DNA from: Talaromyces rugulosus
Taxonomy: Eukaryota > Ascomycota > Eurotiomycetes > Eurotiales > Trichocomaceae
DNA length: 64,000 nucleotides
Assembly: GCF_013368755.1 (NCBI RefSeq)
Contig: NC_049566.1
Coordinates: forward strand, 3,534,001 to 3,598,000
Direction: 5' to 3'
Part shown: piece by piece, positions 1-64,000 of the stretch
Layout of the letters: every line of letters starts with the position of its first letter
Numbering within the stretch: the first letter of the stretch is position 1
Translations under genes and position numbers: made by a program
Notes under the pieces: model-generated
What the model was told of the DNA's origin: nothing
What the model saw: the letters and a program-made list of their open reading frames with translations, nothing else
Databases searched by the model: none

Positions 1-3000
1 ACTCTCTATTATCCCACAGGTGGTAATCTTGTTATAAAGTCTATAGTTACTGTTTTAAATAGTTCCAATAGAACTGGCAACAGCTTAAGTAGCCTATACT
101 GCCAATACCTGTGTATCTTAATCTATTAATAGATAAAATAGATTCAGATATAGTAATCTATATCGGCTTCTAATACTAGCCAATAGTATTTCCAATGGAT
201 AGCTACTACAATACAGGCTTTTCTAAAATAGCCTCCCTGCGTATCGTCATGGTTATTTTTTATGATTTCTGACTATAAAGCCTTATTAGATGGTATATAT
301 ACGGCCCCCTTATATTAGAGAAAATTACGCTCCCTAATACTCTATATTGAATCCTCAGCCTGTTCTATACAGAGTTCTTTCGACTTCTTCTATATAAAGG
401 CGTCCTCTTGTTGATATATTTAAAGGAGACTCTCTATGTCAGATTTCATTTTTAAATAGGTCGTTTTAGTTCTTATAGCTTCAGTCACTAGGGACTATGG
501 CATTAGGAGTTCTAGACTCCTTGTATCATCAGCAGTGATATTCTTATCTGTAGGGGTATTTCCCTTTTTAGACCTACAGGCATTTTCTTTGTCAATAATA
601 AAAGATATCCTCTAAGCTTTTTGTATTTATGCCAGTATATTCATAGATAATTCTTAGTTATATAGAAAGATTAGATTTTATTCTTGTTTCTTAAAGTAAT
701 CTTTTTATAGCTTTTTCTGCAGGGTCAAGAGCGTTATTATGTCTTCTTTAATATTATCTATATAGTCTAGACGACAACTTAGTATATCTATAGGGTTCTT
801 TGAACCTAGGTAGTATTCTATATTAAAATCAAATACTAATAGATATTCTATTTATTGGGCCTGACGCCTGTTAAGTTCCTTAATAATAGTAAAATACTAT
901 AGATTATTATAATCTATTAGGACTTTAATTATATATTAGCTATCTTCTAAATATTATTATTAGTATTTAAAAGCTTCTATTATTGTTAAAAGTTTTAAAT
1001 TATATATTTTATAGCACACCTTTGGTCTCTTAAGCTTCTAAGATCAGAAAGCTATCAGATACTATTGGAAATCCTTAAACAGCTAAGTGATTATTATTTC
1101 TAGGGCTTCGCTTGAAGCATCTATTTCTATATGAATTAGGAGTGCTAGATTATAATATCTTAGCATAGATTTGCACTAAAACGCTTACTTTAAGTTTAAG
1201 AAGGATTCTCTAGCTTTTAAGATTATATTAAATTCTTAGATGGCGCTGTTCTTTTAGCTATTACACTTTGTTCTCTCTATAGAATCTTTAATTATCTTGG
1301 ATAGTGGCGCTAATATGTGCGAGAACTGATGTATGAAATTATAATAGAAATTTGTAAATCTTAAGAATAATTAGACCTCTTTAACTATCTATGGTTTAGG
1401 CCATTCTGTAATGATATAAATCTGGTCTAGGTCTATCATTATTTTTTGTGAGTTTATAATGAATTTAAGATATTCTATGGTATTTACTCCAAAGCTATAC
1501 TTATTTTATTTGTAGTATAAGCTATAACTTTTTAATTAGCTTATAACTTTCTATATTTGGGCTTTATGTACCTGCAGGTTGGCTGAATATATAACTATAT
1601 TATTTAGATATACTATTATATAGGTGTCTAATAGGTTTGATATTGTCTTATTGACATATGCCTAGAATGTGGCTGATGTATTTGTAAGGCTAAATAGTAT
1701 CATTTGGTATTTAAAGTGGCTATAATGGGTTCAGAAAGCGGTCTTCCACTCGTCTCTTATTTAGATTCTAATATAATGGTATATATCTTTCAGATCTAGT
1801 TTAATAAAATACTTTACACCAGCAAAATGGTTCAATGTCTTTTAGATTAGGAGAATTAAATAATAGTTCTTTACTGTGATTATATTAAGTCCTTAATAGT
1901 CTATACATAGTCAGAGCTCACCATTTTTTTTTAGTATGAAAAGGATAAAGACTTCTATTAGGCTTTTAGATAGTTTAATCTAATTTTTTTTCTATATTTT
2001 ACTTAGATAGTTTTTTAGGACCTCACATTCGGTTTCTGTGAGCCTATATATAGGTTTGTAAAGAGGAGCTGTTCCTAGTTCTAAGTCTATAGTATAGTTA
2101 TGCTCTATATATTTAGATAGTATACTAACAGCTCTCTCTAAGAATATATCTGTATAGTCAGATAGATAATCTAGTAGTTAAAGCTTATCTATTCTAGATA
2201 TCTCTATATCTGATAGTACTTCTTAAATACATATCCTATTATCTTCTTATAGAATATAAGTGGTATATAAGTGTAAACCTAATTCTGGTGTATCTTAGGG
2301 ATCTATCTAGTATACCATACACCTAGCTACCAGGCTTTTATATACTTTATAGAGAGACATAGTCTCTATTTCTTTAGCCAACATATAGTCCCAGTATCTA
2401 AACCGCCCTGCGACCCAATCTATATCAAGATTTATTTTTTTTAACTAGGGCATACCGAGGATTATATTATATCCATTGATATTCATTATATAAAGAGGGT
2501 GCCCGCTCATTTAGGTCAGCCCCTTAAAATCTATAACTTTTATATCTATATAATATTACCTGTATGTTCGGACAACTCGCCTATTAATAGCTTTTACTAG
2601 CCTAGAGACTTTTTCAGTAGTCTTAATAAATTTCTTAACAAGTTTTTGACTTACAAAATTGCCCTGGGCATTACTATCAATAAGGGTCCACATCTTCACA
2701 ATTCCTAGTAGCTTAGGGAGTTCTGTTTTTATTATCAACAGTTACTCTTCCCTTATATCCCCTTTATAGGCTATTCCTAGCGCAGCCACTACATGCAAGC
2801 ACCAGGGTCCTAGTTTTTTAATAGTTTAGACATCTTTCGCGCTTCATCAAACCCCTTTTTATAGTATTCCCTTTCCCAGTATTCTACCTTGCCACAATAG
2901 TTATAGATAGACCTAGTCTAATCCTCTTTAGACTTCCTACATTTCTTTCCCTTTAGGTTTCTATTACTACTTCTATCTGTAATGGCCTCATCTCTTTAGA

Positions 3001-4112
3001 AGAACTGGTTATCTTTCTTATATTTATCTATAGGGGATCTCGCTCTAGTATAGTGATGGTTTAGGGCTACCCGGTATTTGTTACCGCTGCTGCTGTGATT
3101 ATTCTGTCATCAGGAATTTCTTGTTTTTTAATGTTTAGGTATAGTATCTTTCAGCTTCTACAGGAATTGTATAGTGTCTTTGTATATTTAGGGTTTCTCT
3201 AGATACTTCTGCGACTTATCTTAGATAGACTGTAGGATCTTTATTATAAAAAGCTTTATACGCTGTTTCTTACTATACTATATATCTATCTAGTCTTTAA
3301 GGATTTATAGGTAGTGAATAAATTTCTATACTAATTAATTTTCCAACTGCCTAGCATCATTATGATCTTGTGTGGTAGCAATATGAAGGAGCTTAGGATT
3401 ATGAAATAGTTGCTACAGATACACTTTAAAATCTTTCTAAGTGATAGATTCTAGTTCCTTCTTCTTCTAGTATATATTGAAGTTAAGAAATTGCTTAGAG
3501 CTTAGGTTGTCTGAAGCTTTGCCAACTTTATGATATAGATATTAGCTATACCACTCTGGATATCTATTGAACCATGATTCTGTATGTTCTATGAATGTCT
3601 TGAGTTTAGTCAGAGATTTTCTATTGTAGAGATTCTTTATTTTGAATCTTGAGGGGCGTTTCTCCGTAGGAATTATATCGGTTCAGAATCTCTTTTCTCT
3701 ATAAGCACTGCTGTCAGAGGTTCTAGTGTCTTAGTTCTCATACACCAGTACACCACATAGCTGTGCTTGGATTTATAGAATCTACTATTTTAGGTTCGTG
3801 ATATAAAGCTCTTGATCTAGCTAGGTTTTTATAGCTTTAAATTTTTTTATTAACATATCCTCTAGTTTCTATTCCAAAAGTAGCCATACTATCCCTAGAT
3901 CCAGGTCTTCACTAGTGAAATGATTCTCTTCCAGTTCTACCACTAGTTCTTCCCTATTACTATATCCATTCAGTGTTTCCAACATACTAGGTTGGATTTC
4001 TGCTGCTAGTACAGAACGTTCAATATTATTAGTAGGAATAGGGGTGTTCCTGGTAATAACTATAATTCTAACACTTGCTAGCCCTCTTCCCAAAGGTAAA
4101 GAGCAATTAGAA
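1..4112 (-). pseudogene. Decayed Ty3/gypsy gag-pol polyprotein (partial)
   Basis: Minus-strand polyprotein broken by many stops. The gag start is recognisable at about 3869-4110. A CCHC zinc-knuckle remnant at about 2880-2935 reads YNYCGKVEYWEREYYKK, with cysteines replaced by tyrosine, as G-to-A change of TGY codons would give. The aspartic protease lies at 2556-2738 (TLIDSNAQGNFVSQ, where DSG has become DSN). RT lies at about 1570-1830, with KLDLKD, EWKTAF, and VYLNNI in place of the YLDD box. The frame leaves the window in the integrase core (VTIDFITRLPP near base 20-50). The protein would process and copy the element's RNA; this copy cannot encode it. Confidence 0.85.
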
Positions 4113-4323
4113 TATAAAAATATTATATAGAGAGCAGGCAAGAGTTAGATTCGATAGTAAAGCTATAGTTCGCTAGGTAGTTAAACTGATTGCTGACCTT
4201 CAGCAACCTCTATACGAAGATTAGAATATATATGCCGCTTCATTAGTGGCTTAGCAACCCTCTGTGAGGCTAGTATAGCAAGATGCGGCATCTGGTGCGT
4301 CCCGAAGGTCTCACAGCCTCACA
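4113..4323 (-). repeat. 5' LTR of the left Ty3/gypsy element
   Basis: 211-bp LTR, inverted relative to the LTRs at 6969-7179 and 14268-14478 and clearly the same sequence. On the minus strand it begins TGTGAGGC. Its 3' end has eroded from an expected CCTCACA to TTTTATA. It contains the conserved stretches GGACGCACCAGATGCCGCA and GCTGAAGGTCAGCAATCAG. Confidence 0.88.
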
Positions 4324-6814
4324 ACCAGTCGCAAATGCGGTTGCTTAATAAGGTAAAACTAGTATTTATAGAATAAAATTTACAGAAATAGCAGTCATAT
4401 TATATAAACAATAGAGAAATTAAATGGATAATACAATTTTCCTATGATATAAGTATATATAGAATAGCTATACTAGGTGATAGATTAGATTAGATAGTTT
4501 GAAATATATAGTGATCATTCTTAGAATAAACATCAAATCAGATGGTTTCTCTTAATCTAAATTTCTTTTTATAAGGATTCTTATAGACTGATAAGCTTTC
4601 TGAAAATTCTTTCTTAGATATAGCCCTACATAAGAAAAGAAACATAAGAGTTAGATCAATAAAATTATATTGTAAAATTAGTCTTATTATTATCTATCTA
4701 TAATTTATAGCTATTTAAAAGATCTATTATACAGTATCTCTCTATATAATAATATTATTATATACTATTCCTTCTTATATTCTCTATATTTATATAAAAG
4801 AATCAATATATATTAGAATAAAAATTAAGAATCTACTCCTATTTATATAACTGTCTTAGAAGATTACTTCTATTTAATAATGACATTTCACAGCGGGCAG
4901 CTATCATATTCATACTAACACAGCCTTCCCTAGATTATAAGATTCTATATATCTCAACCTCATTTTAAGTGGTATTATATTTTAAACTATTAATTTAATC
5001 CATCATTATAAAATTTATAAATTTCGCAAAAGCCAATCTCTAGATAGTTACTACCAAACCTGTAGAAGATCTATTACTTTAATCTGGTTCTATATTGACT
5101 TTAGAATTACAAATAATGCATTTGATCCTTTAATAGTCGCGCTATAGAAACTTTTTTCCTTATCTATTAGTTACTTCTTTACATTCACTACAAAAAATTT
5201 TCTCTACTTAAAACCCTGAACGATCTCCTCCAGTAGTATTATGTTCAATAAATTCACTAGCAGAATATCCTTTTTTCCTTAGCTCTTACTATTATAATAG
5301 TAGAATTTAACTCCAATAGATATCATATTCATAGGCTTAAAAGGCCCTTTATGCTATTATTCTACCAATTATTCTTCTACCTACTACTGTGCTATCCCTT
5401 ATTGCGCTATCTAATTTATAAAGTTAAAACCAGACATGATATTAACTCTCTAATAGCTACCAGGTATTGTCAGTGCCTATTGATTTAAAGTAGAGTTCCC
5501 TAATTACACCCCAGGATTATTACCCTCCAGATATAGCAGACGAGATTCTACTATAAAGGGCTCTATCATAGAAGTAAAAGCAGACAGAGATCTATCAAGG
5601 TCTAATCCCAACTCATTAATAACCGCCATAACACAAAACACCTCTTACTATACCTATTAAATTATAGGTTGATTTTTTATAGGAGATTTTATTATCTTCA
5701 GCTTTTTAGATGGTCCTTTCTTACCAATCTTGGTCTCTATAGATTTTAGGATAGATAAAATACTTTCAACGCGGTTAGGAGTGTTACTTGAATCCGCACT
5801 ACCCTATTTCTATAGATTAAGCTGGTCGTATAGTTGTAGAAAATCTAAAGAAATCATTAACAACTATGAGGGGCTGTCTTATAGCTATTCCAGTGCGACA
5901 TCTTATTCCCTATCTATATTAACTTCATTCTCCGACTGGATTTCAGTAGAAGAAGGAATATGCTGAGCCTCTTATAATATCAAATCTTATATATCATAGT
6001 CACTAGCAGCTCTTAATTCCGTATTATTCTAAAGCATTTTATTAAGAAAATTCTCTATATCACGGTCAGTTGCATTAACACTTTATCTAAAGCTTTTTTC
6101 TCACTATTCCCTACTACTAAAACTCCCATTTCCGTTCAATACAGCTGCTATTATCTGTTCTATATTAATAGAATCTAACACTTACTAGGCTAAAGAGATT
6201 AGCTCCCAGCTTTAATAGAAATTAACTCCCAGCTTTAATAGAAATTTTCTTTTACTATTAACTTTTATCTTTTATAACTAGACAGTAAAAAAATAAAATA
6301 ATTATTATTATTAACTATAGAATAGAAATACTAAGTAACTATAATATCTTATAAATTTTAGTTATATAACCAAAAGTTCTTCTATATATATTTTATTATA
6401 ACTTATTTGACTAGAGAAAGATCAGATAGATTAATAGTATAGTAGCTAATCTTTTTCTACTAGTTATGCTTAAGTAACTAAAAGATTATTATAACTACCT
6501 ATAATAGTATCAACTAATATTCCTTTTTAAGTGGTTCTTCTATTATTATCTACTCTAGACTAATAGTCTCTAGCTAATCCCAGTATACTTACTTGTTAAT
6601 TTAGGACTTTAGTCTATCTTTAATCTATAGATTAGATCTCTAAATAAGACCTATCAGATTACTTTAAAAATAATAACTAAATATCTTTAGTAATATAAGT
6701 TATAGATTTTCTTTATAGCTCTAATATAATTCCTATTAGACTATATCTCTAAGACTATTACAGTCTATTCTAAATCTATGTTCTAAATACATCAACTTAA
6801 AGTTAAATCTTCTT
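4324..6814. other. AT-rich spacer between two retroelements
   Basis: About 2.5 kb of AT-rich DNA between the LTR at 4323 and the poly(TAA)-like LINE tail at 6815. It holds one decayed coding stretch on the minus strand (listed separately). There is a tandem duplication of about 25 bp around 6202-6250 (CTCCCAGCTTTAATAGAAAT twice). From 6250 to 6814 I see only AT-rich sequence with no recognisable gene. Confidence 0.6.
4890..5985 (-). pseudogene. RIP-decayed gene of unknown function with CxxC pairs
   Basis: Reading the minus strand gives a protein-like frame interrupted mainly by TAA and TAG codons. Readable pieces are NRVESILSILKSIETKIGKK (about 5700-5780) and MAVINELGLDLDRSLSAF (about 5580-5635). 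Further on are FCSECKEV (about 5170-5195) and IKCIICNSKV (about 5105-5135). The last two form CxxC...CxxC, suggesting a zinc-binding module. Amino-acid composition and the stop pattern suggest a real gene hit by C-to-T mutation. It could be gag-like or a transposase accessory protein, but I do not recognise it. An unrelated plus-strand open stretch (5730-5966) overlaps it and is probably chance. Confidence 0.4.
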
Positions 6815-6968
6815 ATTATTATTATTATTATTTAATCAAATTTAACGTCTATACCGAGCCCTAGGCTATGACAGACAGCGATTCGTGTGGATTAGGCCTG
6901 CTTATAGGGGTTACCCCCCATAAGCCGGTGCCTTTACCCCTATTAGATCCAGGCTTTCAAGGTATCTT

Positions 6969-7179
6969 TGTGAGGCCATGAGACCTTCGGGACGCACCAG
7001 ATGCCGCACCTCACTACACTAGCCTCACAGAAAGTTGCCAAGCCACTAATAAAGCGGCATATATATACTGACCTTTGCTTAGGGGTTGCTGAAGGTCAGT
7101 AATCAGTTTGACTACCTAGCGAACTATAGTTTTACTATTGAATCTAACTCTTGTCTATTCTTTATATAATATTCTTATA
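6969..7179 (+). repeat. 5' LTR, Ty3/gypsy element
   Basis: Starts TGTGAGGCCATGAGACC and ends CTTATA, an eroded form of CCTCACA. It is 211 bp long, the same as the 3' LTR and the inverted copy at 4113-4323. LTR starts immediately after the ATCTT duplication. Confidence 0.9.
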
Positions 7180-10100
7180 TTCTGATTGTTTTTTATTTTT
7201 AGGAAGAGGACTAGTAAGTTTTGGAATTATAGTTACTACTAGAAGTATTTTTATTTTTATTAATATCACTGAACGTTCCATATTAGCGGTAGAAATCTAA
7301 TCTAGTATATTAGAAATACTAGATGGATATAATAATAAAGAAGAACCAATAGTAAAATTAGAAAAGAATTATTTTACTAGTAAAGATCTGGATTTAGGAA
7401 TAATATGATTATCTTTAGAATAGGAACTGGAGGACATATTAATAGAAAAACTTGAAGTTATAAAAACCTAGCTAGACTAAGAGCTTTATATTACGAACCT
7501 AAAATAATAGATCCTATAAACCTAAATATAGCTATATAATATATTAATACACAAGAACTAAGATACTAGAATCCCTAATAACAACACTTATAAGGAAAAG
7601 AGACCTTAAACTAATATAATTTCTATAAAGAAGTACCTCTTAAGATTTAAAATAAAAGATTTTTATAGTAAGAAATTCTTGACTGAATTTAAGATATTTA
7701 TAAAATATATAAAATTATAGTTTAGTAAATATTTAGAGTGGTATAACTAATATCTATATTATAAAGTTGATAAAGCTTTAGATAATCTAAGCTTTAAATA
7801 ATTTCTTAATTTTAATATATACTGGAAAAAGAAAAAACTAGAACCTATTATTTAGAAAGACTTTAAAATATATTTATAATGACTATTTTATAATCTTAAG
7901 TTTCTTTATATTATTACTATATAAGATTATAATAATACTAAATAGTTAAAAGATTAATTGGTATAGGAATTTATCTGCTACCTGTAAACTTTTAAAGACT
8001 AAATAGATATGTAGTATAGTAAGGAATAGTATATAAAGCTTTTTATAATAAAAATCTTATAGTTTATCTAAAATGAGTTATAGAAATATCTAGAGAAATC
8101 TTAAATATATAAAGATATAGTATAATTTCTACAGAAACTGAAAAATATTATATCTGAATATTAAAAGATAAGAAATTTTTAATAATAAGATAGTTATAGC
8201 AGTAGTGATAATAAATATTAGATAGCCCTGAATTATTGCTATACTAGAGTGAGACTCTCTATAGATAAATATAGAAAGAATAACCAGTTTCTTTAAAGGA
8301 ATAAGGCCACTGTAGATAAAAGTAGTAATAAAAACCTAAAAAAAAAGGAATATAGAAAGTCTAAAAAGAATTGGACTAAGTCTATCTATAACTATTATAG
8401 TAAGATAAGATACTAAGAAAAAGAATGTTACAAAAAGAGATTTAATAAAATATAAAAAATATCTAAATTATTAAAAAATTAAAATCTCAGTGCTTACATA
8501 TAACAGCTATGCTAAGAATAGTCTATGAAGAAAATATAGAAGAAAAGTAACTATTAATAATAGAAATAGAATTCCTTAAGCTATTAGAAATCATGAAGAT
8601 ATAGACCCTTATTGATAATAGTACTCAGGACAATTTTGTAAGCTAGGAACTTGCTAAGAAGTTTATTAAGATTACTAGAAAAGCTTCTAGGCTAGTAAAA
8701 GCTATTAATAGATGAGTTATCTAAATATATAGATAATATTATATAGATATAAAAGTTATAGACTCTGAAAGATTGATTTAAATAAGTGGACACCCTCTTT
8801 ATATAGTGAATATTAATGGATATAATATAATCCTTAGTATATTCTGGTTAAAAAAGATAAATCTTAATATAGATTAGGTTGTAGAATGGTTTAGATACTG
8901 GGATTATATATTGGTTGAAGAGATAGAGATTATATCTCTTTATAAAGTATATAAAAGCTTAGTAGCTAGGTATGCGGTATACTGGATAGATTTTTAAGAT
9001 GTATTAGAATTAAGCTTATACTTATATACCGCTTATATCTTATAAAAGAATAATAGAGCATGCATCTAGGAAGTACTATCAGATATAAAGATATCTGGAA
9101 TAGATAAGCTTTAATTACTAGATTATCTATCTAACTATGCAGATGTATTCTTAGAAAAAGCTGCTAATATGCTATTTAAATATATAAAGTATAACTATAC
9201 TATAGATTTAGAATTAAGAACAACTTCCTTTTATAAATCTATATATAGGCTTACAGAAACTAAATATAAGGTCCTAAAGAACTACCTAAGTAAAATATAA
9301 AAAAAAGATTAGATTAAATTATCTAAAAGCCTAGTAAGAGCCCTTATTCTTTTTGTACCAAAAAAAATAGTGAGCTCTGACTATATATAGACTATTAAAG
9401 ACTTAATACAATTATAGTAAAGAATCATTACCTAATTCTCCTAGTCTAAAAGATATTAGATCACTTTACTAGCACAAAGTATTTTACCAAGCTAGATCTA
9501 AAAGATGCATACTATCATATTAGAATCTAAATAGAGAATAAATAGAAGACCACTTTCTAAACCCATTATAGCCACTTTAAATACCAGATAATACTATTCA
9601 GCCTTATAAATATACCAACCATATTCCAAATATATGTCAATAAAATAATATTAAACCTATTAGATATCTATATAATAATATATCTAGATAATATAATTAT
9701 ATATTCAGCCAACCTATAGATACATAAAGCCCAGATGCAGAAAGTTATAAGCTAATTAAAAAGCCATAGCTTATACTACAAGCAAAGCAAATATAGCTTC
9801 AGAATAAACACTATAAAATATCTTAGGTTCATTATAAACCCACAAAAAATAATAATAAATCTAGACTAGATTTATATCATCACAGAATAACCTAAACTAT
9901 AGATAGTTAAAAAGATCTAGTTATTTTTAAAATTTATAAATTTCTATTATAATTTTATATATCAATTCTTGTATATATCAGTACTGCTATCTAAAGTAAT
10001 TAAAAGTCCTATAAAAAGAATAAAATATAATAACCAAAAAAACAGCATTATCTAAGAATTTAATATAATCTTAAAAGCCAGAGAATTCTTTTTAAACTTA

Positions 10101-12400
10101 AAATAAGCATTTTAATATAAATCTATACTAAGATATTATAACCCAATACTCCTAATTTATATAGAAATAGATACTTCAGATAGAGTCCTAGGAGCAGTAA
10201 TCACTCAGCTATTTAAAAATTCTTAATAGTATCTAATAGCTTTTTGATCCTAGAAGCTTAAAGAACTAAAAATATACTATAAAATATATAATTTAAAACT
10301 TTTAATAATAATAGAAGCTTTTAAATACTAGTAATAATATCTAGAAAATAGCTAATATATAATTAAGATCTTAATAAATTATAGTAATTTATAGTACTTT
10401 GCTATTACTAAAAAACTTAGCAGGTGTTAGATCTAATAGATAAAATATTTATTAGTATTTGATTACAATATAGAATACTATCTAGATTTAAAAAATTCTA
10501 TAGATTTATTAAATCATCATCTAGACTATATAGATAGTATTAAAAAAGATATAATAACATTTTTAATTCTATAGAAAAAGCTATAAAAAGGTTACTTTAA
10601 AAAATAAGAATAAAATCTAATCTTTTTATATAATTAAAAATTATTTATAAATATACTGATATAAATATAAAAGGCTTAAAGAATATTTTTTATTATTAAT
10701 AAAGAAAATATCTATAGATCTAAAGAAAGAAATACTTTTATAAATAAGAACACCACTACTGATAATATAGAGAATCTAAAACTTTTAGTGCTATAGTCTC
10801 TAGTAATTAAAACTATAAAGACTAAGACAGCCTATTTAGAAATGAAACCTGATATAGAGAGTCTTTTTTAAAAATATCAACAAGGGGACGCCTTTATATA
10901 GAAGAAGTTAAAAAAACTTTATATAGAACAGACCAAAGGTTTAGTATAGAATATTAAGGAGCATAATCTTCTTTGGTACAAGGGAGCTATATATATACTA
11001 TTTAATAAAACTTTATAGTCAGAAATTATAAAGAATAACCATGATAATGTATAGAGAAACTATTTTAAAAAAGTCTGTACTATAGCAGCTATCTATTAGA
11101 AATACTATTAGCTAATATTAGAAGCTAATATAGACTATTATATCTAAATCTATTCTACCTACCAATAGGTTAAGATATATAGATATCAGCAGTATAGACT
11201 ATTTAAACTGTTACTAGTTCTATCAGAACTGTTTAAAATAGTAATTATAGACTTTATAATAAGATTACTATCTATAGAATAATAAAGAATGATAGTTAAC
11301 ATTATACTAATTATTATTAATCTATTCTTAAAATACACTATCTACTTATTAATATAGAAAGTATTATCAGTTAAAAGACTAATAAAGCTATTTTTAGAGA
11401 ACCTAATATAGTAAATTATTTTTCTATAGTATATTATCTTAGATTAGGATAAGCTATTTATTAATAAATTCTAGCAAATTATGTGTTTCTATTTAAAGAT
11501 AATCTAGAAACTGTTAACAATAGTCTATTTATAAATAGATAGACAGACAGAGCACTAGAATTAGATAATAAAACACTTCCTCTAATACTACATAAACTAT
11601 AAATAGATAGACTGGCTATAGTAAATCTTATTAATATAAAATATATACAACAATAATCAGCATAGTGTCATAGGGTAATCTTTAATAAAAACTTTTATAG
11701 GATTCTAAAGAGATCTAAGAATAGATATTCCTAAAAATACTCTTTTAAATCTAAAGAATTAAAAGCCACATGTCATAAATTAGATAAAAAAGCTCTGTAC
11801 TAAACAGACAAATATTTAGAAATATTTAAAAGAAGTTAAAAAAGTATAAATAAAATACTATAACTAAGAAAAAATCTATTAAAAATTCAAAATTAGAGAA
11901 TAAATTATACTTTAGACAAAGAATATAACTTTATTTTAATATAATAAAAAACTAGCTAATAGATATCTAGATTTATTTTAAATAGTAAATATATAGAGAT
12001 TTAATATATATAAATTTGACCTTACTCTAAAATATAGAGAAATCTATTTAGTTTTTTATATCTCTTTATTAGAGCTACACTACACTAATACTAAAAATTA
12101 TATTTCTTTAGGACCAATACTAGTAGATAATGAACCTAAGTATACTATTTAAGGAATAGTTTGGGACTAAAAAAGAGACAGAGAAACAGAATATATAGTT
12201 TAATAGAAAAGATGATTAATTAAGAAAGCTATCTAAGAACTAAAAGAAACTGTTAAAGAAACTAAAGCTTTTAATATCTATCTATAAAAAAAAGCTAAAG
12301 AGTAAACTATATTAGAACTATATCAGTAAACTAAAGAAAAGAGGAACAAAAAAGACTTTCTATTAAAAGCCTAAAAACTGTGTATACTGCACAAAAAAGA
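7180..12400 (+). pseudogene. Decayed Ty3/gypsy gag-pol with chromodomain
   Basis: Plus-strand polyprotein with many TAA/TAG stops. Gag homologous to the left element starts near 7200-7440. A zinc-knuckle remnant is near 8385-8445. The protease region is at about 8600-8720 (TLIDNSTQDNFVS). RT is at about 9460-9720 (KLDLKDAYYHI, and VYLDN from YLDD). RNase H lies at about 10150-10460 and integrase at about 11080-11900. A C-terminal chromodomain-like stretch lies at about 12130-12250 (PKYTI, ETEYIV, W/KR, EPKE), which defines chromoviruses and usually steers integration to heterochromatin. Nothing can be translated from it today. Confidence 0.8.
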
Positions 12401-14267
12401 CAAAAAATAAAATAAATCTAAATTATCTAAAGGTATCTAAATATAAGCTCTATAAAGCACTACACTAGAACATTAGAATATTTATAAAAAGCTTTAAAAA
12501 ATAAGCAAACATATTTTAATTTAGATCTAAAAACCATAGCATCACTATATAAAAAAGAATTTTTCAGATATATCTCTAATAATAGAGATAATCACTAAAA
12601 ATATGAGTTATTTTGTATATTTTAGCCAGTAGATATATAAGTTTGGGATTGAACTTAGCACTATAACTACTAAAGGGTTCTTTGTAATTAAAGGTAGGTA
12701 ATCTACACTGTATATAGGGTGATATAGTTAATCTATATAGAGTAGTAATATCTAATATAGGGTTATTAAAGGGGGTAGAGTATTGGTTTATAAATTGCTA
12801 GATAGTAGTTAAAGAATCTGCTGTTATAATAGCAGGTAAATCATCCTATATTACTATAATAAAAGTAGAACTACCTACACTAGTTAAAGATTTAGCTGAA
12901 CAAGGATTAGACTAATAATATATTACTATATTTAATATTTTAACAGTATCTTTGGGGCATTGAGGCCCTGGATGAGGGAGAGCGAGAGGGGGAAGGATAG
13001 CGGGCAGGGGCGGCCCGCTATTGTAGGCAACGCCCAAACGTTAGTGGCCATAAGGAGGGGGTAGTGGTTGCCACCCACTATAAGCCCCCGAATCGTCCTG
13101 CGCATATAAGTGGCTTGGGGCGAGGAAAGTGCAAGATACCTTGAAAGCATGGATCCAATGGGGGTAGAGGCACCGGTTTATAGGGGGCAACCCCTATAAG
13201 CAGGCCTAATCCACACGAATCGCTGTCTGTCATAGCCTAGGGCTCGGTATAGACGTTAAATTTGATTAAATAAATAAATAAATAAATAACAGTATCTTTT
13301 TAATTAGCAGTATAGATTATTACTAGTTTTATAATTATAGTAGTCTAATTAAACTGCTCTATAGAAACTTAGTGAATATTAATATCTATAGAAATATATA
13401 AGTAAAAAAAAAACTTATTAGATAGTACTCAGCTGCAGACTTTTTTAACTCTTTGTATTGGAGATAGGGTTTGTTGCTGGGACTAGGATATTTTAAATTA
13501 GGATTATAGTCTAATAATTATAAACACTGCTAATAAGGTAGAAAATACGCCTTTAGAAGATACGTATGAGATTTGTGATAGGGTGAGAGAATTAATATAC
13601 TAGACAACACAGTATTAGCTTTGTTATTTTTATTATTATTATTGTTTTTATTCTTAATGTTATTCTTATCAGTATTAATAAAAAAAAAGAAGCATATGCG
13701 CTTTTTTATAAAAAGAGAAATAGTAATAAACTTGTTCTTTTTTAAGGGTAATTTCTTTAATAATTTCTTCTGTACTATAGACTATAGTATATTAATAATT
13801 ATATTATTAGTAGTATATATTAGCTAGGTACAGTTTAATATAGAGATATTCTTATTAGAGAACAAAATAATTAATAAAATAGCTAAGAGATAGTAGGGAG
13901 TCTTCTTTTTTAAAATTATTCTACAAACTATTAGTAAATAATAAACTAAGTAAATATTTAAACAGATATTATAATTGATATAAGATAACTAATAAAAAAT
14001 ATATTATTTACATTTAGATAATATAAATAAATAAGAAAGTAGAGAGAATAAATATAAAATTAGTAATAGTATAATAGACTGTTTAGTAATAAAGAAAAAA
14101 AAATAAATAACAGTCTAACCTATAAATAATATATTAATAATATATGTAGATAAATCTATATACCATATATACTAGTCTTTGTAATAATAATATTTAAGTT
14201 TATTTATATTTTCTATAAAAATCTATATAAAAAATACCAACGCAGTTTCTAAAAAAAGAGGGGGTAA
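12401..14267. other. Non-coding 3' part of the Ty3/gypsy element
   Basis: About 1.5 kb, not counting the LINE insertion, between the chromodomain and the 3' LTR. I see AT-rich sequence with frequent stops in all frames and no recognisable domain. A stretch near 13621-13827 is low-complexity (leucine/phenylalanine-rich if translated). The polypurine tract lies at 14251-14264. Confidence 0.5.
12954..13286 (+). mobile_element. 5'-truncated LINE tail insertion (young)
   Basis: A 333-bp fragment of the LINE 3' end carrying the last codons of ORF2 (EALDEGEREGEG then stop), the 3' UTR and an (AAAT)n tail. It is flanked by the 13-bp duplication TAACAGTATCTTT (12941-12953 and 13287-13299). By eye it is the same as the corresponding part of the intact copy at 28037-28369. 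It is GC-rich against an AT-rich background, so it arrived after the host Ty3 element had been mutated. Confidence 0.95.
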
Positions 14268-14478
14268 TATAAGGCTATAAAATCTTCAGGATATACTAAA
14301 TATTATATCTTACTACACTAGCCTTACAGAGGATTGCTAAGCCACTAATGAAGCAGTATATATATACTGACCTTTGCACAGGGGTTGCTGAAGGTCAGCA
14401 ATCAGTTTGACTACCTAGCGAACCATAGCTTTACTATCAAATCCAACTCTTGCCTGCTCTCTATATAATATCCTCACA
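14268..14478 (+). repeat. 3' LTR, Ty3/gypsy element
   Basis: A 211-bp LTR ending in ATCCTCACA, the best-preserved 3' terminus of the family, followed by the ATCTT duplication. Its first 60 bases are more eroded than those of the 5' LTR, and its last 140 less. Confidence 0.92.
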
Positions 14479-14483
14479 ATCTT

Positions 14484-16785
14484 GTACTTTCCTTATCCTA
14501 TACCGCTTATATGCGCAGGATAATTTAGAGGCTTATAGTAGGTAGTAATTATTACCCTCTTCTTATAGCCACTAACGTTTGGGCATTGCCTATAATAGCG
14601 GGCTATTCCTGTCTACTATTCTTCCCCCTCTTGCTCCCCCTTATCCAGGGCCTCAATGTCCTAATTATTAATTTTATAGATCTGCTCCTAGGCTTGTTAA
14701 TTATCCTCTTACTCTTTAATAGCCTCTATAAATACCAGCAGTATTGCAGTGGCCTTTGGATCTTAGAATAGATATACTTTAAGACATTATTTCTTATCCT
14801 ATAAGACCTCTACCCTCACTTCGGCCAAGCCAGTATATAGTTTTTTCTATTAATAATACCACTACTAGTAGCTTATAAAAAGGTGTCTTACTATTTCAGT
14901 CCCCCTAGAGTATTCTAAGCAGTTAGGAAAGTCTTGGACCTTAATTCGGTGTAAATAGGCCTTAATTAATGTATAGCCAGTCTTAAACTGATAATATCAC
15001 TATACTAGATATTTAGAAATGTTCGCTAATATTAGGTCAAGTTTCTATCCCTAAAGAGGATAGTAGGCCTAGCTTGCCTACTAGACATACTTTATAAGCT
15101 TTACAGTAAGCTAATTAGCTTTAGTAGCTCTATAAGCTTTAGTATAAGTCTATTGAGCATATACTAGTAAAATACTCAAGTATTTATCTATTTAGGGTTT
15201 CCCTATAGCTTTTTTAGCGGCTTTATTAGCTTCTTTATTATCTAGGACCTTCTTATGGCCTAGTATCTAATATATAGTAATCCTATAGCCAGTGGCCTAT
15301 AGTTCCTTAGCTAGATTATATACTTATAGTGCTAGGGCTTAGCTAGGGCCTAGCTAGATATATTAAAGCCTGCTTATAGCAGCTTAAGTATTAAAAAATA
15401 TCTTAATTAATTCTTTAAAATTCTTTACTAATATTTACTCTAGGGCTTTAATTATTTCTATTAATTCTATATTAAAGACTTTAAAGTCTATATTTAGAGG
15501 AGTTAAATATAATCTTTAAAGACTAATAAGTAATTTATAAACTACTACAGCATCTATATACTAATTATCTAACCTAGAACTATCTAAGTAAAGATTAATG
15601 TTCTTTATCCTACTTAAAGAGTCTAAGACTAATTATATAATAGTTTTAAAAGAGTCTATCCTAAAATCTAATAATATAGATCTATTACTAGGCTTTATTG
15701 TATGCTTAAAGTCTTAAGAAAAATTAATAATTAAAACCTTTTATAGCTTATAAACTAGGCCTATATCCAGTTTCTAAAGACTTTAGTAAGTTAGTATTAT
15801 CTAAGATTAGTCTTTTAATAGCTATTCTTTAGGCTATATATAGATATCTTTTTTTCTAAGTATTATAAAGAGTATTTCTGCTACTAGATACTCTTAGAGA
15901 AGTCTTAGAAGTCTTAGAATATATTACTATTATTTATTATTTAATAAAGCCTCTATTAATTCTAAAGCTATCTTTTTTATAAGTAGTTTTAATAAGATAG
16001 ATTTTAGTATATCTATAACTACTTAGACCTAATTATTAATTAAGCTTTATAGTCTTTCTAGACAGTTTTTTTATCTATATTATTAAAACTTAGTCTTATA
16101 AAGTGTTACTAACTATATAATAGCCTTTTAGATTTATTATACTAGGCCTAGAGGGAGTTCTTAGACTTTATATAATATCTGCACTTATCTTTTAGTATTT
16201 TAATCTTTTTATAAGTAATATTTATAGTAGACTTTAAGAATAAATTTTAGATTTAGTAAAATCTCTAACTACTAGATAACTATTAAAAAAAATATTACTA
16301 AAGTGTCTTTTATTTATATCCTAGCTTTCTAGACCTAATTTTTATATTTTCTACTAATAGCCTTAAAGAATAAAATAGCCTCTATTTTTTTAAGATTAAA
16401 TTTAATATTATTTACTAGTCTCTACTTAATAGCAGCTTTTACTGTTATTTCTAACTATCTATAGATCTTAGAGACTAAGCTTTTTTAGATTACTAGATCT
16501 ATATTATTAATATAAAACAGGGCTTTAATTTCTAGTATTTACTGTTCTATAGCCTAAAATATACTCTAAATATAGATAAAAAAGAAAATTAAAGAGACTA
16601 ATAAGTTCTAAAATAGCCCTAAGTTAATAGACTATTTAAAAGCTTTATAACTATCAATTACAAAGCTAATCTTTTTATTTATAAAAAAGGATAAAGTCTA
16701 TCTTATAAAGTTATTATCTAGACCTATAGCTTCTATAGCTTTACTAAGCTTATAGAGATTAATATAGTTAAAGGTCTCTATAATA
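14484..16785 (-). pseudogene. Old LINE ORF2, 3' half (RNase H and zinc region), RIP-mutated
   Basis: Minus-strand remnant matching the C-terminal part of the intact ORF2 at 25099-28083, including the 3' UTR at 14484-14640. GC-rich codons of the intact copy are replaced by AT-rich ones and many glutamine codons have become stops. The YADD region of RT falls in this segment near 16490-16520, but the motif is altered. The segment stops at the target site of the LINE tail at 16798-17079 and resumes after it. Confidence 0.8.
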
Positions 16786-16797
16786 TTAATAAAGATA

Positions 16798-17079
16798 TTT
16801 ATTTATTTATTTAATCAAATTTAACGTCTATACCGAGCCCTAGGCTATGACAGACAGCGATTCGTGTGGATTAGGCCTGCTTATAGGGGTTGCCCCCTAT
16901 AAACCGGTGCCTCTACCCCTATTGGATCCATGCTTTCAAGGTATCTTGCACTTTCCTCGCCCCAAGCCACTTATATGCGCAGGACGATTTGGGGGCTTAT
17001 AGTGGGTGGCAACCACTACCCCCTCCTTATGGCCACTAACATTTGGGCGTTGCCTACAATAGCGGGCCGCCCCTGCCCG
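16798..17079 (-). mobile_element. 5'-truncated LINE tail insertion
   Basis: A 282-bp LINE 3'-end fragment in minus orientation with an (AAAT)n tail. It is flanked by the 12-bp duplication TTAATAAAGATA (16786-16797 and 17080-17091). It contains only 3' UTR and differs from the intact copy at a handful of positions, mostly C/T or G/A. It is inserted into the RIP-mutated ORF2 of the old LINE. Confidence 0.93.
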
Positions 17080-17536
17080 TTAATAAAGATAATATCTATA
17101 AAAAATTTTTAAGTCTATCTTTTATATACTATTTATATAAAACAGACTACTATATTAATAGCTCTATAGTTCTATCTATATCCTATTTATCTAGAATATA
17201 AAGCTTTCTAAGCCTTATATTAGTTTACTATAAGATTTATAGTTATTATTATTATTATTATTATTATTTAATCAAATTTAACGTCTATACCGAGCCCTAG
17301 GCTATGACAGACAGCGATTCGTGTGGATTAGGCCTGCTTATAGGGGTTGCCCCCTATAAGCCGGTGCCTCTACCCCTATTAGATCCAGGCTTTCAAGGTA
17401 TCTTGCACTTTCCTCACCCCATGCCGCTTATATGCGCAGGACGATTCGGGGGCTTATAGTGGGTGGCAACCACTACCCCCTCCTTATGGCCACTAACGTT
17501 TGGGTGTTGTTTACAATAGCGGGCCGCCCCTGTCTG

Positions 17537-20500
17537 CTATCCTTCCCCCTCTCGTTCTCCCTCATCCAGGGCCTCAATGCCCCAATTATCAGTCTTATAG
17601 GCCTGCTCCCAGGTCTGTTGGTTATCCTCTCGCTCCCTAATGGCCCCTATAAACGCCAGCAGCGCTGTAGTGGCCTTTGGGTCCTGGAATAGGCGTGCTT
17701 TAGGGCACTGCTCGCTATCCTGCGGGGCCTTTACCCCCGCTTTGGCTAAGCCGGCATATAGTTTTTCCCGTTGGTGGTACCACTGTCGACAGTTTGTAAG
17801 AAGGTGTCTTACCGTCTCAGTCCCTCTAGAGCACCCCAAGCAATTAGGGGAGTCTCGGGCCTTGATTCGGTGCAGATAGGCCTCGATTGGGGTGTGGCTG
17901 GTCTTGAATTGGTAATACCGCCGCGCTAGGTGCTTGGGGGTGCTTGCCACTATTGGGTCAAGCTTCCATCCCCGGGGGGGTTGGTAGGCCTGGCCTACCT
18001 GTTGGGTGCGTCTTGCAAGCTTTGCAGTGAGCTAGTTGGCCTTGATAGCGCTATAAGTCTTGGTGTATGCCTGCTGGGCATGGGCTAGTGAGATGCCTGA
18101 GTACTTGCCTGTACAGGGCCTCCCTGTAGCTTTCTTAGCGGCCTTATCGGCCTCCTTGTTGCCTGGGACCCCTTTATGGCCTGGCACCCAGCATATGGTA
18201 ACCCTGCGGCCGGTGGCCTGTAGTTCCCTGGCTAGGTCGTGTGCCCGCAGCGCTAGGGCTTGCCCTGGGCCAGGCTGGGTATGCTGAAGCCTGCTTATAG
18301 TGGCCTGGGCGTCTAAAAATACCTTAATTGGCTCTATAAGATTCTCTGCCAGTGTCTACTCTAGGGCTTTGACTACTCCTATTAGTTCTGTATCAAAGAC
18401 TTTGAAGTCTGCGCCTAGGGGAGCTAGGCGCGACCTTTAGGGGCCAATAAGTGGCTTATAAGTTACTGTAGCGCCTATGTGCTGATCGTTTAACCTAGAA
18501 CTGTTTGAGTAAAGGTTGGTGTTTCTTATCCTACTTAGGGGGTTTGAGGCTAATTGTATAGTGGTTTTAGGAGAGTTTATTTTGAAATCTAGTGATATAG
18601 ATCTATTATTAGGCTCTATTGTACACTCAAAGCTTTGAGAGGGGTTGGTGGTTAAGGCCTCTTATAGCCTGCGGGTCAGGTCTATACCCAGCTTCTAGAG
18701 GCCTTGGTGGGTTGGTGTTGTCTAAGCTTGGTCTTCTAGTAGCTATTCTCCAGGCTGTGCATGGGCGTCTTTCTCTCTAAGTGTTATAGGGAGTATTTCT
18801 ACTGCTATATGCCCCTGGGGAAGTTCTAGAAGTCTTAGGGTATACTGCTGCTGTTTACTATCTAATAGGGCCTCTGCTAGTTTCAGAACTATCTCTCTTA
18901 TAAATAATTCTAATAGAATAGACTTCAGTATGTCTGTAACTGCCTAGGCTTAGTTATTAATTAGGCCCTGTAGTCCTTCTAGGCAGTTCTTTTATCTATA
19001 CTACCAAAGCTCAGCCCTATAAAGTGCTACTGACTGCGCGGTGGTCTTTTAGATTTGTTATGCCAGGCCTAGGGGGAGCCTCTGGGCCTTGCACAGTGCC
19101 CGTATTTGTCTTTTAATATTTTGACCTTTTTATAGGCGGTACTTATAGTGGGCTTTAAAAATAAACTTTGGATTTAGTAAGATCCTTAACCACCGGATGG
19201 CTGTTAGAGAGAATGCCACTAAAGCGTCTCCTATCTACACCCTAGCTTCCTGGACCTGATTTTTATGTTCCCTGCTGGTGGCCTTAGAGAATAGGATAGC
19301 CTCTGTCTTTTTAGGGTCGAATTTGACGCTATCTGCCAGTCCCTACTTAATAGCAGCTTTTGCCGCTGCTTCTAGCTGTCTGCAGATCTCAGAGACCGAG
19401 CTTCCCTGGGCTACCAGGCCTATGTCATCGGCATAGGACAGGGCCTTGATTCCTGGCACCTGCTGTTCCATAGCCTGAAACATACCCTAGATATAGATAA
19501 GAAAAAGAATTAGGGAGACCAATAAGCCCTGGGGCAGCTCTAAGTTAATAGACTGTTTAGAGGCTTTATAACCGTTAATTACAAAACTGACCCTTCTATT
19601 TATAAAGAAGGATAAGGTCCACCTTATAAAGTCATTATCTAGGCCTACAGCTTCTATAGTCTTACTAAGCTTATAGGGGTTAATATAGTCAAAGGCCCCT
19701 ATAATATCAATAAAGATAGTGCCTGTGAGAAGCTTTTGAGTCTATTCTTTATGTACTGTTTGTACAAGGCAGGCCACTATGTTAATAGTCCCACGGCCCC
19801 GCCTGCACCCTATTTGTCTAGGATATAAAGCCTTCTGGGCCTTACACCAGTCTACTATAAGACCTGTAGCCAGCTTCTCAATAATCTTGCCTAGGCAGCT
19901 AAGCAAGCTTATCATCCTCTAGGCCTTCACCTAGGTGTAATTAGGCTTCCCTGGCTTCCGAAGTAGGATGCTTTTAGCGGTCTTCCAGGCCCCTGGGTAT
20001 ACCCCAAGCCAAAAGCACTGCCTAGCCATCCCTATAATTTGGGGCGAATCTAGTGCCTAGAGTAGCCAGCATGCTTTAAAATTAAGCCTATTGGCCCCCG
20101 GAGCTTTCTTAATACTCTGGCTGAATAGGGCCTGATACACCCGCTTTAATATTATAAGCATATGGGCCTGTCCACTTGGTAGCTCCCTAGGAGGGGAGCT
20201 ATAGAGGGTGTTAGGAAATGCCGTTTCCCTGATTAGAGCTTCTTTATCGGTCATGATAGTGGTAGGGGGAGTCTCTAGATCCGGGCCTTAGAGTGCTGGG
20301 GTGGTGGGATTAGTCTATGGCTTAGTATATTGTAGGGCTATTCAACATCTATTAGGATTTTCTGGAGAAGGCTTTTCCAGGTTATTCTTAGGGCCTTTGG
20401 GAAAAGGGTTCCTAGTGGGGTTAGAATCTTTTTTCTACTTTTTCTTCCTCCCAGGGCCTCTCTTAGTAAGGAAGATCTTCTAGCAGGTCTTTTTAGCTGC

Positions 20501-21640
20501 CTTTATTTTATGGTAATAAGCAGTTCTTGCAGCTTTGAATTCAGTGTTAGTATAGATATAGGCTTGCTATCGCTTGTGGGCTGTAGCCTATAAACTCTAG
20601 GCTTGCTGTAGCTCTAGCTTTTACCACTGCTTAGAGCGTGTATAAAGCTGTATTGCTTTGGTATATCTATTAAGTATGCTGGTTAAGGTGTCTTACACTT
20701 AATTGGTCTCTCTAGTAAGGTCTTCCTTGGTGCATTGATCACTAAGAGGGGGGTAGTCTATAGCCTCTGAGGCCTAAGCTGCTGTAGCCAGCTTTAGAGC
20801 TTCTTTATTTACCTATAGAGCTTCTATCTGCTACTTAGTAATCTCCCTGGAGATTCCTTCTGGAGGGGGTTCTAGGGCTTCCTAGGCTAGGATGATAAGC
20901 TCATAGTTAGATGTTATAGGCTTATCCTTATCTATCTTTTAGGCTTGTAGAGGCCCTAGGGTTGGTAAGAATAATGCTAAATTAATAATTAATACCCCCT
21001 CAGTCTTCTTATAGTATGTGGCCTTTCCTAGTGGGTTATTAATATATAGTGAGTGCTGTTCTATAAGCTGTTTCAAGGGCTCAGTGTTAATCTGGCTTTT
21101 GGCCAGTAGGTTCCACGAAGGGCTATGGGCGTTAAAATCATCTATTAATAGGCACCTATCTATTATAAGCAGGTCTTAGTCTGCGTCCTTGATGGCCTGG
21201 TGTCGTCTAGGGAAGGCCCCTTGCCACTGGTAACTGGTCTTAATCTATATATTATAGCAGTTGACTATTTTAGTGTGTTGGAAGGTATGTCTGCTAATTA
21301 TTAGTGCTTCTTATATGTCTAGGGTCTGTAAATAGGGGTGGTCTATTAAATTAGTGCGGTTCTCGATCCTAACCGTCTCTATAAGGTCTTTATGGATGGC
21401 TATAAGTATCTGTTGATCCCGCTTCTCCCCCTCTAGCCAGTACAGTAGATAGCCTGGGTGGGAGAAGTTATAAGTAATATAAGGCTCTTATAGGTATATA
21501 ATGCCTATTTGCTGCTCTATCCCTGCTTTTAGAGTCTCTAAGATTGTGGGGTAAATATGGCCGCAATTATGTTGAATAATTAATATTAATAGAGGCTGCA
21601 GCTCTAGGCGTTAATGTTAGACATGGGGATAAATATAGTA
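17537..21640 (-). pseudogene. LINE ORF2 (endonuclease-RT-RNase H), broken
   Basis: ORF2 of the full-length LINE, read on the minus strand. An AP-type endonuclease (EEP fold) lies at about 20930-21620 with the signature IDDFNAHSPSWN. Reverse transcriptase spans about 19200-20200, with LSYADDIGL near 19417-19440. RNase H lies at about 18050-18560, with WVPGHKG and NKEADKAAKKA-like stretches. A cysteine-rich motif, CLGCSRGTETVRHLLTNC, lies at about 17790-17845. The last 137 codons (17537-17950) are still open. Stops earlier in the frame mean no full-length enzyme is made. The protein would nick the target and copy LINE RNA in place. Confidence 0.85.
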
Positions 21641-23498
21641 AGGGTGATGTCCCTGGAGCATCTTCTATAGTATCATCGACCTTCCTAAGCTTTAGGGCTT
21701 GGGGGGCGTTCTGGGTAGTGATTAGGAGAGAAGCCTCCTTAGCAATGCCTTTCTATTTAGTCTATTTAGGGGGAAGAGGGGGCATAACGACCTCTATGCT
21801 AGGGAAGCATTTATAGAGTCGCTGGTGGGCTTCTTAAAGCTTGGGGTACCTTAGGGAATCAGCCTGGTGCTTCTCTCTATAGTTGCTGTATTTAGTGGGT
21901 GTATATAGGTATGGGTGATCTGTTTGGGCTCTGCAGTCTAGCATATTATAGGTATACTTTTAAGCTTTATAGGTGCCAGCACATATAGTATAGAGTGGTG
22001 GTTGGATACCATAGTCTCTATAAGTTTGGTGGTTAATACTGTAGTATTGGGTGTAAATAATGTTTTTATCTACTTTGTGATAGGGGCTAGTAGGGTGTCT
22101 GTTGCCTCTGAAGTGTATGCCCTGGGTGAATAGTCTGTAGGTATCATCTAGGCCTTCTACTGTTATAATGATAGTAGAGAAACGCTGTTTATTAGTTTGG
22201 ATAGCTGCTATTAGTTTGATCTAGGTAGGGTTTCTTATTAGGATGCATGTGTTCTCTAATTTAATTTCTTTTCTGGCTAGGCCTAGTTCTAAGACATTAT
22301 AGTAGATTACTGACACTATATACATCTTAATTTTATGCTACTGTTGGTCTGTTTCTACTGAGATGACTATAGGGTTGATTTGGTGGTAGACAGCTATTAA
22401 TAGGTTTTTATAGACTGATAATAGCAAGCCTATAGTGCTTCCTTAGTTTAATAGGGCTGAGATAGCCCCTGATTCAGTGTAATTGGTGTTTATTACTCTA
22501 GTGAAGTTTGGGAAGCCTGTCTGGGCTAGGCAGTGGTTAAGCTGCAAAATAATATTGGCTTTAGATTTTTTAGGGGCGGTGTGGCTATTTTTATGTCTAA
22601 ATATAAGTCTGCGGTCTTCTTTGTTACTTCTGTGAATAGGCTTTAGGCTCCCTGGGTCTATTTGGACTTTTGGGGGCTGGTTTAGAGAGTAAGCCTGTTT
22701 TTTTATAATAATTTGCTATTTCTGGGTATTGCTAGCCGCTATATTGGCCCACTAGGAGCCTGCTGTAGGCTTCACCCTAGGGGGTGGTTTTGATATTGGG
22801 GGTGAGGCTCTATATAGCTCTATAGGCTTAGCAGCCCTATTTGGGTTAGCTTGGGGGCTATAGACAACCTCTGTAAACATCGTCCCCTGGGATAGCAGAG
22901 ACTGTTATAGGCCCTAGTAGTCATCTCCTAATGATAGAGGCTTTAAGGGGTGGTTTAGGGCGTTCAAAGAGACCTGTTGAGCTTCTAAGATTAAGAAATG
23001 GCGTTTCAGAGCGCCTAATTAACCTATAAAGCACTGCTCTATAGCCTCTACCAGAGAGGTTATATAGGCCTTTATAACAGCTATCTCTGTGTGTAGCACG
23101 CTATTGCTACTTATAAAGTGGTCTAATAAGGTCTGTTCTATGTCTTTATAGGCTAGGCTGATTAGGGCCTTCATAGGGGCTCTTTCTGTCTTGTTAAGGC
23201 TGTGTTCCTGTAGTCTCTTCTCTAGAGTTTTAGGTACTTCCTAGGAGCCTGACATGCTGCTTAGGGGGGGAAATAACTCCCTAGGGTTAATTTCTAGGCT
23301 AGGTAAGAAGCCCTCGCTCTGAGGGACTGTTACACTTGCCTTAGGGGGTACTGATAGTGCTGTCCCTGCTAGGATGCCTATATAGGCCCCTATGGGGTTC
23401 ATCAGACCTAGCGCCTGCCCCCCTGGGTCTAGGGGGTGGTTGTCGATATTGGGGAGTCCAGGGGCCATAGCGAAGCCCTGGATGCCTTCCAGTAGCAT
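21641..23498 (-). pseudogene. LINE ORF1 (gag-like), broken
   Basis: The ORF1 start codon is at 23498. The first 85 codons are open (MLLEGIQGFAMAPGLPN...) and end at a TAG. Beyond it the frame continues with stops to about 21700, and cysteine pairs around 21900-22000 suggest a zinc-knuckle nucleic-acid-binding C-terminus. ORF1 proteins of this LINE group coat the element's RNA. The same start can be recognised at 30470 in the older copy. Confidence 0.65.
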
Positions 23499-23564
23499 TG
23501 AATTTCAAAAGGTTGATTTTTGATTTTCCCGGCGGGTTATATACTGGATATAGATTTATAGTTA

Positions 23565-25084
23565 ACTTCTTAATAATTTTATCTAGATAGCTAAGTAAGC
23601 TTATTATTCTCTAGACTTTTATCTAAGTATAATTAGGTTTCTTTAGCTTCTAAAATAGAATATTTTTAGCAGTCTTTTAGATCTCTAGATATATCTTAAG
23701 CTAAAAGCACTGTCTAGCTATCTTTATAATTTAAAATAAGTCTAATATCTAGAATAACTGGTATACTTTAAAATTAAGTCTATTAGCTCCTAAAGCTTTT
23801 TTAATATTCTAACTGAATAAAGCTTAATATATCTACTCTAGCATTATAAGTATATAAATCTATCTATTTAATAGCTCTTTAAGAAAAAAATTATAAAGAA
23901 TATTAAAAAATACTATTTCTCTAATTAAAGCTTTTTTATTAACTATAGTAGTGATAGAAAGAGCTTTTAGATCTAAACTTTAGAATATTAAAATAATAGG
24001 ATTAGTTTATAGCTTAGTATACTATAGAGCTATTTAATATCTATTAAAATCTTCTAGAGAAAGCTTTTCTAAGCTATCTTTAAAGCCTTTAAGAAAAGAG
24101 TTCCTAGTAGGATTAGAACCCTTTTTTTACTCTTTCTTCTCTCCAGAGCCTTTCTTAGTAAGAAAGGCCTCTTAATAGGTCTTTTTAACTGTTTTTATTT
24201 TATAGTAATAAATAGTTCTTACAGTTTTAAATTTAATGTTAGTATAGGTATAGACCTATTATTATTTATAAGCTGCAGCTTATAAGCTTTAGGCTTACTA
24301 TAGCTCTAGCTTCTATTATTATTTAGAATATATGTAAAGCTGTATTGCTTTAATATGCTTATTAAGTATACTGATTAGAATATCCTACATCTAATTAGTT
24401 TTTTTAGTAAGGTTTTCCTCAGTATATTAATCATCAAAAGAGGAATAGCCTATAGTTTCTAAGGCCTAAGCTGCTATAACTAGCTTTAGAGCTTTTTTAT
24501 TTATTTATAGAGCTTCTATCTATTATCTAATAATCTTCTTAGAGATTCTTTCTAGAAAAGGCTTTTCTAAGGCTTTCTAAGCTAGGATAATAAGCTTATA
24601 GTTAGATATTATAGGTTTATCTTTATCTATCTCCTAGGCTTATAGAGGCTCTAGAGTTAATAAAAATAATATTAAATTAATAATTAATATTTTTTTAGTC
24701 TTTTTATAGTGTATGGCTTCTCTTAGTAGATTATTAATATATAGTAAGTGCTGTTCTATAAACTGTTCTAAGGACTTAATATTAACTCAGTCCTTAGCCA
24801 GTAAATTCTATAAAGAACTATAGATATTAAAATTATCTGTTAATAGGTATTTATCTATTATAAGTAAATCCTAGTCTGTATTCTTAATAGCCTAATATTA
24901 TCTAGAAAAAGCTTCTTATCACTAATAACTAATCTTAATCTATATATCATAGCAGTTAACTATTCTAGTACATTAGAGAATATATCTATTAATTATTAAT
25001 GCTTTCTATATATCTAAGGCCTATAAATAGAGATAGTCTACTAAATCAGTATAGTTCTTAATCTTAACTATCTCTATAAGATCT
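23565..25084 (-). pseudogene. Old LINE ORF2, middle part, RIP-mutated
   Basis: AT-rich counterpart of about 19870-21400 in the full-length copy. It covers the N-terminal RT region and part of the endonuclease on the minus strand. Stops are frequent and no useful frame survives. It is interrupted at 25085-25097 by the target site of the intact LINE. Confidence 0.78.
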
Positions 25085-25097
25085 TTATAAATAGCTA

Positions 25098-28000
25098 CGC
25101 TTATTACCATGAAATAAAGGCGGCTAAAAGGACCTGCTGGGAGGTCTTCCTTGCTGAGGGAGGCCCTGGGGGGAAGGAAGAGTGGAAAAAAGGTTCGAAC
25201 CCCACTGGGAACCCTTTTCCCAAAGGCCCTAGGGATGGCCTGGAAAAGCCTTCTCCAGGAGATCCTAATAGGTGTTGGATAGCCCTACAGTACACTAAGC
25301 CACGGACTAATCCCACCACCCCAGCACTCCAAGGCCCGGATCTAGGGGCTCCCCCTGCCACTACCATGGCCGATAAAGAAGCCCTAATCAGGGAAATGGC
25401 ATTTCCTAACGCCCCCCGTAGCTCCCCTCCTGGGGAGCTGCCAGGTGGACAGGCCCACATGCTTATAACGCCAGAGCGGGTGCATCAGGCTTTATTCAGC
25501 CAGAGCATTAAGAAAGCTCCGGGGGCCGACAGGCTCAATTTTAAAGCATGCCGGCTACTCTGGGCACTAGACTCACCCCGAATCATAGGGATGGCTAGGC
25601 AGTGCTTTCGGCTTGGGGTGCACCCAGGGGCCTGGAAGACCGCTAAAGGCATCCTACTTCGGAAGCCAGGGAAGCCTGATTACACCCAGGTGAAGGCCTG
25701 GAGGGTGATAAGCTTGCTTAGCTGCCTGGGCAAGGTTGTTGAGAAGCTGGCTGCAGGCCTTATAGCGGACTGGTGTGAGGCCCAGGGGGCTTTACACCCT
25801 GGACAAATGGGGTGCAGGCGGGGCCGTGGGGCTATTGACGCGGTGGCCTGCCTCGTGCAAACAGTGCACGAGGGATGGACTCAAAAGCTTCTCACAGGCA
25901 CTATCTTTATTGACGTTATGGGGGCCTTCGACCATGTTGACCCCTATAAGCTTAGTGAGGCTATGGAAGCTGCAGGCCTGGACAATGACCTTATAAGGTG
26001 GACCTTATCCTTCCTTACAAATAGAAGGGTCAGCCTCGTAATTGACGGTTATAAAGCTCCTGAACAGCCTATTGACTCAGGGCTGCCCCAGGGCTCACCG
26101 GTCTCCCCAATCCTCTTTCTTATCTATATCCGGGGTGTGTTTCAGGCTATGGAACAGCAGGTGCCAGGGATCAAGGCCCTGTCCTATGCCGATGACATAG
26201 GCCTGGTAGCCCAGGGAAGCTCGGTCTCTGAGATCTGCAGGCAGCTAGAAGCAGCGGCAAAAGCTGCTATTGAGTGGGGACTGGCAGATAGCGTCAAATT
26301 CGACCCTAAAAAGACAGAGGCCATCCTATTCTCTAGGGCCACCAGCAGGGAACATAAAAATCAGGTCCAGGAAGCTAGGGTGCAGGTAGGAGACGCTTTA
26401 GTGGCATTCTCCCCAACAGCCATCCGGTGGTTAGGGGTCTTACTAGATCCAAAGCTTACCCTCAAAGCCCACTATAAGTACCGCCTGCAAAAAGGTCAAA
26501 ATACTGAAAGACGAGTGCGGGCACTGTGCAAGGCCCAGGGGCTCCCCCCAGGCCTGGCATGGCGAATCCAAAAGGCCACCGCGCAGTCAGTGGCGCTTTA
26601 TGGGGCCGAGCTTTGGTGGCATGGGCAAAAGAACTGCCTAGAAGGACTGCAGGGCCTAATTAATAACCAGGCCCGGGCAGTCACAGGCATGCTGAAGTCC
26701 ACCCCATTAGGACCGCTTATAAGGGAGGCAGCTTTGGAACCAGCAGAGGCCCTATTAGATAGTAAACAGCGGCGGTATGCCCTGAGACTCCTAGGACTTC
26801 CCCAGGGGCATCCAGCAGCAGAAATACTCCCCATAACGCTTAGGGAGGGAGACGCCCATGCACAGCCTGGAGAGCAGCCGCTAGAAGACCGAGCTTGGGC
26901 AACACCAACCCGCCGAGGCCCCTGGAAGCTGGGCATGGGCCTGGCCCGCAGGCTACGAGAGGCCTTGACCGCCGACCCCTCCCAGGGCTTTGAGCGTACA
27001 ATAGAGCCTGGTAATAGGTCTATACCACTAGATTTCAGGATAGACTCCCCTGAAACCGCTATGCAATTAGCCTCAGACCCCCTAAGTGGGATAGGGAACA
27101 CTGACCTTTACTCAGACGGTTCCAGGTTAGACGATCAGCGCGTAGGCGCTGCGGTAGCTTATAAGCCACTTATTGGCCCCTGGAGGTCGCGCCTAGCTCC
27201 CCTGGGCGCAGGCTTCGAAGTCTTTGATGCAGAACTAATAGGAGTAGTCGAAGCCCTAGAGTGGGCGCTGGCAGAGAATCTTAGAGGGCCAATTAGGGTG
27301 TTTCTCGATGCTCAAGCCGCTATAGGCAGGCTTCAGCATACCCAGCCAGGCCCTGGCCAAGCCCTGGCGCTGCGGGCACATGATCTAGCCAAGGAACTGC
27401 AGGCCACCGGCCGCAGGGTTACTATATGCTGGGTGCCAGGCCATAAGGGGGTCCCAGGCAACGAAGAGGCCGATAAAGCCGCCAAGAAAGCTGCGGGGAA
27501 GCCCCGAACAGGCAAATACTCGGGCATCTCACTGGCACATGCTCAACGGGCCTGTACCGAAGCTTATAGAGCTGCCAGGGCCAACTGGCTTGCTGCAAAG
27601 CTTGCAAAGCGTGCCCAGCGGGCAAGCCAGGCCTACTATCCCCCCCGGGGATGGAAGCTTGACCCAATGTTGGCGAACACCCCCAAGCACCTAGCGCGGC
27701 GATATTACCAGTTCAAGACTGGCCACGCACCAATTGGGGCCTATTTGCACCGAATTAAGGCCCGAGACTTCCCTAATTGCTTGGGGTGCTCTAGGGGGAC
27801 TGAGACGGTAAGACACCTTCTTACAAACTGTCGACAGTGGTGCCACCAGCGGGAAAAACTATATGCCGGCTTGGCCGAAGCGGGGGTAAAGGCCCTGCAG
27901 GATAGCGAGCAGTGCCCCGAAGCACGCCTATTCCAGGACCCAAAGGCCACTACAGCGCTGCTGGCGTTTATAGGGGCCATTAGGGAGCGAGAGGATAACC

Positions 28001-28369
28001 AACAGGCCTGGGAGCAGGCCTATAAGACTGATAATTGGGGCATTGAGGCCCTGGATGAGGGAGAGCGAGAGGGGGAAGGATAGCGGGCAGGGGCGGCCCG
28101 CTATTGTAGGCAACGCCCAAACGTTAGTGGCCATAAGGAGGGGGTAGTGGTTGCCACCCACTATAAGCCCCCGAATCGTCCTGCGCATATAAGTGGCTTG
28201 GGGCGAGGAAAGTGCAAGATACCTTGAAAGCATGGATCCAATGGGGGTAGAGGCACCGGTTTATAGGGGGCAACCCCTATAAGCAGGCCTAATCCACACG
28301 AATCGCTGTCTGTCATAGCCTAGGGCTCGGTATAGACGTTAAATTTGATTAAATAAATAAATAAATAAA
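25098..28369 (+). mobile_element. Young 5'-truncated LINE with intact RT frame
   Basis: A 3.27-kb LINE in plus orientation. It is flanked by the perfect 13-bp duplication TTATAAATAGCTA (25085-25097 and 28370-28382) and ends in (AAAT)n. It is inserted in the old, opposite-strand LINE. The 5' truncation falls between the endonuclease and reverse transcriptase, so ORF1 and the endonuclease are missing. There is no sign of RIP in it, in contrast to everything around it. Confidence 0.96.
25099..28083 (+). CDS. LINE ORF2 fragment: reverse transcriptase, RNase H, zinc motif
   Basis: The frame is open from the first bases of the insertion (25099) to TAG at 28081-28083. The first ATG is at 25366 and gives 905 residues, numbered here. 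Reverse transcriptase covers about residues 20-330: KKAPGADRLNF, the IFIDVMGAFDHV box, GLPQGSPVSPILF, and SYADDIGLVA with the catalytic aspartates. RNase H covers about 580-710 with acidic residues in LYSDGSRL, FDAELIG, VFLDAQAA and GNEEADKAA, plus WVPGHKG. A CxxC-H-C motif (CLGCSRG...HLLTNC) lies near 800. Lacking the upstream endonuclease, the copy is probably not autonomous, though its polymerase looks complete. No promoter is carried along, so expression would need a flanking one. Confidence 0.93.
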   Translation, partial: AYYHEIKAAKRTCWEVFLAEGGPGGKEEWKKGSNPTGNPFPKGPRDGLEKPSPGDPNRCWIALQYTKPRTNPTTPALQGPDLGAPPATTMADKEALIREMAFPNAPRSSPPGELPGGQAHMLITPERVHQALFSQSIKKAPGADRLNFKACRLLWALDSPRIIGMARQCFRLGVHPGAWKTAKGILLRKPGKPDYTQVKAWRVISLLSCLGKVVEKLAAGLIADWCEAQGALHPGQMGCRRGRGAIDAVACLVQTVHEGWTQKLLTGTIFIDVMGAFDHVDPYKLSEAMEAAGLDNDLIRWTLSFLTNRRVSLVIDGYKAPEQPIDSGLPQGSPVSPILFLIYIRGVFQAMEQQVPGIKALSYADDIGLVAQGSSVSEICRQLEAAAKAAIEWGLADSVKFDPKKTEAILFSRATSREHKNQVQEARVQVGDALVAFSPTAIRWLGVLLDPKLTLKAHYKYRLQKGQNTERRVRALCKAQGLPPGLAWRIQKATAQSVALYGAELWWHGQKNCLEGLQGLINNQARAVTGMLKSTPLGPLIREAALEPAEALLDSKQRRYALRLLGLPQGHPAAEILPITLREGDAHAQPGEQPLEDRAWATPTRRGPWKLGMGLARRLREALTADPSQGFERTIEPGNRSIPLDFRIDSPETAMQLASDPLSGIGNTDLYSDGSRLDDQRVGAAVAYKPLIGPWRSRLAPLGAGFEVFDAELIGVVEALEWALAENLRGPIRVFLDAQAAIGRLQHTQPGPGQALALRAHDLAKELQATGRRVTICWVPGHKGVPGNEEADKAAKKAAGKPRTGKYSGISLAHAQRACTEAYRAARANWLAAKLAKRAQRASQAYYPPRGWKLDPMLANTPKHLARRYYQFKTGHAPIGAYLHRIKARDFPNCLGCSRGTETVRHLLTNCRQWCHQREKLYAGLAEAGVKALQDSEQCPEARLFQDPKATTALLAFIGAIREREDNQQAWEQAYKTDNWGIEALDEGEREGEG

Positions 28370-28382
28370 TTATAAATAGCTA

Positions 28383-30510
28383 TAAGCATCTATTAATCCC
28401 ATTTCTTCCCTTTTAGCCAGTACAACAGATAGCCTGGATAAAAAAAATTATAAATAATATAAGACTCTTATAGATATATAATATCTATTTACTATTCTAT
28501 CCCCGCTTTTAGAATCTCTAAGATTATAGGATAGATATAGCCATAATTATATTGAATAATTAATATTAATAGAGACTACAGTTCTAGGTGTTAGTATTAG
28601 ACATAGAAATAAATATAGTAAAAGTGATATCCCTAGGATATCTTCTATAGTGTTATTGATCTCTCTAAGCTTTAGGACTTAGAGGGTATTCTAGATAGTA
28701 ATTAGAGAAGAAGTCTCTTTAGTAATATCTTTTTATTTAGTCTATTTAGAGGAGGGAGGGGACATAATAATCTCTATATTAAGGAAGCGTTTATAGAGTT
28801 ATTAATAGGCCTCCTAAAGCTTAGAGCATCTTAAAGAATCAGCCTAGTATTTTTCTCTATAATTACTGCATTTAGTAGGTGTATATAGGTATAGATAGCT
28901 TATTTAAGTTCTATAGTCTAGTATATTACAGATATACTCTTAGACTTTATAGGCGCCAGTATATATAATATAAAATAGTAATCAGGTATTACAGCCTCTA
29001 TAAGTTTAGTAGTTAATATCATAGTATTAGATATAAATAGTATCTTTATCTACTTTATAATAGAGGCTAGTAAGATATCTATTGCCTCTAAAGTGTATAT
29101 CCCAGATGAGTAGCCTATAAATATTATCTAAGCCTTCTATTATTATAATAATAGTAGAGAAATACTGCTTATTAATCTAGATAATTACTATTAGCTTGAT
29201 CTAGATAAGATTTCTTATTAAGATGTATATGCTCTTTAATTCAATTTCTTCTCTAGCTAGGCCTAGCTTTAAGGTGCTATAGCAGGCTATTGACACCATA
29301 TACACCTTAATCTTATATTATTATTGATCTGCTTCCATTAAGATGACTATAGAGTTGACCTGGTAGTAAATAACTACTAATAGGTCTTTATAGTCTGATA
29401 ATAACAAGCCTATAGTGCTTCTTTAGTCTAATAAGGCTAAGATAATCTTTAATTCAGTATAATTAACGTTTATTATCTTAATAAAGTTCAGGAAGCCTAT
29501 CTAGGCTAAACAATAGTTAAGCTATAAAATAATATTAACTTTAGACTTTTTAGAGATAGTATAGCTATTTTTACATTTAAATATAAATCTATAATTTTTT
29601 TTATTATTTTTATAAATAGGCTTTAGACTTCTTAGATCTATTTAGATTTTTAAAGACTAATTCAGGGAGTAAGTCTATTTTTTTATAATAATTTATTATT
29701 TTTAGGTATTGCTGGCCACTATATCGGCCTATTAAGGGCCTACTATAGGCTTTATCTTAAAAAATGGTTTTAATATCAGGGGTAAAGCTCTATATAGCTC
29801 TATAGGTTTAGTGGCCTTATTTAGGTTAATTTAGGGACTATAGACGACCTTTGTAAATATTATTCCTTGGAATAGTAGAGGCTGTTATAGGCTTTGGTAG
29901 TCACCTCTTAATAATAGAGACTTTAGGGGGTGGTTTAGGATATTTAAAAAGGCCTGTTAAGCTTTTAGAATTGAAAAATAGCACTCTAGAGTATCTAATT
30001 AGTCTGTGAGATATTATTCTATAACCTCTACTAGAGAGATTATATAGGCTTTTATAGTGACTATCTTTATATATAGCGTGCTATTGCTATTTATAAAGTA
30101 GTCTAATAAGGCCTATTTTATATCCTTATAAATTAGATTAAGTAGGGCTTTTATAGAGGCTCTATCAGCTTTATTAAGGCTATAGTCCTATCGCCTCTTC
30201 TTTAGAGCTTTAGAGGCTTTTTAGGAATATAAGGGGAGGAATAGTTCTTTAGATTCGATTTCTAGGTTAAGCGTAAAGCCTTTGCTCTAGAGAAACATTA
30301 TACTGGCCTTAGAGGGCGCTAGCAGTGCTATTCTTACTAAGGTGCCTATATAGGTACCCTCAGGGTTTACCAGGCCTAGCGCCTGCCCCCCTGGGTCTAG
30401 GGGGGCGTTGTCGATATTAGGGGGTCCTTAGGCCATAGCGAGGCCCTGGACACCGTCAAAAGGCATTGAATTTCAAAAGGTTGATTTTTGATTTTCCCGG
30501 CGGGTTTTAT
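28383..30510 (-). pseudogene. Old LINE ORF1 and endonuclease start, RIP-mutated
   Basis: Minus-strand counterpart of about 21400-23551 of the full-length LINE. The 5' leader and ORF1 start are conserved (TTTTCCCGGCGGG at 30492-30504, start codon near 30467), and the proline/glycine-rich first residues remain legible at 30350-30470. The rest is AT-rich with many stops. Confidence 0.82.
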
Positions 30511-33500
30511 ATAGTTAGAGGATATTATATAGTGCTTATAGATTATAAAGCTCTCTAAATTTTTAGGCTATTTATTTAGATATTATATACTTGAATATAA
30601 GTTTAGCTTTATTTATATCTTAGATATCTATAGCTATTCTCTTTATCCCTTCTATATAGTGATAATAATTCTTAACCTTTTCTATAATCTGAACAGGCTG
30701 TTTCTACAATAAATAGAAGTCTTTTTTTCTAACTTTTTATAAGGCTCTATAATCTTTTACTACTATAGTATATTTTATTAAAAAAAAGATATAGTTCTCT
30801 GTCTATTTTTTTATTATTATTAACTATCTTAGCACTATAATCTGTTTTTAGTATCTATCTTTTTATAATAATTATTAAATATAATAAATAACTACTGTAA
30901 GATTTCTTTGATTTTAAAATAAGATATTACTTAGTATAAGGTTTAAATTTCTACTAGATAGTACAATAATAAGAGGTTCTTGACTCTGCTATCTCTCTGC
31001 TACTGGCTGGATTTCTTAATAGGGATAAAATATATTAGTATTTACTAATTATTAAAAAAAAAGAGAAAAAAGAAAATAGAAAAAAGGAATAAACTTAGAG
31101 CTTATAGATCTAACTTCTTTTTTTTAATTTAAAAATAAAAGAAAGAAAAGAAATTTTTAAAATAAAAATTTATAAAAATTAAATAAAGAAAGAAAGGAAA
31201 AGTAGGTGCTTTAATATTGCTAGTATACTTATAATATATATCTTTAATAGTTTCTTAATTATAATTTTACTAGGATAGTGGCATAATTACTACAAAATCC
31301 TATTCTATTAAAATGTTATTATAGTCTATATCTATAATCCTTTCCTCACTCCTCTTTTCCTAGGAGGGGGGGTCTTTCCCTGATTTAGAAGCTATTCTGG
31401 CAAAATACTTCTTTAATCTATCACTATTATAAATGCCTCGTGTTTTAGAGCCGTCTAATTCTATAATATAGTAGGATCTCTGCTTATTAATCTATATAAT
31501 GCGGTATAGACTTAACCAATACTAGAGTAGCTTTATCTTTGTTAATGTCAATCGGTTCAACAACTCGTCACCAAGATGTGAATCGGGGTGGGTATTCTGC
31601 TAACAGAAGACAAGATAAGAATGTTATATAAGGTAATCCTAGGATAAGTAGAGTACTATCGCAATGATAGGCTACAAAGTATATTAAAAAGTAATAGTAG
31701 TATACTATTTATTTAAAAAAATAAAATATAATAAGCTAGATATATAATAGTAAACAGATATTTCTATATAGTTCTTAATATCAAAGTATCGCTTTAATAT
31801 TTAGCAGTACTGCTTTATTATATAGAATTATTAATTCTATATCTAGAAATATCATTTCTAGCTTATCCTAGCTTACTAAGCGTGTCCAGAGCATTAAATT
31901 AATTCTGATTAGCATTATATATATATATTATATATATACTATGTATATAGTATTATTTCAGTAGCTATTAATATAAGTAGTATAATTAATTATAAGTTAT
32001 TTATTCTTCTAATAATCTTTTTTTTCAAGGCTAGTGTCCTAATAGTATAATAAATAGTTAAGTCTTTCTATATCTTTAATAGATTAACTATTATTCATAT
32101 TTTTCTATATTTATAGTGATAGTCTAATTATATCTTTAAAAATTTTAGGTATTTGTAAAAATAAACTAGCTTATTAACTTATAAAGAAAAATTTTAAAAT
32201 AGTTATTTCTTATACTTATTACACTTAACTAAATAAATCTTGCATTAAATATATTAATTCTTTTTATTATAGTAAATATGCTCGTTTAAATCAAAAATAT
32301 ATAGATTCTTCTACAATTTTTTCTAATAAGGAGTAGTAGAGATTGATTACAGCTTAAAAACAAATCTATATTCAAAAAAAAGAAATATTCGCAAAGCTTT
32401 AATATTTAGAGATATAGAATAAATTACTTCAGAAATATACTAATAATTTTATAATAAAAAATATAAAAGAAATAAAAAAGTTAAAGTATTTAGAAAAAAA
32501 AGAAGAAAAAAAGTAGAAATAAAAGATTAAATAATAAAAATTAAATAAGATAATTACTACTACTATTTAAGAGTTTTCTATATTACTTAATAACGAATTT
32601 AATTATATTCTTTTTAACTTTCTTTTTAATAAAATACTTAAATCTTTTCAGAGCAGTTTAAATATCTAATAAATTCCTATAAATTATATTTAGGTCTGTA
32701 TTCTTTCTAATTAATTAAATAAAAGATTCTTCTGTCTATTAATTTTCTTTTTAGAATATTTTTAACTTTATATTTATCTTTAATTATTTTATTATTATTA
32801 TTTTTTAGATTTTTAATTAGTTTTAATAATAAGATATAAAATACTAGATATATTTTTATTTTTATTAATAATTAGAGTTTATAATTATTATTAATAAGTT
32901 TTTTTTAAATTATAAAAAATCTATATTTAATAATATTAAGTTTATTATTTAGTCTTTTACTTAGAATATTAAATTTTTTCTATTTAATTATTTATTATAG
33001 TAAATAAACTTTTTTTTTTTTTTTAAAGATTAATATGTCTTTATACTTTTTATTATAATAAATCTTTATTTAGTTTTTAGACTACTTAATATCTTTTAAG
33101 ATTATTTAATAGAATATCTATAATTTTTTAGCTTATATTATTATAGCTTTAAATAATCTTTTTTATAGTACTTCAGACTATGTTATTTTTAGATATTATC
33201 TAAAATTTATAAAATATAGAACTTATTTTATTATAGTATTTTCTATATTATTTAATATAAACTATACTAATAATAATAGTTCTACCTAATTATTTTATTC
33301 TTAATTTAAATAATATTAAAAATACTATTTAATTATTTAAATTATTCTCTTAGACTAGCTATTAGTTTATTAATAATTTATAATATATTCTATATACTTT
33401 TATAATTATCTACTAATATTTAAATATAAATAACTTATCTTAGTCTATAATAAGTTTATTTAATAATCTAGTCTATATAAAAAATTTTTATAATATAAGT

Positions 33501-36500
33501 TTTATATATTATTCTACTATTATATTTTTTAATATTAGTTCTAAGATAATATATTTTATAAGTTAGTTAATTATTATTATAATATTAATATAGATAATTT
33601 TTATTACTAGATTCTTAGACTATAATAGTCTTTAGATAAAGTTAATAATAATACTTTTCTATACTTTTTTTAGTATTTCTAGTATTTATATTTTTTTAAA
33701 AGATTTATAGTATATTACTTTATTTCTATTATATTTATTATAGTTTCTAATATAATTTTTAATCCCTTTTTAGACATAAAAAAAATAAAATATTTAAATA
33801 ATTATTTTAATTATTTTTTTAACTCCTTAGTATTCTTTTATTAGAGAATTATAGTAGTACTAAATAATTTTTATAGTCATATTTTATAGTACTTTAATCA
33901 TTCTATTCTATATTATTAAGCTCTTTTAGATATCTTTTATAATTTATCTAACTTATAATTCTTTTTATATTTTCTAATCTTTATTAGTTTTCTAATATAT
34001 CTATTTATAGAATAGATTATTATTAATAATTCTTATTATGATTATAATAATTATATTATAATTATAATATAGAACTCCTAATTCTTCTTATAGAATGTTT
34101 ATTTTTAGGATTTCTATCTTGATTATATAATCTGGTTATCTACTTAATATGTCTATAGCTGCATTCTATTTTCCTAGAATATATTTAATCTTATAATTAA
34201 ATTTAGCTAGTTCTTTGGCCTATTATATTTATCTTTTAGATAATTCTTTTGTTGTTATAAAGTATTTTAAATTATAATAATTACTTTTAATAATTACTTT
34301 ATATTTTACTTCTTAAAGATAATATTACTATTATTAAAATACTTAAACTATCATAAGTAATTCTTAATTATAAATATTATAGTTAACTTTTATCAATATA
34401 AATTTTCTTAAATAGAATATAATAATCTATATTTCTTTCTTTTTATTAATTTATTTATAAATTACTTTAAGAATATATCTAGATACATCTATTTATAGAA
34501 TACTTTATAACTCTAGATTAAATAGTTATAAGATTAGTGTAATTTTAATAAGTTCTTTAATATTTTTAAAAAATTATTATTTTCTTACTATCTAATCAAA
34601 TAATTCATCTTTTTTTAGTAATTCTGTCATTGGTGTTATAATATTTAAATATTTCTTAAGATATTATCAAACATATCTACTAGTTCTAAGAAAAGATTAT
34701 ATATTATAGATATTTATTAAAGTTAGCTATTCAAGGATAATATCTAATTTTTTTTTTAGTATTTCTAGTCTATTTATTATATATATTATTTCTAAATAGT
34801 TAATTTATATAATATTAAATTTATATTTTTTAATTTTAAAAATTAATCTTATTTCTATAAATTTTATTATAACTAGTTATATATAGTTATTATATTCTTT
34901 AAGATCTTTTAAGTAGACTATAATATTATTAAAATATATTATAACAAAGAAGTTAAGATATTTTTATAAAATATAGATTATAAATCTTACAAATTCTACT
35001 AGTAGCTATTTAAGTTCTATAGATATTACTAGCTATTTATATAGTCTTAAATCTATAAAGAATATTATTTTCTAGATATTATTTTTTATTTATAGATTAT
35101 AGTATCTCTATTTAATATTAAATATTATTATAATTTTTATATCTTATAATAAATCTTTTTTTTATTCCTAGTATAGTACTTTATTTATATTATTTTTAGT
35201 TATATTATTTAATTTTTAGTAGTTGATAACTATTTATAATAATTTATTATATTTTAATATAAATATTGCTTATATAGAAGTCTTTACTTTTAATTCTCTA
35301 ATATAATTAGCTGCTAAAAATTTCTTAATAAATTTTTTAGTAGTTTAGAATTTATCTTATAAGATTTATTATTACTTTACTTATAGTATCTATACTTTTT
35401 TCTTAAATAATATCTCTATTTTATATTCTTTTTTATATTATAATAGTTAATATTCTTTTTTTATAAATAATTTAGTAAAGTCTTAATATTTTTTTAATAA
35501 TTTATTAAGTACTTTCTTTAATTCTTTTTTATAGATTTCTTTTAGTTTCTTTTATATTTCAATTTATTAGCTTATTTTATTTATTTTTTTAGTATATTTT
35601 ACCTTCAACTACTGGTTTAGTTTAATCCTTATTTGCTCTATTTATAATATCTTCTAATCTATTAATACTATCTTATATTTCTAGTTAATAACAAGATTAT
35701 ATTTCTATAGCTAGGTTATTCTAAGTATTACATTAAAATCCTTTTATTTAAACAGACTTAAATCTAGTTAAATACTTTCTTTATATTCTTCTAATTTAAT
35801 TATAATATTTTCAGTTTATTATATAAATTCTTTGATTATAATTTATTCTTTAAAATTTTATATAGTATACTATAGATTTATTTTATATATTTAGATTCTG
35901 TTTTTCCTAATATATGTTTCACTAATATAATTTATTAATATTTTTAAGTCAAGGAGTAATTTAGTTTTATATCTATTAATTAATCTTTTAATAATAATTA
36001 TAATTTTTTCTATCTTAATAGTTATAATAATAAGATAGTATCTCTTTCTATATTTTTTAAAATATTATTTCTATAATAGAATAATTTTAGTCTAATCTTT
36101 ATCAGTATAGATAATTTATTCTTTATAATATAGACATTTTTCTATATAGCATTGGTCAGTTTTAATGCTATTATAGAAAAAATACTAAATTTCTTCTATA
36201 TAATATTAACATTTATTCTAGCCCTTTAGATAGTCTAGAATAGATTAATAAATAATTATTAATATTATTAGCTTTTATTTATTTTTTTTCTTTTCTTTAA
36301 GGTAAGTTAGATATTTTAATTTATAATATTACATCTAGTATATCTTCTTATAATAATATTCTCTATATTATAGATAATATATATATAAACATTTTTTAAT
36401 ATACTTAAGTATTAAATAGTATAACTATATTCTTTTAATAAGTAAGATATATTTGAATTTATTTATAAATATAATATTCTTTTTTTTATATATATTATAT

Positions 36501-37010
36501 TTATAAAATATCTACTTATAGTATTTTTTGTATTTAAGGATATATTATTAATATATCTAAATAAAGTCTTTTTAATATACTAATTTAAATAGTTTATAAC
36601 TATATTCTTATTTTAATTTTTTATAGTCAATTTTAGAGAATTTTTTTATTATTTTAGAGTCTTTACTATCTATTTCTAGTTCTTTTTTATTTATTTCTAG
36701 AATCTTAATTTTTATTTCTAGAATTATTATACTAGTTTCTAGAACTAAATCCTATTCTTTTTTTATAATTAATAATTATTTCTAGAATAGTCTAATTATT
36801 TTATTTACTTAGTTAATTACTCTTACAGCATCTTTTCTAAGATTAATTATTTTTACTAACTATAATTATTATAAAATATCTAATTCTTAATCTGAATCCT
36901 TATAGTTAACTTTTTTATCTTTTCTATTATCTTAAAATATTAGAAAGTATTAGCTTTTACTTTTTAATAAAAAGTTATTAATATACTATCTAGTAATTTT
37001 ACTACTAGAA
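30511..37010 (-). mobile_element. Third Ty3/gypsy retrotransposon, extremely RIP-mutated, 5' end missing
   Basis: About 6.5 kb of very AT-rich DNA whose minus strand still spells a Ty3/gypsy pol gene. The C-terminal pol end is at about 31350-31600 (SYYIIELDGSKTRGIYNSDRL). RT is at about 34900-35090 (YK-LVISIELK and NFFVIIYFNNI, for YLDD). A DFNVILRITWL-type linker after the protease is at about 35660-35760. It is a different family from the two elements on the left. The 31000-31350 stretch should hold the 3' untranslated region and LTR, but I cannot define LTR ends. On the other side the sequence stops abruptly at about 37010, before any 5' LTR is seen. Confidence 0.75.
31350..36950 (-). pseudogene. 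Decayed Ty3/gypsy pol (third element)
   Basis: The minus-strand frame can be followed only in islands. The best island is 31390-31500, downstream of the integrase, with about 45 residues broken by a single TAG. Integrase core and RNase H cannot be placed confidently between 31700 and 34800, where composition is almost pure A/T. Gag would lie at about 35800-36950 and is not legible. Confidence 0.65.
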
Positions 37011-37140
37011 TAGTTGGACCTGCGGAATCGACGCCCAAAATGACCGCTACGGCGGCCTGTTACGGCGGCATTTCCACCCCGTCCCTCCCATGGAACGCCC
37101 GCCGCTTTAAGGTCGCGTCACGTGTGCCGTACCTGATTCG

Positions 37141-37422
37141 CTAGGGTTAGGGTTAGTCAGTGGTCAGTTCGATCCTCGTCCTGGACCGTCGTCGTGGTCG
37201 TTTGCTTCTGCATCGCAACAGAGCAACTGCGACCGGTCTGGTCGCTCGCTGTATAAGATGGCACCGGTTTCCCCCCATCTGCCGTCCCATCTACCCTCTC
37301 ACCGGCTCCTCTCTCCCCTTCCCTCACCCAACCCCCATCCGTTCCCAGATCGCTAGTAATTCGTAGCGTGAATCACTTCCATTCCCTACTTTCCTCAGAC
37401 CCTTGGCAGTACTACCTTCTCC
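37141..37422 (+). promoter_or_regulatory. Putative captain promoter with telomere-like repeats
   Basis: The gap upstream of the recombinase gene holds TAGGGTTAGGGTTAG (37142-37156), a TATAAG box (37252-37257) and a pyrimidine-rich tract (about 37265-37335). CT-rich tracts upstream of the start are usual in fungal promoters. TTAGGG repeats are bound by Myb-type telomere proteins and can act as regulatory sites. Function here is inferred only. Confidence 0.4.
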
Positions 37423-40087
37423 ATGCCACCACCCTCCCTTCCTCCGGCAAATCCTCAAGACCATCAATACTGGACGGACCCAATTCTCTGTGAAGAAACC
37501 CGAGCCAGGCTCGAATACTTTCGAAGTTTGGGGCGGCTTCCCCCCAACTACAAGCCGAAGACTCTTGAAGGTATTGCCGTTGTTGAACGGTACTGGCGAA
37601 AGTAAGCATTTCACACTCAACCTCTCTGCAGGTCATTCAGATAACTGACAGCCAACAGATATTGCATCCAATCCAAGGAAGAATATGTCGACTATCTTCT
37701 CTCTGAGGACCAAACCATCTATATGAACTTCTTTGACTGGATGCATAATACTTCCCGTAAGAAGCTTCTCCAGTCGTACGACGAATATTGGCGGCGTCTG
37801 GGTCAGTATTTTATCTTGTTCGCCGAACGCCCGATGAATAATGACGTCCACGAACAGATGCGACGAGTATGCGGTTCTCCTTCGTCCTGACTAGATACCC
37901 AACTAACACGGATCATAGTTTCTCAACCAACGGTTTCCCGCTGAACACAAGATCTCTCGACGGATGAAGAAAAAGAACACACTGGATGTGGGTGCCTTCT
38001 GTGTTTTGTACCGCCACCACTGGGTACATTCGAGATTTTTCCGTCATGGGAGCATGGTACTCCAGTTTGCCACGATCCAACTCTGGTCTTCTATTACTGG
38101 GACCCGGCCAGGTGTTCTGCTCCCGCAGAAAGCCTTTCTCCCCAACAACATGTCCCTGGGCAAACGAAAACGGGACCTGACTATGAAAAGTGACCTTCCC
38201 CAATACATTTCGACCAATGACCTTCCAGACTCAGTGTGTTATCGTGATATCGAACTCTTCTATCTCAAGGATCCGGACAGCAACCGTGATGTCCTCTGTG
38301 CCATCATCGAGTTTCGCAACCTGAAAGGTCGGCCTGAAGGCGCTGATGGGTAAGGACTATGCCTTGTCACGTCCAGACCCCGACAATATTAACGCCTGTT
38401 GATAGAACCAAGTTTTTCATGCATGGTGATTATCAGCTGTCCTATTGCCCAATCCTGCAAATCGTCTCGTACGCCTTTCGTGACAACGCCTTCGTCAATA
38501 CTACGCTATCACCGGACATCATATGGCGGATCAAAGTTCCGGGCCGGCTTACTTGTCTTCCGCTGCGGTGGAAGCCAGAGTTGCTAGATACCCCCCTCCT
38601 ACGGCATGTCCACCGAACCGAATACGGCTACGAAGTCGACCCATCTGTACCGATGGCATATGCCTCTAGCCGAGATGCCCTGCGGGAGTTGGGTCGGGAC
38701 GCAAAATTTGAGGACGATGTTACCCACTACATTTATCGGCGCTGGGCTGCAAACGAGGTGAATCGTACGTCTCTAACATGGCGGAATTCTAATTTGGATG
38801 CTATAAATATACTTTGTATCTAACGTGCGATTCACAGGGAATTTCACCAGTCAGGAGCGACAAAGAGTGCTCGGCCAGTCGGGTGACGGGGTTTTCGAAA
38901 GGCACTACCAATCTCAATATATCCAACGCGATCTGCAACATGTGGTCCTGCTCCGGCCGTCTCAGGAAAGTCTCCACCAGGTTGGTGGGAGCATGCTCAG
39001 GAAATGGGATCCGTCTGCTCCCTCCCCTGAACTGACTGAGGTGCAGCGTCGCACGATCTGCCAGGACCCCCGAATCTTGGAGCTCCGGCGAACCAAGAGA
39101 GAGGTGATGGAAGAAATGCGAAGCCTGGCTGGTACAAAGACTAAAGCGAAAGACCTTTTCCCTCATCTCTATCAGCAGCACGAATCGCTGTCGAAAGAGC
39201 TTTCCCAACTGAGGAAAACTTTAGCCAAGGAAACCAAGGAGACCACCAGGAAGGATTATTTTTATAATGCGCCCATATTCGAGGTCGACAGACAGATTAA
39301 CCAACTCCTTGGTCAGGCCGACCCTGAGGACAGTGATGATGACAGTCCCGACCATAAGAAGTGGGAACTACCTGTCCCTAAATACGTCTTTCCCGAGCGG
39401 GCACGGCTTGTTGAGAATTTTTATGGGCCGGATGCAGAGAACTTTGACGGCGACAAGCTTCTTGCAAGACGTATCCAGACGACCAAAGATATGGTTGCGT
39501 TCAGTAAGCTCTGTGAGCCGAATCGGCGGGGCAATCGGGTCAACTGGAATTTCGATGATGACGAGCCAGAGATATCGGAACAGTCATTGATCACTGAAGA
39601 AGAGACTCTCGACTGTCCAACGGATGTTTGCATCATCTGTTACGGTCTATCGCGCCGTTCAGCATCCAACCCGCCTGCACATAGATTTCCTCCTAAGCGA
39701 CAAGATTCTCTCCGTCGTCATCTCATTGACTGTCACCTCGCCAATGCGCACAGCGGAATCCGCTGCACCTGGGAGGTCTGCCGTGACGTTCCCAAGTTCG
39801 TCGAGATCACGGATTTCATGGCCCATGCTCTATACGTGCACGCATACGACGTCGGGGTGCAGGAGAAACATCTTCCGGCAAGGCATCCCGTCGACGGCAG
39901 TGAGCATTCATCTCTGGATGATTCAAAGTATCTTTCCGAATCCGATCGCCATTCCGGCATAGACACTCCCGCTTCCTCCGTCAGCTCCGAAGTGGCGAAT
40001 ATCGACCCTCGCTTGCTCAAATCAAACCCCGCCCCTCCCACGAAATTTTCACTGCGCCGGTCAAAGAGAATTAAAACGTCTCCGTAA
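37423..40087 (+). CDS. DUF3435 tyrosine recombinase, Starship captain type
   Basis: Predicted 808-residue protein from five exons: 37423-37601, 37659-37866, 37919-38349, 38406-38764 and 38838-40087. All introns have GT-AG ends and phases that keep the frame. The DUF3435 domain fills about residues 20-480. Tyrosine-recombinase residues are visible: Arg192 in ITGTRPG, Tyr381/Arg384 in HYIYRRW (box II, Tyr in the usual His place), and Tyr416 in FERHYQS. The C-terminal part has a charged, coiled-coil-like stretch (about 450-530). A Cys/His cluster (about 650-735: CIICYGL, HLIDCH, CTWEVCRD, HALYVHAY) suggests DNA binding. Captains excise and insert Starships by strand exchange at short target sites. 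No inactivating change was found. The start was chosen because its frame joins exon 2 smoothly. The alternative reading is a domesticated DUF3435 zinc-finger gene. Confidence 0.88.
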
Positions 40088-40528
40088 AATACGCCTATTG
40101 CTACTGAGATGCGAGATCGATAATGTCCGCTTTTATACGTGTGTTTCGGTCTGTTCTCTGCACCAACTTGCTTTGTTTCAAGTATATGTTACCCTAGATC
40201 TTAGTATACCATATTTTACCTCGGTATTCTTATGCTTCTGCAATTTCTTGTATTTTCATGCCAATATCTTATAGGGGAGCAGTCTCTGCACTCATTTAGG
40301 GCCCGGCATAATCGTCTCGGGCCTCAGCAGGCAAGATAAATAGCAAATCAAGCTGCCGCTTATGCCACGTAGAAGTTGTGTCCAGCTGGCGGGCAACGGT
40401 GAACAGAGTAATGACTAAGCTCTTTGATTCACTAACGTAATCCACCCCCGAACCGTCACCACCGCCGAGCCGGCACTTCCGCCCAAAAACGCGTTCCATA
40501 ACAATTCTATATAATTCAACGCGTCAAT
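40088..40528. other. Intergenic gap between captain and pogo-type element
   Basis: 441 bp. The captain's 3' UTR probably lies here (AT-rich 40130-40270). The second half is GC-richer and leads into the transposase start. I see no terminal inverted repeat of the downstream transposon and no gene. Confidence 0.5.
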
Positions 40529-42195
40529 ATGCCACCAATTCGCAATAAAAATCATAAAAATTCTCAGGAACAAGAAGGCCGAATCTTATTAGCCATTTCT
40601 GATTTGAAAAATGAAAAGATTCCTAATATTGGACGAGCTGCAAAAATTTACAATGTTCCTCGAACAACTCTGCAAGATCGACTAAAAGGCACTCAACAAA
40701 GATCTCAAACACGCGCCAATGGCCATAAATTAACTGAATATGAAGAGGAATCGCTTGTTAAATGGATATTGGATCTGGATAAGCGTGGATTACCTCCTCG
40801 GCCATCTCTTGTACAAGAAATGGCCAATATTCTTCTTACACAACATGGAAATCAACAGGTTGGAAAGAATTGGGTATACAAACTGGTTCAGCGTCGCTCA
40901 GAGCTCAAATCTAGATTTTCACGAAGATACAACTACGAGCGTGCTAAATGCGAGGATTCCAAGATAATCCAAGAGTATTTTGACCGCGTACGAGAGGCTA
41001 TATTAGAATATGGCATCTTACCGGAAGATATCTACAACTTCGATGAGACTGGCTTCGCTATGGGACTTTGTGCAACTGCAAAGGTTATTACTGGAAGCGA
41101 TCGATATAGCAGACCACATCTATTACAGCCTGGCAATCGAGAATGGGTGACTGCAATTGAGGCAGTCAACTCTACTGGTTGGGCTTTACCTTCGTATGTG
41201 ATTTTCAAGGCAACAAAATACTTACAAGAAGCCTGGTTTGAGACTCTTCCAGATGATTGGAAAATCAATATTAGCGATAATGGATGGACAACAGATAAGA
41301 TTGGTATGGATTGGCTCATTAATCACTTCATTCCTCATACGAATGGCCGTGTAATGGGAAGATATCGAATGCTTATTCTCGATGGCCATGGAAGCCATTT
41401 AACTGCTGAATTTGACCGTACATGCACTGAAAATCATATTATCCCAATCTGCATGCCTCCGCATTCTTCTCATCTTTTGCAGCCTCTCGATGTCAGTTGT
41501 TTTGCTGTTTTAAACGACAATATGGACAGCTTGTTGAGCAGCGGATGAGGCTTGGATTCAATCATATTGACAAAATCGACTTTCTTACTGCATTTCCAAA
41601 GGCCCGCACAATGTCATATAAAGCTGAGACTATTCGGAATGGCTTCGCAGCAACTGGATTAGTGCCATTTGATCCAAATCGAGTTCATCAACAGCTTACT
41701 GTCCGATTAAGGACTCCAACCCCCCCTAGGAGTCGAGGCAGTAACTCACAGTCTTCTTGCTTGCAAACACCTCAAAATCCACGTCAATTTAAGCGCCAAT
41801 TAAGCACAATTAAACAGCGAATAAGCCGGCGTACAAGGAGTCCTTCTGAAGTCATTGATAAGGCAATCAATCGCATGTCAAAAGCTTATGAAATGAGCAT
41901 TAATGAGCTTCTAATTGTACGAAAGGAAGTTCATGATTTACGGGCTGCACATGAGAAAGAGAAGCAAAAACGTGGACGATCTAGGAAACAGATATCTCAT
42001 GAGCAAGGAATTACTAGAGAGGAAGCTCAGGCGCTTATACAAGGTCAAATTGAGGTATCTCAATCTATAACCACTGCTCCAGCTGAGCCTGAGCTACCAG
42101 CTTCGCAAGCACTCGTACGCCGCCAATTTCGGTGTAGTGAGTGTAATATTCTTGGGCATAGAAGGCCTCAATGCCCTAATCGTACTAGTAATTAA
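40529..42195 (+). pseudogene. pogo/Fot1-type DDE transposase, one frameshift
   Basis: Tc1/mariner-superfamily transposase in two overlapping frames. The first (40529-41548) has an N-terminal helix-turn-helix (about residues 15-60, RAAKIYNVPRTTLQDRL) and a CENP-B-type binding region (about 70-140). The DDE domain follows, with Asp172 (NFDETGF), Asp285 (LILDGHGSH) and Asp321 (LLQPLDV). The frame is lost near 41510 in a short run of A, consistent with one missing base. The second frame continues with the domain end, a basic stretch and a CX2CX4HX4C zinc knuckle (CSECNILGHRRPQC) at 42126-42170. All catalytic residues remain. I find no terminal inverted repeats, unlike the copy at 50470-52353. Confidence 0.88.
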
Positions 42196-42337
42196 TTTTT
42201 TGTATATAATTAGTCAAATCCAGGTAATTGTTCTCCTGTGACACAAAGTGATTGTCGTGTACAAGGGCTAAAGCGTGAGGAAGATATTCCCGCCAAAGTC
42301 TTCGTTTGGTGTGGTGATTATCTGGAAATATATTCTG

Positions 42338-42676
42338 TACGTCACGAACGCAGACCAGATCCCTGTATTGTCGGCACAAAAAGTCATAATTCGGCTAGTA
42401 TCTCTAATCCGAATAACAAGACAAACATCAGTATTGCACAAGGCACTTATTTAATATGTCTTCTTATCGGCGATTGTTCTTGTTGCTGTGTAGCACGCAA
42501 TCAACTTATAATCCAGATACATGCTAGTCTGTTAGGATCCAAAGTGTCTCTGGGAGTACGCTTGTTCTTCATTACCCTACAATAATATCTGCTAGAGAAA
42601 TTGACAAGTACTTTGTCCAAATAGCGCACCGCTCCATACAGAGACAATACAGGGATCTGGTCTGCATTCGTGACGT
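42338..42676. repeat. 35-bp inverted repeat with 269-bp loop
   Basis: Arms at 42338-42372 and 42642-42676 are complementary except for one base. Each arm contains GCAGACCAGATCCCTGTATT or its complement. The loop and flanks hold no gene I recognise. It may be a rearranged duplication of a decayed gene or a small fold-back element. Confidence 0.7.
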
Positions 42677-42783
42677 ATTTGATATTTCGCACCAACCTCT
42701 ATATCAAAGCTAATTCCAACAGGATTCGTGCTGAAAGGAGACTCCACAGGATTTCTCTGGCAGAAATATATTTCTTGCCGGAA

Positions 42784-43416
42784 TCATCCTGCCAAACCAT
42801 GATAGTCCGGACCAAGGGCTTTTTCTCCGCCTGCTAGTGCTCGTTGGTACATCATCTCTGCCTCTTCTAACTTTCCCGAGTAGAGATTTCCAAGGTTATT
42901 GACAGTAGTCAAAGTAGATGCGTGATCTGGACCAAGTGCCTTTTCTTTGCCTGCTAATGCTCGCTGATACATTATCTCTGCCTCTTTCAGCTGTCCCTGC
43001 TTAGAGTAGAGATTCCCAAGATTGTTGAGAGTATTCAGAGTAGATGTGTGATCTGGACCAAGTGCCTTTTCTCTGCCTGCTAATGCTCGCTGATACATTA
43101 TCTCTGCCTCTTTCAGCTTCCCCTGATTAGAGTAGAGAATACCAAGATTGTTGACAGTATTTAAAGTGGATACATGACCTGGACCGAGTGCCTTCTCTTT
43201 GCCTGCTAGTACTCGCTGATTTACTATCTCTGCCTCCTTCATTTTTCCTCTGATCAGAATAGAGATTCCCAAGGTTGTTGACGGTAGACAAGGTGGATGC
43301 GTTGTCTGGACTGGGTGCCTTTTCCCTGGTAGTGCACGGTTAACTTGTTGCTGAGCCATTAGTAAGCAGTGACTCATTTTGCACGTTCTGAAACATACGC
43401 GGGTCAATAGCCCCAA
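42784..43416 (-). pseudogene. Tetratricopeptide-repeat fragment (NLR or kinesin-light-chain type)
   Basis: About 210 residues on the minus strand with at least four 42-residue repeats of the form EAEIMYQRALAG-EKALGPDH-STL-T-NNLGNLYS. This is the TPR_10/TPR_12 type that forms the C-terminal sensor region of fungal NACHT or NB-ARC proteins. Near 43250 and 43320 the repeat pattern shifts frame, so the first repeat is read out of frame. No NTPase domain lies upstream: 43417-44433 has none. The frame also stops in mid-repeat at 42784. I read it as a broken remnant of an NLR-like gene, but an independent TPR protein is possible. Arrays of near-identical repeats like these often recombine. Confidence 0.7.
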
Positions 43417-44433
43417 TCCAGGACATCATTATTGGTTATATGAGCTTAGCCAAATCACATTGATCAGCCAACATTGTATATGCTATTATATTAAAATCCA
43501 AGACATCATTGGTTAACACCCCATCGGCCGTAGTTCAAAAGATGGGGGTGGAGACGGCGATCATCATGGCCCAGGGTTGCAAACGAAATTTTTTGCTCCA
43601 TTGATGCTGTAGACCCTGCAATCCATGTGACCTAACTTGTCAAACTTCGGGATCTTGGCACTTGCTTAATAATAGCGCGGAAATGATGCAAATTGGGGGT
43701 AAAAATATGTGTCAAATTGGTAAAATCTACGAGCATGGGATTCTAATTTACATGGCAATTGTATCGGTTTATATAGGCGTTTCCTCAGTAGTTTGATCCA
43801 ATCGCATAATTCCAATTAATTCAGGGGGATCAGCAAATTACGTTCCCAAGCAGGATAAGCTGCCTAGTGACGAATTGGGACCGATTCGGTTAATAAGCAC
43901 CCTGACGGTTGACACCACGCGAGAGTTTGGCTGCCCGAGCAGCCAGATTCGTGTTGGAAACGAAGCTCCTGGGACAATTTGGGAGTATATCTGCGGCTCA
44001 CTAGCTGAGCGATGAGTCCTTAAGGGTATCACGGCCACTACAACAGCTAGGGCAGCAGGAAAACGCTCTAGCATATACACACCAGCTTATTATTTCATTA
44101 ATCTTTTCATCATTTAGATACACTGTTACTTCATGTACACAGGACCGGAGCTGGCGGTCATGATTAGGACACGTGCCGCATAGCTGCCTGTGGGGCGGCT
44201 GGGTCGGTTATATGACATAATCAAATCAAATCGACACCACGCGAGAGATCCTTTACCGCGTCAGTGTCGAATAGCTTCAATTAGAACAGAATCGAATAAT
44301 ATGACTTTATCAGCTGGTTACTAGTCTACTTGTATGCACATGTGCAAGAAGTGTACCCATAGAAACAATAAAAAGTTATGTTTCGCCTATAAGGAAAGAT
44401 ATATATTTCTCTCTAAACGAAATGTAACAACAA
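43417..44433. other. Intergenic region, no recognised gene
   Basis: About 1 kb of mixed composition. The 15-mer GACACCACGCGAGAG occurs twice (about 43910 and 44232). A short open stretch on the minus strand (43838-44080) has no recognisable features. I see no NTPase or effector domain that would complete the TPR fragment. Confidence 0.5.
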
Positions 44434-44625
44434 AGGGCAATAGTCGATAGCCTTGAGTCTGTTTGGGCCCCACGAAGGGATTTGTATGTCTGACGGGGCC
44501 GAGAAGAAGTAGGCATAGAGCAGTACACACCAAGCCCGGCCAGAACGGACAAGGTCAGGAGGCAGGAGACACATCGTTGCAGACGGGCAGTCAGACACAC
44601 ACAAAGCCGGGTCAACACGGCTACA
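44434..44625 (+). repeat. Dispersed repeat, copy 1
   Basis: A stretch of about 190 bp, present again in the same orientation at 53005-53195, with scattered substitutions and small gaps. Shared landmarks are TAGTCGATAGC, CACGAAGGG, TTTGTATGTCTGACGGGGCC and CACAAAGCCGGGTC. It codes for nothing obvious and ends without inverted repeats. Confidence 0.8.
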
Positions 44626-44784
44626 TACGGATCTTTCTAAGTATTTATCTGTCTCACACGCTAACTGAACAGGAATGAGTTAAAAATCCCCGAAATCATA
44701 TTCGATCCAACTCTATCCCTGAGTCCGCATGTGTGTCTATTGAGTATGCTATTTCACATCTAGGGCTTTAAGAGAATCTCTAAG

Positions 44785-45800
44785 ACGGGCCCTGTGCTGG
44801 ACTCTGTGGCGAAACTCTATAGTCTTCGCGTTCCTGATGGCAAAGGGCAATAAAAGGTGAAACTCAAAGACGTACTCCTGGATAAATATGTGTTCTGTCA
44901 GGTGGACTGGGAGACGACGGAATATCGAATTGTCCTGGGGAAGAGGATGACCGCGTCGACCTTAGGATCTCAAATGCGCCGAGTAGAAATCACTGGTTTT
45001 GAAGTTATTGTTAAGCCCTACTGTCTTCGGTATGTTGGAGCGAAGGCGTTCAATAACAGCGGTCAGTACCTTTTTCGTTCTTTTGTGTGGCAGACCGCAG
45101 CTAACCTTCTGGATAGAGGAAGTCTCAGAGGCCCTCCAAAATGTTATGTTGCAGCACCGTGATATCTCTACATCTGTCCGACACTACGACGTCGATGTTG
45201 ACGCCCAGGACATCGTGCGTAAGACCGGTTCTTAAACGGAGTTGGTACGGTTTGCTCGTTCATTAAGCGCGTCGATTGACCCAAACCGACCTTTTTGGCT
45301 GTCTCCAGAAGAATCCAGATCCCTCAATATGCTTCCAGAGGTTTGCGCACGACGGATACCGTCACCAGACGGAAACAGAAATGGAACGACCGAAAAGCCA
45401 AGTTCGAGCGCGCCTGCATGGCCTGTCACGCTCGCTTTGGCTCCCTGGACGAAGTGACGCTTTCCCAATACCACCGTCCGTTATGGGAGAAACTGCAACG
45501 TTTCCAGGCACAAGCCAAGGAAGCGAAGCAGAGATATGACCGGGCTGTTCGTGAACTGCGCAACGAGAAGCAACGACAGCGGAACCGCCGGATCCGAGAG
45601 AACCTGCAGCGTTATCGGGACGAACAGTCCGTGATCGACTTGGAATGCCAACTGGCAGGGATCACGATCGATACCAAGGCCATGGAGACCTTGGATCGCC
45701 AGGATTCCATGTCTGCGCAACATCTGACCTATATTGAGAGCATGGTGGCATTTAAAGCAGACACGAATCAAGAGCTCAATGGGGGAAAGACGGCTGACAT
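44785..45800 (+). pseudogene. Second DUF3435 recombinase, 5'-truncated and broken
   Basis: Only the C-terminal part of a DUF3435 protein remains. 44785-45060 reads KLYSLRVPDGKGQ, stop, KVKLKDVLLDKY. After a frame change, 45090-45235 gives ALQNVMLQHRDISTSVRHYDVD, the captain-type active-site tyrosine segment. It is preceded at about 45005-45060 by VIVKPYCLRYVGAKAFNNSG, where box II would lie. An in-frame TAA at 45233-45235 interrupts KTGS/TELVRFARSLSASIDP. Another frame change near 45370 leads to a highly charged coiled-coil tail (KEAKQRYDRAVRELRNEKQR) up to about 45800. The N-terminal half with the first catalytic arginine is absent. It belongs to a different DUF3435 subgroup from the gene at 37423. 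Confidence 0.8.
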
Positions 45801-45864
45801 ACATCACGCTATTGTGAATTTTAGCTCCCGTAATATTTTCTTCGTCGGCAGGACATCAAAGATT

Positions 45865-46446
45865 TCACTTACTCTCACCCGGTTTGCCAGTCAGCGATAC
45901 AGTTACTGGCGCTTCGTCTGAGCCAAAGAGAGTGTCCAACAGACCAAGCCCACCAAGCCTCAAGCCAGCCGCAACCCCCGTGCAAAGAGAACTCTGCCAA
46001 CCAGAAGTAAAGGGACACTGGGAGATGACTGCTTTGACATTCTTGTCAGTAGCAGCCATCTCGATAACATGCCCTCCGCTGAACGATGTTCCAAAAAGGC
46101 CGACTTGGTTCGGATCGACGATCTCTAGTTGTCGCGTATATTTAATTGCAGATTTCCAGTCCTCTTGCTGCTTACGCCAGTCAATCAGCCCTCTTGGGAG
46201 GCCCTCTGATCCTCCGGTGCAACGGTAGTCGAAGACAACAGACGTGTATCCCATCTGATTGAAAATATCCGCGTATACATCGAGCTTGAGTTCCGTCGTG
46301 CCGCCCAGGCCGTGGGCCAAAACGATGGCTGGTCCCGGGTTCGATGAGGTAAATATTTGAGATGGGTAGAGCCATCCGCACATGAAGTCCTTTGAGCATG
46401 AAGCAATTCGGATATCCATACGACGTTGGATCCCTGCAACGGCCAT
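45865..46446 (-). pseudogene. Alpha/beta hydrolase, C-terminally truncated
   Basis: 193 residues from ATG at 46446. The fold's early landmarks are present: oxyanion region LAHGLGG (43-49), FDYRCTGGSEG (72-82), and the nucleophile elbow GLFGTSFSGG with Ser121. The chain ends after VTVSLTGKPGE, just where related fungal hydrolases continue about 100 residues to the catalytic Asp and His. A GTAAGT donor-like sequence sits at the break, but the DNA beyond belongs to the convergent DUF3435 remnant and I find no continuing exon. It is probably a truncated gene whose 3' end was lost when the two fragments were joined. Substrate unknown. Confidence 0.7.
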
Positions 46447-46995
46447 GTTGCAATATTCTCCTCTTCTCGTTCTATGCTCTCAGAAGGGAGACGGCGGTTC
46501 TCAGGTTTTTCTGTCCACTACGACATGTGTCCTGAGTGATCCCTCGGCTATCCCCTTACAATATGGCTTCAGCTTTTGCTAGGAAAGGCCGTACTAATTA
46601 GCTGCGGCAGAATGAATCTTGCGAACTATGTGGGGCCGAAGGCTCGCAAGCAATGCCAGATGACTTTGCGGCGTAACATTCATCCGACTTTGTCTGAACC
46701 CCGTAATAGCTGCAGTAGCTGCGGATTAACCTGTCGCTTCTCCATGTACTCAGGTACCGAGGCCCCGCGGGTGGAGCAACAATGACCTCACCTTCGATAC
46801 AACGGCGGAAGTTCCCTGTGTCAACGAAGTATCTCGTTCTCAAACCCTAGACCCTGAATAACAAATGCCGAGGTCAGACTAGAGATAATCCGTCTACTTC
46901 AATAAATATGTTCGCTAGACGCTTTTGAGACAGACTGCCTACCTTTCCTACATTCTGCATTTTCACCATATCGGGCGCCCACTATGGTACACTAG
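46447..46995. other. Intergenic region, no recognised gene
   Basis: About 550 bp between the hydrolase start and the LTR fragment. It would contain the hydrolase promoter. Short open stretches in both directions lack recognisable features. Confidence 0.45.
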
Positions 46996-47061
46996 CCTCT
47001 GTGAGGCTAGTGTAGCGAGGTGCGCCATCTGGTGCGCTCCGAAGTTCTCACGGCCTCACAT
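46996..47061 (-). repeat. LTR-end fragment of the left-hand Ty3 family
   Basis: About 65 bp matching the first part of the 211-bp LTR (for example 4259-4323), with CTGGTGCGCTCCGAAGTTCTC against CTGGTGCGTCCCGAAGGTCTC. The true LTR terminus, TGTGAGGC on the minus strand, is at 47061. The other end is fused to an 11-bp inverted copy, making a hairpin ACACTAGCCTC-TGT-GAGGCTAGTGT at 46986-47010. It shows the same retroelement family visited the right half of the window. Confidence 0.75.
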
Positions 47062-47604
47062 ATATATAACTAAAGCTTAAATACTATCTATTTGTCACAG
47101 GAAATCGATAACGCTCAGCCAATCGATGAAGTAACTAAGTTATCCATTGGCCGTGAGTTAGTTACCGATTCTTCTGACACTATAGTTGCTATACAGAACC
47201 ATGCGTTATCATGATTCATAGCCACTAAACTAGAATTTTAAGTAGAATTAAGTAACTTAGCTCTATATAGCTTTAAATATAAAAAAAATATCTATCTTAT
47301 AAAATTTAAAAGAATACCAATTAATATTATAATAAAACTAGAAATATCTTAGAGTTACTAAGAAATAAAAAACAGATATTATATATAAATTATACATTAT
47401 TTCTATGGTCCAAATTATTTAAAATTAAAATTAAACTAGTGTAGCTTTTTTAAAAAAAATTTATTACATGTTCAGTTCGAGACGAACCGATAGTCCTCCC
47501 AAGTCTTCCTTTTCGTATAGTCTATGTCCTCGAGTTGATAGATTTACATTGTATTCATATTCGTAACTCATGAATATAGACATAGCCAGTTTCGTATTCA
47601 ATTT
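47062..47604. other. AT-rich tract, no recognised gene
   Basis: About 540 bp; 47230-47460 is strongly AT-rich, resembling RIP-mutated DNA. It adjoins the LTR fragment, so it may be a remnant of the same element. No coding potential seen. Confidence 0.5.
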
Positions 47605-49575
47605 TCATTTAGTCGCTCTATTCTCAACAGTATCCAAAATGTTTAAATTAGACTGTGATGGCCCCCCTGCAAGCTCGTACACCTCGTTCGTTGGCATCTC
47701 AGTTTTCGGGACCAAATTGCAGGCATTTGCACCAGCTGTTTCCAGTTCCGGCATATGTTCGTATCCATCGTAGCTTGGTTGCGCTACGTTGGTAGTAGGC
47801 TGTAGGCGTCGGCTGCGGGTGAAAAAATAGAGTGCAGCAACCACAGTCAGCGCCAATCCGGCGATACCGCCGACTACACCGCCGATGATAGCGCCCTTGT
47901 TAATCCGCTTATTGATCGGACTAGATGAAGATGGCGATGGAGAAGACACGGTGTTTACGGTTGATGTCCCGGTGAAGTTCTGCACTGAGAATAGAGCTGT
48001 GAGCTCAGTGGAGTTAAGAGCCGAGAGCCGAGAGCTGGGATAAACGGTTAATTGATCATCTGACTAGGCGGTCAGGCGGTCCGAGCCGTCCGTAGACAAA
48101 CTTACTGCGTTTTATAGAACTCCATAACCACATCAGAAGGTGTATAAACAGAGGCGTTCGCTATAAAAGAACCCTTCCACTCCATAGAACCCATATCAAA
48201 AAGCCCTAGGCCATGGGTCATAGGGTCGGAGGTTTCGTAAGTGCCCATGTATCTATTATTCGGATCCTTATGGGTTGGATCTAGACCTCCAATGGTGAGA
48301 ATCTGGCCCCCTCCGACTGCCTCACAGGTCAGGCCAGTACGCGGGTTCCGAGCTGGGTAGTCAGCCTTGACCCAGTTAAACCCCGGCAGTGTAAGCACGT
48401 AGATGGAATCATATGGCAGCGCTGCTGAGCCATATTGTCCGGCCCACCCACCATACAAGAATATCTCGAATGTTTGGTTGTCTGACGCGACGCCTGCTAC
48501 GCAGAAGTCTTTGCGAATTTCAGGTATGTTGCCAGTCACCGCCTGCTCGTACCAATTTCCGGTCGCCGGGTCGAACAGCTGGACAGTATTCATAGAGACA
48601 AGATCAAGGGCCCCCTTGGTTATTTTTCCCAGCTGATCGCCACCGATGGAAACCATCACGCCAGCAGGGCCAAAGTTTGGCACAAATATCAGACCACCAT
48701 TCTGGACCACGCCTCGCGTCGACCCTCCAACGACAGTCGTGTGCGTCATATCACCCGTTGTGTAATCGTAACTGATGAGACCGCTGGCATTGTAATCATC
48801 GTTCGGGTCATAACCTCCAACCAAGCCTTGAAAATGTCAGCTAGCTTAACAGAAAACATATGTCCAGAGTATGGCGACCGACCCCCAAGAGAGTAGCCGA
48901 ACCCTTTCCCGCTGGCTACTAGACAGCCATTGGGCCGGATTTCATTCTGAAACGAACTTGACACTGTATCATTGAGATTTTCCCACTTGCCACTGCTTCC
49001 TTCCCTATCCGGCGTATATTGCCAAAGACCGTTCGGAACGAACGGTTTGTCACCAAATGAGGACGGTGTGCCACAGAAACCAGTGTATAATGTCTTATTT
49101 ACGTGATCGACCCAGAGCCCGCCGCGAACAAGATTCGGAACTCCGCTCCGCTTTGCGATGGAGTTCATCGGGACTGTCTTGTTCGTCCAATTCTGAGTAA
49201 GGCTAACGGAGACTAGAGTATCGGCTTTGTTTTTGGTTAGTTGTTTTAAAGTCTGCAAGGATAGCTGGGTGGGCTGCTAAAATTATATACTCACAGTATT
49301 GCCAGACAGTTTCGCCTCCTGCAGTATATGAGAACTCACCGCCATCGATGTACACAAACCCATCCAAGACGGCAGCTGACCATGTCAGTTATGATACAAC
49401 CAGCGCTTTAGAGGTTCTCATCAGAATCCTTACAAGCATGATGTCCTCTCCGCAAAAAAGCTGAGCTCGTGACGAAGCTGTCAGCTTGTCTCAGGGACAA
49501 AGAGCGGTAAGGGGCTATTAGAGAGCTCCATGACAACCCCACGAAGCAAATTACCAATGAGAGTGCGACCTCCAT
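47605..49575 (-). pseudogene. Kelch-repeat cell-surface protein, decayed
   Basis: Start ATG at 49575 opens a signal-peptide-like segment (MEVALSLVICFVGLSWSS). Exon 1 is 49434-49575 and exon 2 49295-49375 (VLDGFVYIDGGEFSYTAGG). Kelch repeats fill 48106-49260 (GGLWVDHVNKTLYTGFCG, FLYGGWAGQYGS, GGGQILTIGGLD). The last exon (47605-48034, intron 48035-48105) gives a serine-rich stalk, one membrane helix (GAIIGGVVGGIAGLALTVVAALYFF) and a short cytoplasmic tail. This type I layout is common in fungal kelch membrane proteins of unknown role. Near 48820-48835 the frame shifts by one base (VKLADI to FQGLVGGYD). I also find no canonical splice for the second intron (49260-49295) that keeps the frame. 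It is likely a pseudogene unless the breaks are sequencing errors. Confidence 0.75.
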
Positions 49576-50469
49576 AACCCGGAATGAACGAGCGAAAAGA
49601 ATTTCGGGCGTTAGACTAGAGACTCAGACTTCCGTTGGCGGTAGTCAAACTAGCGGAGTTTGTTCGATATCGATGGTGAAATGAAAACTGAAAGCTCCAC
49701 ATTCAGATGCCAGAGCCTCATTTCTTGAATGTAACATTAACTTAGGTGCCAACATAATTGTCATGTGATTACGACGCAGTGATTGGTCTAGTCCATTAAA
49801 TTTGTTTTCCGCGAATCAGCTCGTAGCTCGGTGTGGCATACAGGCTAAGGGGCTGAAAGGCTACAGTCGGTGTATTTTCGCGGCGAACGGGCCTATAAAC
49901 TCGAATAGGGGTGATCAAGCCAGCAACCGGAAGATAGCGAATCGGACAACAAAGATGAAACTGAAAGTTTTCAAGCTACTGCAAATAAATACGAATCAAT
50001 ATCTCTTTCCCTTTGGTGCTGAAAGTTGGATTATTGCTACTGTAGTAAGAGCACTGTATTCTCTTGCTAAAATATTCGGGTGTAAATACGTACTTAGATT
50101 TATTATAACTGCTGCTGAGCCCGGAGACCTGTCATTGGCTGACGCGGTGCGTTCTCGTTGCTCAATTGCATATGTGCAGTCAACTTTCTCTAAAATGTAC
50201 TTAGTGAGCCTGTAGATGATGATGATGATGATGTTTGTATTACGCCCGGAGGTGCTAACCTAGAGGGCACTAGTGAGCTAATTACATAATCATTTCCCCA
50301 CAGTTTTGGCATGAACTCGTGACAGCCCATACTTTGTTCTCTTAACATGTGTGTGCTTGATGTTTTGGATCTTTCGTTGATTTGTTAGGGGGCCCAGCCT
50401 GTAGATATCCCGCTTGATATAGAATAAAAATGCATATGTCGCGTCCCGTGTTAACTAGCCTCCGTTTTA
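49576..50469. other. Intergenic region with one unsupported open frame
   Basis: Holds a 137-codon open stretch at 49802-50215 (plus) with no recognisable domain, probably chance, and a GAT microsatellite at about 50215-50236. Nothing else seen. Confidence 0.45.
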
Positions 50470-50514
50470 ACGTATTTCACAAGTAAGCCGCGCACACAAG
50501 TAAACCGCGCACCC
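50470..50514. repeat. Terminal inverted repeat, left
   Basis: 45 bp, the inverse of 52309-52353 with no mismatch that I can see. It lies immediately after the TA duplication. Confidence 0.95.
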
Positions 50515-50579
50515 ACCCACCCCTTCATATATTGAAGTAATTCGGATTTGTACTCAACACCATAAAATCGCTTATATTT

Positions 50580-52247
50580 CTATATAGAATTATCGGGACA
50601 TGATGTGCGCTTATGGCCTACTTGCCAGCAATTCGTACATGTAGGTGGCGCGCGCCTGCGAGACTGCGAAGCCTCAGCCTGATCAGTCGCTTCAACAGGC
50701 AAACTAGCTTCTTGAAGCCCTGTAGCAAGCATCTGACCTTCAGCTACAGTCAAAATACCTTCATTATAAAGCGCTTTTGACCGACGATCCTGTCTCTTCT
50801 TTTTATGTTCATTTGCTGCTCGTAGATCGTGATTTTCCTTCGCCAAAAGCGCTGCAGAATGCATTGCCAATAAGCATCCCTTTATCAACTGATTAAAGGC
50901 CTGATTTGTAGGAGAAGGAGGGCTTGTAGTATGTCGCTTTAAAAGCCGCTTTATAGAATTGGCCTGGCGCTCTAAAGTCCGAATATTATGAGGTGTTATA
51001 AGTGTACTGCTGTTGGTTGACGAGGTGCCTGGTCTTGAAGGCTCTGGAGTTGGTGTTTTCACAGTAATTTGTAATTGAGATAGAACTGATTCAGGATTGA
51101 ATGGTAAGATGCCTGTATGCGAGAATCCACTCATAATATTTCTTATAGTATAGACCTCCTCGCGTATCCCTAGCAGCATTGTGAGAAAATCATGCTTATC
51201 AATATGGTTAATACCACAGCGCATCCAATCCTCAACTGCGCGTCCGAAGCGGTGCTTAAGAACTGCAAAAACATCCACATCAAGTGACTGTAATAGATGC
51301 GAGGAATGAGGAGGCATACATACAGAAATAATGTCATAGTTATGACAATATTGATCCCATTCTGGTGTTAAATGGCTGCTGTGGCCATCTAATATCAATA
51401 GCCGGTATTTTCCAATTATATGATGCCTCGTAAATTTATCAAACACATTTTGAAGCTAAAATAATCCAATTTTATCTAATGTCCATCCATTTGGTGATTG
51501 AGTAATTGACCAATCAAGAGGTAAAGTCAGATTTGTATACCAATCAGTCTGTTTATACTTGGATTTGAATATAATCAAGGGAGGAAGCACCCATCCTTAT
51601 GTGCTTATACATTCCACGGCGGTGACCCATTCGCGATTTCCAGGTTGGATGAGGCTTGGTTTATTCGATCTATCACGGCTGCATATAACTTTTGCAGTGG
51701 CAATGATCCCAAGAGCAAATCCAGTCTCATTAAAATTGTAAATATCTTCGTCTGCAATGCCGTACTCTGTTCGAATACGTTTAAGAGTGTCAAAAAAAGG
51801 GCCTATAAGCTTTGGATCTTCACATTTGGCGCGGGAATAATTCAATCGACGTGCGAATCGCGTTTTAAGGTCGGTTTGGCGTTTTAAAAAGTTGCTCACC
51901 CAATTTATACCAACAGTAGCTGGTGTGGTAGTGTTTCCTCGTTTTGCAAGGAGAATATTGGCCATAACCTGAAGTATTTGAGGTCGGATAGGACATCCAC
52001 GTGATTCCATAGATAGAATCCATGTACGAAGCGATTCTTCTTCAGTAGATGATAATTTTCGTCAAGTTGAAGCGACAATTGACATTTCAGTACTGCCGTT
52101 GACTCGATCACGAAGCGTTGACTCAGGCACTTCAAAAAGACGCGCAGCTTTGCGAAGACTCGTGATTTTTTTGTTTTTCAACGCGTCAATAGCAAGTAGA
52201 AGTCGCCCATCATGATTTGGGTCTTTTTTTCTATGATTTTGGACCAT
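50580..52247 (-). pseudogene. pogo-type transposase with three stops and a lost catalytic Asp
   Basis: One continuous frame of about 555 codons from ATG at 52247, interrupted by TGA near 52052, TAA near 51597 and TAG near 51455. Domains run in order. The helix-turn-helix lies at about residues 10-50 (RKAARLFEVPESTLRDRV). The DDE domain has NFNETGF where DETGF is expected, so the first catalytic Asp is Asn. The second, LILDGHSSH, is intact, and LLQSLDV is intact at Asp. A C-terminal knuckle reads CTNCWQVGHKRTSC. Each stop can be explained by a single C-to-T change, and the Asp-to-Asn by G-to-A, as in RIP. It is a relative, not a duplicate, of the transposase at 40529-42195. Confidence 0.9.
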
Positions 52248-52308
52248 TTTTTGATGAAAACGAAGTTTTGAAGTGAGTGGTGGGTTGAAAAGTCGAAAGA
52301 TTTTGGTG

Positions 52309-52353
52309 GGGTGCGCGGTTTACTTGTGTGCGCGGCTTACTTGTGAAATACGT
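52309..52353. repeat. Terminal inverted repeat, right
   Basis: 45 bp, the inverse of 50470-50514, followed by TA at 52354-52355. Confidence 0.95.
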
Positions 52354-52355
52354 TA

Positions 52356-53004
52356 ATCGTAAAATACAGTGCTTAGTCATTCCTCTGGAACAGTGGAGAT
52401 GTCAACCAGACCAGTCCCACTTGCTGTCGAAGGTCTATTGGAAGACCCAACCCATTTTTTGGCTGTACTCTAACCTGACACAACTGTCTAGCTTGACTCT
52501 ATTGTTCTCTATTGGCTGAAGTAGCGGATATTCGAAACACGTTAAATCCGTACACTCCGCTCATAAATCCAGCATAACGGCTATTCCGAAATTCAATCCT
52601 AGGCTAGATGACTAAGTCCTCTAGGTTAGATTAGGTTAACTAGTTAGTTAACTAACGACAATGGTCGAGGATACTCTAAGCCCACTCTGCAGTCACTTTA
52701 ACAGTATATCAAGATCAGGTGGCCGATTTCTTGAAGGACTTATTAAATTGTCTTTGTATAGTCTTTTGGGCTTTTTCAACTCTACATCCAAGATGGCACA
52801 CCTTTAAAGTATTGATCACTATTCCTAATCATGGCCCACTAATCAGTAACTTGCTAGTCTTAAAGATAAGTCAAGCCAGCTAATATTTAAGGATGTTCTC
52901 TAATTATCGATACATTTCCTAACATGTGAGGGGATGCCGATGGCCCTGGGGTCTCGCTAGTTCTATATCGTTGTATACATCGCCGTAGTGGCCATACGTC
53001 GTCA
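52356..53004. other. Intergenic region, no recognised gene
   Basis: About 650 bp of moderate AT content with no open frame of note. It includes a short run of TTAGGTTA/GTTAGTTAACTAAC-like sequence at 52620-52660 with no evident role. Confidence 0.45.
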
Positions 53005-53195
53005 AGGGGCAGTAGTCGATAGCTTCGCGTCTGGTTGGGCTCCACGAAGGGCTTTGTATGTCTGACGGGGCCAAGAGGAAGTAGGCATAGAGTAGTGGAT
53101 ACGGAGCCCGGCCCGAACGGACATGGACAGGAGGCAGTAGCCCCATTGCTGCAGACGGGCAGCCAGACGCACAAAGCCGGGTCGACACGGCTACA
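53005..53195 (+). repeat. Dispersed repeat, copy 2
   Basis: The same-orientation partner of 44434-44625, about 8.5 kb away. It keeps TTTGTATGTCTGACGGGGCC and ACAAAGCCGGGTCGACACGG. It lies just downstream of the DUF3723 gene's 3' end. Confidence 0.8.
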
Positions 53196-53350
53196 GTCCA
53201 ACATCTCACTGGGCCATATGGCCGGGGCCACAGAGCCCATCCAGCCAGATGGCTACCGACCGATACCACAGCAAGCCATGCAGCCCAGCAAGCCATGGAG
53301 ACAGCGCCCCTTGCCCGGCTGGACCGTGAAGCTTACGGTTATTAAGAAAA

Positions 53351-56300
53351 CTACCTTCTAGACAAGATCTGTTGGCTCGCCCTTCGAATGATGAATTTTG
53401 CAGCAGCCTGCTCCATCGCGTCGGTGACCTCCCCGTCCTCAGGAAAAATCACGAAGATCGAGTTGCTCCCATCATCCCGAGCTGACTGAAGACACTCCAC
53501 TGGGGTCATTGAACGCATCCGTGCGTCTCGAAGGTTTGCGTAGTAGTGTTCAACGAAACGGCGGGCTTCCCGCTCCACCTGTAGCGGATCTGACGCACCG
53601 AGATCGACTTTGGTCCTCTCACTCCACCGGAGTCCCGTCCAAACCCGGAAAATAATGACACGATTTGATTGCTCGTGAGAAATTGGTGTGCTGGGTGATC
53701 GTTGCTGTCGAATCCTGTTGGCCGCTTTTTTTCTACGATCATTGCTACGACCATCGGGAACGCGAAGACCGGTGTCCGCCGTCTCGTTGTCTGGCACCAG
53801 GTCAGTGGGAGGGACCTCTGGAGGCGGCTGATGAAAAAGCTCGCTAATGTTGTCCGAAGGCGAGTTGTCAACGTCGATTTGAGTATCACGCCTAGCTGGT
53901 TTTTGGCGACCTTTGGTAGGGGGCCGTTGATATGGGGCGTGGCGAGCTGTTCGAGCAAAACGCTTTCGGTTAGTCCTGCCAAGAGGGTGGGTTAAAGAAT
54001 CTGCATCATTTTCGCCATGTGCTGGAGTAGAATGGCTCGCCAGTCCGGCGAGCGGCTCTAAAGATCGGCCTTCGTCGGGTGAGATATGATCTTCATCGTC
54101 GTCGTCTTCGTCACTAAAGAGATTACCTGCAGCCCGAGTCCTGGTAAAACTATCTTCGGATTCCTCTACGGATCGCTGGGCGCTTTCCACTTGTGTCGTT
54201 GCTTTCTGTTGACGCGATGCTTCGTCGGCAGCTTTCTGCTCGGCTGGTAATTCCCGACGGGATTCCCCAGGCGGAGGGCTTCGGGGCTTATCTCTTCCAA
54301 CAGGCGTGTCTGCGACTGGCGCTGACTCCACTGTTGCTGGTGCTGTCCTTTCTGCTGGTTGTTTTTCAACGTAGTGTTCCAATTGATCACCATGGGAAAA
54401 CTCGAATTGGGCCTTACCAGTTTCTAGAATCGTTTCACAGTTATCCTCTTCCGAATTTGGTGACTCGCGCAACCGGGTAATGAAGTTTTGCATAGAAGAT
54501 GAGGGAACGGGTTCAGATGAGGCCTGTTGCTCTATTAACACCGGCGGTGGGGCACTCTGGCCATTTTCTAATTGGGAGAGCGTGTTGGCTCTCTGCTGTG
54601 CCACCAGCTCTTCTGTCGGGAGTTCTAGTCCAGGACCGGCTGACGGATCTTCTAGTTGAGAGCTTTCCTGTTCCGTGGACCCTGGAATCCGATCAACATC
54701 CAACTGTGTGCCTCGATTCTCTGCAAAGATGGGTGATTCAGCAGGGACTGCATCAACAGCTGCAAGACGAGACCTTTCCGCAGCCCGTCGCTTAGACGCT
54801 GCGGTCTTCAATGGTCGTCGATCAGCCATTTGCTTCTTCCTCGGACCTAGCGTTAACCGGTGATTCGCTATCCGGTCGTCTGATGGAAGCTCTGGAAGGG
54901 TGTCAGCTTCTTCGACTGAGACGTCATCTTTACCCTGATTGAGTGGAGGGGAAACTGCAACTCCTTGCACCGGTTGATTTGATCCAACGTTGTCATCGAT
55001 GATTCTTTCCACATAATTGTCAGGACTCGGTTCTGTGACCGCTTCTTGTCTTGTTGTATTCTCCGTAGAATCCGCGCTCGATTGGTTTGGTGTTTGGGGT
55101 TGGCCGACTGGTGCTGCTATGAACTGTTCAGTTGCAGTATGCTGGACAGTTTCCAACAGCGCTCCTGGGTGAGTTGATGCATCGGGGTGTTGTTGATCAG
55201 TGTTAGTAGCAGCTATCATTTCAGTATTTCCTTCTTCAGTATCATTGGCTATACCATGATCGGGCTGCGTTGGACTGCGTTCGTACTCGTTGAAGATGTC
55301 TAACTCGTTCATATCTCCTAGTGTGGAGGCCCTGCCATCAGAGAGACTCATCCCGTCTTGATCCACCAACTCAGTTCCAGCGGTAGATCCTTCTCCACCC
55401 TCGCCCCTAGTTCGTCTTTGCTGACGGCGAAGTTGTCTCTGCTGCCTCCGTTCCCGCTTCTGTTCCCGCCTCTGACTTCGGCGTACTTCTCGAGCTTGCC
55501 GCTGCCGCCGCCGCTCCTCTCGCCTGTGGTCCCCCTGATCTTGCTGATCGCGCTCATCTGTTCGATGATCAGGTCGACCGGTAGCATGGTCTGAGATATC
55601 TGCCATTTCGCGTTCATCAAATAGGTTATGTTCTTCAGGAAAGGACAAGGATGACGAATGTGAGCGAGGGGAGTGGTGGCTCGAGACGTCTTCATCCAGC
55701 GGAATCTGCGACGGCTCGGAAGGCTTACCAAAAAAGGCGAAATACACACATCGTCTGACAAACAACGCAGACACCTCATTATCGGAGGACGGGCCTTCCA
55801 TATGATCGAAGAAAAGGAATTTCCTCTCTTGCTCATGAGCCTCTATGCAGGGCTGTCCGCACCGACGCCGGCGAGGGACGGTCGGAAAGGCACGTTGATG
55901 GTATGAGGGCTGGGAGTCGGTAGGAATGGCTTCTTGAAACAATTCAAGCATACGGTCAATAAGGGACTCAATAGAACGATAGCGATAGTCGTCACGTTCT
56001 CGCGCCTCCAGGAGAGCTGTACGAGCAAGCTGACGGTCCGGTGATTCCCGATTAATCTGCAAGATTTGTGGAGATGTGAAACCCAGCTGGCTAGCCAGGA
56101 CGGCCATCCGATGGACAGTACGTTGGTCGGCACCCTGGAATTTGGCCTTCACCAGACGCTTACCTTTCTGAACAGCGTTGGGCATCTTAGGATAATGTCG
56201 GAAGGCAAACAGCCAGAGTTGTCGATATCCAGCGTCTCTGGCTTCCTCAGCCGTCCCAGAACATTCTCGAAACCCCGTTTCCGACTCTTGGACTCGGTAA

Positions 56301-57488
56301 TGACCGCGAACATGTTCATTTGGGTTATACATGTGTTTCATGGCAGAATACATCGTGGGACGACGGAGTCCGGCCAGATCCACTAATCGTTTTAAGCAAC
56401 TCGCACAAGCCTCCAAGTAGGAAATATCTTTAAAAAAGGTGTACAGCGAGGGGATGAGTTCTTTTCGACCCCGTAACTTCCTCCAGATAGCCTTTCTTTC
56501 AGAGCGGTCAAACTTACTGAATGCCTCGCCACTTAATACGAGACCTTTGACTTTTCTGCGATCCAGCCCTCCGGGGACCAGAAGCTGGAGTTCCTTAATT
56601 GTAGCATAATCGATCTTCTCCATTTGGTTTCGGTCGTCACGGACGAGAGACGACCAAAAATCTTTGACGTATTGTAGGTAGTGGACAATTTCCTTCGCAG
56701 TCAGCATGGAGATATAGGTACGGGGGAAAGACCAACCTCGTCGCACTTGAGGGCAATGATTCGAGGTAAATTCCCAATGCTCATCACTTTCCACAGACCG
56801 GGAATCGGTAACAATGCATCAAAGGCGGAGCGAATAGAAGCATTTTCTGGTTGCGACAGCTGTCGCATCCGCTTTTGTTTATTCGGTGATAATCGGGCCA
56901 GCCATCGGTCTTCAAAGCGGCTACTGGCTTCATACTGATACTGGCGCACCTTGCGATACACTTCGCCATCGTTGGGTTGAGCTTCATTAGAATATTCCTC
57001 GGTCAATTCTGTTTGTAGCTCACTGCTCATGTCTGTTGAATGATCAGCCCCAACCTAAACGAGATAGCGAAATACAATGTACCGTTCAAATATAGATCAA
57101 CCGTCCACCATCGCTCATAGGGTGCCAAGAACTCGTTGCCTGCCCTAAGGCGATGCTGTCCATGGAGGCAGACTATCTGGCCCACGGGGAAATCCAGATG
57201 AACATGACGGTCAGACTGCTGACCCATCAGGGAGCTCAGGTTCGTCTGCTGGTCACTCAAGGCACGCATGAGATTTTCTTTCGAGATAGTTGCAACGACA
57301 TGATTTCTTAGTGCAATTCTGTCACAGTTTTCTTTCTCGAAAATGCCACAAAGTCTGTCGACATTATCAGGTTTGTATTCCAAAGGTAGAGATATTTGGC
57401 TGATTTTGATTTTTGCAGTGCCCTGGTATTTCAGGTGTCGTTCTTTTGCCAATATTACCTCTGCACTTGTAAACATAGACCGATCCAT
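53351..57488 (-). CDS. DUF3723 protein (Starship accessory type)
   Basis: Predicted 1347 residues from three exons: 57083-57488, 56737-57032 and 53351-56692. The introns are 50 and 44 nt, and the phases fit. The N-terminal part (about 1-330) carries the DUF3723 family signature, including VCLHGQHRLRAGNEF (107-121), WWTVDLYLND (127-136) and DGEVYRKVRQYQ. Next comes a helical region to about 500. A long disordered, charged region follows, with an Arg/Gln-rich block at about 620-665 that looks like a nuclear or nucleic-acid-binding segment. The conserved end contains FRVWTGLRWSERTKVDL and SIFVIFPEDG. The biochemical role of the family is unknown. It recurs as cargo in Starships. The start is at MDRSMF, because upstream codons only translate the 14-bp repeat array. 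No break was found. Confidence 0.9.
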
Positions 57489-57592
57489 GTTGCAATTAGA
57501 GTGGATTTCTAGTCTAACTGGTTGATAGAAATTTGGAAGAAGAAAGGGGGAGGGGGATACATGGGTATTTATCCTTGCGGCGGCACGAACTA

Positions 57593-57732
57593 AGCAGCCG
57601 AACCAGAGCAGCCGAACTAGAGCAGCCGAACCAGAGCAGCCGAACCAGAGCAGCCGAACCAGAGCAGCCGAACCAGAGCAGCCGAACCAGAGCAGCCAAA
57701 ACAGAGCAGCCAAAACAGAGCAGCCAAAACAG
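57593..57732. repeat. 14-bp tandem repeat, 10 copies
   Basis: Unit AGCAGCCGAACCAG repeated ten times without spacing. The last three units carry the variant AGCAGCCAAAACAG. The array lies between the divergent DUF3723 gene and pseudokinase, 105 bp upstream of the DUF3723 start. It may sit in the 5' leader or promoter of one or both. Confidence 0.97.
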
Positions 57733-57927
57733 AGGAGTGTTCCTGCTACCCACTACGTCTACAAGATTCCTCTCGATTCTCCTCTGGTCTCTTCTATATC
57801 GTCATAACTTCGCATCCCTGCTCCTTTGCAGTTTTCATAGATACTTGGATTTTACACTCTCCTCAGCAGATCCCTTATCTCAACCTCCCCACACCTAAGC
57901 CAAATCCTCACTTCAAGAGATACCAAT

Positions 57928-58905
57928 ATGACTACAGAACAAAACGTTGCTACGAAGCTCACTGGAGGATTAAAAAGATTAGGCCTACCGCAGGTCACTC
58001 TCCGAGGGAAAAGCAACGATCTCTTACTTGGCTGGGACGAATCGCCGTGGAAAACCTTCCATCACGTATTCAGTTGTGACCTCGCTGGCTCGGTTTCCAT
58101 AGTAAACTTCCGTACTCACCCATCTCGATTAAGGGCGATACGAACCTTCAAGAAAGATGAAGCCGACATAATGTTGGAAAAGCTCAAGATTCTGCGACAG
58201 GAAAACGTTCATCTTGCCCGCGAATACTACAACTATGGGAATTCGGTCTATGTAGTATTTGATGATCTTCCTCTTACCTTGAAGCAAGTGGTCGCTTGTG
58301 ATTATTATCCAAACGATCACGAAGTGTCCGCTATCCTTGCACAGGTACCGTCGTGGTCCCTGAAACCAATCATATGTGCTAACCAGTAAAAGATTCTCAG
58401 CGGTCTATCTTATTTACATACACACGGATTTGATCATCAGTCGCTGACATGCTCCAATATCCTGCTCGGCATGGATGGCACTGTTCAAATTGGTAATCTA
58501 TCCTTCTTTTATTAGATAAATAGCTGACGGATTTCGGTAGCGGGCCTGGAGTTCTGTGTGAAGAGTAGCCCGAACCAGTCGGACTCCATCGAATCCGTCG
58601 CAACGATAGCCACCTTACTGATGCAGAAATATGAAAAGTCAAGCGGTTCAAAAGGGATAGGTGATATTGAGCGCTGGCCTATCGATTCTCAAGCCTTTCA
58701 ATTCCTACAAGAAACGGATAATGTTGAGACTGTCGACGATTTAAAAGAGGTATGTCAGGACTGTATTGCACCAGAATTAGAGTCTTTAACCATATTATAG
58801 TATATTCTTGCGTCTGGGAAATATTCAAAGGAAGTCCTGGCTGGGTTGGCTCGCTTCACGCTAATTTCTGCGCGGACATCTTATTCCTACCCGCCGAAGC
58901 CTTGA
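57928..58905 (+). CDS. Protein-kinase-like protein, probable pseudokinase
   Basis: Predicted 276 residues from four exons: 57928-58344, 58393-58492, 58541-58749 and 58801-58905. Introns are 48-51 nt and the phases are consistent. The fold is recognisable: a beta-rich N-lobe with LRAIRTFKKDEA where VAIK is expected, then LSYLHTHGFDHQSLTCSNILL (residues about 145-164) for the HRDxKxxN loop, and VQIAGLEF for the DFG segment. The lysine is Arg, the catalytic Asp is replaced (HQS for HRD), and DFG is lost while the loop Asn remains. Catalysis is therefore unlikely, and a scaffold or regulator role is inferred. It is transcribed divergently from the DUF3723 gene with the repeat array between them, so the two may share control. 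Confidence 0.78.
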
Positions 58906-59502
58906 AGTTCCTCGCAACAACTGTCAGTAATTTTCATGGTTATATATATCTGTCTAGATTGTTAGTTTATTCAGTTAGATAATATTACAACCACATGTAT
59001 TCCACGCATAAATAAAGAATATCTCCATATCCAATAAAGAAAACATCGGACCCTGAGACAATAATTTCTACAGCACCAAGTCTCGTCTGCAATTCTGTGA
59101 CGGAATTTTTAACTCAAAACTTAGCGATGATGTCATCAATCTGTTTTCGAGGTGGGTCTCGCAAAATAAGGTTCGGAGGACAGAAACTCGTGTGCCTAGA
59201 TCTCGATCTGCCTTTTTCCGAAAAGAACATTCTAGAATAGTTGGCTAAGATCATGACCTCACGGCTGCTTAGTTCGATGTTTCATTTTACACGAACCTAA
59301 TTAATGCTATGAAAAGCCGTACACCTACTATCCAACAATAAAATCAATATGAATTCCTACCTAGGCTGCATGACATGAAAATAACGAGACACGGACGAGA
59401 GGGAAAGCAAGAAAACAGTGCAGTGCATGCAATGGGCGTTGATATCTAGCGATATCATGTGCAAGGCCCAAGGTATCAATCGTGACCACACCAGCGCAAT
59501 AC
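58906..59502. other. Gap between convergent pseudokinase and ferric reductase genes
   Basis: About 600 bp holding the 3' ends of both flanking genes. Moderately AT-rich, with no further gene recognised. Confidence 0.5.
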
Positions 59503-61313
59503 CTATGCAACAATTTCAACTGGCTGGTATTCTACTTCTCGCATTTCCACTTTCTTGTCTAGATATTCGCGGACAATTTTTCTCAAATCATCCCTCAATC
59601 CATCTGAAACACAAGCTACGACACTTTAGCATGATGTGAAAACATCCATTCTACTGAAAATCTCACCTAGTACAAGCATGTCCCCTATTTCTTCTTGGGT
59701 ATTGGAAACTCGTTCAATATAATCCCCCGATGCTTCTGCAGATATTATTTGGTCGTAGCTGGGCTTCCCCTTGTACAGGAACGCACGATTGTGCTTCCCG
59801 AAAGATCGTTTGTCATCTTCGGTCGATTCCACGTAGAATGACATTTCCAATATCTACATGTCCGTTAGTATCGGATATACAAAGGGATATGAGCTAACAC
59901 ACATAACCATTGTCGAGAATGTCGTCCGTCAAGAGACTATTAAGCAAGGGTTGGGCTTCGCGAACGAGATCTGTGCTGTTTAGCTCCATATCTTCAGCAG
60001 TACATCATCGGCTGTTTACCTAAAGTTTTGGTTTCCCACAGCAAATGCACGCGACGTATTCGCGCTGTCGATGTATTGTAACCATATAGAAGCTGTTTGA
60101 TATAGGGTACCACGCCAGCTATCCCGAAGCCGCTAGCAATAACGAGAACTGTTTCATATTGATCTACTGCGTAGCTGAGACCGAAGGGGCCAGTCACGAG
60201 TGCAGAAAACGAAGCTGAACCACTGGGAGAGGCGTGTTTGTATATTCTAGAGGTGAAACCTCGACGGACTTGAACAAAAAGTTCCAACGTATCTTGCTTC
60301 CCTGGGGACCAAGAGGTAACCACAAAAGGGTGGGACTGCAACCAGGAAGAAAAGCTTACCGAGGGCATCCATAACTGAATATACTGTCCGGCTCTGATCT
60401 CAAGCGGTCTCCCCAGGGTAACAGTCATCTTGACGACCTGTTCAACGTTTTCGCTGTCTCCTTGTTTTGCGAGTTCCTTATTGGTTTTATTAGGCTCTGC
60501 TTTTTTACATATAACCATCGCTCGGGGGTTTGGCCGCGACGACATGAAGCCGTTTTGATATAATAATTTTCCACACTGGTAAAGCGTGGTCGATCCGAGA
60601 ATCGCCAACGGAACATAGAGATACAGCCGAGGGAAGGCGGAATCAGATGGTATGTGCTTCCAGATGGCGTAAAAGGAGACGGCTGCGAGTCCCTGATGAG
60701 TTCGCAAGAATAATTCGTAAACGTGTTTGCGGAATATTGGAATGGAAAATATCATGATTGTTCCCAGAGTGGCCGCGCCCTTGGAACGATTAGCAGATAG
60801 AGATTTATGATGGGAAAGTTGACATACAACGATAGCAAACACATTTTCTTGTCTCTTGAGCGATAGGTTTTGCTGTATTGATAAGGCGACCAAGACGTGG
60901 AGTGCCACCAAACTACTGACCATCCATCCTGACGCACGATGGATCCACTGGCAGGTCTGCAAGGAAATTCCAAGGATGTCTGCCAGTAAACTCTGATGGA
61001 CAGTCATAAACAAGGGAATCATATTGATTAGAGCGAGCCTTCCTGTTTTAAGGTTGGCTTCGTCCCAGGACTGGACTTGGAACAACATAAGGAACAGGTT
61101 AAGAGCTCCATAGACCAGACATATGATGATACCTGCTCTAGTCCATGGCCCAAACCATCGATGGCGATTAAGAAAATATGGGTAAAGGAGATGCCTTGAC
61201 ATCCATACAGAGATCGGATGAGTCAAACGAGTGAAAGATGGTCTAGCTCGAAGCACAAAGAGTAGTAAAAGAATACCTCCAGCGGCGACCCCAGAGATGT
61301 TAATCGCATCCAT
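59503..61313 (-). CDS. Ferric/cupric reductase-like transmembrane oxidoreductase
   Basis: Predicted 544 residues from five exons: 60828-61313, 60020-60779, 59903-59991, 59667-59853 and 59503-59615. It has an N-terminal membrane helix, then a ferric-reductase transmembrane domain (about 90-240) with haem-ligand histidines in VHQSLLAD, WIHRASGW, ALHVLVAL and RTHQGLAA. An FAD-binding module contains HPFVVTSW (about 310), and an NAD(P)-binding module starts at VIASGFGIAG (about 370). The end EVEYQP is typical of the family. Such proteins move electrons from NADPH across the plasma membrane to Fe(III) or Cu(II). The 48-nt intron at 60780-60827 is in frame and has no stop, so it is easily mistaken for coding. 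The gap 59992-60019 is only 28 nt, too short for a normal intron: either a tiny intron or a frame lesion. Confidence 0.85.
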
Positions 61314-61591
61314 CGTAGATCAGCTTCAGTTGCAGTATCCGTGTTGCAATTAGTGCGGTAGATAGGAATGTTCCACGGAGCGGTGCCAAGTTCTTTATAA
61401 ATAGTTGAACATACCGAAACTTAGGTATTGCATTAGCACTCTGGTCGGGTTCTGTTGAAACATAGCAGTAAAACAGAGCACCAAAACAAAGCCTAAAATA
61501 CATTGACTCGGAAATATAAATGAACCATGATTCCCCTTCTCAAAAAGAGACTAAATAATAGCCTTCAGATCAAGCTAAACCGTGCTACATA

Positions 61592-61918
61592 ATGGCCAGT
61601 GATCCACTTTCCAAGAAACGTCGCCTGGATACTCCCAAAGCCAGGTGCCAGCAAAGAGCTCGACTCAGGAAGACTCTTTTCAAGAAATGTCACCATTACA
61701 GCATCGAGTGTGATGCAGATGTCTATATGGTCCTGCGGCTAAAAGGATCCGGTCGGATCTTTACTTTTCAGTCTGACTCTACTGACGGATTCAGCCCGTC
61801 TCTCCGAGATCTGGTACGCAACCCTTCTCATTTAGAATCCTGTTACTGTAAGATCCTAAGTGTAGCAGGAGTACCACTGGCAGAGACCGTCGAAAACGAC
61901 CTCAAAGGACTATATTAA
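61592..61918 (+). CDS. Small MADS-box (SRF-type) protein
   Basis: Single-exon, 108 residues. Residues about 15-70 read as an SRF-type MADS box: basic KARCQQRARLRKTLFKKCHHYS followed by ECDADVYMVLRL and GRIFTFQSD, matching the KKA-E-S-LCDAEV-L pattern. The long C-terminal partner domains of full MADS factors are absent. It could bind DNA as a dimer or interfere with larger MADS proteins. It starts 278 bp upstream of the divergently transcribed ferric reductase start, so the two may be co-regulated (inference). Confidence 0.7.
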   Translation: MASDPLSKKRRLDTPKARCQQRARLRKTLFKKCHHYSIECDADVYMVLRLKGSGRIFTFQSDSTDGFSPSLRDLVRNPSHLESCYCKILSVAGVPLAETVENDLKGLY

Positions 61919-62496
61919 TAAATGCGTTACATCACCAAAGGACGGACGCAAGAGCATGACCACGCCAGCCTAGACATGGAACCTGAAAGTTCGTGTTGAA
62001 GTCCGAGACTGGTGGCTGTATATTTCATGTTTTAGTCTGCTATATATGAATGAGTGGTTAGTTACTGTAGCAAAGCTTATCATCTAGATAGAGCCGTCTA
62101 AGTTTGGCAAGTCCTATTTTCTTATGTTGCTGAGACTCGGAGGATGCGGTGGTACTGTCTGTCAGGGATCTCTTCTTACGTCATCCGTCTGATTTGTGAC
62201 CAGCAACTTATAATATCGTATTGAGTATGAGTAAACGGAGGGACCAAGTGATCGTGCCGGCACCGGCAATCATGTTGCTGTTCTTTACAACACCACAGAA
62301 TCTCTCAGCATCTGTCTTCCCGTTAATATCTATTGACTATAAACAATTGAAAATATGCCCAACATAGGAAACATAATAAAATCAAACTGTGGTAACATAT
62401 TAAGAGAGCTAATGGCATTAAGCAAGAAAAAGAAAAACGAAGTAGCCGCCTGCAGCCACGAGAATGTACCCGCAGATCAACCAATCAACAACTAAC
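61919..62496. other. Intergenic region, no recognised gene
   Basis: About 580 bp of mixed composition between the MADS gene and the minisatellite. No coding frame or repeat seen. Confidence 0.45.
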
Positions 62497-62604
62497 AACC
62501 GATCTGCAATTGACAAACCAATCGGTAACGAGAAACCAGTCGGTAACGAGAAACCAATCTGTAATTAACAACTGATCTGCAACTAACAACCGGTCCGTAA
62601 CTTA
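62497..62604. repeat. Degenerate 18-19 bp tandem repeat
   Basis: About six imperfect units, such as AAACCAATCGGTAACGAG, AAACCAGTCGGTAACGAG and AACTGATCTGCAACTAAC. The array ends exactly at the stop codon of the minus-strand gene (TTA at 62602-62604), so it forms the start of that gene's 3' UTR. Confidence 0.75.
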
Positions 62605-64000
62605 GTCACGATGCCCCAAGTATTGTAGTAAGCTCTTTGTTGCAGTGTCCATTGCGGTCTTTGTATCAACCGGATCGGGGTTTTCAAGTGGAACGCTGAA
62701 CTTCAAGTATAAGGGGTCTATATGGCCGGTCAACTCTACAACTTGATTTGTAGACATCGGTAGATTAGCAAAAAGTGGTTGCATGAATGGGTCCAGTGAC
62801 TGGAAATGAGCAATAGCGTCTGGATACGCGTTTCTCATGTAGCTGATCAAGAGCTCCAGTGAGCTATCCGGGAAATTAGAGCGATTGTCACTGGTATAGC
62901 GTAAGCATCCAGTTTGTCAACTTAGGGGTCATGACATACATATGAATCGCCTCAGCTAGTCCACAGGTTAGAACAGTAATGATTCCAATACTACTTGCAA
63001 GTTTCCACCATCGTTTGCCGTAATTTTTGCAGTCCGAGACATGGCCCCCGTCGCACTTCTTGCCATTTACCTCCAACTCACCAACGTTGGCTAATATTGA
63101 CTTGTGGTATACAGCTGTCAAATCATTACCGGAACGCGGGATAGTTTCCCCATTTTGATCTCTTGTCTTGAGCCGTTCCACGCCAATATTGACAAAGATG
63201 AAAAATATAACTTGTGCCAGGCGACGATGCACCGATTTTTGTTGTTCGTCATTTTTGGTTTCCATTAGAAACCTAAACATGGTGGTAACAATTTCTGCTG
63301 AAGGGAAATTGTGACAAGGTGGAAGGGAAATCCCATGAGTTCGGTAATCTTCCAAGAGCCACCCTTTTAAGTCATTCAAAAGGATACCTGTGTCACTAAT
63401 TATTTTATCACCTGCTTGATAAATAATGTGCAACTTCTTATCATTAATAGGTCGTTTGGCACGTTTGGCAAGAAACCTAAGCAGATTTAACCGCACTGCC
63501 TCGTCCGGCAACGAAAGCTGGCCATTTTCATTGGGATCACCACTGCACGGCATCTCTGATGGGCTCAATGCTATCTGATTTGCAGACGTTGATGCTGTTT
63601 GGCTTTTCGTTCTTTTTCTAGACTTTTCTGATATGCGAACCTTTCTTTTAAGTGCACTATTTGTGAACTTTGGGGTGTGAGAAGGGTTTGACTTGGGAGA
63701 TGGATACGACGCAGCCGCGACGTCAATGGCCAAGTCATCGTCATGTCTGGTGCTCCTTTTTGGATCTTCACCAATATCCGGTACTCTTGACTCGGAAGTA
63801 AAGCCCAACCTAGACTGAGCATTATTAACGAGACCCTGGTGACCTCCCTCGCGCAGATCGTGGTTTGCGGACGCATCGTGCTTCAACCAATCAATTTCAA
63901 GAAGTCCCTCGCTCCCAGTTGGCATTATGTCATTTAGGTACGGTGTCTTCTCGCTCTCAGTTCCTATAAGAGTCACGCACATTAGCAGCACGATCTGGGA
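62602..64000 (-). CDS. Unknown fungal protein, 5' end beyond window
   Basis: Two exons visible: 62940-64000 (open to the window edge) and 62602-62890, joined by a 49-nt intron with a GTATGT donor. About 450 residues are seen. The first ATG candidates are at 63982 and about 63925, but the frame is open further, so the true start is uncertain. The N-terminal half is hydrophilic with a lysine/arginine-rich block (LKRKVRISEKSRKRTKSQT) that could be a nuclear signal. Then come a helical region and two hydrophobic stretches (LAQVIFFIFVNIGV and LASSIGIITVLTCGLAEAI), the second a likely membrane helix. I do not recognise the family. Confidence 0.6.

Follow-up and report, generated by a model that had tools for sequence, protein, structure and literature searches.

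In the window analysed here (the whole stretch of 64,000 nucleotides from Talaromyces rugulosus), a DUF3435 tyrosine recombinase gene stands beside an abrupt change in base composition. This raised the question of whether the DNA beyond the change is one mobile unit, how far it reaches and how it came to lie there. The sequence-only reading had proposed the left end and cargo of a Starship giant transposon. We consider it very probable (about 0.93) that positions 36,998–64,000 are the left part of a complete T. rugulosus Starship mobilised by its captain; the ship probably landed in a retrotransposon copy already mutated by RIP, the fungal defence against repeats. Starships are an element type already known; this element (ship A) and a second one (ship B) are new representatives in T. 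rugulosus. Among the open-access papers searched, none combined T. rugulosus with Starship, or Talaromyces with Starship, DUF3435 and captain, and one contained both TTACTA and Starship.

Extent and ends of ships A and B

The GC content per kb was 0.12–0.14 over 32,001–37,000 and 0.52 from 37,001. The sharp boundary that had been read at ~37,010 was therefore confirmed, and its exact edge was 36,998. Ship A extended from there to C6:3,619,638 (85,638 in the window frame) and comprised 48,641 bp, so that its right edge lay 21.6 kb past the end of the window. The right direct repeat found there (Table 1) bore out the expectation of one unit extending past 64 kb. Ship B (49,224 bp) had the same ends and was located on the same chromosome, 33 kb from the C6 telomere. 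TTTACTA, 7 bp in length, flanked both ends of each ship, and the similarity of A and B began at the identical first base on the left end. The 5′ motif AGAATAGTTNGACCTGCGNAATC occurred exactly at A and B only in the whole genome, with three more matches at two or three mismatches; the 3′ end motif was found genome-wide at A and B only, even at up to three mismatches. The genome contained only these two ships of this kind.

No significant terminal inverted repeat was detected in ship A. There was only a GGACCTG-like stretch, and the score of A was reached by 271 of 2000 shuffles and by 453 of 3000 pairs drawn at random from ship A itself; the score of ship B was reached by 18 of 2000 shuffles. 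Terminal inverted repeats are given for 18 of 20 Starships in PMC12153272.

Table 1. Features of the left flank and of ship A in window coordinates.
Feature	Position	Strand	Basis or detail
Left flank, RIP-mutated Ty3/Gypsy retrotransposon copy, outside the ship	32,641–36,997	.	69% to C6:16,881–21,239
Ship A, part within the window	36,998–64,000	+	flank, end and A/B comparisons
Left direct repeat TTTACTA	36,998–37,004	+	partner at window-frame 85,639–85,645 (C6:3,619,639–3,619,645)
Ship A 5′ end, common to ship B	37,005–37,029	+	5′ motif
Captain, DUF3435 recombinase, 808 aa	37,423–40,087	+	five-exon spliced model, PF11917, 72 homologues found
Captain exons	37,423–37,601, 37,659–37,866, 37,919–38,349, 38,406–38,764, 38,838–40,087	+
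Nested repeated DNA transposon, DDE_1/HTH_Tnp_Tc5 transposase	40,433–42,212	+	repeat and Pfam matches; DDE_1 at 40,502–41,548
TPR-repeat fragment, perhaps of an NLR	42,784–43,425	-	Pfam TPR
Second DUF3435 gene, broken	44,671–45,921	+	profile matches at 44,671–45,066, 45,119–45,352, 45,331–45,765; 44,626–45,749 84% identical to C2:6,805,681–6,806,815
Alpha/beta hydrolase (S15-like) frame	45,865–46,479	-	Pfam
Kelch-type protein frames	47,605–49,276	-	Pfam match in 48,102–48,836, below curated cut-off
Broken DDE_1/Tc5 transposase	50,580–52,061	-	DDE_1 50,580–51,455; Tc5 DNA-binding domain 51,597–52,061
DUF3723 gene	53,351–57,752	-	Pfam, 53,351–56,818 (E 6e-97) and 57,027–57,752 (E 5.9e-24); ~40–59% aa to DUF3723 of B
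Open frame, divergent from the adjoining DUF3723	57,841–58,389	+	counterpart adjoins DUF3723 of B, 40% over 110 aa
Ferric reductase frame	59,994–61,319	-	Ferric_reduct, FAD_binding_8, NAD_binding_6
Block common to ship B, 85%	61,508–62,094	.	sequence comparison

Captain and cargo

The intact, inward-reading recombinase claimed from the letters alone was recovered as the first gene of ship A, beginning 425 bp inside the left edge. Its spliced model had no stop, agreed in length with the 808 residues given there and matched PF11917 at E 8.5e-93 (DUF3435 exon matches at 38,084–38,335, 38,404–38,769 and 38,837–39,502). The captains of A and B were identical at 752 of 808 residues, and both were open over 808 codons. 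Their dN and dS were 0.032 and 0.122 (NG86) or 0.036 and 0.093 (YN00), and this A/B comparison (dN/dS ~0.26–0.39) suggested that the captain is under constraint. In a tree of Eurotiales DUF3435 proteins, both fell into a Talaromyces clade (support 100/100) with proteins of T. stipitatus, T. amestolkiae, T. verruculosus and T. proteolyticus, which were 71–76% identical and compared as proteins alone. Of the captain phylogeny that had been called for, this strong grouping stood; the tree yielded no Starship family name. The relative from T. stipitatus (806 aa) was modelled from a 27-row alignment at a mean pLDDT of 48.6, too poor to display a recombinase fold, and among solved structures, searched by sequence, there were only six weak irrelevant matches.

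The DUF3723 and ferric reductase genes that had been placed within the next 24 kb, the DNA transposons and the second DUF3435 relic were all found; the relic had stops inside two of its three matches. The NLR-type fragment was upheld in part: TPRs were present, whereas the NLR assignment was indirect, since the TPR frame had no Pfam match to NB-ARC or NACHT and a 1538-aa PNP_UDP-NB-ARC/NACHT-TPR protein was in ship B. There were no inverted repeats at the edges tried of the nested transposon, and no Pfam match in frame 47,605–48,063 beside the Kelch-type match or in the open frame next to DUF3723. Several genes of ship A were broken, including the TPR piece, the second DUF3435, the second transposase and a DUF7924 gene that was open in B.

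The two ships had a common captain end and right-hand backbone, with common blocks of 2–3 kb at 90–96%; their cargo differed, yet DUF3723, ferric reductase and TPR/NLR were its classes in both ships. A and B probably descended from one ancestral ship; the two common parts were kept, and the cargo was exchanged between the ships. A telomere-like stretch at 37,144 was present in A and absent in B.

Landing sites and a possible role of RIP

Between the left flank and its related copy at C6:16,881–21,239, there were 553 C-to-T changes at CpA, none in reverse, and 33 CpA were kept. The un-RIPed retrotransposon copy encoded Ty3_capsid, protease, RVT_1, RNaseH, rve and Chromo domains. The flanks of A were contiguous in one retrotransposon copy elsewhere in the genome, and the joined flanks of B matched 13 repeat copies across the joint; these were paralogous empty sites. 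An empty-site comparison among isolates had been proposed, and the uninterrupted target copies obtained for A and B came from within one genome. Together with both ends, the 7-bp direct repeat, the intact inward captain and two non-allelic copies, they supported the Starship reading.

In the un-RIPed copies that were read, the site of A was TTTTGCTG, and two typical RIP changes convert it into TTTTACTA; the sites of both ships read TTTACTA. Among the matches listed for the target of A, eleven retrotransposon copies, the reference included, were at 100% and un-RIPed. Eight of the 13 copies of the target of B were read, and they had TTTACTA (four, a relatively GC-rich copy among them), TCTACTA (three) or TTTATTA (one). 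RIP as a necessity for the site of B was rejected, because TTTACTA was present in relatively GC-rich repeat copies too. From what is expected of its superfamily, the captain would excise the unit at its ends and join it into a target whose core is TTACTA; TTTACTA would then stand on either side, and the cargo would be carried along. Ship A would have landed in a retrotransposon copy previously mutated by RIP, and it is plausible that RIP made its landing site.

Another explanation reverses this order: A landed in TTTTGCTG, and both direct-repeat copies later changed alike. The density of RIP in the flank would allow a change in both, an abrupt edge is likewise expected where RIP follows the limits of the repeat itself, and the target of B reads TTTACTA in relatively GC-rich copies too. 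However, A showed no CpA excess against B (0.112 per conserved site vs. 0.117, 0.135 and 0.097) despite the similarity of their common blocks, and the un-RIPed copies at 100% indicated that RIP had not acted lately. In addition, B landed at TTTACTA in another repeat, and acceptance of TTGCTG by the captain is unsupported. We therefore regard mutation after insertion as rather unlikely.

Without captain-driven transposition, the pair could have arisen through segmental duplication, or through ectopic recombination of the subtelomere with the chromosome interior; this would fit two ships in repeat-rich DNA of one chromosome with surrounding repeats in common. However, on either side the direct repeat was the exact limit of their similarity, their flanks were different repeats (the search with the target of A missed the flanks of B, and vice versa), and each target had copies contiguous across the site. 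On this flank evidence the duplication was rejected as very improbable. Whether ship A is a dead remnant, immobile now, is a separate matter. The broken genes, the presence of two ships only, the location in RIPed, probably silent DNA and the captain dS of ~0.1, which indicates no very recent burst, point in that direction; an open captain, constrained against B, and two intact ends speak against it, and we find immobility doubtful.

With a captain-mobilised Starship as the preferred reading, a broader role of RIP as a maker of docking sites can be proposed tentatively, at somewhat less than even odds. By CpA-to-TpA changes, CAGCAA, for example, becomes TAGTAA, whose opposite strand reads TTACTA; a captain reading TTACTA would thus be steered into dead RIPed repeats. 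Insertion there may be of low cost to the host, and the ship could persist.

Possible family affiliation and significance

A possible affiliation with Phoenix/Janus was suggested by the target core and the chromo-like gene. Janus, of the Phoenix family in Aspergillus fumigatus, has the target A(N3)TTACTA(N2)A(N15)CT and a chromo-domain gene in five of five haplotypes, according to PMC12153272. It resembles the present ships in the core TTACTA, the chromo-like gene at the 3′ end of A and similar sizes, and differs in its cargo and in the outer target positions, which are unmatched here (PMC12153272). By eye, the core was found at both sites, the upstream A at ship A only and the downstream A at neither. 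The chromo-like gene of A matched Pfam Chromo at E 0.14, below the cut-off, and the scanned part of its counterpart in B had no Pfam match to this domain; the public entry from T. rugulosus bears the name chromo domain-containing, and PF00385 is present in a relative from T. verruculosus. The closest A. fumigatus protein to the captain was at 67%. A 5′ captain, short direct repeats and a size within 20–700 kb are common to Starships generally, such as Hephaestus, Enterprise and Tardis, whose target sequences are different, e.g., TTAC(N7)A in Hephaestus (PMC12153272). The cargo classes DUF3723, ferric reductase and NLR are likewise those of Starships (PMC12134995).

The pair is a closed sister pair of Starships, each with an empty site in the same near-complete genome, and thus offers comparable haplotypes in which the same cargo classes differ on a common backbone. 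The idea that RIP makes landing sites is open to immediate test by setting ships of the TTACTA target type in existing Starship catalogues against RIP indices. If it is true, genome defence would shape where giant cargo-carrying transposons settle.

Ends and extent of the two ships

Ship A, which begins inside the window, is a real, complete Starship (fungal giant transposon). The sequence-only reading had placed its left end and cargo from about 37,011, at a sharp composition boundary; the boundary was present (GC rising from 0.14 to 0.52 at window position 37,001), as were the genes it had named in the window. The window corresponds to C6:3,534,001–3,598,000 of the Talaromyces rugulosus genome; the RPB2 of this genome agrees with that host, at 95% to Penicillium occitanis, 94% to T. 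atroroseus and 100% to a JGI protein. Own-genome searches covered 35.76 Mb in six contigs (C1–C6), and window 37,011–47,000 as the query returned a second copy of its first 3.2 kb, from query base 1, at C6:32,945–36,197. Comparison of the window and the next 100 kb with C6:1–100,000 delimited two ships, A and a sister copy near the C6 telomere, ship B. Between the ships, identity was 91.0% over the left 3.2 kb and 91.5% over the right 2.2 kb; they also had eight inner blocks in common (66–96%), seven of them collinear and one (206 bp) out of order. The left end of both ships was TTTACTACTAGAATAGTT[G/A]GACCTG, and the right end was CACAGGTCCCGCGTTTACTA. When three or fewer mismatches were tolerated, the genome contained five matches to the 5′ motif, of which only A and B were exact, and two matches to the 3′ motif, again A and B and both exact.

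Coordinates of the ships, genes of ship A and crowds of target repeats (window-frame, window numbering carried on past 64,000)
Feature	Location	Size or remark
Ship A	window-frame 36,998–85,638	48,641 bp
Ship B	C6:32,932–82,155 (loci L012–L017)	49,224 bp
YDR124W-like helical-bundle gene, ship A	window-frame 69,547–70,431	
Kinase-like gene, ship A	window-frame 77,492–78,490	
Right-end gene, chromo similarity, ship A	window-frame 82,652–83,779	E 0.14, below Pfam cut-off
Target-repeat crowds	C1 3.05–3.23, C2 3.01–3.14, C3 3.54–3.73, C4 3.24–3.47, C5 3.49–3.62, C6 3.31–3.67 Mb	

The repeats hit by A and B crowded at one place in each of the six contigs, and many copies were RIPed (RIP, the fungal anti-repeat process of C-to-T mutation at CpA). 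These crowds may be centromeres. Ship A lay inside the C6 crowd; other repeat copies lay outside the crowds. The adjoining window 1–31,000 was a patchwork of AT-rich and GC-richer DNA (GC 0.20 to 0.57), and many of its 4-kb pieces had dinucleotide ratios of the RIP type. Next to the C6 telomere, an open frame of 1674 aa (C6:2,128–7,149) resembles, on visual inspection, a telomere-linked RecQ-type helicase.

Captains and cargo

Captain A, the DUF3435 tyrosine recombinase gene at the 5′ end of ship A, had five exons separated by GT-AG introns and an 808-codon reading frame free of stops, and its DUF3435 match spanned residues 163–613. It shared 752 of 808 residues with captain B (dN 0.032 and dS 0.122 by NG86; 0.036 and 0.093 by YN00). 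The captain tree contained 46 proteins, namely A, B and 44 of 72 homologues (at least 600 aa; P0069–P0072 were left out). Captains A and B were sisters (support 100/99) within a Talaromyces clade (100/100), with T. proteolyticus nearest. The captain lineage is at home in this genus, and none of these results requires a recent transfer from another one. None of the 72 homologues (0.55–1.75 times the query length) was a T. rugulosus protein, so neither captain, in the form modelled here, seems to be present in the public annotation. The whole genome contained 25 DUF3435 matches. Other DUF3435 genes or relics, most with internal stops, were located at C2:6.80–6.88 Mb, C4:3.25 Mb, C5:4.22 and 5.31 Mb, and C6:3.31 and 4.87 Mb, and these loci are possibly other ships. 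A telomere-like GGGTTAGGGTTAG was found upstream of captain A (window 37,144–37,156) and was absent in ship B.

Both ships carried the captain, the YDR124W-like gene (97% aa), the chromo-like gene and a DUF7924 gene, the last open in B and interrupted in A. The 3′-terminal gene of A matched TRUGW13939_11561 (95%, query coverage 99%) and TRUGW13939_10373 (81%, coverage 41%); the public T. rugulosus record of this gene bears the name chromo domain-containing, and PF00385 was found in a T. verruculosus relative. Ship B contained GNAT-like, dynamin, RNase H, DUF3723, PNP_UDP-NB-ARC/NACHT-TPR, DUF7924 and kinase genes. For DUF3723 (40–59% aa, in pieces), the divergent frame beside it (40%) and the ferric reductases, A and B had genes of the same classes that were not near-identical. 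The identification of a ferric reductase in B depended on 36–45% identity to that of A and a Pfam match below the cut-off; two other scanned pieces had no such match. The NLR-like protein of B was an open frame of 1538 aa with PNP_UDP, NB-ARC/NACHT and 16 TPR stretches; neither this frame nor the dynamin-type GTPase of B had a recognizable form in A. We infer that cargo was exchanged on a constant backbone. A 277-bp repeat in A (window 43,638–43,914), with about a dozen genome relatives and imperfect inverted ends, is perhaps a MITE.

Insertion sites and RIP

The left flank of A (32,641–36,983) and its right flank (from 85,631) matched adjoining stretches of a single repeat copy lying within C6:16,881–22,728. 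This copy encoded a Ty3-type capsid, protease, reverse transcriptase, RNase H, integrase and chromodomain, which identified it as a Ty3/Gypsy retrotransposon; the insertion site fell in its capsid-side frame. The 1-kb stretch around the site had 41 genome matches, 11 of them listed at 100% including the query itself. Twenty-two copies besides the reference were examined, one of which (L055) was unreadable. The un-RIPed state was TTTTGCTG (reference and 4/4 GC-rich copies). The flanks of A joined without a gap as TTTTACTA, which was also the state of 6 of the 17 readable RIPed copies; the other 11 had TTTTGCTA (4), TTTTATTA (3), TTTTGCTG (2), TTTTACTG (1) and TTTTATTG (1). Both changes from TTTTGCTG to TTTTACTA were CpA-to-TpA on the other strand.

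The joined flanks of B had 15 genome matches. Two were the flanks of B themselves, and the other 13 were copies that ran through the joint uninterrupted; the site was read in eight of these 13 (TTTACTA 4, TCTACTA 3, TTTATTA 1). Neither target repeat was found by the genome search of the other, indicating that A and B entered different repeats at an identical 7-bp sequence. The flanks of B were RIPed beside the ship (TpA/ApT 1.20 and 1.22; (CpA+TpG)/(ApC+GpT) 0.62 and 0.66). The site of B may be original to its repeat, so the case for a RIP-made site is drawn from one insertion, that of A.

Relative to the un-RIPed copy, the left flank of A showed 553 C-to-T changes at CpA, 0 in reverse and 33 kept, with 21 transversions among 1336 differences; the right flank showed 193, 0 and 21. 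Between the ships, transitions per conserved site were 0.112 at CpA vs. 0.117 at CpC, 0.135 at CpG and 0.097 at CpT, which indicated no RIP signature in the ships, with a mild imbalance at CpA (C in B 113 times, C in A 69 times). The absence of this signature, together with the identical un-RIPed retrotransposon copies, favours, short of proof, the order in which RIP came first and ship A later.

According to PMC12153272, Starships have a 5′ captain, short flanking direct repeats and a length of about 20–700 kb; 19 of 20 had direct repeats of 2–12 bp, and 18 of 20 had inverted repeats. The same paper gives the target of Janus (Phoenix) as A(N3)TTACTA(N2)A(N15)CT and lists CHROMO for 5/5 Janus haplotypes. 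Ships A and B have the core TTACTA and a chromo-like gene in common with Janus as there described, but not the outer target positions. In Verticillium, transposons inside Starship regions are mostly without RIP, as reported in PMC12289983. The portions consulted of the open-access literature on Starships contained no claim that Starship targets are created by RIP.

Counted on both strands, TTACTA occurred at 2.54/kb in RIP-positive 2-kb windows (110 kb; 279 observed vs. 155 expected from base composition) and at 0.51/kb elsewhere (154 kb; 78 vs. 95). That RIP made the landing site of ship A is a testable and unusual idea. A captain needing TTACTA would settle mostly in RIPed DNA through site supply alone.
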